Assembly: GCF_000737195.2 (NCBI RefSeq)
Contig: NZ_JALM01000048.1
Location: 1-51,565 of the forward strand
Direction of reading: 5' to 3'
Origin: Sciscionella sediminilitoris
GTDB taxonomy: Bacteria > Actinomycetota > Actinomycetes > Mycobacteriales > Pseudonocardiaceae
Length of the DNA: 51,565 nt
The first letter of the stretch is position 1. Every line of letters begins with the position of its first letter. A program made the position numbers and the translations under genes. Positions 1-51,565 of the stretch are shown here, in pieces. The notes under the pieces were generated by a model. That model did no database searches. It saw only the letters and a program-made list of their open reading frames with translations, and had not been told where the DNA came from.

Positions 1-1
1 C

Positions 2-376
2 ATGGTCACCATGACCGAACAAGCCCTGCGCGACGGTATCGGCCAGGCCACCACCATGGACGGCAGCACCATCCCCGCCACCCAACTACGCAGAATCGCC
101 TGCGACGCGGGAATCATCCCAACAGTCCTCGGATCAGACGGCGAAGTACTGGACATGGGCTGCCGGGACCGCACCGCACCACCCAAACTCCGCCGCAGAC
201 TCATCGCCCGCGACCAAGGGTGTGCCCACCCCGACTGCGATCACCAGCCAGCACTCACCCAAGCCCACCACATTCAGCACCACGCCAACGGCGGACTCAC
301 CACCGAAGAAAACATGGTGCTCCTGTGCGCCCACCACCATTGGAGGGTTGATTTAGTAACATCTGGGTATGGGTAA
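2..376 (+). pseudogene. HNH endonuclease (DUF222-type), N-terminal part interrupted by the element; also cut by the window start
   Basis: The reading frame carries the C-terminal HNH nuclease core of the DUF222/HNH family found in many copies in actinobacteria. It includes a Cys-x4-Cys-containing segment (GCAHPDCD), then LTQAHHIQHHANGGLTTEEN and VLLCAHHH. The conserved continuation after CAHHH (T-L-I-H) is missing. Instead the frame runs from codon 341 into element DNA, adding W-R-V-D-L-V-T-S-G-Y-G before a stop that overlaps the integrase start. The missing 3' part is at 18664-18792. The N-terminal DUF222 domain lies outside the window, so the start used here is only the first in-frame codon. 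The chimeric product probably lacks nuclease activity because the last part of the HNH fold is lost. Confidence 0.88.
336..360. other. attL: left attachment junction
   Basis: The shared core ACCA is at 336-339. Host HNH sequence lies to its left and the element arm to its right. The arm ends in TTAGTAAC (353-360), the near-inverted partner of GTTGCTAA at the other end of the element. Each arm lies exactly 13 nt from the CA dinucleotide at 338-339, which is therefore the predicted crossover dinucleotide. Confidence 0.8.
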
Positions 377-1898
377 AGGCGCGAAGTCCCAGGATAGCCC
401 GGTGCTGGACGTGTATGCGCGGTTGAGTTTCGCCGAGGGCGGGGACACGATCAACGTTGATGATCAAGTCGAGTGGTGCACCGAGGAGGTACACGAGCGC
501 GGCGGCTCGGTGGGTGAGGTGTTTAAGGACAACTCGCTGTCGGCGTGGGATCCGAAGGTGGTGCGCCCGGACTGGAATCGGTTGATGACCCGTCTGGAGG
601 CTGGGGAATCCGATGGCGTGATGGTCCTGGACTTGACGCGTTTTTCCCGCAAGGTGATGGAAGGCGAACGGCTCATCGACCTCGCGGCGCGCGGTGTCCT
701 GGTGTGGTCACTCTCGGGTGTCTATGACTTGACTACCGCTGATGGGCGGCGGCATTTCCGTGAGGCCATGGTCGCTGCGGCTGGGGAGTCGGACAAGATC
801 AGCGAACGCGTCAAGCGCGGCCACCTACGCGGAGCACGACGCGGACGCCGCCCCGGTGGTCTGCGCGGCTACGGAATACCGGGAATGGCCCCCGTGCCCG
901 AGGGGTGGGAGCCCGGAGACCCCCGCGAGTGGGTCCCCGATGAACAGGTGGAAGCCGAGCGGGAAGTTATTCGTGAGTGCTACCGGCGTTTGCTGGCCGG
1001 GGAGACCGTGTCCGCAGTGGTGCAGGACTTGAACGAGCGCGGTCTACGTACCTTGAAAGGCTACCGGTGGCAGCGAACCACTTTGGTGAACACGTTGCGT
1101 CGCCCGGTGGTCGCGGGGTTGCGCGCGCACAACGGCGAGATCATTGGTGAGCAAAAAGACGTGACCCCGATTGTGTCCCGGCAGGAGTGGGAACGACTCT
1201 GCGCGATCTTCGAGGCACGACGACGGGGACGCCCGGCCGGGCGGGTGCACCTGTTGGCCGGACTGGTGCGGTGTGCCGGGTGTGGTCTACCGATGGTGGG
1301 CATGTATCGACGTGCGCTTCCCCCATACCCGGATGGCACGAAGAAATACGAGTACAGGTGTCTGCGGGTCGTGGATCGACCGGATGCCTGCGGACAGTGC
1401 TACATCGACGGCAAGATCGCCGACGAAGCCGTTGCCGATGCGACCAAGGCACGCCTTGCCGATCCGCAGCGCGCCGAACAGGTCGCCAAACGGGTCGCGC
1501 GCACCTCGAAGAAGCGGGAGAAACTGAACGCAGAAATGCAGCGGTTGAACGAGGACGCAGACAGCCTCTCGCAGAAGACCGCTAAGTGGGGCACCGAGCG
1601 GGTCGACAAGGCGATGACACCCATCCTGGCGCGGATAGACGAGATCAAGACAGAGCTGGCCGAATTGGACGACCAGAACGAGAGCGGCGGCACGGCCACC
1701 GGCGACGTTATCGCCGAGTGGGACCGTGCCGCCGAACAGGGCGACCTGGACGCCATGCGTTCCATGGTGCGCCGCGCTTTCCCGCGTCTGGCCCTGCATC
1801 CGCAGAAACAGGCCCGAGACCACTCTGTTAATCGGTTCGATTGGGACGGGAAGACTCTTCGCGCCGCCTCTTCTCCTCGCGGCGGGCGCGGGCGTTGA
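369..1898 (+). CDS. Large serine recombinase (site-specific integrase)
   Basis: Protein of 509 aa that should catalyse attP x attB integration. The N-terminal resolvase domain (about residues 12-150) carries the catalytic motif YARLS with nucleophile candidate Ser20, and later the conserved VLDLTRFSR segment and the SERVKRG end of the long helix. A recombinase domain follows (about 165-280). Next is a zinc-ribbon region with VRCAGCG and later CGQC cysteines (about 295-345). A charged coiled-coil (about 375-430) of the kind that controls synapsis in large serine integrases comes after it. Length is normal for the family. The start is ATG 30 bp from the predicted crossover, with only a weak ribosome-binding site; it overlaps the end of the chimeric host HNH frame by 8 nt. 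The 3' end overlaps the convergent gene at 1828. Confidence 0.93.
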   Translation: MGKGAKSQDSPVLDVYARLSFAEGGDTINVDDQVEWCTEEVHERGGSVGEVFKDNSLSAWDPKVVRPDWNRLMTRLEAGESDGVMVLDLTRFSRKVMEGERLIDLAARGVLVWSLSGVYDLTTADGRRHFREAMVAAAGESDKISERVKRGHLRGARRGRRPGGLRGYGIPGMAPVPEGWEPGDPREWVPDEQVEAEREVIRECYRRLLAGETVSAVVQDLNERGLRTLKGYRWQRTTLVNTLRRPVVAGLRAHNGEIIGEQKDVTPIVSRQEWERLCAIFEARRRGRPAGRVHLLAGLVRCAGCGLPMVGMYRRALPPYPDGTKKYEYRCLRVVDRPDACGQCYIDGKIADEAVADATKARLADPQRAEQVAKRVARTSKKREKLNAEMQRLNEDADSLSQKTAKWGTERVDKAMTPILARIDEIKTELAELDDQNESGGTATGDVIAEWDRAAEQGDLDAMRSMVRRAFPRLALHPQKQARDHSVNRFDWDGKTLRAASSPRGGRGR

Positions 1899-2358
1899 CA
1901 ATGATGTCGCACCATCCCTGAATCTCCTCCTCGGTCGGTGCCGGTAAGGCTTGCACCGATTCACGTATCCATTTCCGCTGCTGCTCGGTCAACGGCTGCC
2001 CCGGTACCGGATTCAACTCCATCCGGTACGTATAGCCTGGACCGTCGTCGCGCCGGGGACTGGCTGGTATCACCTCCCCTCGCGAACCACTCGGAAGCGG
2101 GGACGGTGACCGACGACTGCCCGACCGCGCTATAGTGGGCTGCGCACCGCGCGCGGGGGTCCCTGGTCGGGACCCCGACACCGCGTGCTCGGCCACATCG
2201 TCGGCCGAACCGTCCGAGTCCGTGTCAGCCGAGTCGTTCGCGTTGTCGGTGTCCAGGGTGCTTGCGTCTCCGGTGTCGTGGTAGTCATGGTTTCCTCGCT
2301 TTTCGCATCGTTTGCTGGTCTTGTGGGTGCCGGTTGGGGTGGTGCGTCTAGGGGCCAT
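1828..2358 (-). CDS. Basic hypothetical protein at the end of the transfer operon
   Basis: About 176 aa from the ATG at 2358, chosen because a GGGGGCG ribosome-binding site lies about 5 nt upstream and the start overlaps the stop of the FtsK-like gene by 11 nt. The first half is low-complexity, rich in Asp, Ser and Thr. The C-terminal third looks folded and charged (LTEQQRKWIRESVQALPAP, then a Glu/Arg-rich tail). Small proteins of this general kind are often found downstream of FtsK-like transfer genes in actinobacterial elements; I assign no function. The 3' end overlaps the convergent integrase by 71 bp, which is unusual and might let transcription of each gene interfere with the other. The frame's natural amino-acid composition argues that it is coding. 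Confidence 0.6.
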   Translation of the reverse strand: MAPRRTTPTGTHKTSKRCEKRGNHDYHDTGDASTLDTDNANDSADTDSDGSADDVAEHAVSGSRPGTPARGAQPTIARSGSRRSPSPLPSGSRGEVIPASPRRDDGPGYTYRMELNPVPGQPLTEQQRKWIRESVQALPAPTEEEIQGWCDIIVNARARREEKRRREESSRPNRTD

Positions 2359-4759
2359 CAGCGCCCCCAAGACGGTCGTTGTTTTCGGCGGGGAGGGAGG
2401 CACCGGGTGGTGGTGTCGAACCCCATTTTTGGGGGGTTTCCGGTGTTCCGCGGTTGGTGCTTCCCCGCCTCCCCGCTGGCTGTTTTGCCTGGTCAGTTTG
2501 GGGAGGATGGTGCGGGGAGGTGGCGGGGAAAACTCCCCGCTTCCCCGGTGATTCCCCGGCTTCCTCCCCGCCTTTTGCCCTGTCTGGTTGGGTGTTGGTT
2601 TCGGTGTGGTGGGCGCGGTCGGCGAGGGCTCGGGTCACGTCGGTAGCGACCACGTGCATCTGTCCGCCGTGTAGCTTGCGGGGACGCTGCCCGTGTTCGA
2701 GTAGCGCGGCGCGCAGGTCCCGCGCGGTCCATGACTCGTACTCGTCCGGGTTGTGCGCGGACAGCCGAGAGAGCACGACCTGAGTCCGTACCTGGGCCTC
2801 GCCGTCGAGCACGTGCGCGATATCGGCCAGGTGATCAACCCGCGCCGTCTCGTCCTCGTGTGCCTCGGGTGCGGTGATCAGCTCGCGGCCCGCCTCGGTG
2901 ATCAACCCGAGAGCGCGCGCAACCACCGGGGTGACGAGGTCGGTGCCGTCCTCGAACGGCACATAGAACGTCCGGACGAGTTCCCACGGGGCGTCGGTGA
3001 CCCCGACCGCGACGCAGGTGCCCCGATCGGCTTTCATGCGCAGCTCGGTAGCCCGAATACCCGCCCGATACCGCCCGGCACCGAGGAGGCCGTCGTTGGC
3101 GATGTGATCCGACACCGCGAACGCCACCCCACACGACACGTTCCGCGTGACCTCTTTCGGAATACTGTCCTTTGTGGGCGACTGCGTCGCGAGAATCAGG
3201 ATGATGCCGTACTTGCGGCCCCGCTTGATCAACCGCACCGCCAGTTCTTCGGCCTGCTTCCCATACTTGCGGTGCTGGAACAGTTCGTGACACTCATCAA
3301 TCGCGAGAATCAGCGGATGCAACCCGAGACTCTTACGGTCAGCGAGTTTGCGCGACACTTTCGGTGGCTGCCCCGGTTGTGCCGACAGGGTTTGCCCGCG
3401 TCGCTCCATCTCGTCCAGTAGTGCGGCTAGCGCGGTCACCGCGTCGGCGGCAACCTGATCGTCCATGCCCATCCTGTATTGCGATAACCGGGGTGCCAGG
3501 GGTGCGAAGTCGGGGCTTTCTCCCATCACGAACACCCGCAACTCCACCGTGGGATCAAGGCAGGCACCCAACAACAAGGTGCGCATCGCTGAGGTTTTGC
3601 CCTGTCCAGGGCGGCCACCGATCAGATAGTTGGACTCCAAAAGCGGTGCGTTGATGATCAGGCCGCGCTGAGTCAGTCCAAACGGGACACCCTCGAACAC
3701 ATCCACCGCGCCGTCCCACAACAGCGGCCAGTCGCCCGCGCCGCCGCCGAGTTTGCCTTTGTCGGCGATCCAGAGATCCAAGACGCCGTCTTCGTCGGCC
3801 TTGGTCGGCCACGTCTCCAACGACGCCCGCCCCAAATTCGCGGCCAGGGTTGATCGCCGGTCGGCGACCATGTCGGCCGTGGCACCGAGCGGCAGCCGCA
3901 CCCGGGCGAAGGTTCCGTCTCCATCCATACGCGGCGGGGTCAGGTATACGAGTTCGCCACCGTTTTTGAAGAACGCGTTCAGCGGGGCCACACCCAGATG
4001 TGCGAGTGCGCGGGAGATCATGCGTTCGTCCACCCACGAGTCCGCGTCGTCTCGGTCTGGTTGGGTCAGCCATCCCGCACCGGGTGTGCGGTCGCGTCCT
4101 TCCCAGATCGCGGCGACGGCCCAGCCGATCGGGCCGAGGATCACCAGATAGCGGGCCATGGTCGCCAGCACGGTGCCGAGGATGTCGCGGATGTCGTAGA
4201 TGGTGGCGAGCCAGGCGGGCATGTCGGCCCGGTCCACGATCTTGTTCAACAGTGCGAGAACCACGAGCAGCGTCACACCGGCAGCGGTGCTGATCACGGT
4301 GCGCCGTAGGACGATGCCGAGTTTCGCCCAGCGTGCACGGGCGTCCGCTCGAATCGTCTCCTGTGCCTCGCGGCGTGCTTCGGGATCACCGGAGAGCCGT
4401 GCGGCTCGGGCGTCGGCGCGCAGATCGGCATGCGTGACCCACGTCCAGGCTTTCCTGATCCACCGGCCGTGACCGCGCAGCAGGAACCACACCAGCCGCG
4501 CCACATCGACCGGTGCTTTTCGGAGCCGGTAGCCGAGTACCGAGCGCACGCGCGCGTATCGGTCGGACTCGCGCACTCGCCCGATGATGCGCGCCGTGCA
4601 CTCGATCGGCACCCGAGACCACCCCGCCACCCGCGCCCGCGCGACAACCTGGTCAGGTTCGTGCTGTCCGGTGACCAGTTCGCCGTCGAACACCTTCACT
4701 TCCAGCTCGGTGCCCTCGTGGCTGTTCGGGCTGTTCTGGTTGTGCTCGTGGGGGTTCAT
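2348..4759 (-). CDS. FtsK/SpoIIIE/TraB-like DNA translocase (conjugal transfer pump)
   Basis: 803 aa from the ATG at 4759, chosen for its GGGGGTGC ribosome-binding site and ATGA overlap with the upstream gene. This family moves double-stranded DNA through a membrane pore and is the single essential transfer protein in AICE-type elements. The order is a charged N-terminus, two hydrophobic segments (about 154-174 and 203-220), then the ATPase. Walker A is GGRPGQGKT (about 381-389) and Walker B is LILAIDE (about 483-489), followed by ILILATQSP typical of FtsK motors. The last ~80 residues are Gly/Pro/Ser/Arg-rich and probably disordered; I see no canonical gamma winged-helix there. It is the fifth gene of an overlapped operon. 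Membrane location and a DNA-transfer role are inferred from family and context. Confidence 0.9.
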   Translation of the reverse strand: MNPHEHNQNSPNSHEGTELEVKVFDGELVTGQHEPDQVVARARVAGWSRVPIECTARIIGRVRESDRYARVRSVLGYRLRKAPVDVARLVWFLLRGHGRWIRKAWTWVTHADLRADARAARLSGDPEARREAQETIRADARARWAKLGIVLRRTVISTAAGVTLLVVLALLNKIVDRADMPAWLATIYDIRDILGTVLATMARYLVILGPIGWAVAAIWEGRDRTPGAGWLTQPDRDDADSWVDERMISRALAHLGVAPLNAFFKNGGELVYLTPPRMDGDGTFARVRLPLGATADMVADRRSTLAANLGRASLETWPTKADEDGVLDLWIADKGKLGGGAGDWPLLWDGAVDVFEGVPFGLTQRGLIINAPLLESNYLIGGRPGQGKTSAMRTLLLGACLDPTVELRVFVMGESPDFAPLAPRLSQYRMGMDDQVAADAVTALAALLDEMERRGQTLSAQPGQPPKVSRKLADRKSLGLHPLILAIDECHELFQHRKYGKQAEELAVRLIKRGRKYGIILILATQSPTKDSIPKEVTRNVSCGVAFAVSDHIANDGLLGAGRYRAGIRATELRMKADRGTCVAVGVTDAPWELVRTFYVPFEDGTDLVTPVVARALGLITEAGRELITAPEAHEDETARVDHLADIAHVLDGEAQVRTQVVLSRLSAHNPDEYESWTARDLRAALLEHGQRPRKLHGGQMHVVATDVTRALADRAHHTETNTQPDRAKGGEEAGESPGKRGVFPATSPHHPPQTDQAKQPAGRRGSTNRGTPETPQKWGSTPPPGASLPAENNDRLGGADGP
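2389..2570. repeat. Cluster of nine TCCCCG/CGGGGA hexamers in the 3' end of the FtsK-like gene
   Basis: Hexamers begin at 2389, 2462, 2470, 2513, 2524, 2534, 2542, 2553 and 2565, in both orientations. The copies at 2523-2529 and 2534-2540 form a 7-bp inverted repeat, GCGGGGA-AAAC-TCCCCGC. The cluster lies in the region encoding the disordered tail of the DNA-pump protein. In Streptomyces plasmids the clt transfer locus, bound by TraB at short repeats, lies near traB. The analogy is inference, and codon use in a Gly/Pro/Ser-rich tail could contribute. Confidence 0.5.
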
Positions 4760-5409
4760 GAACGCACCCCCTTCGCAGTGGTGGTGGCGCGCTCCCGCAG
4801 CTCGGCGGCCAGCCGTGAGGACAGACCGCGCGAGCATCCGGTCACTTCCCGCACCCAGGCCGGGGTCACTTCGACTTCCGGTGTCCAGGCGGCTTCGGCG
4901 ACGGCGAGGTAGTCGGCGAAGCTACGTCGCGAACGCCTGCCGTTCACGACCGGCACGGCGTTCACCGCCTCGACCACCCGTGGTTCTTCGCTGGTGGCGG
5001 CTTCGGTGAGCTTGTCGCGCAACACCGTGACCGCTTCGGCGGCGACGAACACCACCAGCGGTGGGACCGAGTGCAGCACCACCCGCGCCGCACTCCCGGA
5101 CGCATAGGCGGCCCAGGTGTTCATGACATACGTCGCGGCGAGCGTGAACCACTTCGCCACCCGAACCCAGCCGCCCATCCCGATCCGATAGCGCGCGGTG
5201 GTCTGCTCAGCACGCAGCACGGCCAGCAGCACCAGCGACACCATCGGATCGAGCAGCCACGCCGCGAACCAACCCAGCGACCACAGTGCAGCACCGTTCG
5301 CGGCGAACTGCTGCACGTTGGTCATCGTGAACGCCAAACCGAGCCCAATACCTGCCCAGCACAGCCGATCCACTTGCCGCCGAACCTGCTCCACACGCTC
5401 GCTGCTCAT
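4756..5409 (-). CDS. DUF2637-like membrane protein with C-terminal HTH-like segment
   Basis: 217 aa. The N-terminal two-thirds contains about four hydrophobic segments and matches the DUF2637 pattern from memory: CWAGIGLGLAFTMTNVQQFA, then AAWLLDPMVSLVLLAVLRAE. Proteins of this family usually sit beside FtsK-like transfer genes in actinobacterial mobile elements and are suspected to help form or localise the transfer pore. The C-terminal part (about residues 165-210) is soluble and contains PAWVREVTGCSRGLSSRLAA, which resembles a winged helix and may touch DNA. ATGA overlaps on both sides imply translational coupling with the genes at 5406 and 2348. Confidence 0.75.
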   Translation of the reverse strand: MSSERVEQVRRQVDRLCWAGIGLGLAFTMTNVQQFAANGAALWSLGWFAAWLLDPMVSLVLLAVLRAEQTTARYRIGMGGWVRVAKWFTLAATYVMNTWAAYASGSAARVVLHSVPPLVVFVAAEAVTVLRDKLTEAATSEEPRVVEAVNAVPVVNGRRSRRSFADYLAVAEAAWTPEVEVTPAWVREVTGCSRGLSSRLAAELRERATTTAKGVRS

Positions 5410-5753
5410 CGGCGACCACCACCCCGACGACCACGGGAGCCAGACGCGCCGTCGACAGTGGTCACGGTCAACGCCCGCGCCAACACCAACCCCGCCAACA
5501 GGTCAGGAATACCCAGCGCGCCAACCAAGAGATAGGTGTTCGCCGAGTACGCGATCAACACCCACTGGACCCCGCCGAACACGGCCCCGGCAAGCGCGAC
5601 CCGGCCCGACAAGGTGGCCAGCTTCGCGCTCTCCCGCGCCGCCGTAGCGATCCGTTTCGCGCGGCGGACACTGGAGCGCCACACCAACACCACCACGACC
5701 AGCACACCGAGCCCGACCAGGATCTCCAGCGGAGACAGACTGATCACCATCAC
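5406..5753 (-). CDS. Small membrane protein of the transfer operon
   Basis: 115 aa with a hydrophobic N-terminal helix (ILVGLGVLVVVVLVW), a basic and Ala-rich amphipathic stretch, two further hydrophobic segments (about 50-90), and a basic Arg/Gly tail. I recognise no domain. It overlaps the genes on both sides by 4 nt, so it is almost certainly co-translated with the DUF2637-like protein and the DNA pump. A role as a small pore or membrane-anchor partner (similar in position to Spd proteins of Streptomyces plasmids) is inference from location only. Confidence 0.65.
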   Translation of the reverse strand: MMVISLSPLEILVGLGVLVVVVLVWRSSVRRAKRIATAARESAKLATLSGRVALAGAVFGGVQWVLIAYSANTYLLVGALGIPDLLAGLVLARALTVTTVDGASGSRGRRGGGRR

Positions 5754-6097
5754 CGATCACCGCCCCACTGCTCCGCGCGGCGTGCCCGCCAGATCGGATA
5801 CAGGTCCCGCCGATCCTCATCCGGCAACGCACCGAACACACCCACCTGGTAGGGGCCTGACCAGCGCAATTCCAGCTCAAGACAGGCCGTCTGGAACTGG
5901 CATCCCGAACACACCCGCTCGGCAAGGTTCCGATCAGTCACCGCCTCGCCGGTCAACACGGGCGGCTCGGGCTCGGTCATCGCGACCATGCACGCACCCT
6001 CAGCCCCCACCACCTCAGCGAGCTTGTCCGTTTCCACCTCCGCGAACCGGTCCAACCGATCCGCGATACTGCGCAACCTGTCCTGGTGCTCCATCAT
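5750..6097 (-). CDS. WhiB-family iron-sulfur regulator
   Basis: 115 aa from the ATG at 6097, which overlaps the upstream stop (ATGA). Four cysteines are spaced C-x26-C-x2-C-x5-C (GACMVAM, then VCSGCQFQTACLE), the WhiB ligand pattern for a [4Fe-4S] cluster. GVFGAL follows, a variant of the G-[VI]-W-G-G turn in which Trp is replaced by Phe. A basic segment, RRDLYPIWRARR, follows at the C-terminus. WhiB-like proteins normally bind a sigma factor and respond to redox or nitric oxide. Here it is the second gene of the transfer operon, so it may tie transfer or excision to host state. That link is inference; the family call rests on the cysteine pattern. Confidence 0.82.
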   Translation of the reverse strand: MMEHQDRLRSIADRLDRFAEVETDKLAEVVGAEGACMVAMTEPEPPVLTGEAVTDRNLAERVCSGCQFQTACLELELRWSGPYQVGVFGALPDEDRRDLYPIWRARRAEQWGGDR

Positions 6098-6285
6098 CGA
6101 CCACCCCCACTCAGCACGCGGGTGATCTCGTGAGCGGGGATGACCAGGCGCGAACGCCGTCGCACAGTTCGAATGGAACCGCATCGCACCGCGTGGCACG
6201 TGGTGTTGATATCGATCCCGAGCAGCCATGCGGCTTGGCGAATCGTGTAAGTCCGAGAACTTGAAGAAGACATAGGAGTGCCCAT
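6094..6285 (-). CDS. Xis-like small helix-turn-helix protein
   Basis: 63 aa, first gene of the leftward operon. It contains TYTIRQAAWLLGIDINT followed by a basic segment (VRRRSRLVIPAHEI), the shape of the MerR/excisionase-like HTH_17 proteins that act as recombination directionality factors or regulators in integrative elements. The start at 6285 is supported by AAAGGAA about 9 nt upstream. It ends in an ATGA overlap with the WhiB-like gene. Large serine integrases need a directionality factor for excision, and this is the best candidate in the element. A regulator of the transfer operon is equally possible. Confidence 0.68.
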   Translation of the reverse strand: MGTPMSSSSSRTYTIRQAAWLLGIDINTTCHAVRCGSIRTVRRRSRLVIPAHEITRVLSGGGR

Positions 6286-6297
6286 GGAAGAATTCCT

Positions 6298-6340
6298 TTG
6301 AACAAGAAGAGCTTATTTCAAGACTATAATGTTTATTTCA
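6298..6340. promoter_or_regulatory. Divergent promoter/operator region with tandem TTATTTCA
   Basis: The 166-bp gap between the leftward transfer operon and the rightward XRE gene is AT-rich by comparison with the surroundings. TTATTTCA occurs at 6313-6320 and 6333-6340, exactly 20 bp apart (two helical turns). A related CATTTCAAG lies at 6398-6406. TATAAT (6325-6330) lies between the first two copies and is a -10 candidate; TTGAAC at 6298-6303 is too far away (21 bp) to be a standard -35. The arrangement suggests repressor sites over a promoter, with the XRE protein next door as the likely ligand. Confidence 0.45.
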
Positions 6341-6451
6341 GCGCTAATTGCGCGAGAGGTGTCCCGTGTGGCGCAAAACGCGGCCCTATTGGCGACACAT
6401 TTCAAGCATTTCCCGCTAATCTCGGCGCGTAGGCGGAGCACGGAGGGATGC

Positions 6452-6835
6452 GTGTCGGAAGACTGGGCGGCGGTCGCGCGGGCCATAAGAGCGCGCGTTG
6501 ACGAGCTGGGGTGGCGGCAGCGCGAGCTCGCCGAGCGCTCCCGCGTCTCGCAGGCGACGGTGCGCGAGATCCAGCACCACACGGTTGAGCGTCACCGCAG
6601 CGACCGGACCCTGGAGTCGCTGTCGGCTGCTCTCGGGTGGCATCCGCGGCACTTGCTTGCCGTGCTGCGCAACGAGAATCCTCCGGCCGTTGACGATCCG
6701 GGCACCGATGAGGCAACGACGCTCTCGGCGAGGTTGGATGCGATGCAGATCCAGCTCGACCAGGTTGTCGAACGGCTCGACAGCCTCCAGTCCGACGTTT
6801 CGACTGTGGTCAAACGCGTGAGGGCCGATGACTAG
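6452..6835 (+). CDS. XRE-family HTH regulator
   Basis: 127 aa from the GTG at 6452, chosen for GGAGGG about 4-5 nt upstream; the longer upstream frame has no comparable site. An XRE helix-turn-helix occupies roughly residues 8-70 (WRQRELAERSRVSQATVREI is the HTH core). The C-terminus (about 85-125) is a predicted coiled coil with heptad-like Leu/Val spacing (MQIQLDQVVERLDSLQSDV), so the protein is probably dimeric. It is transcribed away from the transfer operon and is the natural candidate repressor of the tandem sites at 6313 and 6333, in the way KorSA/Pra-type regulators control AICE transfer. The functional link is inference. Confidence 0.85.
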   Translation: MSEDWAAVARAIRARVDELGWRQRELAERSRVSQATVREIQHHTVERHRSDRTLESLSAALGWHPRHLLAVLRNENPPAVDDPGTDEATTLSARLDAMQIQLDQVVERLDSLQSDVSTVVKRVRADD

Positions 6836-6853
6836 CGGCGCGGCCCGGCCGGT

Positions 6854-6915
6854 TCGGTTGACGTTTTCCATGCCATTGATTCAACCGAGAATCTTCGGCG
6901 GTTCCGATGCGGAAC
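6854..6915. promoter_or_regulatory. Two inverted repeats upstream of the HTH-Nudix gene A
   Basis: TCGGTTGA (6854-6861) and TCAACCGA (6881-6888) are perfect 8-bp inverted arms separated by 19 nt. GTTCCG-ATG-CGGAAC is a perfect 15-bp palindrome at 6901-6915. Both lie in the 131-bp gap before gene A. They look like operator sites, possibly autoregulatory. I found no copy upstream of the paralogue at 12763. Confidence 0.45.
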
Positions 6916-6966
6916 TAGTGCGGATCAGCGCGGAAATCGGGGTTGGCTTGGAAACCGGCGGCGCTC

Positions 6967-8517
6967 GTGAATAGCGAGAAGTGGACGGCCCGTACAGCGA
7001 CGCAGCTGCAAGAAGCGCTGAAGCTGAGCAATAGCAGGTTCGCCGAACACCTCAAGGTCGGTCTGCGCACGGTCAACGATTGGCACAAGAAGCCCCATAT
7101 AGTGCCCAATTCGAAAATCCAGGAAGCCCTGGACAACGCGCTCGAAGATGCCAAGCCCAGCGTTCGGGATGCGTTCACCAAGTCCACCGGGCAGACAGGG
7201 CCGGCAGGTGGTGCCGGCGCGACCGGGACAGGTCGCGCGCTCGATGCCGAGCTGGCGGATGTTCTGGAATGGCTCGACCGGGCGGTGCGCTGGCCGACCG
7301 GAACCGCGCGCGCTCGGGTCGCCGTGCGTCTGGCCGAGATCGATCCCCAAGCCCTTACCTACCGGGGACGACACCGCGCGCGAGTCGAACAGTCGGCGCT
7401 GGCATGGGCGCTGGCTCGCTTCTACGGCAACCCGCCGAACGGTTACGGTCGCTATGGCGCATGGTGCGGCGAACACCAAGCCGTGACATCCATTCTGACC
7501 AGCGCTCCATGGCTCGACCTTGCCGCGCCACTGCTCGGCGCGGCCGACCGGTTTGCCGCGTCGACCGGCTCCGGTCCGGACCTCATCATGGACGAGGCAG
7601 CCGCCGAACAAGCGGTAACACGGTTGGCCGGAGTGCTCGCCACCGATGTGCAACTGGTTGACATGCCGCTCTACCGGCTCGACCAGCACAACGTCCAACC
7701 GGGCACTCTGGCGGGCCGGTTCGGCATAGACCGGTTCGGGCACTACGCACTGACCATGGACCTTCTCGAAGCCGAGATCGTGGACGCGATCGCGGAAGGG
7801 CGCCGTACACAGCCCGGCTCGCTCCCTCTTCGAGACCGCTATCTACCCGAGCTCGCGAACGTGCTCGACACGACCAATCGGCTCTGCGTGGGCGGTGCCC
7901 TGGCCCTGTGCGCCATCGCACGCCCCGCGACACTGCTTCGACCGGCAGCCGACTACGTACTACTCATCCAGGAACGCTCGGGCCGAGTCCTCAACGCCGC
8001 ACGCCGCCTCGCAGTGATCCCGAAAGGCTTTCACCAGCCCCTGACCGATTACCGTTCCGATGCTCGTCTCGGTGCGACCCTGCTACGCGAGATGGAAGAA
8101 GAACTATTCGGCCGCGATGACATCGACAACACCGTCACGCAGGACCGGCATGCCGATCCCATGCATCCCTCGCGGCTGTCTGAACCCATGCGTTGGCTCA
8201 CCGAGTCCAGCGCGGTGCGACTCGAATGCACCGGGTTCGGGTACAACCTGATCAGCGGCAACTACGAGTTCCCCGGATTGATCATCATCGATGACGAGGA
8301 CTTCTGGAACCGATACGGCGGCCAGCTCGAAGCGAACTGGGAAGCATCCGGGCTCCGGCAGGTCTCCACTCTCGACCGCGACCACCTCACCGACCTGGCC
8401 AGTGATATAGCGTGGAGCAACGAAGGACTCTTCGCCTACCTGCAAGGCCTGCGCAGACTCGCGCAAATCGGCGGTGAACGAGTCGACATACCGGCGATCG
8501 AATGGGAGCTATGGTGA
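6967..8517 (+). CDS. HTH-Nudix fusion protein A
   Basis: About 516 aa from the GTG at 6967; a TTG at 6943 would add 8 residues and the start is uncertain. The N-terminus has a helix-turn-helix-like segment (KLSNSRFAEHLKVGLRTVND). The middle (about 100-330 in the longer numbering) is an uncharacterised, mostly helical region. The C-terminal part holds a Nudix-like region with PKGFHQPL followed by REMEEELF, close to the REUxEE core of the Nudix box, though the full Gx5Ex7 lead is not classical. Shared with the paralogue at 11231 are DPMHPSRLS, PMRWLTE, FW-RYGG-EANWEA and WSNEGLFA. A Nudix-motif protein, Pif, is the immunity factor of the AICE pSAM2, a possible functional precedent. The gene is translationally coupled to the cupin-like gene at 8511. 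Substrate unknown. Confidence 0.75.
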   Translation: MNSEKWTARTATQLQEALKLSNSRFAEHLKVGLRTVNDWHKKPHIVPNSKIQEALDNALEDAKPSVRDAFTKSTGQTGPAGGAGATGTGRALDAELADVLEWLDRAVRWPTGTARARVAVRLAEIDPQALTYRGRHRARVEQSALAWALARFYGNPPNGYGRYGAWCGEHQAVTSILTSAPWLDLAAPLLGAADRFAASTGSGPDLIMDEAAAEQAVTRLAGVLATDVQLVDMPLYRLDQHNVQPGTLAGRFGIDRFGHYALTMDLLEAEIVDAIAEGRRTQPGSLPLRDRYLPELANVLDTTNRLCVGGALALCAIARPATLLRPAADYVLLIQERSGRVLNAARRLAVIPKGFHQPLTDYRSDARLGATLLREMEEELFGRDDIDNTVTQDRHADPMHPSRLSEPMRWLTESSAVRLECTGFGYNLISGNYEFPGLIIIDDEDFWNRYGGQLEANWEASGLRQVSTLDRDHLTDLASDIAWSNEGLFAYLQGLRRLAQIGGERVDIPAIEWELW

Positions 8518-8879
8518 CCGGTGCCAACTGGCACAGCGGCAACGCCGCGAAGGATGGGCAGGATACGCGCGGCTGGATTCTCGGCCACTTCATCGACCCG
8601 GCCGAAGGCGTTCGCCACTCCACAGACGTAGAGGTCAAGTGGTTCAACCACCCTGCGGGCGACAAGCGCGCCGAGTGGACCACCGACGACCAGCGCACCA
8701 CCCTCCTCCTGCTCATCTCCGGCCACTTCCGCCTCGACCTCACCACCCAAAGCGTCACCCTCACCGAACAAGGCGACTACGTACTGTGGGGACCGGGCAT
8801 CGACCACTCCTGGGAAGCCCTCGAAGACACCACCATCATGACGGTCCGATGGCCATCCGGTGAACGCAGCCCAGCGTGA
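8511..8879 (+). CDS. Cupin-like small protein coupled to HTH-Nudix A
   Basis: 122 aa from the ATG at 8511, overlapping the end of the Nudix gene (an in-frame ATG at 8502 is an alternative). The sequence is rich in predicted beta strands, with GDYVLWGPGIDHSWEALED near the C-terminus, like the second half of a cupin metal-binding barrel. Tryptophans and acidic residues are abundant (KRAEWTTDDQRTTLLLLISG). Homologues are, from memory, common in actinobacteria, where they are sometimes mislabelled signal peptidase I; no signal-peptidase dyad or membrane anchor is present. The overlap implies that its product works with the Nudix protein, perhaps in small-molecule sensing or conversion. It is followed by a strong terminator. 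Confidence 0.7.
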   Translation: MVTGANWHSGNAAKDGQDTRGWILGHFIDPAEGVRHSTDVEVKWFNHPAGDKRAEWTTDDQRTTLLLLISGHFRLDLTTQSVTLTEQGDYVLWGPGIDHSWEALEDTTIMTVRWPSGERSPA

Positions 8880-8908
8880 AGGCTCACTAAGCTCACCTGT
8901 CGATTGAG

Positions 8909-8945
8909 GCATCTGGCTCGGGGGCCCCGAGCCAGATGCTTCTTC
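8909..8945 (+). terminator. Strong hairpin after the HTH-Nudix A/cupin operon
   Basis: GCATCTGGCTCGGGG and CCCCGAGCCAGATGC are perfect 15-bp complementary arms at 8909-8923 and 8925-8939 with a single base between them, followed by TTCTTC. This is the clearest intrinsic terminator-like structure in the window and would close the operon ending at 8879. Confidence 0.8.
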
Positions 8946-9076
8946 ACTTGGCTACAGATAGCTATCGGCGCTGCGACGTCTGAGCGTGTGAGTTGCGGCA
9001 TATCTGCCTCGCCCCGAAACTGTCAGAGAGGCGCTTCATAATAAGCACAGAGCATCATGCACGAGGAGGTGAAAGC

Positions 9077-9256
9077 ATGACAGGAGCGTCCGAGCAGGAG
9101 GATCAGCCAGCGCTCCCGATGCCTGGATCGGGGAGCAAGGACGACTGGGAACACAAACGAAAGGTAGCGATCGCAGCATGGGAGATGGGGAAGGCAAAGA
9201 CGCAGCCGCACCCACGCCGTTCGACCCCCGAGTCGAAGAAGGGGAACCGTCGATAG
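9077..9256 (+). CDS. Small charged hypothetical protein
   Basis: 59 aa from the ATG at 9077, chosen for the excellent ribosome-binding site GAGGAGGTG about 7 nt upstream; the frame upstream of it is non-coding in look. The product is hydrophilic: an acidic N-terminus (TGASEQEDQ), a short amphipathic segment (DDWEHKRKVAIAAWEMGKAK) and a basic tail. It overlaps the next gene by 79 nt in another frame, so the two are probably co-expressed. No family recognised. Confidence 0.6.
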   Translation: MTGASEQEDQPALPMPGSGSKDDWEHKRKVAIAAWEMGKAKTQPHPRRSTPESKKGNRR

Positions 9257-10095
9257 TCAAGGGCTTCAGGTATACGCCACTGTTTGAAGCACAACACGAG
9301 GATCGTTACCAACGTCGAAGCCTAATCCGGCAGTACGAAGATGTTCACCACTGTCGTCTAGTGGTGATGATCGACGAGATCACCCTGGAGAGCGTGACCT
9401 ACTTTGCGGAGTTGCTGCACGACGTTGAAGAGTCACAAGACCTACATCTCATGTTGTGTTCACCTGGCGGTGACGGAGAAACTGCAGTTCGGTTAGGCCG
9501 TATGGCGCAAGCTGCGTGCCGCGATTTCACCGTAGTCGTTCCTGAAGACGCCAAGAGCGCAGCCACGATCATGGCCCTGGCTGCCCATCGAATCGTGATG
9601 GGACCAAGCTCGGATTTGGGCCCGATCGACCCTCAGGTATCGGTACGGGGGAGAGGATTTGTAGGCGCTAAGGATCTTGTTCAGGCTGTGGAGGAGGCAC
9701 TGGATGACGTGTCACGACGATCCGACACCTATCCCCTTCATGCCGCGCTGCTAGGCGGCATTGACTCGACTGCCGTCCAGTACGCGCGGTCCGCGCTTGC
9801 ACGTACTGGGGAGATGGCCCGACAAGCGATCGAAGGCAACCCAGACCGTACACCGGAGCAAGTGAACGAGTTAGTTGAGCAGATCAAAAGTCTTCTCATT
9901 GACGGCCCCCGTTCTCATACCGCTGTCATTGGAGCAGCCGAAGCAGAGCGCTGTGGTCTTCCTGTCCAGTCTTTGCTTCCACATGACCCATATTGGCGAC
10001 AGATTTGGGCTATCTGGACACGTTACTTTGCGCTGGGGCCGGTTCGAGTATATGAGAGTGGCCTGGCCTCCCAGGTACATCGCCTCAAAGAATGA
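9178..10095 (+). CDS. Serine dehydrogenase proteinase-like protein (SDH_sah, ClpP/crotonase fold)
   Basis: 305 aa. It resembles the SDH_sah branch of the ClpP/SppA superfamily: VVMIDEITLES, then LMLCSPGGDGETA (oxyanion-type Gly loop, about residues 91-102). Next comes AKSAATIMALAAH with Ser127 as candidate nucleophile, and GPSSDLGPIDPQ, the conserved family signature. No signal peptide or membrane helix is visible, so a cytoplasmic enzyme is expected. The only in-frame start is the ATG at 9178, 79 nt inside the preceding small gene, with a weak ribosome-binding site, which suggests translational coupling. GC content is visibly lower than the flanks, indicating a recent foreign origin. Proteases of this fold occur in defence and stress islands, but no such role is shown here. 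Confidence 0.82.
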   Translation: MGDGEGKDAAAPTPFDPRVEEGEPSIVKGFRYTPLFEAQHEDRYQRRSLIRQYEDVHHCRLVVMIDEITLESVTYFAELLHDVEESQDLHLMLCSPGGDGETAVRLGRMAQAACRDFTVVVPEDAKSAATIMALAAHRIVMGPSSDLGPIDPQVSVRGRGFVGAKDLVQAVEEALDDVSRRSDTYPLHAALLGGIDSTAVQYARSALARTGEMARQAIEGNPDRTPEQVNELVEQIKSLLIDGPRSHTAVIGAAEAERCGLPVQSLLPHDPYWRQIWAIWTRYFALGPVRVYESGLASQVHRLKE

Positions 10096-10138
10096 CTTAC
10101 GGCACTTTTCTCTCCCGGTGCATGGGGGCTCAAATAGT

Positions 10139-10945
10139 TCAATGGACGGCGAGCGCGGTGCCAAGGACTTGAGCTAATAAGCGAATGAACGCCTCGTCTT
10201 GATCGGCTAGGTCCCCTTTCTCAGGTGCATCCACGGTGAGCATTCCACTCGCTGCCTCACCTGATGAAACTGCGCAGGCTATGTAGGTCTGATATGGACG
10301 CGCGTCTCTATGAGCAAGCGCATCGAGGCTCGGAACCGCAGGCTGAAACTCCGAGCTCAGTTGGTCGATGATATTCGCGAACACGTGTGACCCATCGTCG
10401 GTAGTTTCATCGAAGACAGTGACGGGACCGCGATCACGACCAGAGTAAATACCATGACAGATGAGACGACGAGGGGGGCCATGCTCCAATTCGAAGTAGC
10501 ACGCACGAGTTCGTTCCTGCCCCAAATGCCTTGCAGCGAGGTCGACCACCGCTTGCGTAAGCCGGTTTTGCGCCGCTTTGCGATCGGACGCTCGCTTCGC
10601 GCTGATTACTCGGTCGAGGAGTTCACTTAATGGCAGCAGTACGTCGTGCAGACCTGTTCGGTACCGTGCTACCTGTTCGTCCGCGACCTGCATGGCTGCC
10701 TGCCGATGGATCGTTTCCTTCCTTGCTGTCCGGGCCGGGAACACTAAGGCCAGCACGGTTGCGAGGGCTCCTATACCGAGCAGCGTCCAGTGTGCCCAGC
10801 CCGGAAGCCGCTCACTGAGCTCCACTTGAACCACATAAGCCGCAGCAGCAAAACCGCCCGCGACTAGCGGTCCCACCCACCAACGCAGGAGATACAGTCC
10901 GCGAAACACAAGCACTGACCGTACTGGATAGGTCCCGACGCGCAT
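10139..10945 (-). CDS. Membrane-anchored GAF-domain protein
   Basis: 268 aa. Two N-terminal membrane helices (about residues 20-40 and 50-68) are followed by a helical linker with a coiled-coil look (about 75-125). A C-terminal GAF-like domain (about 130-265) contains ACYFELEHGPPRRLICHG, then TYIACAVSSGEAASGMLTVD and LAQVLGTALAV, typical GAF strand and helix patterns. No kinase, cyclase or effector domain is attached. It is convergent with the SDH-like gene, ending 43 bp from it, so it is likely part of the same accessory island without sharing a transcript. Role unknown; a membrane sensor is the obvious reading. Confidence 0.72.
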   Translation of the reverse strand: MRVGTYPVRSVLVFRGLYLLRWWVGPLVAGGFAAAAYVVQVELSERLPGWAHWTLLGIGALATVLALVFPARTARKETIHRQAAMQVADEQVARYRTGLHDVLLPLSELLDRVISAKRASDRKAAQNRLTQAVVDLAARHLGQERTRACYFELEHGPPRRLICHGIYSGRDRGPVTVFDETTDDGSHVFANIIDQLSSEFQPAVPSLDALAHRDARPYQTYIACAVSSGEAASGMLTVDAPEKGDLADQDEAFIRLLAQVLGTALAVH

Positions 10946-10981
10946 CCGACATACGGAGTATCCGGCGAGTCAAATAGGTGA

Positions 10982-11010
10982 GTGACCGAGAGGCTTGATG
11001 GGCCTACACT
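10982..11010 (+). promoter_or_regulatory. Promoter candidate for the small gene at 11047
   Basis: GTGACC (10982-10987) and TACACT (11005-11010) are spaced by 17 bp in the 92-bp gap between divergent genes. The -10 fits TAnnnT; the -35 is a one-mismatch TTGACC. The predicted start of transcription is about 11017. Confidence 0.45.
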
Positions 11011-11046
11011 GGTTAAGAGCACGAGTCGGGGAGATGGGTGAGGCAC

Positions 11047-11253
11047 ATGACCGAGCGTTACCAACTACACAAGGTTCCCAGCGCCGACCCAGATGTTGCG
11101 AAAGCCGTGGATGAACTGCTCGATGACCCAGATGCTTACTTCTCGGAGCGTCGTACCTCACGTATGCGCGAGGCACACGAAGAAGTAGAAGCTGCCGTGG
11201 TGCGCCACATGGCGAGCAAACACCGCCGTTTTACGAAGCGCCGTGCGGATTGA
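11047..11253 (+). CDS. Small charged helical hypothetical protein
   Basis: 68 aa from the ATG at 11047; a GTG at 11038 is equally possible, with GGGGAG lying 4 nt before it and 13 nt before the ATG. The product is rich in Asp/Glu at the N-terminal half (DPDVAKAVDELLDDPDAYF) and Lys/Arg at the C-terminal end, and is probably all helical. It ends inside the 3' end of the convergent HTH-Nudix B gene (22-bp overlap). No family recognised; size and charge would suit an antitoxin or DNA-binding partner, but there is no direct evidence. Confidence 0.55.
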   Translation: MTERYQLHKVPSADPDVAKAVDELLDDPDAYFSERRTSRMREAHEEVEAAVVRHMASKHRRFTKRRAD

Positions 11254-12763
11254 GCTCAGGTTCGGCAGCAGCCGTGTTCTCCGATTGGCCGCTGGTACGG
11301 ATACCAAGCTCGTTGTCAACTGGCGATCGGCGTGATCTTGGCGTCTCGCGCACACAGGTTCTGTTTCTGCCACTGAGATGTTGAACGCCTTGCAGCAGGG
11401 CGAAAAGCCCTTCGTTGCTCCATGACTCGTCCGCGACCAGCTCGGCGAGGGCGGCGCGGTTACAGGTCGAATGGAGCTGGAGGCCGTCGGCTTCCCAGTT
11501 GGCTTCGATGGCCCCGCCGTATCGGGTCCAGAACGTCGGATCGTCAACCACGGCGAGGGTGGCGAACTCATAGTTGCCGCTGACGAGGTTGATGCCGACG
11601 CCTGTGTGTTCGATGCGCAGGGCGTCATGTTCGGTCAGCCACCGCATGGGGGCGGAGAGGCGGGACGGGTGCATGGGGTCGGCCGCGCGGGTTTCGCCGA
11701 GTGTGTTGTCCACGTCGGTGCGTGCGAACAGTTCTTCTTCGAGCTCGCGGCGTACCGTCTCTTCGATCGCGACGTCTGCCCGCGGATCGGTCATCGGCTG
11801 ATGGAAACCTTTCGGGACCACCGCAAGCTTTCCGGTCGCGTTGAGCACACGTCCGGAACGCTTCTGGACAACAAGGGCATAGTCGGGCTCGGGGCGGCGC
11901 GCATCGGCGGGGCGGGCGAACGCGCACAAGGTGGCCACACCGCCTGCGCACAGACGCCCGGGCAGATCGAACACACTTGCCAGGTCTGGTAGCCAACGGT
12001 CGCGTAGTGGCATCTTTCCGTTGCGTGCCAGGGAATCCGCGAGCTCAGCCTCAAGCAGATCACTGGTAACGGCGTATTCAGCGAAGCGGGCGGGGCCGAA
12101 CACCGCTTCATCCTCGATCCCGAGTAGGCGGTAGATCTGTGCATCGGTGAACCGGATGTCGAGCACAAGCCCCTCGGCCAGCCGTTCAACGGCCGCGCGT
12201 GCCGCCGTGCCATCCAGCGAGACACGGCGAGCATCGCCTGTCGCCTCGTACTGCGCCGTGGTTGGCGCTCCATTGAGCCATTCCGGTCGCGTCGCGATCG
12301 TGGTCACGATATTCTTTCCACCGAAACTGGCCCGGTAGAGCGCGTCGGCACCATAGTACTCGGCGAGTATCCGCACCACGGCCTCGCGACTGGTTCCCGT
12401 TCGATGTGCGCTGCGTTCGTACACCGTGGTCACGTCCAGCCGCGACCATCGATCCGCGACCTTTCCCCGCGCCGTACCAGCTTTCCACCCAGTTTGGGTA
12501 TCGATCCACGCGCACACCGACGCCACGCCGGACAGTGGTCCCTCATCACGACGTGGCGCAGCAAGCAAGTCTTGTAACCGCTCGTGCGAGACCCCGAGCG
12601 AGTGAGCGAGTTTCGGCCACAGGTACGCCACTGGCGTGGTTTCCCCCGCCTCCCACCGGATCACCGTCGAACGGTCGATGTGCAGCATTCCGGCAAGGCT
12701 TTCCTGGGTATGCCCAGCGGCCTTGCGGGCCGTGGCGAACGCGCGCCGATGTGCGACAGCCAT
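11231..12763 (-). CDS. HTH-Nudix fusion protein B (paralogue of A)
   Basis: 510 aa. The N-terminus is a clear XRE helix-turn-helix (residues about 8-66; HTQESLAGMLHIDRSTVIRW). A long helical middle region follows. The C-terminal Nudix-like region has KLAVVPKGFHQPM and RRELEEELF (about residues 312-346), then DPMHPSRLSAPMRWLTEH, SGNYEF, FWTRYGGAIEANWEADGL and SWSNEGLFALLQG, all shared with protein A. The last ~45 residues are a divergent hydrophilic tail. There is no ribosome-binding site before the ATG, but TACCGT (TAnnnT) sits at -12 to -7, as in leaderless actinobacterial transcripts. The two paralogues differ in HTH type, so they probably regulate different targets while sharing a ligand domain. 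Confidence 0.78.
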   Translation of the reverse strand: MAVAHRRAFATARKAAGHTQESLAGMLHIDRSTVIRWEAGETTPVAYLWPKLAHSLGVSHERLQDLLAAPRRDEGPLSGVASVCAWIDTQTGWKAGTARGKVADRWSRLDVTTVYERSAHRTGTSREAVVRILAEYYGADALYRASFGGKNIVTTIATRPEWLNGAPTTAQYEATGDARRVSLDGTAARAAVERLAEGLVLDIRFTDAQIYRLLGIEDEAVFGPARFAEYAVTSDLLEAELADSLARNGKMPLRDRWLPDLASVFDLPGRLCAGGVATLCAFARPADARRPEPDYALVVQKRSGRVLNATGKLAVVPKGFHQPMTDPRADVAIEETVRRELEEELFARTDVDNTLGETRAADPMHPSRLSAPMRWLTEHDALRIEHTGVGINLVSGNYEFATLAVVDDPTFWTRYGGAIEANWEADGLQLHSTCNRAALAELVADESWSNEGLFALLQGVQHLSGRNRTCVRETPRSRRSPVDNELGIRTSGQSENTAAAEPELNPHGAS

Positions 12764-12940
12764 TACTAGACGGTACCAGGTTTCCCCAGTTCAAACCCTT
12801 TAGTGCGACATTTCTGCCGGGAAATTTCGACCTTTTCGCCCTGGGCTGACCATTGCCGGACAGGTCCAATGGACCTCGACACCCCGGTACCGGAGCGGCG
12901 ACCGCTTGATTCACGGTGACCGGGGACCCGCAAGCCCCCG

Positions 12941-12984
12941 GCGGGAACGGGATGTGTCCACGTCCCTACCCTCCCCGTTCCCGC
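12941..12984. promoter_or_regulatory. Inverted repeat in the 254-bp gap upstream of the small-gene operon
   Basis: GCGGGAACGGG (12941-12951) and CCCGTTCCCGC (12974-12984) are perfect 11-bp inverted arms separated by 22 nt. They lie 33 bp before the gene at 13018, in the divergent gap 12764-13017. The structure could be an attenuator-like hairpin in the leader or a dimer operator. Otherwise this gap shows no ORF. Confidence 0.45.
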
Positions 12985-13017
12985 TGGGTTCCACCCCTTG
13001 GCAAGGAAACCTCTGTG

Positions 13018-13287
13018 ATGAATCCGTATGACACCTATGTCATGTTTGTTCGCCTGCGGCAAGGCGTTGTCGGTGAACGTGAACGTGTCGTGCACGTCGT
13101 CCCGGCCCCCGACGCGGCCATACCCGAAAGCGACACCCTCACGGCCTATTGCGGTGCAGAGCTCGCCCGCGCGGATGTCGACTACCTGGACAGCGCGAAC
13201 AAGAGTTTCCCGTGTTTCGCGTGCCTGGTCGCCGTGCCGCTGCCGGTCGCGCCGAACCTCCCGCCGCCACCACCGGCTGGAGTCTGA
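13018..13287 (+). CDS. Small Cys-containing hypothetical protein
   Basis: 89 aa from the ATG at 13018, with AAGGAAA about 8 nt upstream; the longer frame upstream runs through the inverted repeat and is not convincing. A beta-rich N-terminus (YDTYVMFVRLRQGVVGERER) is followed by LTAYCGAEL and KSFPCFACLVAV. The three cysteines could bind a metal with one other ligand. The C-terminus is Pro-rich. It is the first of three closely packed small genes. Similar short proteins occur, from memory, in Pseudonocardiales elements, without a known function. Confidence 0.62.
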   Translation: MNPYDTYVMFVRLRQGVVGERERVVHVVPAPDAAIPESDTLTAYCGAELARADVDYLDSANKSFPCFACLVAVPLPVAPNLPPPPPAGV

Positions 13288-13288
13288 C

Positions 13289-13528
13289 ATGACCGGACGC
13301 CACACACTCCATGGCGGACGACACCGGCCACGGACCGGCGCGGCCACGGTGCGCGCGATCACCAGCCGCGCGCCGATCAAGGGGGACTGGTTCGACCCCG
13401 CCGTGCGCGAAGCCGTGAACCGTGCCGCACGCGCGCAAGGTGTCTGCGAACCGTTCCGGCTCCGCCGTCACGAACGAGACTCCGAACAAACCGCCCCGCA
13501 ACCGGACAGCACCTATGTCGCCCGATGA
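13289..13528 (+). CDS. Small basic hypothetical protein
   Basis: 79 aa from the ATG at 13289, two bases after the previous stop. The product is very basic, with many Arg and His in the first 30 residues (GRHTLHGGRHRPRTGAATVR), then a short helical segment (DWFDPAVREAVNRAARAQG). It could bind nucleic acid. Its 3' end overlaps the next gene by 14 nt, and the packing of the three frames is the main evidence that it is a gene. Confidence 0.5.
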   Translation: MTGRHTLHGGRHRPRTGAATVRAITSRAPIKGDWFDPAVREAVNRAARAQGVCEPFRLRRHERDSEQTAPQPDSTYVAR

Positions 13529-13802
13529 TCAGCACCCCGAGTTCGGGCCGGAACACGCGGACAGCACCCGGTACAACCCCGAACGACTACCCGAGTCCGT
13601 GCGCAAGATCTACAAGCGCTTCCGCGCCCCGTGCTCATTCTGCGGCACCTACGCCGAATACCGGCACCTGATGATCTCGGCAGGCGATCACGAGACCTAC
13701 ATGTGCGACCAGTGCGTCACCGAAGCCGCACACCTGATCGCCGGGCATCACGCGGCACCACAGGGCACAGTGATTGAGCTCGGACGCGGGGAAACCCGCT
13801 GA
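13515..13802 (+). CDS. Small protein with ClpX-type C4 zinc finger
   Basis: 95 aa from the ATG at 13515. Cysteines occur as PCSFCGTYAEYRHLM and YMCDQCVTEAA, i.e. C-x2-C ... C-x2-C, with the spacing and flanking residues of the ClpX N-terminal zinc-binding domain (which reads CSFCGK ... ICDECV). In ClpX this module dimerises and captures substrates or adaptors; a stand-alone version could act as an adaptor or simply as a zinc-ribbon protein. It starts within the previous gene and ends flush against the convergent gene at 13803. The family resemblance is clear in the motif, but the function is open. Confidence 0.7.
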   Translation: MSPDDQHPEFGPEHADSTRYNPERLPESVRKIYKRFRAPCSFCGTYAEYRHLMISAGDHETYMCDQCVTEAAHLIAGHHAAPQGTVIELGRGETR

Positions 13803-14180
13803 TCACTGGTCCGGCTGTGGTTTGTCGTCACGCTGCGGGTCGGTGAACGTGTAGCGCACATCGGGCCGGTAGTAGCGCTGCGCAGATTCCTGAAGTTCGC
13901 GGCTGCGGGAGAACTCGCCACGCCGTGTGGCGCGGGCGGCTTCGGCCATCAACGCCATGCTCGTCGTGTGATCCGTACACGCCTGACTGCCATCCGAGGC
14001 GGCAAGGTGACTATCGGCCATCGAATCGAACAATTCGGCCAAATCGGCATTCAGGGCTTGGGACTGGCGCGCCAGGTCCATGATTTCGTGCCGTTGCTCG
14101 GGCGGGAGGTTCTTCACGAACTCGGGCACGCCCTGCTCATCGAACTGCCAATCCTCGGCAGAGTCAGCCACGTCAGACAC
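13803..14180 (-). CDS. Acidic helical hypothetical protein
   Basis: 125 aa. Soluble and mainly helical, with an acidic N-terminus (DVADSAEDWQFDEQGVPEFV), a LPPEQRHEIMDLARQSQALN helix and an Asp/Pro-rich end. No signal peptide or membrane segment. It is divergent from the type VII-related operon at 14384 across a 203-bp gap that contains a 7-bp inverted repeat, and it abuts the convergent zinc-finger gene. I do not recognise the family. Confidence 0.6.
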   Translation of the reverse strand: MSDVADSAEDWQFDEQGVPEFVKNLPPEQRHEIMDLARQSQALNADLAELFDSMADSHLAASDGSQACTDHTTSMALMAEAARATRRGEFSRSRELQESAQRYYRPDVRYTFTDPQRDDKPQPDQ

Positions 14181-14240
14181 CCTCTCCCCGGAATCGTGGG
14201 TGCCGCGACAATACCGAGATTCGGCAGGTCAGCGCCATAC

Positions 14241-14270
14241 TCACTCATCGCGGTTAGACCATGTGAGTGA
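14241..14270. promoter_or_regulatory. Inverted repeat in the divergent gap before the type VII-related operon
   Basis: TCACTCA (14241-14247) and TGAGTGA (14264-14270) are perfect inverted arms spaced by 16 nt, in the 203-bp gap between the genes at 14180 (minus) and 14384 (plus). A dimeric regulator site is plausible. No other ORF or hairpin stands out in this gap. Confidence 0.4.
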
Positions 14271-14383
14271 TGCTCGCCTGGCTGGGAACCGGGTGTCGGT
14301 GGAGTTGCGTCATACCGCGCACATGGTGGCGTCGCACGGCTACGATGGGCTGCGGGTTCGACATGACGTGAAGGGGAGCGCCG

Positions 14384-14935
14384 ATGAGTACACCAGGGCC
14401 GGGGCAAGACCAACCCGAGGGGCTGCCACTGCCCGGTACGCCAGGGGCGACACCGCTGACCCCGTTCGGCGAGCAGATAGAGGCGATCCAGCACGGCACG
14501 CTGCCCAGCGGCACGGCAGGGTTCGACCCGAACAACCCCGGCACCCCCGAAGAGCAGTACAAGCGCGCTGCCTACCTGCACAACGCGGGCCTACCACCCG
14601 ACCCGGTAGCGCCACCGGGACCCAACGACGGGTACATGTACTCACCGAGTCAGATGCAGGGCTACATCACTCGGGCCGAAGCCGTCGCCGAACGAATCAA
14701 GCGCCTCGCTCAGAATCTTGAGTACGCGCAGGGCCTTGCGAAGCCAGCAGCTCCCGACCCGAAAAGCCGGGAGTATAACAAAGCTTGGAAGGACTCTTTG
14801 CAAGTCGTCATCGATGAAATGGGCGGAGGAGCACAGTTTGCCGATGACTGGGTGGACAGCATGAAGAAAGCGAAGGCCGATTACGAGCGTAACGAACACG
14901 AGAACGCGCGGAACTTCAAAAGGGACGAAGCGTGA
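14384..14935 (+). CDS. Hypothetical helical protein, first gene of the type VII-related operon
   Basis: 183 aa, start supported by AAGGGGAG about 5 nt upstream. The first ~85 residues are Pro/Gly-rich and likely flexible. The rest is helical: GYITRAEAVAERIKRLAQNL, then a second long helix with ADDWVDSMKKAKADYERNEH. Length and helix-pair layout are reminiscent of ESX-type partner proteins, but the only W-centred turn (DDW) is not a clear WxG. The gene overlaps the lipoprotein gene by GTGA, so its product is made together with the secretion-related proteins that follow. No certain family. Confidence 0.62.
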   Translation: MSTPGPGQDQPEGLPLPGTPGATPLTPFGEQIEAIQHGTLPSGTAGFDPNNPGTPEEQYKRAAYLHNAGLPPDPVAPPGPNDGYMYSPSQMQGYITRAEAVAERIKRLAQNLEYAQGLAKPAAPDPKSREYNKAWKDSLQVVIDEMGGGAQFADDWVDSMKKAKADYERNEHENARNFKRDEA

Positions 14936-15531
14936 AGCGGGCACCTATCGCAATCGCCGGTAGCGCGATCGCCGCACTGGTCATTGCCGGTTGCGGAAGC
15001 ACCTTCCCGGACGCGACCCCACCGCCAGCCTCGACAAGCAGCGCGCCTAAAGATTACGGAGCCCCGCGCGTACAGACTCCCTTGACCGTTGATCGATATC
15101 GCATGAACCCATGCGGAATGGTCCCGACAGGCGCTCTTTCTTCCCTAGGGTTCACAAAGCCAGGCCAGCCAGCCGACCAGGTCAAAGGCGCCGACGGGAA
15201 GAACGTTCGAATGTGCAACTGGAACTCCGGCAGAAAAGCGCTCGGCATTGGTCTTCTGGGGCAGGGACTGAAGGCTCAGTATCAGAACAAGGCGTTGATT
15301 CCGGAGACGTTCAAGAAGTTCGAGCCAACCACCATTAATGGGTATCCGGCCTTGCATTTTGAAGGTGGCAAGGAATCACAGAATGGCGTCTATAACCTTG
15401 ACCTGGGTCTGAGTGACAATCAAATGGCTCTGATTCAGGCGAATGATACTTCTAGCCTGGAAAACGCGAAGAAAATCGCGGAAACGGTGGCAAAGGCGGT
15501 TGTTCAACAGGCGAAGAGTGGGGGGAGGTAG
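14932..15531 (+). CDS. DUF3558-like lipoprotein
   Basis: 199 aa with a lipoprotein signal peptide: basic start, hydrophobic core and lipobox LVIAGC with Cys21 as the predicted lipidation site. It is followed by a Ser/Pro-rich spacer and a domain with two conserved cysteines (NPCGMVPTGALSSLGF and VRMCNWNSG), the DUF3558 pattern seen in many copies in Pseudonocardiales and mycobacteria. It would sit on the outer face of the cytoplasmic membrane. The GTG start overlaps the preceding stop. DUF3558 lipoproteins are frequently encoded next to PPE-like/EspG-like genes, as here; their function is not established. Confidence 0.82.
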   Translation: MKRAPIAIAGSAIAALVIAGCGSTFPDATPPPASTSSAPKDYGAPRVQTPLTVDRYRMNPCGMVPTGALSSLGFTKPGQPADQVKGADGKNVRMCNWNSGRKALGIGLLGQGLKAQYQNKALIPETFKKFEPTTINGYPALHFEGGKESQNGVYNLDLGLSDNQMALIQANDTSSLENAKKIAETVAKAVVQQAKSGGR

Positions 15532-15533
15532 TC

Positions 15534-16910
15534 GTGGCGGGTGCGGATGGGCAGCAGATCTACCAGTGGCTGGTAGAGCAGAAACTCGGGTCTGAGTCGT
15601 GGCTGAACAGCAAAGACGCGGTGTTTGCCGCTGTCCGCGAGTTCCACGCGATCAAGGACGAGGTACACAAGCTCGCCGCCGAAGTCGAGTCCGGCTTTCA
15701 GGGTAAGGCCGGTTCGGCGGCCTCGCGGGGTTTGGGGCCGTTGGCGGTGGTATTCGAAACGGCAGCCCCGAAAGTCGAGCACGCCCAAGACCTGACGCGC
15801 GCTCAGGCCCAGACCTTCGATGAGGTCCACCCACGTATCAAACCCGTCCCTCCCATGCCCGCCGCGCCTACCGGTTTGGGAAATCTCGCGCTCGCGGGCG
15901 ATGCCGCGTTCGGGGGTGGGCTGATTCCGGGTAGTGCCGTCTCGAACTACAACGAGGCGATCAAGGCATCGGCGGATGCCGGGGCCAACAACGTGCACCA
16001 CTACACGAACCTGGCGAACGCGACGGACTACAACACGTCGAACCTGCCGAAACAGTACGGCCCGCAGCAGGCCGAGGGCGGGAAAATCGGGGTCGGGGAC
16101 CCGCAACTGAAATCCACAGGCGGACACCCGGTCACGGTGCGGCCCCCGTCCACAGGCGGTGGCGGTAGTGGCTCGGGCTCGGTGGCGTCCGCGTCGGGAT
16201 CGGGTGGACAGTCCGCGCGCGTCAGCCCCACCCCGCATGTCGGCGGTACCGGGGGCGGGAGCGCGCCGCCTGGTGGACACGCTTCTCCCGACAATCAGGG
16301 AGCGGTCGCACAGCCTCCCTCGGTGGGTGCCGGTTCGGGGCCGTCGGCGGGCACGAACACCGCTGGGTATGCACCACCGGTCGAACCGGGATACACCGGC
16401 CCCGGTACAGGTACCGGGGCGGGGACGAGCCCGTACGCCGGAACCGGGACTGGTGCGGGTTATCAGGGCGGCTCGTATGGCGGTGGTGGCGGGTTCCTCG
16501 GTGGCTACGGCGGGGGCTACAACACCACCGGTTCCCCGCGCAGCGGCAGCGGTCCACGTGGTGCCGGGTTCGGGGAAGGCACCGGCCCGCGTAGCGGCAG
16601 CGGTTCCGGTCCTGGTGGGCGGGGTGCGGCCGGTAGCGGACCGAAGGGTGCGGGACCGCGTTCCGGGGCCGGTCTAACCGAAGAACCGAGCGCGTCGGGC
16701 AGTCGCGGCACGACCGGCGCGACCGGGCGTTCTGGGTCGAGTGGAATGCCGATGTCCGGTGCGGGGCGGGGTAAGCAGGAGGACAAGGAGCACCAGCGCA
16801 AGGACTTCCTGATCACGCGGGAGAACGGTAACGAGATTGTCGGGGAACTGCCCCCGACCATTGCGCCGGTGATCGGGGAAGACCCGAAACCACAGGAAAA
16901 GAAGGAATAG
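15534..16910 (+). CDS. PPE/WXG-like type VII secretion substrate with Gly-rich tail
   Basis: 458 aa from the GTG at 15534, preceded by GGGGGGAGG. The N-terminal ~170 residues are helical (QQIYQWLVEQKLGSESW, then VREFHAIKDEVHKLAAEVES and long helices), the layout of PPE/WXG100-type ESX substrates of Pseudonocardiales. Residues about 200-400 are low-complexity Gly/Ser/Pro with repeats such as GPRSGSGSGPGG. The C-terminal ~45 residues are charged (KQEDKEHQRKDFLITRENGN). No classical signal peptide is present, as expected for ESX export. It is followed 7 bp later by an EspG-like chaperone gene, the normal partner of PPE proteins. No ESX membrane component is in the element, so export would need a host ESX machine. 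Confidence 0.75.
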   Translation: MAGADGQQIYQWLVEQKLGSESWLNSKDAVFAAVREFHAIKDEVHKLAAEVESGFQGKAGSAASRGLGPLAVVFETAAPKVEHAQDLTRAQAQTFDEVHPRIKPVPPMPAAPTGLGNLALAGDAAFGGGLIPGSAVSNYNEAIKASADAGANNVHHYTNLANATDYNTSNLPKQYGPQQAEGGKIGVGDPQLKSTGGHPVTVRPPSTGGGGSGSGSVASASGSGGQSARVSPTPHVGGTGGGSAPPGGHASPDNQGAVAQPPSVGAGSGPSAGTNTAGYAPPVEPGYTGPGTGTGAGTSPYAGTGTGAGYQGGSYGGGGGFLGGYGGGYNTTGSPRSGSGPRGAGFGEGTGPRSGSGSGPGGRGAAGSGPKGAGPRSGAGLTEEPSASGSRGTTGATGRSGSSGMPMSGAGRGKQEDKEHQRKDFLITRENGNEIVGELPPTIAPVIGEDPKPQEKKE

Positions 16911-16917
16911 ACCGATC

Positions 16918-17697
16918 GTGCTTCCCACAGGGGAACTACTGTGCGTCGGTGCTGACCTTGAACGCGCGGTCGCGCACTTCGGTGTCGGTGAACTGCCCCG
17001 CGTGCTACGCGGCACACCCGTATGGCGCGACACCGGGGAGGACCGCGCGGCGACGCGTGCCTCCCTGGAAACCCTGGACAAAGCCGGGCTACTCGAACCC
17101 AACGGGCGCCTTGACCGGGACGTGACAGTCACACTGGAGGCGCTGTGTCAGCCCGAGCTGGCCTATTTCGGGTGGTTCGCTGTCGGCGGCGAGCAGTGGA
17201 ACGCGATAGCGGCCCGACGCGGCCCTGAGGCCGTGCTCGCCGCCTACGCAAAAGGCGGGATCTACATTCGCCAAATCAACCCCGACGGGCTGATCAAGGC
17301 ACTGGACGCGGAACTACCGCTCGGAGAACCGGCCGAGTTCGCCCCCATCTGGTACCCACTCGACAAACCCGTGCCCGAACCCGCGATCGGGGACATTTTC
17401 GTGGACAACAACTACACCCGCACCGAAGACGACCTAGACCTCATCCACACCCTCGTCACCAGCCGCGACGGCGGCGGCGAAGTCTTCGTACAAACCCGCG
17501 ACCGCAGCGGCCGTGTCCGCGAATCACCCACCGCCCTCGGTGTGGTCACCGGAAACCACGGCACCTGGCTCAACACCCTGCACACCAACCACCACGGCGA
17601 CCGCTACCTATTCTGCCTCCCCGCCACCCCAGACGCGTTCGCTGAACAACTCGACGTACTCCACGAACAAGCCATCGTGACAATCCAGAACTCATGA
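16918..17697 (+). CDS. EspG-family ESX secretion-associated chaperone
   Basis: 259 aa from a GTG 7 bp after the PPE-like gene. EspG proteins bind the tip of PPE proteins in the cytoplasm and keep them soluble for type VII export. Supporting pattern: length about 250-260, an alternating strand/helix make-up, the ELAYFGWFAVGGEQWNAIAA segment, and the C-terminal TALGVVTGNHGTWLNTLH and YLFCLPATPDAF, typical of actinobacterial EspG-like proteins. The position directly after the candidate substrate agrees. It is the last gene of the operon that starts at 14384. Family assignment is from recognition, not search. Confidence 0.75.
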   Translation: MLPTGELLCVGADLERAVAHFGVGELPRVLRGTPVWRDTGEDRAATRASLETLDKAGLLEPNGRLDRDVTVTLEALCQPELAYFGWFAVGGEQWNAIAARRGPEAVLAAYAKGGIYIRQINPDGLIKALDAELPLGEPAEFAPIWYPLDKPVPEPAIGDIFVDNNYTRTEDDLDLIHTLVTSRDGGGEVFVQTRDRSGRVRESPTALGVVTGNHGTWLNTLHTNHHGDRYLFCLPATPDAFAEQLDVLHEQAIVTIQNS

Positions 17698-17789
17698 GCT
17701 CGGCGCCGGAAGGACCAACAGCGCCATAACGCGTCCCTGCACCGCGCCTATTTCCTCTGAATCAACACAAGCGTATGTGCGTGACCTTG

Positions 17790-17820
17790 TTGACCTCGAC
17801 CGTGGTCGAAGTCCTAGCTT
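17790..17820 (+). promoter_or_regulatory. MerR-type promoter upstream of the VOC gene
   Basis: TTGACC (17790-17795) and TAGCTT (17815-17820) are separated by 19 bp, the over-long spacer typical of MerR-family activated promoters. The spacer contains the dyad TCGAC-CGTG-GTCGA (17796-17809), extendable with one mismatch to GACCTCGAC...GTCGAAGTC. Such promoters are twisted into register by a MerR-type dimer. No MerR gene is encoded beside it. The 164-bp gap 17698-17861 holds nothing else that I can see. Confidence 0.65.
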
Positions 17821-17861
17821 CATAGGGTCAGCGACCGTACAGAATCTGGATGGTGTCAGCG

Positions 17862-18569
17862 ATGGCAGGCATGAAGATTGACAAGGTCGAGCTCGCGGCC
17901 CCCGAAGTTCTACTTGAAGACCTCGAAACGTTCTATCGGACACAACTACACATTCCGGTCGTATACGATGATTCTCGGCTACGACTACAGATCGGCCACG
18001 GCACCATCATTTTCCACCCAGTCACCGCAGAGCGAGATCCATTCTATCACTTCGCTTTCCTCGTGCCTGGAAACCGATTCGCCGCAGCGTACTCATGGCT
18101 AGCCGATCGAGTCGAAATCCTTGCCGAAATTGACTCCCAGAATACGGTGATCGACTTCGCGTCATTGAACGCTCAGGCCTGCTACTTTCACGACCCCGCT
18201 GGCAACATTGTCGAGCTGATCGCACACCGTGGGATCGCCGAGTCAGCGACACCCGACGCTGCATTCTCCGCTGACGAACTCGTTGGCGTCTCGGAAATCG
18301 GACTGGTCACTCCCGACAAGCCCCAGGCCGCGCGTGCCCTCGATGAAACCCTTGGACTCACAGTCTGGCAAGGCGAGCTGCACCGCAGTGACAAGCTGGC
18401 ATTTCTGGGACGACAAGCCCACACCCTGATCCTCGCCACCCCCGGCCGTGGATGGCTGCCAACCGGCCGACCCGCCGAAGCGCATCCCGTCCGGGTTGAT
18501 GTGACCGGCGCACGCCCCGGTCACATCAACCTTGCCAACGCCCGATACCAGGTACGCGGCCTCACGTAG
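17862..18569 (+). CDS. VOC-superfamily protein (glyoxalase/bleomycin-resistance fold)
   Basis: 235 aa from the ATG at 17862, chosen for GGATGG 8 nt upstream; ATGs at 17850 and 17871 are alternatives. Two VOC half-barrels are visible. The first contains KVELAAPEVLLEDLETFYRT and ACYFHDPAGNIVELIAHR, the classic final strand with a metal-type Glu. The second starts at EIGLVTPDKPQAARALDET and is shorter, ending without a clear metal residue. Such proteins bind or isomerise small molecules, or sequester antibiotics. The upstream MerR-type promoter suggests induction by a small toxic or redox-active compound. A perfect 15-bp hairpin lies in its last ~25 codons. It is the last gene of the element, and its GC is lower than the host's. 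Confidence 0.78.
   Translation: MAGMKIDKVELAAPEVLLEDLETFYRTQLHIPVVYDDSRLRLQIGHGTIIFHPVTAERDPFYHFAFLVPGNRFAAAYSWLADRVEILAEIDSQNTVIDFASLNAQACYFHDPAGNIVELIAHRGIAESATPDAAFSADELVGVSEIGLVTPDKPQAARALDETLGLTVWQGELHRSDKLAFLGRQAHTLILATPGRGWLPTGRPAEAHPVRVDVTGARPGHINLANARYQVRGLT
18494..18531. repeat. Perfect 15-bp inverted repeat near the right end of the element
   Basis: GGTTGATGTGACCGG (18494-18508) and CCGGTCACATCAACC (18517-18531) with an 8-nt loop. It lies inside the 3' end of the VOC gene, 38 bp before its stop. It would fold strongly in RNA on either strand, so it could act as a terminator insulating the element from the host. Coding constraint does not explain such exact symmetry. Confidence 0.6.
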
Positions 18570-18642
18570 CGACCTCTGGTCAAGCAACACACAGCCTCTA
18601 GACTGCGCTGAACCGTTAGTGATAACAGACCAGCTCATGACT

Positions 18643-18665
18643 GTTGCTAATGTAATGCTTGACCA
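18643..18665. other. attR: right attachment junction
   Basis: The element arm GTTGCTAA (18643-18650) is followed after 13 nt by the CA dinucleotide (18664-18665) of the shared ACCA core (18662-18665). Host HNH sequence continues to the right. The arm mirrors TTAGTAAC at attL with 7 of 8 matches. Confidence 0.8.
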
Positions 18666-18792
18666 CACTCTGATCCACAACACAGCGTGGAAGGTCCGAA
18701 TCCACAACGGCAAACCAGAATTCACCCCACCCGAATACCGGCCGTTCCATTGCGGAAAACGGCATTTTGTGACCTCGGCGCAGGGCCGCTAG
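18664..18792 (+). pseudogene. HNH endonuclease, displaced C-terminal part
   Basis: The frame reads H-T-L-I-H-N-T-A-W-K-V-R-I-H-N-G-K-P and ends with TPPEYRP, the standard tail of DUF222/HNH endonucleases (a Trp followed by a predicate on the following text and a Pro-rich end). It is the exact continuation of the fragment at 2-339. It has no start codon or ribosome-binding site of its own apart from an ATG contributed by the element at 18655, so it is probably silent while the element is integrated. The amidase gene starts 11 bp after its stop. Confidence 0.85.
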
Positions 18793-18802
18793 CGTCGCAG
18801 TC

Positions 18803-20254
18803 ATGGAATGGAATTTCCGGTCGGCCGGTGAACTGGCGGCCGCGCTACGTGCCGGCGACGTGTCCTCGGCGGAATTGACCGAGGCGGCGATCGCCGGGAT
18901 CGAACGGGATGACGGGGCGATCAACGCCATCTGTGTGCCCGACTTCGATCGCGCACGGACAGCTGCGCGAAACGCCGATCAGGCACGCGCCCGGGGCGAG
19001 GATCGGCCGCTGCTGGGTATTCCGGTGACGGTCAAGGAGTCCTACAACATGGTCGGAATGCCCACAACATGGGGCATGCCCCAGCATCGGGACTTCCAAC
19101 CGGCCGAGGATGCGGTACAGGTGTCCCGGCTGAAAGCCGCGGGCGCGGTGGTGCTCGGCAAGACCAACGTTCCCCTGGGGCTGCAGGACATCCAGAGTTT
19201 CAACGAGATCTACGGCACCACCAACAATCCGTGGGACCCCGCTCGCACCTCGGGTGGTTCCTCCGGCGGATCTGCGGCCGCGCTCGCCTGCGGATTCGGC
19301 GCGCTGTCCATCGGCTCCGACCTCGCCGGTTCGCTACGCACCCCGGCACATTTCTGCGGTGTCCACGCGCACAAACCGACCGTCGGACTGGCCGCGATCC
19401 GCGGCATGAGCCCGCCACCCGGACCGGCCCTGCCGACCGAGGCCGACCTCGCCGTGGTCGGCCCGATGGCGCGCACCGCCGCTGACCTCGGTCTGCTGCT
19501 CGACGTGATGATCGGGCCGGACCCGTTGACTCTCGGCCTCGCCCATCAAGTGACACTGCCGCCCGCGCGCCACGAAACACTCGGTGACTTCCGGGTCCTG
19601 GTCCTCGAGGATCACCCGCTCCTCCCGACCGGGGCCGCGGTCCGGGCGGGAGTGAACCGGGTGGCCGACGCGCTCGCCGCCGAAGGTGCCCGCGTCGAAC
19701 GGCACAGTCCGCTGCTTCCCGATCTGACCGAAGCCGCGTCGCTGTACATGCGGTTGCTGGTTTCCGGCTCCGTGGCACGCTTTCCCATCGAAGAGTACGA
19801 GCAGCTCCGCGATCGTGCAGCCGGACTGAGCGCGAACGACCACAGCCTCGATGCCACACGGCTGCGCGCGATGGTGTCGAGTCACCGCGATTGGCTCGAG
19901 GTGACCAACCGTCGCGAGATCCACCGCCACGGCTGGCGTCAGCTGTTCACCGAGTTCGATGCCGTGCTGTGCCCGATCACGCCGACCCCCGCGTTCCCGC
20001 ACGACCACAATCCCGACCCCATGCAGCGTCGGCTCGACATCGACGGAGACGAGTACCCGTACTTCGACCAGCTCGTCTGGGCCGGACTGGCCACCATGCC
20101 CGGCCTTCCCGCGACGGCGATACCGACAGGGCGCTCCCCCGAAGGGCTGCCGGTGGGAGTGCAGCTCATCGGCCCGATGTTCGAAGACCGCAGCACACTG
20201 CGGCTGGCCGAACTGCTCGAACAGCGAATCGGCGCCCCGCCGACCGCGCGCTAG
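18803..20254 (+). CDS. Amidase-signature family amidase
   Basis: 483 aa. Amidase-signature enzymes hydrolyse amides to acid plus ammonia with a Ser-cisSer-Lys triad. Lys78 lies in GIPVTVKES, the cis-Ser in TSGGSSGGSAAAL (about 153-154) and the nucleophile Ser177 in GSDLAGSLRTP. Length is normal. The C-terminal end has GLPVGVQLIGPMFEDRSTLR, typical of the family. No signal peptide. It starts 11 bp after the HNH remnant and overlaps the stop of the convergent PucR gene by 4 bp. With a PucR regulator, a solute symporter, a ureohydrolase and a ThDP enzyme next to it, a nitrogen-scavenging role is likely; the substrate cannot be read from the sequence. Confidence 0.92.
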   Translation: MEWNFRSAGELAAALRAGDVSSAELTEAAIAGIERDDGAINAICVPDFDRARTAARNADQARARGEDRPLLGIPVTVKESYNMVGMPTTWGMPQHRDFQPAEDAVQVSRLKAAGAVVLGKTNVPLGLQDIQSFNEIYGTTNNPWDPARTSGGSSGGSAAALACGFGALSIGSDLAGSLRTPAHFCGVHAHKPTVGLAAIRGMSPPPGPALPTEADLAVVGPMARTAADLGLLLDVMIGPDPLTLGLAHQVTLPPARHETLGDFRVLVLEDHPLLPTGAAVRAGVNRVADALAAEGARVERHSPLLPDLTEAASLYMRLLVSGSVARFPIEEYEQLRDRAAGLSANDHSLDATRLRAMVSSHRDWLEVTNRREIHRHGWRQLFTEFDAVLCPITPTPAFPHDHNPDPMQRRLDIDGDEYPYFDQLVWAGLATMPGLPATAIPTGRSPEGLPVGVQLIGPMFEDRSTLRLAELLEQRIGAPPTAR

Positions 20255-21672
20255 CCGTCCAGCTCGTCCCAGCCGAGCGCGAACCACAACTGCATACGCA
20301 CCTCCGCATCCGCGAGATCGACACCGAGCAACCGCCGCACCCGTTCGATCCGGTGCCGCAGCGTGTTGCGATGCACGCCGAGCTGCGCCGCGGTGGCCTC
20401 CCAGTTGCCGTGATTGGCCAGCCAGACACGCAAGCTCGCCTCCAGATCGGTCCCGGCGAGCGGGCGCAACCAGTCCTCGGCGAAACGATGCGCCTGGTCC
20501 GGGGAAACGAGGCCACGCACACCTGCCGCCGCCATCTCCTCGGCGTGCACCGGCCTGCCCAGGGCGCGTGCCCTGCGCAGCAAGGCCCGGGTCCGCCGTG
20601 CCGCCTCGGCGAGCTGCCCGGCCCCGCTCGCCTCACTGGTCACGGCCAGCCACCCGCCCCGGTGCAGCGCGGCCAGTTCCGCGGCAGCCACATCGCGATC
20701 GAGCACCGCGAGGAATTCGCCCCCGTGCACAGCGCACAACGGGGTGTCGAGCTCGACCGGGCGCGGTTCGGGTGTGCTGGCCGCCCCGCGCACGATCCGG
20801 TACGGGCCATCGGTACCGAACAGGGCGGCGAGCTCGGCGGGCTCACCGAGCAGGGCCCGGGTGGCGAGCGCGGAAAGCTCGGCGAAGGTGTTCCGCGGCA
20901 CGCTCGCCCCGAGCAGGGCCAGCGCCACCGCGATGATCGCACGATCGCTGTCGTCCGGTCGCCGCGCGAGGCCGACACCGAGCACCTCCCGGCTGCGTCC
21001 GCCCACCGGCTGAGCCAGTAGCCGGACGCCGTCCGCGGTCTCGGTCGCGGCGATGTCACTGGTCCCCGTCCGCTCGGCGAGGATGCGCAACTCCGCGGGA
21101 AGCGGATCGGGAAACCGGTGCCCGGCAAGGACCGCGCCATGCGCGTCGAGCAGCACCACCCAGCCGCCGAGCGCTTCGGCGAGCACGGCAAGCAGTGCCT
21201 CGCGGGGCCGGTCCCCGGTGAGCGCGGTGCTCAGCGCGCGCTGGGCTTCGGTGAGCCGGCGCCGCCCGGCCTCGGCCCGGTCCGCCTGCAGTTCGGCCAC
21301 CGCGCGGCACACCGCGATGAACGGGGTCGAGCCCGGAACGAGCAGCAGCGCCAGCCCCTGCCGCGCACAGGCTCGCTCGAGTTCCTCCGGCACGGTATGG
21401 AACACCGGCTCGAGACCGAAACCGAGCGCACCGACCCCGGCCGCCACGAGACGCGCCACGTAGTCCCGCATGGGCCCGGCCTCGGGGACGAGATCCACCC
21501 CGGCGGTGAGCAGCAGTTCCCCGCCGAGCAGATAGGGCCGTGGATCGGGCAGCTCGCACGGATGCGCCCCGCGGATCGGCACATCCGCCGAAGCTGCCCG
21601 CACCTCCAGGTCGAGTTCGCGAACGGCGAGCAGCTCGCGCAACGAGACCTCGGCTTCGGCGAAACTGGTCAT
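20251..21672 (-). CDS. PucR-family transcriptional regulator
   Basis: 473 aa from the ATG at 21672 (an upstream GTG at 21708 lacks a ribosome-binding site). The N-terminal PucR-type domain (about residues 1-130) is followed by a GGDEF-like degenerate middle region. The C-terminal HTH_30 domain contains [20 protein letters not shown], then [14 protein letters not shown], the standard end of PucR/CdaR-type activators. These proteins sense purine-degradation products or other metabolites and activate neighbouring catabolic genes. It is divergent from the symporter-agmatinase-ThDP operon with a 101-bp gap, so it most likely controls that operon and itself. Confidence 0.9.
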
Positions 21673-21773
21673 TGTGCCCAATGCTAACCCGCGAACGGGC
21701 CGGATCATCCCATTCCGCGCGGTCCCCGGCGGGCCTACCGTTCGAACCCAGCCGCAACCGCCGGAGGTCAGCC

Positions 21774-23174
21774 ATGGGTGTCGACTATCTCGTGATCGCG
21801 CTGTACATCCTCGGCATGCTCGCCATCGGCTGGCTGGGCACCAGGCTGGCGCGCACCCGCAGCGACTTCATCGTGGCCGGGCGGCGGCTCGGCACCACGA
21901 TGTACTCCGGGACGATGGCCGCGGTGGTGCTCGGCGGGGCCTCCACGATCGGCAGCATCGGTCTCGGCTATACGTACGGGATCTCCGGTGCCTGGCTGGT
22001 GATCGCCATCGGGCTCGGGCTGCTCCTGCTGCACGCGGTGTTCGTGCGGCGCATCGTCCGGCTCCGGGTGTACACGGTCGCCGAGATGCTGCGGATCCGG
22101 TACGGGCACGTGGTGGAACTGCTCACCGCGATCGTGATGTGGGCCTACACGCTGATGGTCGCGGTCACCTCGGTGCTGTCCTTCGCCACCGTGTTCGCGG
22201 TGCTGTTCGCGCTCCCCTCGGCGGCGGCGATCGCGCTCGGCGGGGCGATCGTGGTGCTGTACTCGACGCTCGGCGGGATGTGGTCGATCACGATCACCGA
22301 CATCGTACAGTTCGGCCTCAAGACGATCGGCATCTTCGTGATCCTGCTGCCGATCGCCCTGACCAGCGCGGGCGGGCTGAGCGGGATCGGCGCGCGGCTC
22401 GGCGAACAGTTCCTCGACCCGGTCGGCATCGGCGGCGCGGCCATCGGCAGCTACCTGCTCACCTACGCGCTCGGCCTGCTCATCGGGCAGGACATCTGGC
22501 AGCGGGCGTTCACCGCGCGCAGCCCGAAGGTCGCCACCACCGGCGGGCTGATCTCGGGCACCTACTGCCTGCTGTACGCGATCGCCGGTGCGGTGATCGG
22601 CGCCGCGGGGCATGTGCTCTACCCGAAGCTGGGCAAGGCCGACGACGCCTTCGCCGTGCTCGTGGAGAACCTGCTGCCGACCGGGCTGCGCGGACTGGTG
22701 CTCGCGGCCGCGCTTTCCGCGCTGATGTCCACCTCCAGCGGGGCACTGCTGGCCTGCGCCACCGTGGCGAGCAACGACCTGCTCCCCCGGCTGCGCACCC
22801 GAGTGCCCGGTATCCGGATGGTCACCCTGGCCATGGGGGTGCTGATGATCGGGCTCGCGCTGAGCATCGGCAGCGTGGTCGGTTCCCTCAACATCGCCTA
22901 CAACCTGCTCGTCGGCGGCCTGCTCGTGGCGATTCTCGGCGCCCTGGTGTGGCCACGGGCCACCGCGGCCGGGGCGATCGCCGGAATTCTGGCCGGTTCG
23001 GCGACGGTCGTGGTCACCATGATCGTCAAGGGCGTACTCGCCGACGAACCGATCTACTACGGGCTCGGCGTGAGCCTGCTGGCCTATGTGACGGTCAGCC
23101 TCGCGACCCGGCGCACCGACCGGGACGTCCTCGCCGGATGGCGGCGGCGCATGCACGAAGGAGCGACATCATGA
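21774..23174 (+). CDS. Sodium:solute symporter (SSS family)
   Basis: 466 aa from the ATG at 21774, with GGAGG 6 nt upstream. Around 12-13 hydrophobic segments start with [20 protein letters not shown]. The [20 protein letters not shown] loop and the [20 protein letters not shown] segment fit the solute:sodium symporter fold. It would import a small polar substrate with Na+. The stop overlaps the agmatinase start (ATGA), so transporter and ureohydrolase are co-translated; the substrate is therefore probably agmatine, guanidinobutyrate or a related guanidino compound (inference). Confidence 0.9.
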
Positions 23175-24118
23175 GCACCACCGGTCCCCTCGATCCCGCG
23201 GCCATGCCCCGGTTCGGCGGCTTCGGCACCTTCGCCCGGCTGCCCCGGCTCGAGGATGTCGATCATGCCGAGGTGGCTATCCTCGGTGCGCCGTTCGACT
23301 CCGGGGTTTCCTACCGCCCCGGGGCCCGGTTCGGCCCGTCCGCGGTGCGCGAGGGAAGCCGACTGCTCCGCCCCTACCACCCCGGACTCGATGTGGCACC
23401 GTTCGCGGCGATGCAGGTCGCGGATGCCGGGGACATGGCACTGAATCCGTTCGCCATCCACGAGGCGATCGAGGAACTGGAACGGGTCGCCGCCGGATAC
23501 GGGGACCGCGGCACGAAACTGGTCACCGTCGGCGGGGACCACACGATCGCCCTGCCGCTGCTGCGAGCCGCCGCGCGCCGGCACGGTCCGGTCGCCCTGC
23601 TGCACTTCGACGCGCACCTGGACACCTGGGACACCTACTTCGGCGAGCCCTACACGCACGGCACCCCGTTCCGCAGGGCCGCGGAGGAAGGACTGCTGGA
23701 CACCGCGAGCGCCTGCCACGTCGGCACCCGGGGCCCGCTGTACGGCAGGGCGGATCTCGAGGAGGACCAGCGGCTCGGGTTCGGCATCATCACCTCCGCG
23801 GATGTACTCCGCAGAGGCCCGGACGAGATCGTCTCCGCACTACTGGACCGGATCGCCGATCGGCCCCTGTACATCTCGATCGACATCGACGTCCTGGATC
23901 CGGCGCACGCACCGGGTACCGGAACCCCGGAAGCCGGTGGGATGACCAGCCGCGAACTGCTGGAGATCCTGCGCGGTCTCCGCCCGGCCAGGCTCATCGG
24001 CGCGGACGTGGTCGAGGTCGCCCCCGCCTACGACCACGCCGAGATCACCGCGATCGCCGCCGCACACGTCGCCTACGACCTGCTCGGCCTCTACGCGCTG
24101 CGGGCCGGCCGTGGCTGA
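23171..24118 (+). CDS. Agmatinase-family ureohydrolase
   Basis: 315 aa. Manganese enzymes of this family split guanidino compounds into urea and an amine. Metal ligands are visible: His124 in VGGDHT, Asp147/His149/Asp151 in [10 protein letters not shown], and the pair in SIDIDVLDP (about 238-240). N-terminal [20 protein letters not shown] is typical of agmatinase, guanidinobutyrase and guanidinopropionase, which are hard to separate by eye. The start at 23171 overlaps the symporter stop, and the stop region overlaps the GTG of the ThDP enzyme by 8 nt. The gene symbol speB is withheld because substrate specificity is uncertain. Confidence 0.9.
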
Positions 24119-25733
24119 GCGCATCGGCGGGGACCTGGTCGCCGAATCACTGCGGGCGCTCGGCGCGGACACCGTGCACGGCCTGCCCGGGCAGCACGCG
24201 CTCGGCCTGTTCGAAGGCCTGCGCCGCAACGAAATGCGCACCCTCACCTACCGGATGGAACACAACGCGGGGTTCGCGGCGGACGGCATGGCGCGGGTAC
24301 GGCTGCGCCGCGACGATCCGGTTCCGGTCACCCCCGTGGCCGTCTCGACCGGGCCGGGCGCGCTGCTCGCCCTTCCCGCCCTGCAGGAGGCGTTCGCCGC
24401 CTCGGTTCCGCTGCTCGTGGTCGCCAGCCAGATCCCCAGCGACGGGCTCGGCGGGGCGCGCCGCGGTTATCTGCACGAACTCGCGGATCAGCGCGCCATC
24501 GCCGCCGGGGTGGTGAAATCGGCACGCACCGTGCACCGCGCCGAGCAGATTCCCGCCGTGCTGCGCCAGGCCTGGCAGGACGCGGCGAGCCCGCCCTACG
24601 GACCCACCTGGGTGGAGATCCCCCAGGATGTGCTGCTCGCGCCCGCGAATCTCGGCACGGTGCGCGAGCTCCCGATCCGGCCCGCCGCCCCGGAACCGGG
24701 GCCGCTCGACGAGGTAACCCGGCTGCTCGACGGCGCCCGCAACCCGGTGATCCTTGCCGGTGGCGGGGTCGCGCGGGCCTGCGCGGAACCGGAACTGCGC
24801 GCCCTCGCCGAACGGTTACGCGCACCGGTGGTGAGCACCTTCGGCGGCAAAGGCGTGTTCCCCGCACGGCATCCGCTCTCCTGCGGCTCCTGGCTGGAGG
24901 ACCGGCACACCACCGATTTCCTCGCCACCGCCGATGTCCTGCTCGTGGCCGGTTCCGGGCTCGGCGAACTGTCCAGCAACTACCACAGCCTCCGTCCACA
25001 AGGGACAGTCGTGCAGATCGAGGCGGACGCCGGGAAACTCGCCGCGAACCTGCCCGTGCTGCCGGTGCACGCCGATGCCCGCGAAGCGCTCGCCGGGCTG
25101 GCCGCCGCAGTCACCGGACGCGCCCCGGACGGACGCGCCGAGGGGGCGGTCACCGCCCTGCTCGCCGCCGTGCGGGAGCGCCTCGACAGTCAGGGCCTCG
25201 AAGCCGAGCGGGCGTTGCTCGACGCGGTGCGCGAGGGAACCGGGGACCACGTGCCGAGCTTCTGGGACATGACCATCCTGGCCTACTGGGCCTGGTCGGC
25301 CTGGCCGGGACGGATGCATTCGGCCCAGGGCACCGGCGGGCTCGGCTACGCGTTCCCCGCAGCGCTCGGTGCCGCCGCGGCCACCGGCTCCCCCGTGCTC
25401 GCGGTCTCCGGGGACGGCGGCGCGATGTACGGGATCGCGGAGCTGGCCACGGCGGCACAGCACCAGCTGGACGTCACCTGGCTGATCGTGGACGACGGCG
25501 GGTACGGCATCCTGCGGGAATACCTCGACGGCGCGTTCGGCCGGGAGGCCGCGCACGGCCCCGCGGTGGATCTCGCCCGGCCGGATTTTCTCGCGCTGGC
25601 CCGCTCTTTCAGTGTCCGCGCCACCCGCACCGGACCCGACCGGCTCAGCACCGATCTGGCCGCCGAACTCGCCACCCCGGGCCCGGGCGTGCTCCTGCTC
25701 TCCGCCCGCCCGCGCCTGTTCGCCCCGAGCTGA
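24111..25733 (+). CDS. Thiamine-diphosphate-dependent enzyme (acetolactate-synthase-like)
   Basis: 540 aa in the usual three domains. The PYR domain has the conserved Glu50 in [16 protein letters not shown]. The middle domain carries a typical [13 protein letters not shown] start. The PP domain has the metal/ThDP motif beginning [16 protein letters not shown] (about residue 434). In most relatives the motif ends in Asn-Asn; here it reads LIVDDGGYG, so Asp replaces the metal-binding Asn. Asp can also ligate Mg2+, so activity is possible. The gene overlaps the ureohydrolase by 8 nt. ThDP enzymes beside agmatinase and PucR genes recur in actinobacteria; the reaction (2-keto acid carboligation or decarboxylation) is not known to me. 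Confidence 0.85.
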
Positions 25734-25754
25734 GGCGCCGAGACCTGGCGAGGA

Positions 25755-27326
25755 CTACAGCTTCGGGGTGTTGGCCAGGAGCTCCCTGGTGTACTCGTGT
25801 TCCGGCGCGTCGAGCACCCGGTCCACCGGGCCCTGTTCGACGATGAGCCCCTCGCGCAGCACCGCGATCCGGTCGGCGACATGCCGGGCGAGCGCGATGT
25901 TGTGCGTGACGAACAGGATCGACATGCCCAGTTGGGTGCGCAGTTCGCCGAGCAGTTCGAGGATGGTGGCCTGTACCGAGACGTCCAGTGCCGAGGTGAC
26001 CTCATCGCAGACGAGCACCTTCGGGGTGGTGGCCAGTGCCCGCGCGATCGCGGCGCGCTGGCGTTGCCCTCCGGAGAGCCCGCCGGGAAGCCGGTCGGCG
26101 TACTCGGGGTCGAGCCGCACCTGCTCGAGTACCTCGGCCACCCGCCTGCGGCGCTGATCCCTGTCCAGATCGGTGAGCTGGCGCAGCGGAACCTCGACCG
26201 ATTCGGCGATCGTCTTGCGCGGATTGAGCGAGGAGAACGGGCTCTGGAACACGTACTGCACATCGCGCAGCTGTGCGCTGCTGCGCTTGCGGGCCGAGGC
26301 GGAGAGCGGATTCCCGTCCAGGGTCACGGTTCCGGTGCACTTCTCGATCAGGCCGCACAGGCTGCGGGACAGCGTGGTCTTGCCCGATCCGGACTCGCCG
26401 AGCAGCAGCACCGATTCCCCGCGCCGCACCGCGAGGTCCACCCCGCGCAGCACCTTGGTGTCCGCATAGGACACTTCGATGCGTTCGGCGCGCAGCACCA
26501 CGTCCTCGTCCGGTTCCTCGGGTTCGGCGCGGTCCTCCGGCCCTTCGATTCCGGGGACGGCGGCCATCAGGGCCCGGGTGTAGGAGTGCCGTGGTTCGTG
26601 CAGGACCTGTTGCGCCGCACCGGATTCCACGATCTCACCGGAGTACATCACCGCGACCCGGTGCGCGATCTGGGCGACAACGGCCAGATCGTGGGTGATG
26701 TAGAGGGCGGCGGTGTCCTGTTCGGCGGAGAGTTTGGCCACGGTCTCCAGAATCAGCGCCTGGGTGGTGACATCCAGTCCGGTGGTCGGTTCGTCGAGCA
26801 CCACGACGCTCGGTTTCCAGGCGAACGCCATGGCGATCCCGACCCGCTGCTGCTGGCCACCGGAGAGCTGGTGCGGGTACCGGCGCTGATACTCGGTATC
26901 GGAGGGCAGGCCGACCTCGGTGAGCGTCTCGCGCACCCGGTCCTCGACCGAACCGGGATAGCCGTGCACCTCGAGCACCTCGGCGATCTGCTTGCCGATC
27001 CGCAGGCTGTGGTTGAGCGAGAGCGCCGGATCCTGCGGAATGTAGGAGATCACCCTGCCACGCAGCGCCCTGCGCTGTTTTTCCGGCAGTGCGAGCACAT
27101 CCGAGGGCTCGCCACCACAGGAGCGGGCCAGCACCGAGCCGGAGACCGCCTTGAGCCCGGTACGGAAGTGCCCGAGCGCGGCGAGTCCGGCCGTGGTCTT
27201 GCCGGAGCCGGATTCCCCGACGAGCGCGAGGATCTCCCCCGGTTCGATGGAGTACGAGACGCCGCGCAGCACCGGCGTGTCGTCCACAGTGGACACGTGC
27301 AGGTCGGTGACATCGAGCGCGGTCAC
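25755..27326 (-). CDS. Peptide-family ABC importer, fused double ATPase (DppD-DppF type)
   Basis: 523 aa from the GTG at 27326, chosen for GGAGGA upstream and GTGA overlap with the permease gene. Two complete nucleotide-binding domains are in tandem. The first has Walker A GESGSGKT, signature LSGGQQQR and Walker B VVVLDEP; the second has [16 protein letters not shown] and VLVCDEV. Both have YITHD/FVTHN switch histidines. In typical operons these are two proteins (DppD and DppF); fusion is common in actinobacteria. It energises the two permeases encoded upstream. Cytoplasmic face of the membrane. Its stop is 22 bp from the convergent ThDP enzyme. Confidence 0.95.
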
Positions 27327-28162
27327 GATTCCTCCGTCGTACGTCGGGCCGCGGCCGCGGCGAGCGAATCGGTGATCAGGTTGGTCCCCACGGTCAGCAC
27401 CGCGATGGCGAGCACCGGGAGCACCACGCCCCATGGCTGCACCACGAGCGCGATCCGGTTCTCGTTGATCATCAGGCCCCAGTCCGCCGCCGGTGGCTGG
27501 ATTCCCAGTCCCAGGAAGGAAAGCGAGGCCACATAGCCGATCGAGTAGGTCAGCCGTAGCCCGAGCTCGACCATGAGCGGGCCGGTGATGTTCGGCAGCA
27601 CCTCACGCACCAGGATCCGCCTGCGCGGCATGCCGTAGAGCTGCGCGGCCTTGATGTAGTCCTGCCCGATCACCCCGACCGTGGCCTGGCGTGCCACCCT
27701 GGCCACCCGCGGGGCGTGCGTGATGCCGATGACCAGGATCAGCAGCCAGCCCTTCGGCCCGATCATGGCGATCGCCAGCAGGGCGAACACCAGTTGCGGG
27801 ATGGAAAGGAGCACATCCGAGCCGCGCATGATCAGCCCGTCCAGCCAGCCGCCGGTGTACCCGGCGAGCATGCCGAGCACCGCACCGAGCAACACCCCGA
27901 TCGCGGTGGCGGCCAGGCCGTAGCCGAGCAGCTCGAGCCCGCCTTCCAGGAACCGGGTCAGCACATCCCGGCCGACCCCGTCGGTTCCCGCCATTCCGTT
28001 GGCGTGGAACGGTTTTCCGGAGAAGTCATCGGGCTGGTACCCGGTGATCGCGCTGCCGAAAAGGGCACCAGCCACCGCGAGCACCACGACGAGTCCGGTG
28101 AGGGTGAGCCCGATCTTGGCCTGGCGCAGCCCGAGCGCGCGCCGCAGCAGTCCGCCGCTCAT
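27323..28162 (-). CDS. Peptide-family ABC permease (DppC type)
   Basis: 279 aa with an N-terminal helix, a periplasm-type segment and five more membrane helices. The EAA-like loop reads GITHAPRVARVARQATVGVI, followed by LPNITGPLMVELGLRLTYSI as in DppC/OppC. Overlaps with its neighbours are 4 nt on both sides (28159-28162 and 27323-27326), so stoichiometric production with the partner permease is likely. Confidence 0.93.
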   Translation of the reverse strand: MSGGLLRRALGLRQAKIGLTLTGLVVVLAVAGALFGSAITGYQPDDFSGKPFHANGMAGTDGVGRDVLTRFLEGGLELLGYGLAATAIGVLLGAVLGMLAGYTGGWLDGLIMRGSDVLLSIPQLVFALLAIAMIGPKGWLLILVIGITHAPRVARVARQATVGVIGQDYIKAAQLYGMPRRRILVREVLPNITGPLMVELGLRLTYSIGYVASLSFLGLGIQPPAADWGLMINENRIALVVQPWGVVLPVLAIAVLTVGTNLITDSLAAAAARRTTEES

Positions 28163-29115
28163 TTCGCCACCTCCGAACGCAGCCGCGGATTGGTGACGAT
28201 GCCGACCACATCGGCCAGCAGGTTCACCACCACGTAGACCCCGGCGATCAGCAGCGTGATGGCCTGCACCACCTGGACATCCCGGTTGTTCACCGCGTCG
28301 ATCAGTGCCGCGCCGATCCCCGGATAGCGGAACAGGAACTCGACCACGACCACCCCGCCGGCCAGCCAGGCCAGCTGGATCGCGATCACCTGCGCCACCG
28401 GCCCGATCGCCTGCGGCAGGGCGTGCCGGAACAGCACGATCCGCTCCGGGATTCCCTTCAGCCGCGCCATTTCCACCGAACCACTGGCCAGCACCTCGAT
28501 CATCGTGGCCCGCATCATGCGCACGATGTACGGGGTCACCACGAGCACCAGGGTCAGCACCGGAAGCACCAGCTGCGCGGGCCGCTCCCAGACCGGGGTG
28601 CCCGGCGGGGAAAGCGTGACCGAGGGCAGGAGCTTGAACACCGAGGTGGAGAACAGCACCACGAGCGCCACACCGATCACGAACTCCGGCAGGGCGGCGA
28701 TCACCAGGCTGAACCCGGAGACCACGTGGTCACTGGTGCGCCCCGCGCGGATCGCGCTCCAGGTGCCGACCACCAGCCCGATCGGTGCGCTGATCACCGC
28801 CGAGGCGATCAGCAGCACCAGCGAGGCCCCGATCCGGTCGGCGAGCAGGGTGTTCACCGAGCCCTGGGTGGAGGTGGAGAACCCGAGGTCCCCGGTGAGC
28901 ACGCCGGAGAGCCAGTCGAAATACCGTTGCCACACCGGCACGTTCAGGTGCATGTGCTCCTGCAGTGCCGCGATGCGTTCCGGGGTCGCCTGGGTACCGA
29001 GAATGGCCCGCGCGGGGTCACCGGGCAGCAGCAGCGTCGCCACGAACACGAGTATCGAGACCACCAGCAGCACCAGCACGCTGATCAGCAGGCGGCGCAG
29101 GATCATCCGGATCAT
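28159..29115 (-). CDS. Peptide-family ABC permease (DppB type)
   Basis: 318 aa. An N-terminal membrane helix (LLISVLVLLVVSILVFVATL) is followed by the DppB-type external segment (PGDPARAILGTQATPERIAA) and five membrane helices. The EAA-like loop includes MIEVLASGSVEMARLKGIPE and LPQAIGPVAQVIAIQLAWLA. It pairs with the DppC-type permease. The start overlaps the stop of the binding-protein gene by 4 nt. Confidence 0.93.
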   Translation of the reverse strand: MIRMILRRLLISVLVLLVVSILVFVATLLLPGDPARAILGTQATPERIAALQEHMHLNVPVWQRYFDWLSGVLTGDLGFSTSTQGSVNTLLADRIGASLVLLIASAVISAPIGLVVGTWSAIRAGRTSDHVVSGFSLVIAALPEFVIGVALVVLFSTSVFKLLPSVTLSPPGTPVWERPAQLVLPVLTLVLVVTPYIVRMMRATMIEVLASGSVEMARLKGIPERIVLFRHALPQAIGPVAQVIAIQLAWLAGGVVVVEFLFRYPGIGAALIDAVNNRDVQVVQAITLLIAGVYVVVNLLADVVGIVTNPRLRSEVAK

Positions 29116-30692
29116 GCTCCACCTCCCTGCCCGAGCCAGGCATTACGGAACTGGTAACCGGAAAGCGGGATTCCGGTGCGGTCCGGGACGAGCCCGGCCA
29201 CGTACACCTGATAGGCGTCGACCTGGTTGGGGAACGCCCAGATGATGTCGCCGCCGCGCTCGTACTCGATGCGCTGGGCCTGGTGCAGCAGCTTGGTTCG
29301 CTCCGCCGTGTCGACGGTGCCCTGCGCCTTCGCGATGATCGCGGTGAACTCCGGATCGGCGAAATGCGTTTCGTTGATCGGCGAGTTCGGCAGCGCCCCG
29401 TTGTTCACCTGCGGCAGGTAATTGCGGGTGTACCAGAACGACTGGGCGAAATCCCAGTTCTTGTAGTTCTCGCCGAAGAAGGTGGTGGTGTCCACCTTGT
29501 GCAGCCGGATGGTGATCCCGGCGTCCTTGGCCTGACGCTGGAAAACCTGCGCCGCCTCCACCGCCCCCGCCTGAATGGGCGCGGTGGTCAGTTCCACCTC
29601 GAGGTTCGGCTTACCGGCGGCGGCGAGCAGTTCCCGCACCTTGCGCAGATCGCGGCGTCGTTGCGGGAGCGTGGAATCGTAAGCCGGATCGTAGGGCGCG
29701 TACAGATCATTGGCCACCCGTCCCTGACCGGAGAGCACCTGGTTGATCATCTGCTCGCGGTCGATCACCAGCCGCAGTGCCTGGCGCACCCGCACATCGT
29801 CGAACGGCGGACGGTCGACCCGCATGGTGAACGGCTGCCAGGTTCCGGTCTGCGAGTTGAGGATCCGGATCCGTTCATCGCTGCGCAGCACGTCGATCAG
29901 TGCGACGGGCACCTGGTCGATCACGTCCACCTGGGAGGAGAGCAGTGCGTTGATGCGGGCGTCGTCCTCGGTGAAGTTGGTGAGCACCAGCTTGTCGAGG
30001 TAGGGCTGCCCCGGCACCCAGTAGTGCTCATTGCGCAGGAAGGTGCTCTGCAAGCCGGCGTCGAAGGTGCCCATCCGGAACGGCCCGGTGCCGATCGGTT
30101 TCTTGACGTCGAAGTCCGCGGGAACGATCCCGAGCGAGTACTGCCCGAGGTAGTCGTCGAAACCGGCGGTGGCCTGGGAGAGCCGGAACTCGACCGTACG
30201 GTCCCCGGTCGGCACCACGGAGTCCAGCATCGAGAGGCTGGCCGCCCCGGTCTTCGGATCGTCCGGATCGGTGATCCGGCGGAAGGTGGCCACCACGTCC
30301 CTGGGCGTGACCGGGCGTCCGTCGTGGAACTTGATGCCCTTGCGGATGGTCGCGGTCCACACCGTCGCGTCCGGCGAGCTCACCACCGATTCCGCGACCA
30401 GCGGGCGCAACCGGTACTTGCTGTCCCGGTAGAGCAGCGCCTCGTAGAGATTGATCGTGCGGGCGATATCCGGATTGGTGGCCGGGATATGCGGATCGAG
30501 GGTGTCCGAGGAACCGCCACCGGTGACCCCGACGCGCAGCGTGCCGCCGCGCTTCGGCGGCCCGGTCGGCGCGCTGGCCTCGGCATCCGCGGCGCCGCCG
30601 CAGCCCGAGAGCACGGGAACGGCGGCCAGTCCGGCGGCGAGGCCGAGGAAACCACGGCGGCCGATCCGGTGGTATTTCGATGAGGGATTCAT
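29112..30692 (-). CDS. Peptide-family ABC substrate-binding lipoprotein (SBP_bac_5)
   Basis: 526 aa from the ATG at 30692; a GTG at 30710 would add six residues and neither has a strong ribosome-binding site. The signal peptide has twin arginines (GRRGFLGLAAG) and the lipobox VLSGC, so it is probably a Tat-exported lipoprotein facing outward. Family 5 features: LDPHIPATNPDIARTINLYE, then VWTATIRKGIKFHDGRPVTP and VRQALRLVIDREQMI. It supplies ligand to the permeases encoded after it. Because the carnitine catabolic genes lie immediately upstream on the same strand, carnitine, a carnitine derivative or a betaine-like compound is a plausible ligand, although this family usually binds peptides, opines or nickel complexes. 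Confidence 0.93.
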   Translation of the reverse strand: MNPSSKYHRIGRRGFLGLAAGLAAVPVLSGCGGAADAEASAPTGPPKRGGTLRVGVTGGGSSDTLDPHIPATNPDIARTINLYEALLYRDSKYRLRPLVAESVVSSPDATVWTATIRKGIKFHDGRPVTPRDVVATFRRITDPDDPKTGAASLSMLDSVVPTGDRTVEFRLSQATAGFDDYLGQYSLGIVPADFDVKKPIGTGPFRMGTFDAGLQSTFLRNEHYWVPGQPYLDKLVLTNFTEDDARINALLSSQVDVIDQVPVALIDVLRSDERIRILNSQTGTWQPFTMRVDRPPFDDVRVRQALRLVIDREQMINQVLSGQGRVANDLYAPYDPAYDSTLPQRRRDLRKVRELLAAAGKPNLEVELTTAPIQAGAVEAAQVFQRQAKDAGITIRLHKVDTTTFFGENYKNWDFAQSFWYTRNYLPQVNNGALPNSPINETHFADPEFTAIIAKAQGTVDTAERTKLLHQAQRIEYERGGDIIWAFPNQVDAYQVYVAGLVPDRTGIPLSGYQFRNAWLGQGGGA

Positions 30693-30718
30693 GAGAGTTG
30701 TCCGAGACACGAGGATAC

Positions 30719-30763
30719 AATTCGGCTGTTGTTCGAATTCGATGAATTCGGTGAATAAATTCG
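30719..30763. promoter_or_regulatory. Four AATTCG repeats between the thioesterase and transporter genes
   Basis: AATTCG occurs at 30719, 30736, 30745 and 30758 in the AT-richer gap separating the catabolic genes from the ABC transporter genes. GAATTC-GAT-GAATTC sits at the centre. It may be a second promoter/operator for the transporter genes; no terminator hairpin was seen. Confidence 0.4.
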
Positions 30764-30802
30764 ATCGACTCGGTGAGAATCGAAAGACGGGGAGCCGAAA
30801 AG

Positions 30803-31243
30803 CTAAGTGTAGATGGCGCGGCCCGCGTAATCAGGGGCCTTTCCGATGTGGCACTCCAGCCGCGCGGCGATGTGCTCGGGGAATGCCGTCGCCTTGCCCG
30901 CCGACACGTGCAGCGCGAGCAGTTCCTCGGTGGCGACCAGTGATCTCTCATGGAACATCTCGTGGCAGAGGCGCAGCTTCTTGCCCGAGACGGAAAGGAC
31001 GGTGGTGTGCACGCGAACCTCGGCATCCCGGCCGACCTCGCGCAGGTACCGGACGTGCGCCTCGACGGTGTACAGCGAGGAGTCCGTCGCGGACCGGTAC
31101 TCGGCGTCGATGCCGACGACGTCCATCATGGCCGTCGTCGCATCGCCGAAGATCAGGACGTAATACGGTTCGGAGAGATGACCGTTGTAGTCGATCCATT
31201 CCTCGCGAACCCGCGCGGAATACTCGAGACTACCCACGGGCAT
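30803..31243 (-). CDS. Betainyl-CoA thioesterase-like hot-dog protein
   Basis: 146 aa from the ATG at 31243 (GTG at 31252 possible), overlapping the dehydrogenase gene by 14 nt. It has the single hot-dog fold pattern of 4-hydroxybenzoyl-CoA-type thioesterases: REEWIDYNGHLSEPYYVLIF with the catalytic Asp/Asn-Gly-His region, then YTVEAHVRYLREVGRDAEV. In known L-carnitine degradation (as in Pseudomonas CDH gene clusters) such an enzyme splits betainyl-CoA to glycine betaine. Coupling to the dehydrogenase and BKACE genes is the main reason for the specific call; sequence alone supports only an acyl-CoA thioesterase. Confidence 0.82.
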   Translation of the reverse strand: MPVGSLEYSARVREEWIDYNGHLSEPYYVLIFGDATTAMMDVVGIDAEYRSATDSSLYTVEAHVRYLREVGRDAEVRVHTTVLSVSGKKLRLCHEMFHERSLVATEELLALHVSAGKATAFPEHIAARLECHIGKAPDYAGRAIYT

Positions 31244-32174
31244 CACCACCAATCGCTCGCCGCATGGCGATCACGGCGCGGTCGCGTTCCGCGATCAGCT
31301 CCGCGATCGACCGCCCGTCCGCCTCCTCGAGGCAGCCGTCCACCATCCGGTCCCGCAGTTCCGTGGTGAGTTCGGGCGCGTCCAGCCGGGTCCACGGGGA
31401 TTTCAGCGAGGGGCCGAAATGGTCGAGCATGTGGGCCATTCCGCCGTCCCCGCCCGCGAGATGGAAGGTCAGGCACGGGCCCTGCACCGGCCAGCGCAGC
31501 CCGGGGCCCTCGGTGATCGCGGTGTCGATCTGCTCGACCGTGGCCTCCCCGTTGGCCACCATGTGCAGCGCCTCCCGCCACAGCGCCTCCTGTAGCCGGT
31601 TCGCGATGAATCCGGGCAGCTCGCGATCCATGGTGATCACGGATTTGCCGACCTGGCGGTAGAACTCCGAGGCCCAGTCCACGGCCCAGCGCTCGGATTT
31701 CTCCCCGCCGACCACCTCGACGAGCGGGATCAGGTACGGCGGGTTGAACGGGTGGCCGACCACGAGCCTGCCCGGGTTCGCCGCCTTGGTCTGCATCTCG
31801 GTCATGCCGTACCCGGAGGTGGAGGAACCGATCACGATGCCCTCGGGCGTGGCCGCGTCGATATCGGCGAGCAGCTGCCGCTTCAGCTCGAGTTCCTCGG
31901 GCCCGCTCTCCTGGACGAAGTCCGCACCTTCGACGGCCTCGGCGAGCGTCGCGGTGAACCGCAGCCGGTCCTGCGAGGCTCCCTCCGCGAGGCCGAGCTC
32001 GGTCAGCGCGGGCCAGGCGCGCTGCACGAGCAGCCGCAGGCGTTCCTCGGACCCCTCACCCGGATCCCAGGCGAGCACGTCGAATCCCTTGGCCAGGAAG
32101 TGCGCGGCCCAGCCGCCACCGATCACCCCGGCCCCGATGCACGCGATGGTGCGCGCCTGCTGCGGTTCAGCCAC
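31230..32174 (-). CDS. L-carnitine dehydrogenase-like enzyme (3-hydroxyacyl-CoA dehydrogenase family)
   Basis: 314 aa, GTG start overlapping the BKACE gene by 8 nt. The N-terminal Rossmann fold has [10 protein letters not shown] (about residues 13-22) for NAD+. Catalytic region: [12 protein letters not shown], then [20 protein letters not shown] with the His-Glu type pair of hydroxyacyl dehydrogenases. The C-terminal domain contains [19 protein letters not shown]. These features match carnitine 3-dehydrogenase, which oxidises L-carnitine to 3-dehydrocarnitine, better than fatty-acid FadB-type proteins because it is stand-alone and sits between a BKACE and a thioesterase. Gene symbol lcdH is used in some species; I do not assert it here. 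Confidence 0.85.
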
Positions 32175-33057
32175 GATTGGTTCCCTTCAGTCCGAGCTGT
32201 TCGCGTGCTTCCGCCGCGGTGGCCACGGTGGCGCCGAGGTCCTCGACGATCTCCACGGCGCGCTCCACGAGCTGTCCGTTGCTCGCCTTGACTCCCTTGG
32301 ACAGGTACAGGTTGTCCTCGAGACCGACCCGCACGTGCCCGCCGAGCAGCACCGACTGGGCGACCCAGCGCATCTGGTTGCGCCCGATCGCGAACGAGGC
32401 CCACTGCGCGTTCTCCGGAAGGAGCTCGACCATGGTCTGCAGCAGTGCGGGTTCCGCGGGTGCGCCATACGGAATCCCCATGCACAGCTGGAAAAGCGGC
32501 GGCGGATCGATCAGCCCCTCGGCCACCATCTGCTTGGCGAACCAGAGCTGGCCGGTGTCGAAGATCTCCATCTCGGGCTTCACGCCGAGTTCCTGGATGC
32601 GCGCGGCACCGGCGCGGAGCATGTCCGGGGTGGAGATGTAGAGCTGGCTGCCCTCGCCGAAGTTCAGCGAACCGCAGTCGATGGTGCAGATGTCCGGAAG
32701 CAGTTCCTCCACGTGCGGCAGCCGCTGCAGTCCGTTGACCAGATCGGTGCCGTCGACCGGCTTGAGCGGGTCCTCCGCGTCGATGAACAGGTCCCCGCCC
32801 ATGCCCGCGGTCAGGTTGAGCACCACGTCCACGCCGCTTTCCCGCACCAGGCGGGCGGTTTCGCGGTACAGCGCGACATCCCTGCTGCCCTGCCCGGTCT
32901 CGATGTCGCGAACGTGAATGTGCACGACCGCCGCGCCCGCATTGGCCGCCTCGATCGCCGAATCCGCGATCTGGCGCGGGGTGACCGGTACCCGGTCGCT
33001 CTTGCCGACCGTATCGCCCGCTCCGGTCACCGCGCAGGTGATGATGGTGCTGCTCAT
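32167..33057 (-). CDS. 3-dehydrocarnitine cleavage enzyme (BKACE family, DUF849)
   Basis: 296 aa. BKACE enzymes condense a beta-keto acid with acetyl-CoA and release acetoacetate plus a new CoA ester; in carnitine breakdown the product is betainyl-CoA. Family signatures: [20 protein letters not shown] at the N-terminus, the zinc-binding AVVHIHVRD (two His), NLTAGMGGD, and the late [14 protein letters not shown] with the conserved Glu-Asp-Asn. Length is standard. It is the first catabolic gene of the operon after the regulator, with the dehydrogenase start overlapping its end by 8 nt. Confidence in the family is high; confidence in the carnitine substrate comes from the neighbours. Confidence 0.88.
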
Positions 33058-33127
33058 CGCACTCCTTCCCTTCGGGAGCTCGGCGCTTCACGGAAACGCT
33101 GTATTGATGATTCGCTCGCGAGCTCGC

Positions 33128-34006
33128 TCATTCCTTACCTTTCTCCTCGGGGCCGCCGAGGATGTTGTGCTCGATGTACTCCCGCAGCTGGCTGCGCATC
33201 GCCTCGACGGAACTGTTCGGGTGCCCGGTGAGCACCTGCACGCCGAGCCCGTCGATCAGCGCGGTCAGCGCGGTGGCCAACCGGTCCGGGTCACCGGAGC
33301 GGAACAGCCCTTGCTCCTGGCCGCTCCGGATGGTCATCGCGATGGTGCGGTAGCGCCGGTCGTAGGAGTCCCAGTACAGCGAACGCAGTGCCGGGTTGAG
33401 GGCGCTCTCGTTCCACACCTGCAACCACACCGACCATTCCGCGTGCAGCAGGCCCTCGAGCGGCAGCTGCAGCTCGACCAGCCGGTACAGCCGTTCGTCC
33501 GCGCACTCGATGGCGTGCAGCTCGGCGACCTGGCGGTCGAACGCGAGTTTCACGTTGCGCCGCAAGGCATCGTTGAGCACATCGTCCTTGGTCGGGAAGT
33601 AGTAGTGGATCCGTGCCGTGCTCGTGCCACAGGCCTTCGCGATGTCCGCGATCCGGACCTTGTGGTACCCGCGCACGGCGATGAGCTCCCAGGCCTTTTC
33701 CAGGATCCGCCGCCGTGGCTCCTCCTTGGTGTCCGCGCGCGCCAGGATCGCCGGTACCGCGGCCACCGTTTTCGCCTCGTCGCTCCCATTGAGCAACCAG
33801 TTGACCGTCACTCCGCAGTGCTCGGCGATCCGCACCAGTTCGTGTGCGGCGAACTGCCGCTTGCCGACGAGCGCCTTGGACAGCTTCGACTCGTCGAGGC
33901 CGATCGCCTTGGCGAAATCCCGCTGCACTCCGGGCATCGCCTTGACGAGACCACGGACACGCCCGGCCACGCCGTTCGACGAACTCGATCCTGCCGGGGA
34001 AGTCAC
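33128..34006 (-). CDS. XRE-TetR fusion regulator of the carnitine operon
   Basis: 292 aa. The first ~75 residues form an XRE-like helix-turn-helix (RDFAKAIGLDESKLSKALVG, then CGVTVNWLLNG). A complete TetR domain follows from about residue 95: RRRILEKAWELIAVRGYHKV, then IAKACGTSTARIHYYFPTKD, and a helical ligand domain (VELQLPLEGLLHAEWSVWLQ). Two different DNA-binding domains in one protein is uncommon. BetI-type TetR proteins regulate betaine metabolism, which fits the product of the operon. It is 70 bp upstream of the BKACE gene on the same strand and divergent from the LLM oxidoreductase, with a palindrome 22 bp before its start. Confidence 0.85.
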   Translation of the reverse strand: MTSPAGSSSSNGVAGRVRGLVKAMPGVQRDFAKAIGLDESKLSKALVGKRQFAAHELVRIAEHCGVTVNWLLNGSDEAKTVAAVPAILARADTKEEPRRRILEKAWELIAVRGYHKVRIADIAKACGTSTARIHYYFPTKDDVLNDALRRNVKLAFDRQVAELHAIECADERLYRLVELQLPLEGLLHAEWSVWLQVWNESALNPALRSLYWDSYDRRYRTIAMTIRSGQEQGLFRSGDPDRLATALTALIDGLGVQVLTGHPNSSVEAMRSQLREYIEHNILGGPEEKGKE

Positions 34007-34028
34007 GGGAAGGCAGGTTAGTCAGCAA

Positions 34029-34056
34029 TTGCGATAATCGCAAGCTCGCATCGCAA
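34029..34056. promoter_or_regulatory. Palindromic operator candidate TTGCGAT-A-ATCGCAA
   Basis: A perfect 15-bp palindrome lies at 34029-34043, with a third half-site ATCGCAA at 34050-34056, 13 bp after the first copy. It sits in the divergent gap (34007-34112) between the XRE-TetR gene and the LLM oxidoreductase. The fusion protein is the likely ligand, and the extra half-site might suit its second DNA-binding domain. Confidence 0.6.
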
Positions 34057-34112
34057 TTTAATGTTCTGACCTGCGAATTTCTATGGATCTAACTGACTGA
34101 TCAATACCGAGG

Positions 34113-35138
34113 GTGTGGAATTCGATACCCGTCCGCCGCGTTGTACCGCTCGTGGGTTCCATCGCGCTCTCCGTACTCGACCGCTCGAGCATCCGCGGCG
34201 AGCAGGACCGTGCCGCCGCCATCCGGGACACGGTCCGGTTCGCACGACAGGCTGAATCGCTTGGCTACCAACGCTTCTGGGTCTCCGAACACCACAGCGT
34301 GCCCGGGGTGGCCGGTTCCGCGCCGACAGTGCTCGCCACCGCCATCGCCGATGCGACCGAACGGATCCGGGTCGGCACCGGCGGGGTGATGCTGCCCAAC
34401 CACCGTCCGCTGGTGGTCGCCGAACAGTTCGGGGTGCTCGAAGCGCTGCATCCGGGGCGGATCGACCTCGGCATCGGCCGCTCGCTCGGGTTCACCGGAG
34501 GGGTGCGCGCGGCACTCGGGGCCGAGGCCACCACGGACTTCGAACAGCGGGTCACCGAACTGCTCGGCTACTTCGACGCGGCGAGCGGGCCCTATCCCGG
34601 GGTGCACGCCTTCCCCGCGGAGGGTGCCCATCCCCCGGTCTTCCTGCTGGCCACCGGCTCCGGGGCACAGCTCGCGGCCCGGCTCGGGCTCGCCCTGGTC
34701 ATCGCGCCGGTGCGGGGAACCGAGCAGCTGCTCGAGCGGATCGCCGAATACCGCACGGCCTTCGTGCCCTCCGCGCGACTGTCCGCTCCTTATGTACTTC
34801 TGTCCACATCGGTAGCGGTCGCCGAGACCACCGCGGCGGCGCGTCGGCTGCTGCTCCCCGAAGCCTGGTCGACCGCCTATTCCCGCACCCACGGGGTGTT
34901 CGGCCCGCTCGAACCGGCCGATACCGTACTGGCCCGGTCCTGGTCCGAACGGCAGCGAGCGAGCATCGAGGAGACCCTCGGCCAGCAGATCTACGGCACC
35001 CCGCTCGAAGTCGGCGAGCGGCTGCGCGAACTCCTGGCCCGCACCGGGGCCGAGGAACTGCTGATCACCATGAGCACCTTCGACCGCGCCGAGATGCTGG
35101 ACTCCTACACCCGGCTCGCCGAACTCGACCTGCCCTAG
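34113..35138 (+). CDS. LLM-class flavin-dependent oxidoreductase (MsnO8-like)
   Basis: 341 aa; the GTG at 34113 is used, but a GTG at 34152 (…VGSIALSVLDRSS) is likely, since relatives begin with the first beta strand and neither has a clear ribosome-binding site. Luciferase-like (beta/alpha)8 pattern: AESLGYQRFWVSEHHSVPGV, then IRVGTGGVMLPNHRPLVVAE and the LEALHPGRIDLGIGRSLGF signature of the MsnO8 subgroup. It would use FMN or F420; the C-terminus has YGTPLEVGERLRELLARTGA. It is divergent from the carnitine operon regulator and followed 33 bp later by a DUF2891 gene. Substrate unknown. Confidence 0.88.
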   Translation: MWNSIPVRRVVPLVGSIALSVLDRSSIRGEQDRAAAIRDTVRFARQAESLGYQRFWVSEHHSVPGVAGSAPTVLATAIADATERIRVGTGGVMLPNHRPLVVAEQFGVLEALHPGRIDLGIGRSLGFTGGVRAALGAEATTDFEQRVTELLGYFDAASGPYPGVHAFPAEGAHPPVFLLATGSGAQLAARLGLALVIAPVRGTEQLLERIAEYRTAFVPSARLSAPYVLLSTSVAVAETTAAARRLLLPEAWSTAYSRTHGVFGPLEPADTVLARSWSERQRASIEETLGQQIYGTPLEVGERLRELLARTGAEELLITMSTFDRAEMLDSYTRLAELDLP

Positions 35139-35171
35139 AGTGGGGGCATCGACGGTCGAGACGGGGAGCCG

Positions 35172-36164
35172 GTGACACAGCACGACGAGGAATGGGCACG
35201 CATCGCCTGCGAGGTGCTCGAGACGCGCTATCCCTACGGCTGCGGACATCTCGCCACCGGCCCCGGCGACCTGGACATCGAACCGGCCCGGCTGCATCCG
35301 GCCTTCCACGGCGCCTATGACTGGCATTCCAGCGTGCACATGCAGTGGTCCCTGGTCACCTTGCTGGGCCGTGGCGGGCTCGACAGGGAGACCGCGTTCC
35401 GGGCCAGGTGGCTGCTCGCCGAACGGTTGCGGGCGGAGAATCTGGACGCCGAGGTCCGTTACCTGCGCACGCATCCGGGGTTCGAGCGGCCGTACGGACT
35501 GGTGTGGGCGCTGCTGCTGTGTGCCGAACTGCCGCGCGGCGCGCCGACCCGCGGATTCGCGGCGGTGACCGGTCCGCTGGTGGACACGGTCGCCGAACTG
35601 CTCGGTGGCTGGCTCGCCGGGTTGCGCTATCCCGTCCGGCACGGCACGCACGCCAGTACCGCCTTCGCACTGTCCACTCTGTACCGCGCGGGCACCGGGC
35701 TGGGCCACGAAATCGCCGATACGGCACGGGAAACGGCGCTGCGCCTGTTCGCCGCGGACACCGGATACGACACTCGGTTCGAACCGTCCGGGAACGAGTT
35801 CCTCTCCCCCGCGCTCACCGAGGCCGAGCTGATGTGCGTGGTGCTGCCCGCCGGGGAGCGCACCGCCTGGCTCGACCGGTTCCTCCCCGGGCTCGGCGGG
35901 GAAAGCCACCGCACACTGCTCACCGCGCCCCAGGTGGACGATCCCGCCGACGGTCAGCAGGGCCACCTCTACGGCCTCGCGCTGTCCCGCGCCTGGCAGT
36001 TGCGCGCGCTCGCGGCACACCTGCCCGCCGAACGCGCCGCGAGCGTCCGGGCCGCCGCGAACACCCAGTTCGCATCGGCGCTTCCGGTCGTCACGGCGGG
36101 AAACTTCCACGCGACGCACTGGCTGGTATCGTTCGCCCTGCTCGCCGAAGGAGCACAATCATGA
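35172..36164 (+). CDS. DUF2891-like protein
   Basis: 330 aa from the GTG at 35172, with GGGGAG 5-6 nt upstream. The segment HPAFHGAYDWHSSVHMQWSL (about residues 43-62) is the hallmark of DUF2891, a cytoplasmic alpha-helical family with an alpha/alpha-toroid-like repeat pattern and conserved His, Trp and Asp suggesting a glycosidase-like or epimerase-like active site. No signal peptide. The stop overlaps the alcohol dehydrogenase start (ATGA). Function not established. Confidence 0.8.
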   Translation: MTQHDEEWARIACEVLETRYPYGCGHLATGPGDLDIEPARLHPAFHGAYDWHSSVHMQWSLVTLLGRGGLDRETAFRARWLLAERLRAENLDAEVRYLRTHPGFERPYGLVWALLLCAELPRGAPTRGFAAVTGPLVDTVAELLGGWLAGLRYPVRHGTHASTAFALSTLYRAGTGLGHEIADTARETALRLFAADTGYDTRFEPSGNEFLSPALTEAELMCVVLPAGERTAWLDRFLPGLGGESHRTLLTAPQVDDPADGQQGHLYGLALSRAWQLRALAAHLPAERAASVRAAANTQFASALPVVTAGNFHATHWLVSFALLAEGAQS

Positions 36165-37201
36165 AAGCCGTGGTGTACACCGAATACGGCGGGACACCCG
36201 CGCTCACCGAGGTACCCGAACCGGTCTGCCCGGACGGCGGGGTGATCGTCGAGGTGACCGCGACCGGGGTGTGCCGCTCCGACTGGCACGCCTGGCGCGG
36301 ACACGATCCCGTTGCCCTGCCCCATATTCCCGGGCACGAGTTCGCCGGGGTGATCCGCGAGACCGGCTCCGGGGTGCGGCGGTGGCGTGCCGGGGACCGG
36401 GTCACGGTGCCGTTCGTGTGCGGCTGCGGAACCTGTGCCTACTGCGCGGCGGGCGATCCGCAGGTCTGTCCACAGCAGACACAACCGGGATTCACCGGTC
36501 CCGGTTCCTTCGCCGAACGGGTCGCGGTGCACGCCGCGGACACGAATCTGGTCGGGCTGAGCGATTCCGTGGACGATATCGCGGCCGCCTCGCTCGGCTG
36601 CCGGTTCGCCACCGCGTTCCGCGCCGTGCACGCGCACGGGCGGGTGCGCGAGGGGAACTGGCTGACGGTGCACGGCTGCGGCGGGGTGGGGCTGTCCGCG
36701 GTGCAGATCGGGGTGGCACTCGGTGCCCGGGTGCTCGCCGTGGACGTTTCCGCGCGGGCACTGGAGAAAGCACGGGCACTCGGCGTGGAACACACCGTGG
36801 ACGCCGGTGACTGTCCGGACACCGCCGCGGCCATCCACGAACTCACCGGCGGCGGGGCGCACGTGTCACTCGACGCGCTCGGTTCCGCGACGACCGCGGC
36901 CGCCTCGGTGCACTGCCTGCGCAGGCGCGGACGCCACATCCAGGTCGGGCTGCTGTTCGGGGATGCGGCGCGGCCGCCGTTGCCGATGGACACGGTGATC
37001 GCGCACGAACTGGAGATCCACGGCTCGCACGGGATGGCGGCGCACGAATACCCGGCGATGCTCGGGCTGCTCGCCGAAGGCAGCCTGCGCCCGGAACTGC
37101 TCGTCGGCTCGGTGATCGGGCTCGCCGAGGCGGGCGCTGCCCTTGCCGGGGTCGACGAACCCGGAACCGCGGGGATGACGGTGGTTTCGCTCGCGGGCTA
37201 G
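36161..37201 (+). CDS. Zinc-dependent alcohol dehydrogenase (MDR family)
   Basis: 346 aa from the ATG at 36161, overlapping the DUF2891 stop. Catalytic zinc site: TGVCRSDWHAWRGHDP and PHIPGHEFAG (Cys and His-Glu). Structural zinc site: CGCGTCAYCAAGDPQVC, four Cys. The NAD(P) fold has HGCGGVGLSAVQIGVALGAR followed by VDVS, where the Asp at the strand end favours NAD(H). The tail PELLVGSVIGLAEAGAALAG is standard. Substrate unknown; GroES-like medium-chain enzymes of this type act on varied alcohols and aldehydes. The 3' end overlaps the convergent hydrolase by 4 nt. Confidence 0.93.
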   Translation: MKAVVYTEYGGTPALTEVPEPVCPDGGVIVEVTATGVCRSDWHAWRGHDPVALPHIPGHEFAGVIRETGSGVRRWRAGDRVTVPFVCGCGTCAYCAAGDPQVCPQQTQPGFTGPGSFAERVAVHAADTNLVGLSDSVDDIAAASLGCRFATAFRAVHAHGRVREGNWLTVHGCGGVGLSAVQIGVALGARVLAVDVSARALEKARALGVEHTVDAGDCPDTAAAIHELTGGGAHVSLDALGSATTAAASVHCLRRRGRHIQVGLLFGDAARPPLPMDTVIAHELEIHGSHGMAAHEYPAMLGLLAEGSLRPELLVGSVIGLAEAGAALAGVDEPGTAGMTVVSLAG

Positions 37202-37974
37202 ATGCCGGGAGATTCCGCGAGGAAGTCCAGCACCAAGCGGCTCGCCCGCGCCCGGAACTCCTCGAAGTAGGCATGCCGTGCGCCCTCGATGAGCTCCAGC
37301 CTGGCCCGCGGGATCCGTTCGGCGAGCAGTTTCGCGTTCGCGGCTGGGTTGAACACATCCTCGGTGCCGTGCAGGATCAGGGTCGGCGCGGCGATCTGGT
37401 CGAGCACCGCCCAGCTGTCGTGCCGCGCGCTGGCGAACCGGTGCCTGCGGCGGGCATAGCCGGGCATCCCGGGATCCCCGAGCGTGCTGTGCGGTCCCGG
37501 ATGCGTGGCGAGCCAATCCGGGCTGTACATCAGCTCGGCGAGACCGCCCGGCCTGGTCAGCTGCTCGGTGATCGCGGGATCCCGTGGCACACCGTGCGCA
37601 TCGCCGGGAGAGGTGCAGCCGAGCACCAGCCGGTCGAGCCGGTCCGGATGGTCGACGGCGAACCACTGCGCGACCCGCCCGCCCATCGAGGTGCCGTACA
37701 CGTGCGCCCGCGCGGCCCCGAGATGATCGAGCACCGCGCGGACGTCCTCGGCGAAACCCCTCGTGCTGTAGGAATCCGTGTCCGGCTTCGCACTGCACCC
37801 GGTACCCCGGTAGTCGAGGGTCACGGTGCGGAAGACCGCGGAGAAGTCCTCGAGCACCGGATCCCACCAGTGCCGGGAATTCGCCTGCCCGGCAAGCAGC
37901 AGCAGAGTGGGCGCGCCTTCCCCGTGCACCTGGTAGTGAATGGCGGTCTGGTCGGAAGCGAGCGCGTAAGGCAC
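37198..37974 (-). CDS. Alpha/beta-hydrolase
   Basis: 258 aa. Alpha/beta-hydrolase fold with the oxyanion region TLLLLAGQANSRHWWDPVLE, nucleophile elbow GTSMGG (Ser about residue 95), Asp in LILHGTEDVFNP and His in IEGARHAYFEEF, making a complete Ser-Asp-His triad. Length is typical. No signal peptide, so it is cytoplasmic. It is convergent with the alcohol dehydrogenase. An esterase or lactonase is the most likely activity; the substrate cannot be told. Confidence 0.9.
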   Translation of the reverse strand: MPYALASDQTAIHYQVHGEGAPTLLLLAGQANSRHWWDPVLEDFSAVFRTVTLDYRGTGCSAKPDTDSYSTRGFAEDVRAVLDHLGAARAHVYGTSMGGRVAQWFAVDHPDRLDRLVLGCTSPGDAHGVPRDPAITEQLTRPGGLAELMYSPDWLATHPGPHSTLGDPGMPGYARRRHRFASARHDSWAVLDQIAAPTLILHGTEDVFNPAANAKLLAERIPRARLELIEGARHAYFEEFRARASRLVLDFLAESPGI

Positions 37975-37990
37975 GCCCGATGATAACCAT

Positions 37991-38113
37991 TCAGCCCTGA
38001 CGGGCCTTGAGCCTCGGGTTCTTCTTGTTGATCACATACACCCTGCCCTTGCGCCGGACCACCTGGGATCCCGGCTTGTTCTTCAAGGCCCGCAAGGAAT
38101 TCCGTACCTTCAT
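37991..38113 (-). CDS. rpmJ: 50S ribosomal protein bL36, cysteine-free paralogue
   Basis: 40 aa from the ATG at 38113, overlapping the bL31 stop by ATGA. It reads [12 protein letters not shown]... with [20 protein letters not shown], the bL36 signature. The zinc ligands (C-x2-C ... C ... H) of the primary bL36 are absent, so this is the zinc-independent (C-) form expressed when zinc is scarce. Confidence 0.93.
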
Positions 38114-38370
38114 GACCGCGCCCCCTTGCGCTGCCCGTAGCGCCTGCGGAACTTCTCCACCTGGCCCTCGGTGTCCATGATCCGGCGGTTTCCCGTCCAG
38201 AACGGGTGCGACCACGCGCTCACATCCACGCGCACGAGCGGATAGGTGTTCCCGTCCGACCAGTCCACGGTCTCCCGCGAGGTGATCGTGGACCGGGTGA
38301 GGAAGGCGTCCCCGGTCGCGTTGTCGCGGAACACCACGGGGTGGTAGTCGGGATGGATGTTCGGTTTCAC
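38110..38370 (-). CDS. rpmE2: 50S ribosomal protein bL31 type B, cysteine-free
   Basis: 86 aa from the GTG at 38370, chosen because relatives begin M-K-P-N-I-H-P and GGAG lies upstream; the longer frame to 38397 would be non-standard. [20 protein letters not shown] and [20 protein letters not shown] are typical of type B bL31. No CxxC zinc motif. It is divergent from uS14 across a Zur-box-like sequence and co-translated with bL36. Confidence 0.94.
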
Positions 38371-38407
38371 CTGTCGTTCTCCTTCGTCTTCGGCCATGCT
38401 AGTCTAC

Positions 38408-38428
38408 TGAAAACGATAATCATTAGCA
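38408..38428. promoter_or_regulatory. Zur-box-like site in the divergent ribosomal-protein promoter
   Basis: TGAAAACGATAATCATTAGCA lies midway between the divergent starts of bL31 (38370) and uS14 (38444). TGAAAACGATAATCA (38408-38422) resembles the TGaaaatGattttCA Zur consensus of actinobacteria. All four genes it could control encode zinc-free ribosomal proteins, a known Zur regulon class. The match is by eye. Confidence 0.78.
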
Positions 38429-38443
38429 ACTTTGGAGAGGGTC

Positions 38444-38749
38444 GTGGCGAAGAAGTCCAAGATCGTCAAGAACGAGAAACGCAAGGCAACCGTGGCCAAG
38501 TACGCGGACCGGCGCGCCGCGCTCAAGGAGACGGTGCGCTCCCCGCGGTCGAGCCCGGAGCAGAAGGCGGAGGCGGTATCCGCACTGCAGGCCCTCCCCC
38601 GCGACGCGAGCCCCACCCGGGTACGCAATCGGGACGCGGTCGACGGGCGCCCGCGCGGCCACTTCCGCAAGTTCGGGCTCTCCAGGGTGCGGTTGCGCGA
38701 GATGGCCCACCGCGGCGAACTGCCCGGCGTCTCGAAGTCCAGCTGGTGA
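38444..38749 (+). CDS. rpsN: 30S ribosomal protein uS14, cysteine-free paralogue
   Basis: 101 aa from the GTG at 38444, with GGAGAGGG 5 nt upstream; relatives start M-A-K-K-S-K. It shows [20 protein letters not shown] and [20 protein letters not shown], the long (about 101 aa) uS14 form that lacks the CxxC...CxxC zinc finger. It is first in a two-gene operon with bS18, expressed from the Zur-box-like promoter. Confidence 0.95.
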
Positions 38750-38763
38750 AGGGAGCGGGCCGC

Positions 38764-38991
38764 ATGCAGGGCCGACCGAAACGCAAACGCAATCTGCTCG
38801 CCGAGCGCGGAGTGTCCGAAGTGGACTACAAGGATGTGGAGCTGCTGCGCAAGTTCATCTCGGACCGAGGCAAGATCCGGGCACGCCGGGTAACGGGACT
38901 GACCCCGAAGCAGCAGAACCAGGTCGCCACGGCGATCAAGAACGCCCGCGAGATGGCGCTGCTGCCCTACCCCGGACCGGCACGCGGCTGA
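38764..38991 (+). CDS. rpsR: 30S ribosomal protein bS18, cysteine-free paralogue
   Basis: 75 aa from the ATG at 38764, 14 bp after uS14. [20 protein letters not shown] and [20 protein letters not shown] are typical bS18. The usual N-terminal Cys zinc ligands are replaced ([11 protein letters not shown]), making it the zinc-independent version. A second, zinc-binding rpsR should exist elsewhere in the genome. Confidence 0.95.
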
Positions 38992-39015
38992 GACCGGCGG
39001 AGCCCGCCCGCCCTG

Positions 39016-39444
39016 CTAGTCGTTGTTGCGGTCCATGAAATCCTTCGCGTCGCCGTCTTCGGAATCGACGAACACGATGTCGTCCGGCCGGCGCCGCGGC
39101 ACATCGACCGACAGCACGACGAACGGGTGTTCGGTGATGCGCGGAATCCCGTGCACCTGCCCACGGCCGAACCGGAGGAACACACCGGGGCGGGCGGAGC
39201 TCTCCGAACCCGCGAGATGGAAGACCGCCTCGCCGCGCACGACATACAGGAACTCGTCGCACTCGTTGTGATAGTGCAGCGGCAGCGGGCGGTAGACACG
39301 GAAGACACGGCTGCTGGCTTCCGGGAAATCGCTGAAGTAGATGTCCGCCAGCATCGAATCGGACCGCTCCGGGAGCTGTTCGAGCTCGTCGAACACATCG
39401 AAGATCTGCCGTCGGTTGTCGGTTTGCGGGACGAATTCGGTCAT
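39016..39444 (-). CDS. HAAO-like cupin protein
   Basis: 142 aa from the ATG at 39444 (M-T-E-F-V-P); the frame upstream to 39483 is less convincing. A single cupin domain has metal-binding PLHYHNECDEFLYVVRGEAV (two His and a Glu) and later GQVHGIPRITEHPFV with the third His. It resembles 3-hydroxyanthranilate 3,4-dioxygenase-like cupins, but no other kynurenine-pathway gene is nearby. Function undecided. Confidence 0.78.
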   Translation of the reverse strand: MTEFVPQTDNRRQIFDVFDELEQLPERSDSMLADIYFSDFPEASSRVFRVYRPLPLHYHNECDEFLYVVRGEAVFHLAGSESSARPGVFLRFGRGQVHGIPRITEHPFVVLSVDVPRRRPDDIVFVDSEDGDAKDFMDRNND

Positions 39445-39505
39445 GACCGCCTGCTTCCGGCTCGGCTTCGGGTTCGGGAACACCGCGGAACGAGCGTAAC
39501 GCGGG

Positions 39506-40066
39506 CTAGCCTCCCGCGTCCTCGTGCAGCATCAGCAGCACCGCGCGGTTGCGTTCCCCGCGCCCGGCGTAGACGTGCGGGGTGTCGGCGTCGAACCGGA
39601 TCGAGTCACCGGCGGCGAGTTCGGCCGCGGATTCCTCCGGACCGGCCAGCGCCGTGCCTTCGGTGAGCACCAGGCATTCCCGGACCCCGGGCGCGTGCGC
39701 CGCCGAGTGCTGGTGCGCCTCGTCCAGTTCGATGTCGTACACCTCCACCGTGCCGCGCAGCCGGATGCGATGCAGCAGCCGCGCGTGCACCGCGTCCCCG
39801 TCCACCCGGGGCCCCTGCCCGGCACGGGTCACCTCGGCCGGGGCGCCGTGCTGTTCGAGCAGTTCACCGAGCGGCACCTGCAGCGCGGTGGCCAGCGCCC
39901 ACAGGGTGGACAGCGTCGGATTTCCCGCGCCCTGCTCGATTCCGTGCAGGGTGGTCTTGCTGATTCCGCCCGCCTCGGCGAGTTCGGCCAGCGACAAGCC
40001 CGCCGAACCGCGCAGGCGGTGAATGTTCCTGCCGACGATCCGTGCCCAATCCACGCGTACCATCAT
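39506..40066 (-). CDS. XRE-cupin transcriptional regulator
   Basis: 186 aa from the ATG at 40066 (a second ATG at 40063). The N-terminal XRE domain (about 5-70) contains SLAELAEAGGISKTTLHGIE. The C-terminal cupin-2 domain (about 100-186) is the ligand-sensing part common in regulators of amino-acid and polyamine catabolism. It is divergent from an aminotransferase with only 39 bp between the coding regions, and an inverted repeat overlaps its own start codons. There is no ribosome-binding site, so the transcript is probably leaderless. Autorepression plus control of the aminotransferase is the straightforward reading. Confidence 0.9.
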   Translation of the reverse strand: MMVRVDWARIVGRNIHRLRGSAGLSLAELAEAGGISKTTLHGIEQGAGNPTLSTLWALATALQVPLGELLEQHGAPAEVTRAGQGPRVDGDAVHARLLHRIRLRGTVEVYDIELDEAHQHSAAHAPGVRECLVLTEGTALAGPEESAAELAAGDSIRFDADTPHVYAGRGERNRAVLLMLHEDAGG

Positions 40067-40089
40067 ACTTGAACCGTGTATCAGTATGA
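40063..40089. promoter_or_regulatory. Inverted repeat TCATACT-N13-AGTATGA
   Basis: Perfect 7-bp arms at 40063-40069 and 40083-40089, exactly between (and covering the start of) the XRE-cupin regulator and its divergent aminotransferase gene. Likely operator of the regulator. Confidence 0.65.
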
Positions 40090-40105
40090 CGAAGGATGTG
40101 GCGGC

Positions 40106-41263
40106 ATGTCGGTATCCCGGCTGCGGGAGATCCCCGGTATCGGAGTGGACATCATCGGCGACGCGGCGGACGCGGCCGCGGATCCGGAACTGCTTCGCTT
40201 GGAGAACCTCGACACCGATGTGCGCCCGCCGAGCCGGGCCGTCGAGGTCACCCGCGCGGCGCTGGACCAGGACTCCGCGAACAGCTATCTGCCCTTCCAG
40301 GGGCATCGCGGACTGCGGGCCGCGGCGGCCGCGCACGTCGGCCGGATCGCCGGGCGCACCTACGATCCGGACACCGAGTGCGTGAGCGTGGCCGGCGGGC
40401 TCAACGGCGTGCTCAACGCGCTGCTGGCCACCGTGGAACCCGGCGCGGAGGTGGTGATCTGCGATCCGATCTATGCCGGGCTGGTCAACCGGATCCGGCT
40501 CGCCGGTGGTGTGCCCCGGTTCGTCGCGGCGACCGCGGGTCCGCACGGCTGGCGGGTCGATCCGCAGCGGCTCGCCGAGGCGGTCGGGCCACGGACCGCC
40601 GCGGTGCTCGCCATGGGACCCGCGATGCCCACCGGACTGGTGCTCGGCACCGAGCACTGGGACGCGCTCGCCCCGGTGCTGGAGCGCACCGGGGCCTGGC
40701 TGCTCTACGACGCGGCCATGGAACGCATCCGTTTCGACGAGCTGCCGGTGCCCCATCCCGCCGCGCATCCCGGACTCGCCGAGCGCACCATCACCATCGG
40801 TTCGGCGTCCAAGGAACTGCGCCTGATCGGCTGGCGGGTCGGCTGGGTGCTCGCTCCGCGCGAGATCCTCGCCGACATCCGGCTCGTCGGCATGGCCAAT
40901 GTGGTCTGTCAGGTCGGCATCGCCCAGGCCGGGGTCGCCGCCGCGCTCGACGCACCCGACGCGGATCAGGATGTGGCCAGGGCGACCGAGATCTGGCACG
41001 GCCGCTGTGCGCACATCCTCGACCAGCTCGGCGATTATCCGCTCGTGGCACCGGACGGCGGCTGGTCGCTGTTGCTGGACACGGCGCAACTCGGCCTGGA
41101 CCCGGAGACCGCTTCGGCGCGGCTGTTCGAACGGGGCAGGATCGCGGCCACCCCGATGCGCGGCTGGGGTCCGAGCGGGGACCGTTATCTGCGGTTCGTG
41201 TTCGCCAATGAACCGCTCGACCGGCTCGGCGATCTGCGTTCCCGGTTCGCGGCCGCGTTCTAG
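40106..41263 (+). CDS. PLP-dependent aminotransferase (class I/II)
   Basis: 385 aa from the ATG at 40106, with GAAGGA about 9 nt upstream; the 10-residue longer frame overlaps the operator. The fold-type I pattern has NSYLPFQGHRGLRAAAAAHV at the start, a VSVAGGLNGVLNALL cofactor region, an Asp in LLYDAAMERI, the PLP-Lys in SASKELRLIGWRVGW and the C-terminal Arg in LRFVFANEP. It probably transfers an amino group from an amino acid to a 2-oxo acid. It is paired with the XRE-cupin regulator, which would sense the substrate or product. Its 3' end overlaps the convergent ammonia-lyase gene by 4 nt. Confidence 0.9.
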   Translation: MSVSRLREIPGIGVDIIGDAADAAADPELLRLENLDTDVRPPSRAVEVTRAALDQDSANSYLPFQGHRGLRAAAAAHVGRIAGRTYDPDTECVSVAGGLNGVLNALLATVEPGAEVVICDPIYAGLVNRIRLAGGVPRFVAATAGPHGWRVDPQRLAEAVGPRTAAVLAMGPAMPTGLVLGTEHWDALAPVLERTGAWLLYDAAMERIRFDELPVPHPAAHPGLAERTITIGSASKELRLIGWRVGWVLAPREILADIRLVGMANVVCQVGIAQAGVAAALDAPDADQDVARATEIWHGRCAHILDQLGDYPLVAPDGGWSLLLDTAQLGLDPETASARLFERGRIAATPMRGWGPSGDRYLRFVFANEPLDRLGDLRSRFAAAF

Positions 41264-42372
41264 CGCGCGGCCCGGTGTTCGGTGCTCAGCAGCACGAGCG
41301 TGCTCTCCGGTCCGGACGTGCACGAGGACTCGTTGTCCGCCACGAGGAACCGCATGGCGGCCAGGCTCGCGGCGCCACAGGGTCCGGAGGAGACACCGAG
41401 CGCGGCCAGTCCGGCGGAAGCGTCCGCCGCGGCCTCGTCGGTCACGGTGACCGCGGCGTCCAGCCCGTCCCGCAGATACGGCCAGGCCAGCGCCGAAACG
41501 GTGCCGCAGTGCAGCCCGGCCATGATCGTGGGCCCCGGCCGGATGCTGCGCCGCTGCCCGGCATGCAGGTTGTCGGTGAGGCAGGCCGCGGTCTCCGGTT
41601 CCACGGCGAGCAGTCGCGGACGGGCCGCGGCGGTCCCCCGGTAGTGCCGCACCGCGGCCTGGGCGAGCGAGCCGACCCCGACCGGGACGGCGACCAGGTC
41701 CGGACTCGCCCCCGCCGCGGTGAGCTGTTCGTCCACCTCGGTGAACAGGGTCGAGTAGCCGTCCACGATCCAGCCGGGCACCCGCTCGTATCCGGGCCAC
41801 GCGGTGTCCTGCACCAGTTCGGTCCCCGGATCGGCCGCGGCGAACCCGGCCGCGGCGCGCACCACCTCGTCGTACTCCGCGGCCACGGTGTGCACCACCG
41901 CGCCCTCGGCCTCGATCGCCGCGATCGCCGCGGTGTCCAGGGTGGCGGGGACGAAGACCACGGCCGGAATCCCGAGCAGCGCTGCCATCCGGGCCACGGC
42001 CCGCCCGTGGTTGCCGTCGGTCGCCGTGCACAACCGCGGCGGAATCCGGCCGGTGAGCCGGTCCCGCATTCCCTCGGGTGTGCCCGGGACCGGTTCGCCC
42101 ACCCATTCGGCGATCGTGCGGTGGATCGCATAGAAGGCCCCGAGCGCCTTGAACGCGGGCAGTCCGAGCCGGGCGGACTCGTCCTTGACGAACACCCGGC
42201 GCACCCCGAGTTCCGCGGCGAGCGCGGGCAGCTCGGTCAGCGGTGTCGGCGCGTACTGCGGCAGCGCGGCGTGGAACGCGGCCACCTCCCGCGGCGCGGG
42301 CGGGCAGTGCAGCGTCGATGGCCCGGCGGTGCGGTACCAGGACCGGCTCGCGGTGCTCGTCGGAGAGGGCAT
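41260..42372 (-). CDS. Diaminopropionate ammonia-lyase-like PLP enzyme
   Basis: 370 aa from the ATG at 42372. Fold-type II PLP enzyme with the Lys in FVKDESARLGLPAFKALGAF, ATDGNHGRAVARMAALLG for phosphate/cofactor contact, a PVGVGSLAQA glycine loop and GVSSGPCGAASLAAM near the end. The F-K-A-L-G and D-E-S-x-R-x-G-L patterns fit diaminopropionate ammonia-lyase (2,3-diaminopropionate to pyruvate plus ammonia) more than threonine deaminase; there is no ACT domain. It is divergent from a LysR regulator across a short promoter with an inverted repeat, and convergent with the aminotransferase. Confidence 0.82.
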   Translation of the reverse strand: MPSPTSTASRSWYRTAGPSTLHCPPAPREVAAFHAALPQYAPTPLTELPALAAELGVRRVFVKDESARLGLPAFKALGAFYAIHRTIAEWVGEPVPGTPEGMRDRLTGRIPPRLCTATDGNHGRAVARMAALLGIPAVVFVPATLDTAAIAAIEAEGAVVHTVAAEYDEVVRAAAGFAAADPGTELVQDTAWPGYERVPGWIVDGYSTLFTEVDEQLTAAGASPDLVAVPVGVGSLAQAAVRHYRGTAAARPRLLAVEPETAACLTDNLHAGQRRSIRPGPTIMAGLHCGTVSALAWPYLRDGLDAAVTVTDEAAADASAGLAALGVSSGPCGAASLAAMRFLVADNESSCTSGPESTLVLLSTEHRAAR

Positions 42373-42413
42373 GGTTCCACGGTGCCGCATGTCCAGCAGT
42401 TCGGTAAAGCGAA

Positions 42414-42443
42414 GGTTTTCGACGTATATTGGTGGGGAAAACC
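42414..42443. promoter_or_regulatory. Inverted repeat GGTTTTC-N16-GAAAACC between dpaL-like and LysR genes
   Basis: Perfect 7-bp arms at 42414-42420 and 42437-42443 in the 88-bp divergent gap, AT-rich by comparison with the flanks. The position and symmetry suit a LysR-type binding site. Confidence 0.55.
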
Positions 42444-42460
42444 GAACGATTGGTGGGCAC

Positions 42461-43378
42461 GTGTTCGACCTGCACCGGCTGCGGCTGCTCCGCGAGCTCA
42501 GTCACCGGGGCACGCTCGCCTCGGTGGCCGCCGCGTTGTCCTACAGCCCGTCCACGGTCTCCCAGCAACTGTCCATTCTGGAGAGTGAGGTGGGTGTCCC
42601 GCTGCTCGAACAGGTCGGCAGGCGGGTCCGGCTCACCGCGCAGGCCCGGATCCTCGTCGAGCACACCGGGGCCGTGCTCGACCGGCTGGAGACCGCGGCC
42701 GCGGAGATCGCGCGCTCGCTCGAGGATCTGACCGGCACCCTGCGTGTGGCCATCTTCCAGACCGCGGCCCTGACCCTGCTCCCGGCGGCACTGAGCGCGC
42801 TACGCACCGCCCATCCCGAACTGCGGGTCGAGGTCACCCAGGCCGAACCCGAGGTCGCGCTGCCCGGTCTGCTGGCACACGATGTGGACCTGGTGCTCGC
42901 CGAGGAGTACCCCGGTCATCCCCAGCCGCGCGGCGCCGAGGTGGAACGGGTCGAACTGCGCAGGGACCCGATCCTGCTCGCACGGGCGCCGGGAGCGAAA
43001 CGGGTGCGCTCGCTGTCCCGGCTCGCCGGGCTGTCGTGGGTGATGGAACCGCGCGGCACGGCCTCCCGGTCCTGGGCGACGGCGCTGTGCCGGGACGCCG
43101 GATTCGAACCCGATGTGCCCTTCGAGACCGACGACCTGCTGGTGCAGGCGCAGCTCGTCGCACGCGGGCACGCCGTCGCCCTGCTTCCGGAACTGTTCAC
43201 CGCGAACGCGGCGCCCGAACTCGCCATGCACCCGATCCCCGGCGGTGGCCACGCCCGCACCCTGTTCACCGCGACCCGGCCGGGAATGGGCGAACATCCG
43301 GCCGTGCGCGCCTTCCGTGCCGCGCTGGCCGAGAACCAGCCCCGAGCGCGGCACACGCCCGGCGGCCAAACCGGTTGA
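42461..43378 (+). CDS. LysR-family transcriptional regulator
   Basis: 305 aa from the GTG at 42461, preceded by GGTGGG. The N-terminal winged HTH (about 1-60) reads FDLHRLRLLRELSHRGTLAS, then ALSYSPSTVSQQLSILESEV. The substrate-binding domain (about 88-290) starts at LRVAIFQTAALTLLPAALSA and has the usual two-lobed strand/helix alternation. It is divergent from the ammonia-lyase gene and so probably controls it in response to an amino-acid-like ligand. Confidence 0.92.
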   Translation: MFDLHRLRLLRELSHRGTLASVAAALSYSPSTVSQQLSILESEVGVPLLEQVGRRVRLTAQARILVEHTGAVLDRLETAAAEIARSLEDLTGTLRVAIFQTAALTLLPAALSALRTAHPELRVEVTQAEPEVALPGLLAHDVDLVLAEEYPGHPQPRGAEVERVELRRDPILLARAPGAKRVRSLSRLAGLSWVMEPRGTASRSWATALCRDAGFEPDVPFETDDLLVQAQLVARGHAVALLPELFTANAAPELAMHPIPGGGHARTLFTATRPGMGEHPAVRAFRAALAENQPRARHTPGGQTG

Positions 43379-43409
43379 ATCCGGCCGGTCGGTACCCCAG
43401 ACTCGCCCG

Positions 43410-43850
43410 ATGCGCATCGAACACGGCGAATACGAGCTCGACGACGATCCGGCCCGCCTGGACCGGGACGCGATCTGGGCGTTCCTCTCCACCGAGGCGT
43501 ACTGGGCGCGGTGGCGTTCGCGCGCCGATGTGGACGCGCAGATCACGGCCGCCTGGCGGGTGGTCGGCGTCTACGAGCGCGCGAGCGGGGCCACGGTCGG
43601 GTTCGCCCGCGCGATCTCGGACGGGGTGGCGCTCGCCTATCTGGCCGATGTGTTCATCGCGAAACCGGCGCGGGGCAACGGACTCGGCGTCGCGCTGGTG
43701 GACGCGATGATCGAGCGCGGCCCCGGGCACTGGTTCCGCTGGCTGCTGCACACCGACGATGCGCACGAGTTGTACGCGAAGTTCGGTTTCGCCGAGCCGG
43801 ACCGCACCTACCGGGAACGGCCGCGGCAGTGCCCGCCGTCCCCCTGCTGA
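43410..43850 (+). CDS. GNAT-family acetyltransferase
   Basis: 146 aa from the ATG at 43410. GNAT fold with AISDGVALAYLADVFIAKPA followed by RGNGLGVALVDAMIE, the acetyl-CoA pyrophosphate loop (R-G-x-G-x-G), and a C-terminal strand pair with DDAHELYAKFGF. It begins 31 bp after the LysR gene on the same strand, so it may be co-transcribed. Substrate unknown. The following 154 bp (43851-44004) contain no gene or hairpin that I can support. Confidence 0.88.
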   Translation: MRIEHGEYELDDDPARLDRDAIWAFLSTEAYWARWRSRADVDAQITAAWRVVGVYERASGATVGFARAISDGVALAYLADVFIAKPARGNGLGVALVDAMIERGPGHWFRWLLHTDDAHELYAKFGFAEPDRTYRERPRQCPPSPC

Positions 43851-44004
43851 CCGGGTCGGCGCGGCGGGCAAGGCGACGGCGGCCGAGGCGGCACTGCTCA
43901 CCGCGCGACCGATGCCCGTGATTGGTGCTCGATCCGGCCCCGGAGGTTGTCGCCCGGCGGGAGAACGCGCGGTCGACGAGGTGCTGCGGGTGACGGGCTC
44001 CTGA

Positions 44005-46059
44005 TCAGCCGCCGCGCGGGGCGGGCACGTGTTCGGGCGCGGTCTCGTAACGGACGAAGCGCCTGCGGAACCACCCGGTGCCCGCGGTCATGGAGCGCAG
44101 TTCGGTCGCGTACCGCACCAGTTCGCTCGCCGGGATCTCGGCGGTGATCACCGTCTGCCCGGACTCCCCCGGTTCGGTGCCGAGCACCCGCGCCCGGCGG
44201 GAGGACAGGTCGCCGAGGATCGTGCCGAGGTAGTCCTCGCCGACGGTGATTGTCACCTCGTCCAGGGGTTCGAGCGCGGTGATGCCCGCGGTCTCCGCGG
44301 CCGCCTTGAGCGCGAGCGCGCCCGCGGTCTGGAAGGCCGCGTCCGAGGAGTCCACGCTGTGCGCCTTGCCGTCCACCAGGGTGACCCGGATGTCCACCAG
44401 CGGTGAGCCCGCGATCCCGGACTCCATCTGGGCGCGCACGCCCTTCTCCACGCTCGGCACGAACTGGCGCGGCACCGCCCCGCCGACCACCCGGTCCAGG
44501 AACTCGAAACCGGCTCCGCGTTCCAGTGGCTGCACCTCGATATCGCAGACCGCGTACTGGCCGTGCCCGCCGGACTGCTTGACATGCTTGCCGTGCCCGC
44601 TGGCCGCGGCGGCGAAGGTCTCCCTGGTGGCCACCCGCACCGGTTCGGTCTCCACCTCGGCCCCGCCCGAACGCAGCCTGCCGAGCACCACATCCGCGTG
44701 CGACTCCCCCATGCACCACAGCACCAGCTGATGGGTCTCGGCATTGCGTTCCAGGCGCAGCGTCGGATCACTGGCCGCGAGCCGGGAAAGGTTGCGTGCC
44801 AAGGCATCCTCATCGCTGCGCGTCTTCGCGGCGACGGCGACCGGGAGCAGCGGCTCGGGCATCGGCCACGGCGCCATGCGGATGGGGTCCTCGGGCGCGG
44901 AGACGGTGTCCCCGGTCTCCGCGCTGGCCACCTTGGTCAGCGCGCACAGGTCCCCGGCGACGCAGTACGGGATCTCGGTGAGGTGCGCCCCGAACGGGCT
45001 GTAGATGTGGGTGATCCGTTCGTCGACATCGTGATCGGAATGCCCGCGCTCGGCCAGGCCGTGCCCGCAGACGTGCACCGCGCCGTCCGGGCGCAGCGTC
45101 CCGGAGAACACCCGCACCAGGGAGACCCGGCCGACATAGGCGTCCACCGTGGTGTGCACGACCTCGGCGGTCAGTGGTCCGGACGGGTCGGCGGCGACCG
45201 GCTGGTGCACCGCACCTTCCGGATCGGTCACCTCGGGAAGCGGGTGCTCGAGCGGAGAGGGGAATCCCCTGGTGAGCAGGTCGAGCAGGGCCTCGATGCC
45301 CGCACCGGTGGCCGCGCAGGCGCCGAGCACCGGATAGAAGGAACCACGCGCGATGGCCTTCTCCAGATCGGCGACCAGCAGCTCGTGATCCACCGGCGCG
45401 CCGTCCAGGTACCGGTCCATCAGGGTCTGGTCCTCGCTCTGCTCGATGATCGCCTCGATCAGTTCCGCGCGCGCCTCGCCGAATTCCGCGCGCTCCTCGG
45501 TGAGCAGGTCCACCAGGTTCTCCCCGTCCAGCAGGTGCAGCGCGGTCGTCCCGCCGAAGGCACGGGCGCAGGCCTCGAGCTGACCGGCGAAGTCCGCGCG
45601 CGGGTGGTCCAGCCGGGCGAGCACGACCGCGCGCGGCATCCCCACCTCGGCGCATTCCTGCCACAGCGCCGCCGTCGCCTCGTCGAAGCCCTCACCGGCG
45701 CCGACCACGAACAGCGCGGCGTCCGCGGCCCGCAGCCCGGCGCGCAGTTCCCCGGTGAAGTCGGCATAGCCGGGTGTATCGATCAGGTTGACCTTGATGT
45801 CCTCGTGGTGCAGCGAGGCCACCGCGAGTCCGACCGAATGCTGCTGGCGTACCGCGGCCGGATCGTGGTCACAGACCGTGGTCCCATCCGGGACCGAACC
45901 CAGCCTCGGCACCGCTCCCTTCGCCGCGAGCAGCGCCTCCACGAGCGTGGTCTTGCCCGCCCCTGAGGGACCGACGAGCACCACGTTCCGTATCCGCCCC
46001 GGATCGTCGACCGCGGCGCCCAACTGGGCGGCCGCCGCACCGCCGTTCTTCGTACCCAT
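44005..46059 (-). CDS. Elongation factor G-like GTPase (EF-G2 type)
   Basis: 684 aa with the full EF-G layout: G domain, domain II, and domains III-V. G1 is GPSGAGKTTLVEALL, G3 is DTPGYADF. The G4 position normally NKxD reads ARLD (VVLARLDHPRADF), so the base-recognition Asn-Lys pair is lost. Domain IV/V shows GHGKHVKQSGGHGQYAVCDI and a C-terminal YATELRSMTAGTG. This matches the EF-G2 paralogue of actinobacteria (Mycobacterium FusA2), which binds GTP but does not support normal translocation. It stands alone, 81 bp from the GntR gene. Confidence 0.92.
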   Translation of the reverse strand: MGTKNGGAAAAQLGAAVDDPGRIRNVVLVGPSGAGKTTLVEALLAAKGAVPRLGSVPDGTTVCDHDPAAVRQQHSVGLAVASLHHEDIKVNLIDTPGYADFTGELRAGLRAADAALFVVGAGEGFDEATAALWQECAEVGMPRAVVLARLDHPRADFAGQLEACARAFGGTTALHLLDGENLVDLLTEERAEFGEARAELIEAIIEQSEDQTLMDRYLDGAPVDHELLVADLEKAIARGSFYPVLGACAATGAGIEALLDLLTRGFPSPLEHPLPEVTDPEGAVHQPVAADPSGPLTAEVVHTTVDAYVGRVSLVRVFSGTLRPDGAVHVCGHGLAERGHSDHDVDERITHIYSPFGAHLTEIPYCVAGDLCALTKVASAETGDTVSAPEDPIRMAPWPMPEPLLPVAVAAKTRSDEDALARNLSRLAASDPTLRLERNAETHQLVLWCMGESHADVVLGRLRSGGAEVETEPVRVATRETFAAAASGHGKHVKQSGGHGQYAVCDIEVQPLERGAGFEFLDRVVGGAVPRQFVPSVEKGVRAQMESGIAGSPLVDIRVTLVDGKAHSVDSSDAAFQTAGALALKAAAETAGITALEPLDEVTITVGEDYLGTILGDLSSRRARVLGTEPGESGQTVITAEIPASELVRYATELRSMTAGTGWFRRRFVRYETAPEHVPAPRGG

Positions 46060-46140
46060 TGCCGCACCTTTCGCTGACGTCGTTGTCCGCGACTACTACT
46101 GTGCTCCCGCCGGGGCGATCGGCCAAGTGCCCGGCCCGGT

Positions 46141-46767
46141 TCATCCCCTCCGTTCGGTGGCCAGGTGTTCGCTTCCGACGATGTGCCGGTAGGTCAGCGC
46201 GCTCGCGGTCTTGCCGTCCCGCGCCCGCAGCGCGGCCAGGATCTCGGCGTGCTGTGCGGCGGATTCGGCGTGCGGGCGGACCACCTTCGGCCCGTCCGGC
46301 ATGGACTGCCACAGCAGCCGCATCAGCGAGGTGAGCATCGGGCTGCGCGCCGCGGAGTAGATGTGGAAGTGGAAATCCCGGTTGAGCCCGCCGTAGCGCG
46401 GATCGTCGTCGGCGAGTCCGGCGATCTCGGTGTTGATCCGTTCGATCTCGGCGAGCTCCACCTCGGTGACCCGTTCGGCGGCCAGCTCCGCGCCGAGGGA
46501 TTCCAGCGCGGCCCGGATCAGGTAGTTCTCCTCGGTGGCGTCCAGCGCGGACTCGGCGACCGTGGCCCCGCGGTGCGTATCGGAACGCACCAGTCCCTCG
46601 GATTCCAGGCGGCGCAGGGCTTCGCGCACCGGGGTCTGGCTCACGTTCAGCCGCGCGGCCAGGTCGCGCTGGCGCAGCGGCTGGCCCGCGGTGAGCTCCC
46701 CGGTCAGGATCAGCTCCCGCAGCATGCTCGTGACCAGTTCGGATTTAGAAGTGTACTGCGGTTGCAC
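46141..46767 (-). CDS. GntR-family regulator (FCD/FadR type)
   Basis: 208 aa. The N-terminal winged HTH (about 5-75) has LRQRDLAARLNVSQTPVREA followed by LRRLESEGLVRSDTHRGATV. The C-terminal FCD domain has metal-type His and Asp residues (LNRDFHFHIYSAA and AAQHAEILAAL). It overlaps the end of the MFS gene by 23 nt and ends the molybdenum-hydroxylase operon, so it most likely regulates it, sensing a substrate or product carboxylate. Confidence 0.93.
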   Translation of the reverse strand: MQPQYTSKSELVTSMLRELILTGELTAGQPLRQRDLAARLNVSQTPVREALRRLESEGLVRSDTHRGATVAESALDATEENYLIRAALESLGAELAAERVTEVELAEIERINTEIAGLADDDPRYGGLNRDFHFHIYSAARSPMLTSLMRLLWQSMPDGPKVVRPHAESAAQHAEILAALRARDGKTASALTYRHIVGSEHLATERRG

Positions 46768-48118
46768 GTTTTCCTCCCGTTTCCCGCTCGTCCAGCACCC
46801 GTCCCCTGGTCTCCGGCCCGAAGCAGGCCAGCCAGCCGAGTGCGAGCAGCACGAACGCGCCGGTGACGATGAAGGTAACGGTCAGCCCGAGCACCGGCCA
46901 GAGCAGGCTGCCGAACACGAGCGGAACCACGGCCGCCGTCACCCTGCTCGCCGCGGATGCCCAGCCGAAACCGGTGCCGCGCAGGCTGGTCGGGTACAGC
47001 TCGGGCACGTAGCACTGCATCGCGGGGATGGTGAACTCGATCGCGAAGCCGAAGCCGATCAGCCAGGGCAGCGCGGGCCCCTCGGCGGTGAACGCGACGG
47101 CGAAACCGACCAGTGCGAAGGCCGCGAGCGCCCCGCTGACCAGGATCACCGGTTTGCGGCCGAGCACATCCACCAGCCAGGCGGACAGCGCGGTGCCCGC
47201 GATCCCGACCGCGGTCATGGCCGTGGCGCCGAGGAACGCGGCGACCGTGCCCGCCCCGTTGCGCGACAGCAGGCTCGGCAGCCAGGTGATCGTGCCGTAG
47301 TACTCCAGCAGCACCGCGACGAACAGCAGCCAGGCGGCGAGGGTGAGTTTCCAGTCGAACCGCCAGATCGCGGTGAACCGGGCGAGCAGGTCGCGCACGC
47401 TTTCCGTGGCACGGCCGGGATTCGGCGCGACCCGCCATGGACCGGGGTTCGCGCCCGTGGCACGCACCAGGCCCTCGATCACCGTGCTCGCCTCGCGCGC
47501 GCGTCCCTTGTGCGCCAGGAACAGCGGGGATTCCGGCACCCCGCGGCGCACGAAGAACACCAGCAGCGCGGGGACCACCATCAGCGCCAGCAGCACCCGC
47601 CAGCTGACCACGGTGACCAGGGCGCTGCTGACCAGTCCGCACAGGCTCGCCCCGATCGGCCACCACAGGTTCAGCGCGGTGAGCACCCTGCCGCGCACCG
47701 CACGCGGGGTGAACTCGGCGACCATCGCGTAGTCCACCGGGACACAGCCACCGAGCGCGAGCCCGGCGAGGAACCGGGTCACCAGCAGGATCGGGTAGTT
47801 CGGGGCGAGCGCGCCCAGCCCGGAGCACAGCGCGAAACCGAGCAGGGTGAGACTGAACGCGCGTTTGCGACCGATCCCGTCGGCGAGGCTGCCCCAGCCG
47901 AAGGCGCCGATCGCCATACCCGCGAACCCGGCGGTGGCGAACAGGCCGAGTTCGGTCGCCCCGAGCCGCCACTGCCGTTCGAGCAGCGGGAGCAGATAAC
48001 CGGTGAGCGAGACATCCCAGGCGTCGAAACCGAAACCGAGACCGCCGAGCAGGAAGATCTTGCCCTGCACCCGCCAGCGCCATGGCAGGTCCGCGACCAC
48101 CTGCTCACCGGTGCGCAT
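46745..48118 (-). CDS. MFS transporter (sugar/aromatic-acid type)
   Basis: 457 aa, 12 predicted membrane helices. MFS motifs: GFGFDAWDVSLTGYLLPLLE in helix 1 (Asp typical of the aromatic acid:H+ symporter branch), GWGSLADGIGRKRAFS in the 2-3 loop and RFLAGLALGGCVPVDYAMVA in helix 4. The C-terminal half repeats the pattern with LSAWLVDVLGRKPVIL. The cytoplasmic loop between helices 6 and 7 is long. It overlaps the large-subunit gene by 14 nt, suggesting that it brings in the compound hydroxylated by the Mo enzyme. Confidence 0.92.
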   Translation of the reverse strand: MRTGEQVVADLPWRWRVQGKIFLLGGLGFGFDAWDVSLTGYLLPLLERQWRLGATELGLFATAGFAGMAIGAFGWGSLADGIGRKRAFSLTLLGFALCSGLGALAPNYPILLVTRFLAGLALGGCVPVDYAMVAEFTPRAVRGRVLTALNLWWPIGASLCGLVSSALVTVVSWRVLLALMVVPALLVFFVRRGVPESPLFLAHKGRAREASTVIEGLVRATGANPGPWRVAPNPGRATESVRDLLARFTAIWRFDWKLTLAAWLLFVAVLLEYYGTITWLPSLLSRNGAGTVAAFLGATAMTAVGIAGTALSAWLVDVLGRKPVILVSGALAAFALVGFAVAFTAEGPALPWLIGFGFAIEFTIPAMQCYVPELYPTSLRGTGFGWASAASRVTAAVVPLVFGSLLWPVLGLTVTFIVTGAFVLLALGWLACFGPETRGRVLDERETGGKRATAVHF

Positions 48119-50372
48119 CGGCCAGCTCCACGATCCGCCCCGGGGTCAGCGGCAGCCCGCCCAGATCGCCCGGCACCCCGAGGGCATCGCGCACCGCGTT
48201 GGCGATCGCCCCGCCCGCCGCGGTGATCCCGCCCTCGCCCGCTCCCTTGGCACCGAGCGGATTGTCCGGGGACGGGGCGTCCTCGGTGATCAGCGTCTGC
48301 ACTCGGTCCGGCACCTCCTCGGCGGTGGGCAGCAGATAGTCCATGAAGGTGGTCGCCTGCGGCTGGCCCGCCTCGTCGTAGCGGAACTGCTCGTACAGCG
48401 CCCCGCCGATGCCCTGCGCGACCCCGCCGAGCAACTGCCCCTCGACCAGGTCCGGGTTGATCGCCCTGCCCACCTCGTAGGCGACCAGATAGCGCAGCAC
48501 CCGCACCGCACCGGTTCCGGTGTCCACCTCCACCAGCGCCACGTGCATGCCGTACGGATAGGTCATGTGGTCCACGGTGAACCGCCTGCGCGCGGCCAGC
48601 CCCGGCTCGAGCGCGTCCCGCCCTGCCTCGGCCGCCACCTCGGCCAGGGTGACCGAACGCTCCGGGAACCCCGGCACCGCAAGGGTTCCCGCATCGAGAC
48701 ACAGTTCGTCCGGCGCGCAGCCGAGCAGTGTGGCGGCGATCCCGCGCGCCTTCTCGGCGACCGCATCGGCGGCCAGGCGCACCGCGGAACCGGCGACCAC
48801 GGTGGACCGGCTCGCCCAGGAGCCCAGTCCGAAGGGTTGCAGATCGGTGTCCCCGTTGATCACCGTGACCACGGTGTCCGGCAGCGACAACCGTTCCGCG
48901 GCGATCTGGGCGAGCACGGTCTCCACCCCCTGGCCGAGCGAGGTCGCCCCGGAGTGCACGGTGACCCGGCCGGAGGGATGCAGCAGCACATCGGCCGTCT
49001 CGTGCGGGCCGAGGCCGCTCTTCTCCAGGAAGTAGGCGAACCCGTAGCCGCTGACCCGGCCCTCGGCGCGCAGCCGGTCCCGTTCCGCGCGCCAGTCCTC
49101 GGTGTGCGCCAGGGCGTTCTCCAGCAGGGCCGGGTAGTCGCCCGCGTCCAGCACCATCTCGGTGTTCAGCGCGGAATAGGGCCGCCGGTGCGGGATCTCC
49201 CCGGCATGCAACAGGTTCCGCCTGCGCAGTTCGGCGCGGTCGACGCCGATCCGGTCCGCGGCGATGTCGAAGAGGTGTTCGCGGGCGAAGGTTCCCTCGT
49301 AGCGGCCCGGTCCCCGATAGGTGCCGCACGGGGTCTTGTTGGTCAGCGCGACCGCGATGCGCGCGTGGAAGGCGGGAATGCGATAGGGACCGGGAAGCAT
49401 GGTCACGGTCAGCTCCGGGACCATGAAACCGTGCGTGCGCAGATAGGCACCGTTGTCGTGGCACACCTCGTCGGTGAGCGCGAGCAGCACCCCTTCGGCG
49501 TCGAAGGCCGCGGCGATCCGGTGCTCCTGTTGCCGCGAATGGTTCAGCGCCACCAGGTTCTCCGCGCGGTCCTCGGTCCAGGTGACCGGCGCGCGCAGCC
49601 GGGTGGCCAGCAGCGCGACGATGGCGTCCTCGGGGTAGAACTCCCCGCGCGCACCGAATCCGCCGCCGGTGTCCATGGCGTGCAGGTGGATCCGTTCCTC
49701 GGGAAGCCCGAGCATGCGCGCGAGCACGCCCCGGTTGAACACCGGAACCTTGGTGGCGCCCCAGATCTCGAGCTTCCCGGTGCCCGGCTCGTATTCGGCG
49801 GTGAGCCCGCGCGGTTCCAGGGGCACCGCGGCGTGCCGCCCCACATCGAGGCGGGCGCGCACCACGTGCGCCGCGCCCGCGAAGGCGGCGTCCACCTCGC
49901 CGTAGCCGATCTCGATCGCGCCGACCGGCTGGCATTCCCGGGCATCGAGTACCGCGGGCAGCTCCGCGTACTCCACGCGCACCAGTTCGGCGGCATCCTC
50001 CGCGGTGTAGGCGTCCTCGGCGACCACCGCGGCGACCGGCTGGCCGACATAGCGTACGGACTCGGCAGGCAGCACCGGCTGCAGCGCCGCGGTGGGCTCG
50101 TCCCCGCGCGGCAGGCGGATCGGGATCGGACCGAGCTCCGCGCAGTCCGCCCCGGTCAGTACCGCGTGCACGCCCGGTGTGCCGAGCGCTTCGCGGGCAT
50201 CGATCGCCTCGATCCGCGCGTGCGCCACCGGTGCGCGCACCATGCGCACGTGCAGCGCACCCGCCCGGCGCACATCATCGGCGAACCGGCCGCGCCCGGT
50301 GAGCAGCCGGGTGTCCTCGTGCCGCCCGGCCCGGGCACCGATGCCCGTCGGCTTTCCCGTCGTGACCGTCAT
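48105..50372 (-). CDS. Molybdenum hydroxylase large subunit (xanthine dehydrogenase/CoxL family)
   Basis: 755 aa from the ATG at 50372, overlapping the 2Fe-2S gene by ATGA. It holds the Mo-pterin cytosine dinucleotide cofactor. An N-terminal a/b-hammerhead domain (GRFADDVRRAGALHVRMVRA, then ARIEAIDAREALGTPGVHAV) is followed by the cofactor domains: TGGGFGARGEF, the active-site loop GTYRGPGRYEG and the late GAKGAGEGG with the catalytic Glu. The loop form (TYRGPGR) is that of form II enzymes, not the CO-oxidising form I (AYRCSFR). No medium FAD subunit gene is visible on this side of the window. Substrate unknown; probably a heterocycle or aldehyde. Confidence 0.93.
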   Translation of the reverse strand: MTVTTGKPTGIGARAGRHEDTRLLTGRGRFADDVRRAGALHVRMVRAPVAHARIEAIDAREALGTPGVHAVLTGADCAELGPIPIRLPRGDEPTAALQPVLPAESVRYVGQPVAAVVAEDAYTAEDAAELVRVEYAELPAVLDARECQPVGAIEIGYGEVDAAFAGAAHVVRARLDVGRHAAVPLEPRGLTAEYEPGTGKLEIWGATKVPVFNRGVLARMLGLPEERIHLHAMDTGGGFGARGEFYPEDAIVALLATRLRAPVTWTEDRAENLVALNHSRQQEHRIAAAFDAEGVLLALTDEVCHDNGAYLRTHGFMVPELTVTMLPGPYRIPAFHARIAVALTNKTPCGTYRGPGRYEGTFAREHLFDIAADRIGVDRAELRRRNLLHAGEIPHRRPYSALNTEMVLDAGDYPALLENALAHTEDWRAERDRLRAEGRVSGYGFAYFLEKSGLGPHETADVLLHPSGRVTVHSGATSLGQGVETVLAQIAAERLSLPDTVVTVINGDTDLQPFGLGSWASRSTVVAGSAVRLAADAVAEKARGIAATLLGCAPDELCLDAGTLAVPGFPERSVTLAEVAAEAGRDALEPGLAARRRFTVDHMTYPYGMHVALVEVDTGTGAVRVLRYLVAYEVGRAINPDLVEGQLLGGVAQGIGGALYEQFRYDEAGQPQATTFMDYLLPTAEEVPDRVQTLITEDAPSPDNPLGAKGAGEGGITAAGGAIANAVRDALGVPGDLGGLPLTPGRIVELADAHR

Positions 50373-50854
50373 GGCCGCCCCGACCCCGCCCGTTTCCCGG
50401 CCACGTCCTCGATCGCGTCCACGATGCCCTGATATCCGGTGCAGCGGCACAGGTTCGAGGCGACGACCTCCCGGATCTCGGCTCTGGTCGGCGCCGGATT
50501 CTCCGCGAGGAACGCCTCGGCGAGCATCAGGAATCCCGGGGTGCAGAAACCGCACTGCAGCCCGTGGTGCTCGGCGAAGGCCCGCTGCAGATCGGAGAGT
50601 TCCCCGCCATCGGCGAGCCCCTCGACCGTGCGCACCTCGCGGCCGTCCGCCTGCACGCCGAACACCAGGCAGCCGCGCGCGGGCGCACCGTCCACGAGCA
50701 CCGTGCACGCCCCGCAGATGCCGTGCTCACAGCCCAGATGGGTGCCGGTGTAGCCGAGCTCGCGCAGCAGATCGACGAGGGTGCGCCGGGATTCGGCCAG
50801 CACCTCGTGCTCGGTGCCGTTGACGGTGATCGTGATCAGGTGCGGATCGTGCAT
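50369..50854 (-). CDS. Molybdenum hydroxylase 2Fe-2S small subunit
   Basis: 161 aa from the ATG at 50854, with GGAGGGC upstream. The first plant-type [2Fe-2S] motif is LGCEHGICGACTVLVDG with a fourth Cys in ARGCLVFG. The second, helical cluster domain has QCGFCTPGFLM and NLCRCTGYQGIVDAI. All eight Cys are present. It transfers electrons from the Mo site to the FAD subunit. It lies between two large-subunit genes, overlapping both (19 nt upstream, 4 nt downstream). Confidence 0.96.
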   Translation of the reverse strand: MHDPHLITITVNGTEHEVLAESRRTLVDLLRELGYTGTHLGCEHGICGACTVLVDGAPARGCLVFGVQADGREVRTVEGLADGGELSDLQRAFAEHHGLQCGFCTPGFLMLAEAFLAENPAPTRAEIREVVASNLCRCTGYQGIVDAIEDVAGKRAGSGRP

Positions 50855-51565
50855 GCGCCCTCCAGTGCTCGCCGGATCGTCTCGGCCCGGATGGGGATCT
50901 CGGTGATCCGCACCCCGGTGTGCGACAGCGCGTCGTTCACCGCGTTCAGCACCGCGGCGGGCGCGCCGATCGTGCCGCCCTCCCCCATTCCCTTCGCCCC
51001 GGTCTCGTTGAACAGGCACGGGGTCTCCAGATGGTGGATCTCGATGTCCGGGATCTCCTGCGCGGTCGGGGCGAGGTAGTCCATCAGGCTCGCCACCCCC
51101 GGCTGACCGTTTTCCTCGTAGTGCAGCCGTTCGTAGAGCGCGGCCCCGATCCCCTGCGCCACCCCGCCGCGCACCTGACCGTCCACAATGGATGGATTGA
51201 GCACGGTTCCGCAGTCCTCGACCACCACATAGCGCGGGATGCGCACCGCACCGGTCTCCGGATCGAGCTCCACCACGACCCCGTGCGTGGCATTGGAGAA
51301 GGTGCCCGAACCGGAAACGTCGAAACCGGCCTGCACCTCGAGGCCGAACTCCACGCCCTTGGGCAAGCGGTGCGCCTGAAAATGGCTCAACCGGGCCAGA
51401 TCGGCGAGTGTGATGGCCTTACCGCGAGCCCGGGCGCTTCCCTGATCGAGCTCGATCTCCTCCTCGGTGACCTCGAGCAGGTGTGCGGCGATCCGCCGGA
51501 TGCGTTCGGCGAGCCGGTCCGCGGCCAGTCGCACCGCGCTGCCGCCGATCATCGCCGAGCGGCTG
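50836..51565 (-). CDS. Second molybdenum hydroxylase large subunit, C-terminal part (cut by window end)
   Basis: About 243 residues of the C-terminus are visible; the reading frame is open to the window edge (…S-R-S-A-M-I-G-G-S). It shows the Mo-binding C-terminal segments GGSAVRLAADRLAERIRRIA, then YVVVEDCGTVLNPSIVDGQV and GAKGMGEGG with the catalytic Glu. It overlaps the 2Fe-2S gene start by 19 nt. It differs clearly from the downstream large subunit, so this is not a recent duplication. Confidence 0.93.
   Translation of the reverse strand, partial: SRSAMIGGSAVRLAADRLAERIRRIAAHLLEVTEEEIELDQGSARARGKAITLADLARLSHFQAHRLPKGVEFGLEVQAGFDVSGSGTFSNATHGVVVELDPETGAVRIPRYVVVEDCGTVLNPSIVDGQVRGGVAQGIGAALYERLHYEENGQPGVASLMDYLAPTAQEIPDIEIHHLETPCLFNETGAKGMGEGGTIGAPAAVLNAVNDALSHTGVRITEIPIRAETIRRALEGACTIRT

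Follow-up and report, generated by a model that had tools for sequence, protein, structure and literature searches.

The phiRv1 element of Mycobacterium tuberculosis sits in REP13E12 (PMC9317374), which another source treats, together with HNH endonuclease and DUF222, as a single category (PMC10589994), and phiRv1 itself is prophage-like and has been described as PICI-like (PMC10654092). In Frankia alni, the AICE Faln2929 has a serine recombinase and disrupts the putative endonuclease gene Fraal2928, and its excision was detected by nested PCR; the same source sets out an integrase, an FtsK/SpoIIIE translocase and a replication initiator as the set that defines an AICE (PMC3218068). Distantly related serine recombinases have also been described to converge on one gene, in the cases of magnesium chelatase and prolyl isomerase (PMC10083194). 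The idea of a serine-recombinase element in a 13E12-type target is already known from phiRv1. Several REP13E12 copies reportedly serve phiRv1 as attB.

We describe here an element that, when compared by description, is similar to phiRv1 in being a serine recombinase element in the repeated 13E12 (DUF222/HNH) family, but that has an FtsK-type backbone where phiRv1 is prophage-like. It is also similar to Faln2929 in being a serine recombinase element within a putative endonuclease gene; however, Faln2929 has RepSA and a pMR2-type Tra, whereas the element described here is without a recognised Rep. In contrast to the published magnesium chelatase and prolyl isomerase cases, the cut positions within the target domain differ here. 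Together, our data make it very probable that this is an AICE-like integrative element, which a large serine recombinase placed at a CA dinucleotide in one member of a multi-copy DUF222-HNH family and which is likely transferred by FtsK.

Ends and attachment sites of the element

The window (the whole stretch of DNA analysed, 51,565 nucleotides) is contig C48 of a 7.4-Mb genome in 215 contigs, which gene content and relatives mark as actinobacterial, and the 18,326-bp element in it interrupts a DUF222-HNH gene of the 13E12 type. The left half of the host gene lies at 1-339 on the forward strand, within an open frame (2..376) that is host-derived as far as 339; it was assigned from Pfam, from sister copies and from an in-frame abutment to a second contig that was read by eye, with DUF222 at 25.4 bits (cut-off 24.4) and HNH at 21.2 bits, narrowly short of its cut-off of 21.4. 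The right half lies at 18666-18792 on the same strand, ends in the stop TAG at 18790-18792, and is matched by sister copies and by the nearly identical C-terminus of the orthologous gene in a congener (G001). Four bases, ACCA, are common to both junctions (336-339, the attL core, and 18662-18665), and joining the host halves through them gives C-A-H-H-H-T-L-I-H with the frame kept. This in-frame join bears out the claim of the first-pass annotation that attB is protein-coding and lies inside an HNH nuclease gene and, in conjunction with the sister copies and the congener locus described below, its claim that an element splits this gene with the target rebuilt.

The ends had been placed to within a few bases, and this placement not only holds but can be refined. 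The attP arms are inverted around a central dinucleotide, GTTGCTAA-N13-CA-N13-TTAGTAAC, as in elements of large serine recombinases, and the same architecture is described in PMC3783163 and PMC5311408. The centre of symmetry is CA, at 338-339 in attL and at 18664-18665 in attR. The left arm motif, TTTAGTAACATCTGGGTATG (352..371, forward strand), is mostly kept in a relative at locus L092, and in attR (18643..18665) the right arm GTTGCTAA is followed by N13 and then by CA, as assigned from arm symmetry. The outer arm motif has 8 of 12 matches when centred on CA and no more than 5 when shifted to any of 16 other centres, and the arm score was equalled by 7 of 20,000 shuffles for the 10-bp match and by 82 of 20,000 for the 25-bp match. 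The predicted crossover is narrowed by arm symmetry from ACCA to CA, which in the joined gene makes up the first two positions of the codon for the third His in CAHHH. A search of 394 genomes of the class for a degenerate form of the arm pattern returned one genome, the present one; ten IMG/VR stretches with the pattern were dropped as chance occurrences because they contain no integrase relative.

The genome has 28 DUF222 matches, 27 of which are above the Pfam cut-off. Outside the window, the left half of the interrupted gene has at least 28 matches in the same genome (40 of 77 candidates scored); 19 of the 28 reach position 339, and the other nine end short of the site. Matches to the right half only (L047, L057 and L060) were excluded from the count of intact sites. 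In all 19 sister copies extending to 339, a single alignment with 79-88% identity runs through the junction, CA stands at the crossover position, and 31-37 of the 42 bases around it match the reconstructed site; in ungapped 62-base windows, 47-54 bases match. Many related potential target sites had been proposed from the sequence of the window, and the sister copies agree with that proposal. The site would be dependable for the element, since its dinucleotide lies on a codon kept by all 19 sister sites. A search of the genome turned up one copy of the integrase.

The first-pass annotation had also looked to relatives for an uninterrupted gene of the joined sequence, and the G001 ortholog is indeed unbroken at the junction: the gene is unoccupied, a single alignment crosses the junction, and the neighbouring amidase region is 91% identical in DNA. 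This ortholog is a pseudogene, decayed via frameshifts and a deletion. The sequence upstream of it matches another contig of the present genome, C112, at the end of which lies the 5' half of a DUF222 frame, the part lacking in the window. This half abuts base 1 of the window in frame, with a one-base overlap read by eye; C112 and C48 share no overlap of 10 bases or more, and the left flank is assigned as two contigs joined by synteny and frame. Because this 5' half abuts the window in frame, the target gene was probably full-length here before the insertion. An assembly chimera, in which two DUF222 copies were fused through the repeat, might be suspected from the several contigs of the assembly that end in DUF222 genes; however, the right flank keeps its synteny with G001 across the gene stop and the amidase, C112 begins with sequence that matches the region upstream in G001, and the att arm symmetry falls exactly at the junction, all of which make such a fusion extremely improbable.

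Gene content and the interrupted nuclease

The integrase (369..1898, forward strand, 509 aa) contains Resolvase, Recombinase and zinc ribbon (Zn_ribbon_recom) domains, all three above cut-off, which identifies it as a large serine recombinase, and it matches the integrase family phrog_95. A small ORF on the reverse strand (1828..2403) overlaps the 3' end of int, and its product shares 61.5% identity with L092 over 39 residues close to the C-terminus. The reverse strand further encodes an 829-aa FtsK/SpoIIIE-family translocase (2348..4837; PF01580, 36.1 bits, and FtsK structures), a putative conjugative DNA pump, together with the backbone proteins p217 (4756..5409, no Pfam match) and p115 (5406..5753) and a WhiB-like protein (5750..6229; PF02467, 25.8 bits), and the forward strand encodes the HTH regulator hth168 (6329..6835; HTH_3, 28.3 bits), the backbone protein p524 (6943..8517) and a cupin-like backbone protein (8502..8879; Cupin_2 at 17.1 bits, under the cut-off). 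The N-terminus of p524 is HTH-like, and its C-terminal region has a stretch that we take, by eye, to be Nudix-like; the predicted structure of this protein, with a mean pLDDT of 43, was set aside. The HTH protein hth510 (11231..12763, reverse strand) is a paralogue of p524 (45% identity). The cargo, all on the forward strand, comprises a ClpP-fold SDH-type protease-like protein (9178..10095; PF01972, 36.5 bits), a ClpX-type zinc finger protein (13515..13802; PF06689, 37.6 bits), a DUF3558 protein (14932..15531; 59.3 bits), an EspG-family, type VII secretion-associated protein (16918..17697; PF14011, 115 bits) and a VOC-like protein (17850..18569; TxDE at 20.5 bits, under the cut-off). Between the DUF3558 and EspG genes, also on the forward strand, lies the gene for a 458-aa protein without a family match (15534..16910), PPE/WXG-like only by its place in the gene order.

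Of the set that defines an AICE, the serine-type integrase and the FtsK/SpoIIIE translocase are present. No replication initiator (RepSA, RepAM/DUF3631 or Prim-Pol) was recognised by Pfam in 18 element ORFs and a 5-ORF scan, and for this reason we call the element AICE-like and do not class it as an AICE; no directionality factor was identified in the element.

In favour of a prophage or phiRv1-like phage satellite, as opposed to an element of the conjugative type, the target (13E12/DUF222) and the recombinase are of the types described for phiRv1 (PMC9317374), the insertion here being likewise in a 13E12/DUF222 repeat gene. Several weak secondary matches point the same way: the FtsK protein matches a terminase family (1.4e-8), the integrase matches tail and head families, and the SDH protein matches, far under the cut-off, a head maturation protease related to ClpP. 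However, no virion family was the best match in the Pfam scans of element proteins or for the 10 proteins compared with PHROGs, and these same searches found no capsid or virion genes beyond the weak secondary matches. The backbone is of the FtsK-WhiB-HTH-cupin type, and 399 of 50,697 phage records contain matches to the integrase, all of them below 60% identity; we therefore regard a phage or satellite as very improbable. The DUF222-HNH alignment had no match in IMG/VR and one weak match (28% identity) in the 50,697 phage records, and no relatives of the integrase were found in IMG/VR.

For the AICE-like element, it is from the ends, the att architecture, the unoccupied sister and orthologous sites and the gene content, as read from the sequence, that we infer its activity, its transfer, its choice among copies and the inactivation of the nuclease. 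A circular element, with attP arms 13 bp to each side of the central CA, would have recombined with attB in one member of the DUF222-HNH family, with the cut at bases 1-2 of the third His codon of C-A-H-H-H and truncation of the nuclease inside the HNH helix. Integrase-driven excision, probably with a directionality factor, would restore the nuclease gene, and movement from cell to cell would likely occur via the element's FtsK/SpoIIIE translocase.

The first-pass annotation had taken integration to inactivate the nuclease and excision to repair it, of which the former is likely. The interrupted host frame terminates in CAHHHWRVDLVTSGYG. The remainder of the predicted HNH helix is lost beyond the cut in CAHHH, and the lost part includes H377 and W381, which are invariant in 10 of 10 aligned relatives; it is because of this removal that the insertion likely abolishes the activity of the predicted nuclease. 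In the predicted model (mean pLDDT 52, with the HNH mostly at 72-87 per ten-residue block and at 51 for 351-360), the cut position lies within helix 370-378. The stop of the truncated host frame overlaps the integrase ATG (ATGGGTAA, 369-376), and thus a host promoter could drive the integrase. A regulated switch, in which insertion and excision would turn this particular nuclease off and on in the manner of programmed gene-interrupting elements, would be consistent with a frame-restorable interruption and with a gene that was probably intact beforehand. However, at least 19 other sites are uninterrupted, and related integrases have inserted at other positions or outside DUF222 genes. Moreover, at least six other copies in the genome have full-length open frames (406-442 aa) and the G001 ortholog is a pseudogene, so the locus lends no support to regulatory on/off control, which we judge very unlikely.

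Integrase relatives and a widespread backbone

Relatives of the integrase occur in at least three of 397 genomes of the order, the present one included (three candidates scored per genome), and the closest found are 67% (L092, a Pseudonocardiaceae MAG) and 59% (L091, Micromonospora) identical. The L091 integrase is not in a DUF222 gene, and therefore this integrase lineage is not tied to the DUF222 target. The L092 integrase adjoins a split DUF222-HNH gene, as in the window, and the attP geometry of L092/L098 is the same (GTTACAAA-N13-TG-N13-TTAGTAAC); however, the cut falls at the PPSW|C Trp codon, which precedes the first His of the HNH, and the central dinucleotide is TG, bases 1-2 of that Trp codon, instead of CA. 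Homologues of p115, the WhiB-like protein, p524 and the cupin accompany the L092 integrase together with a 26%-identical FtsK, and an hth510 homologue is on L112, but p217, hth168 and the cargo of the window had no counterpart there at E 1e-3. The left end at L092 lies beside a DUF222 5' part, and the matching right end, L098, lies beside an HNH 3' part on another contig. Because this attR-like end adjoins an IS66 gene and mce-type genes, it may be the remnant of a second, decayed copy.

Homologues of the p524/hth510 type (E 1e-60) are present in at least 28 of 397 genomes of the order, again including the present one and with scoring limited to three candidates in each. We fetched 14 loci from the 16 other genomes with the best scores, leaving out G321 and G280. 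All 14 contain homologues of FtsK, p115, the WhiB-like protein, HTH168, p524, the cupin and hth510, and 12 contain p217; the gene order is as in the window, except that hth510 lies on the opposite side at L170. A serine recombinase of a different lineage was found at E 1e-10 in 12 of the 14 20-kb windows, beside ftsK in 11, and none was found at this threshold within those of L166 and L170; the copies at L160 and L164 are broken into pieces, and two of these recombinases were checked against Pfam. This recombinase family barely matches the integrase of the window (L158, 23% identity, E 1e-4), and DUF222 pieces were found in none of the 14 loci at E 0.01. By this comparison of sequences, the backbone is widespread and the integrase of the window is the rare part, and therefore exchange of the integrase onto the backbone is the simplest reading.

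The HNH domain as a possible landing pad

We searched 38 integrase loci with a DUF222-HNH profile: 30 from the integrase search plus L091, L092, L094, L095 and L113-L116. Of these, L061 is the window itself, and L094 and L113 duplicate L062 and L092, respectively. DUF222/HNH pieces lie next to three distinct integrases (those of the window, L092 and L071); since L092 was found via its likeness to the integrase of the window, the independent count is one of the 29 other integrase-search loci, with 1.5 kb of flank each. The integrase of L071, in genome G057, is 33% identical to that of the window over the first 305 residues. The DUF222-HNH matches in G057 are just two halves of one gene, 8.6 kb apart, which give NNLVLVCSRHHTLIH, in frame, when joined at a common CTGGT; the cut position is NNLV|LVC, and a Pfam scan of the left half recognised both DUF222 and HNH. 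The attP arms are without clear symmetry (best 10/28), and the integrase as assembled spans two reading frames, so that this copy may be dead or misassembled; these two features weaken G057 as a third case.

We propose tentatively, at rather less than even probability, that the DUF222/13E12 HNH domain is a recurrent landing pad for serine integrases, reached at different codons (CAHHH|TLIH in the window, PPSW|C in L092 and NNLV|LVC in G057, the first two after one integrase lineage diverged), and that the integrase cassette of the window was swapped onto the widespread FtsK-WhiB-HTH-cupin backbone, re-addressing the element to a family present here in at least 20 copies, possibly with the side benefit of nuclease disabling. 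The three cut positions within one HNH domain may be the new part; a survey of the literature on DUF222, 13E12 and endonuclease genes as integrase targets, in which few subscription papers were covered, returned no account of this element or of multi-position targeting of one HNH domain.

The locus provides a resolved set of attL, attR, attP and attB for a new serine integrase, and the presence in a single genome of at least 19 naturally occurring candidate attB sites of close similarity offers a handle on how an integrase discriminates between near-identical sites. The L092 integrase, 67% identical but with another site and another dinucleotide, amounts to a retargeting experiment done by nature. 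Should the HNH domain serve as a landing pad in general, integration hotspots could be predicted from DUF222 families, and elements with ends that are difficult to locate by other means could be sought in DUF222 genes.

The target gene family and the integrase start

Genes of the DUF222 family lie at the ends of several contigs of the S. sediminilitoris assembly (for example C70, C156, C52, C79, C112, C3 and C80), and because these ends fall inside the genes, the family itself breaks the assembly. Some of the copies look internally deleted, as at locus L047. In the congener G001 the ortholog of the target gene (L118, 450-1490) has decayed to a pseudogene, with its frame shifted and part of the HNH region deleted, although it carries no element. 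In the window, the truncated host frame terminates at a stop codon that shares bases with the start of the integrase gene (369-376, ATGGGTAA), suggesting that the integrase might be expressed from the host promoter.

Type VII secretion-associated cargo

Within the mobile element, a row of genes encoding DUF3558, a 458-aa protein and EspG (14932-17697) is type VII secretion-associated cargo; it had no match in L092 or L112, the loci of the related element from a Pseudonocardiaceae MAG, or in the 14 backbone loci from other genomes of the order.

The conserved backbone and a possible exchange of ftsK

The block FtsK-p217-p115-WhiB-HTH-p524-cupin-hth510 (2348-12763) is conserved in relatives, usually together with a serine recombinase of another lineage than that of the window. 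Two of its HTH proteins, p524 (6943-8517, +) and hth510 (11231-12763, -), are paralogues, each with a stretch that we take, by eye, to be Nudix-like. Their genes are usually convergent with a cupin gene between them, and homologues of the pair were found in 28 of 397 genomes of the order, including its own, with three candidates scored per genome. Pif of pSAM2, a conjugal immunity factor, is described in PMC3218068 as a Nudix protein. The FtsK of L170 (7326-9374, genome G168) is 63% identical to that of the window, whereas those of the other 13 loci reach 25-29%; from these identities, the ftsK gene also seems likely to have been exchanged between elements.
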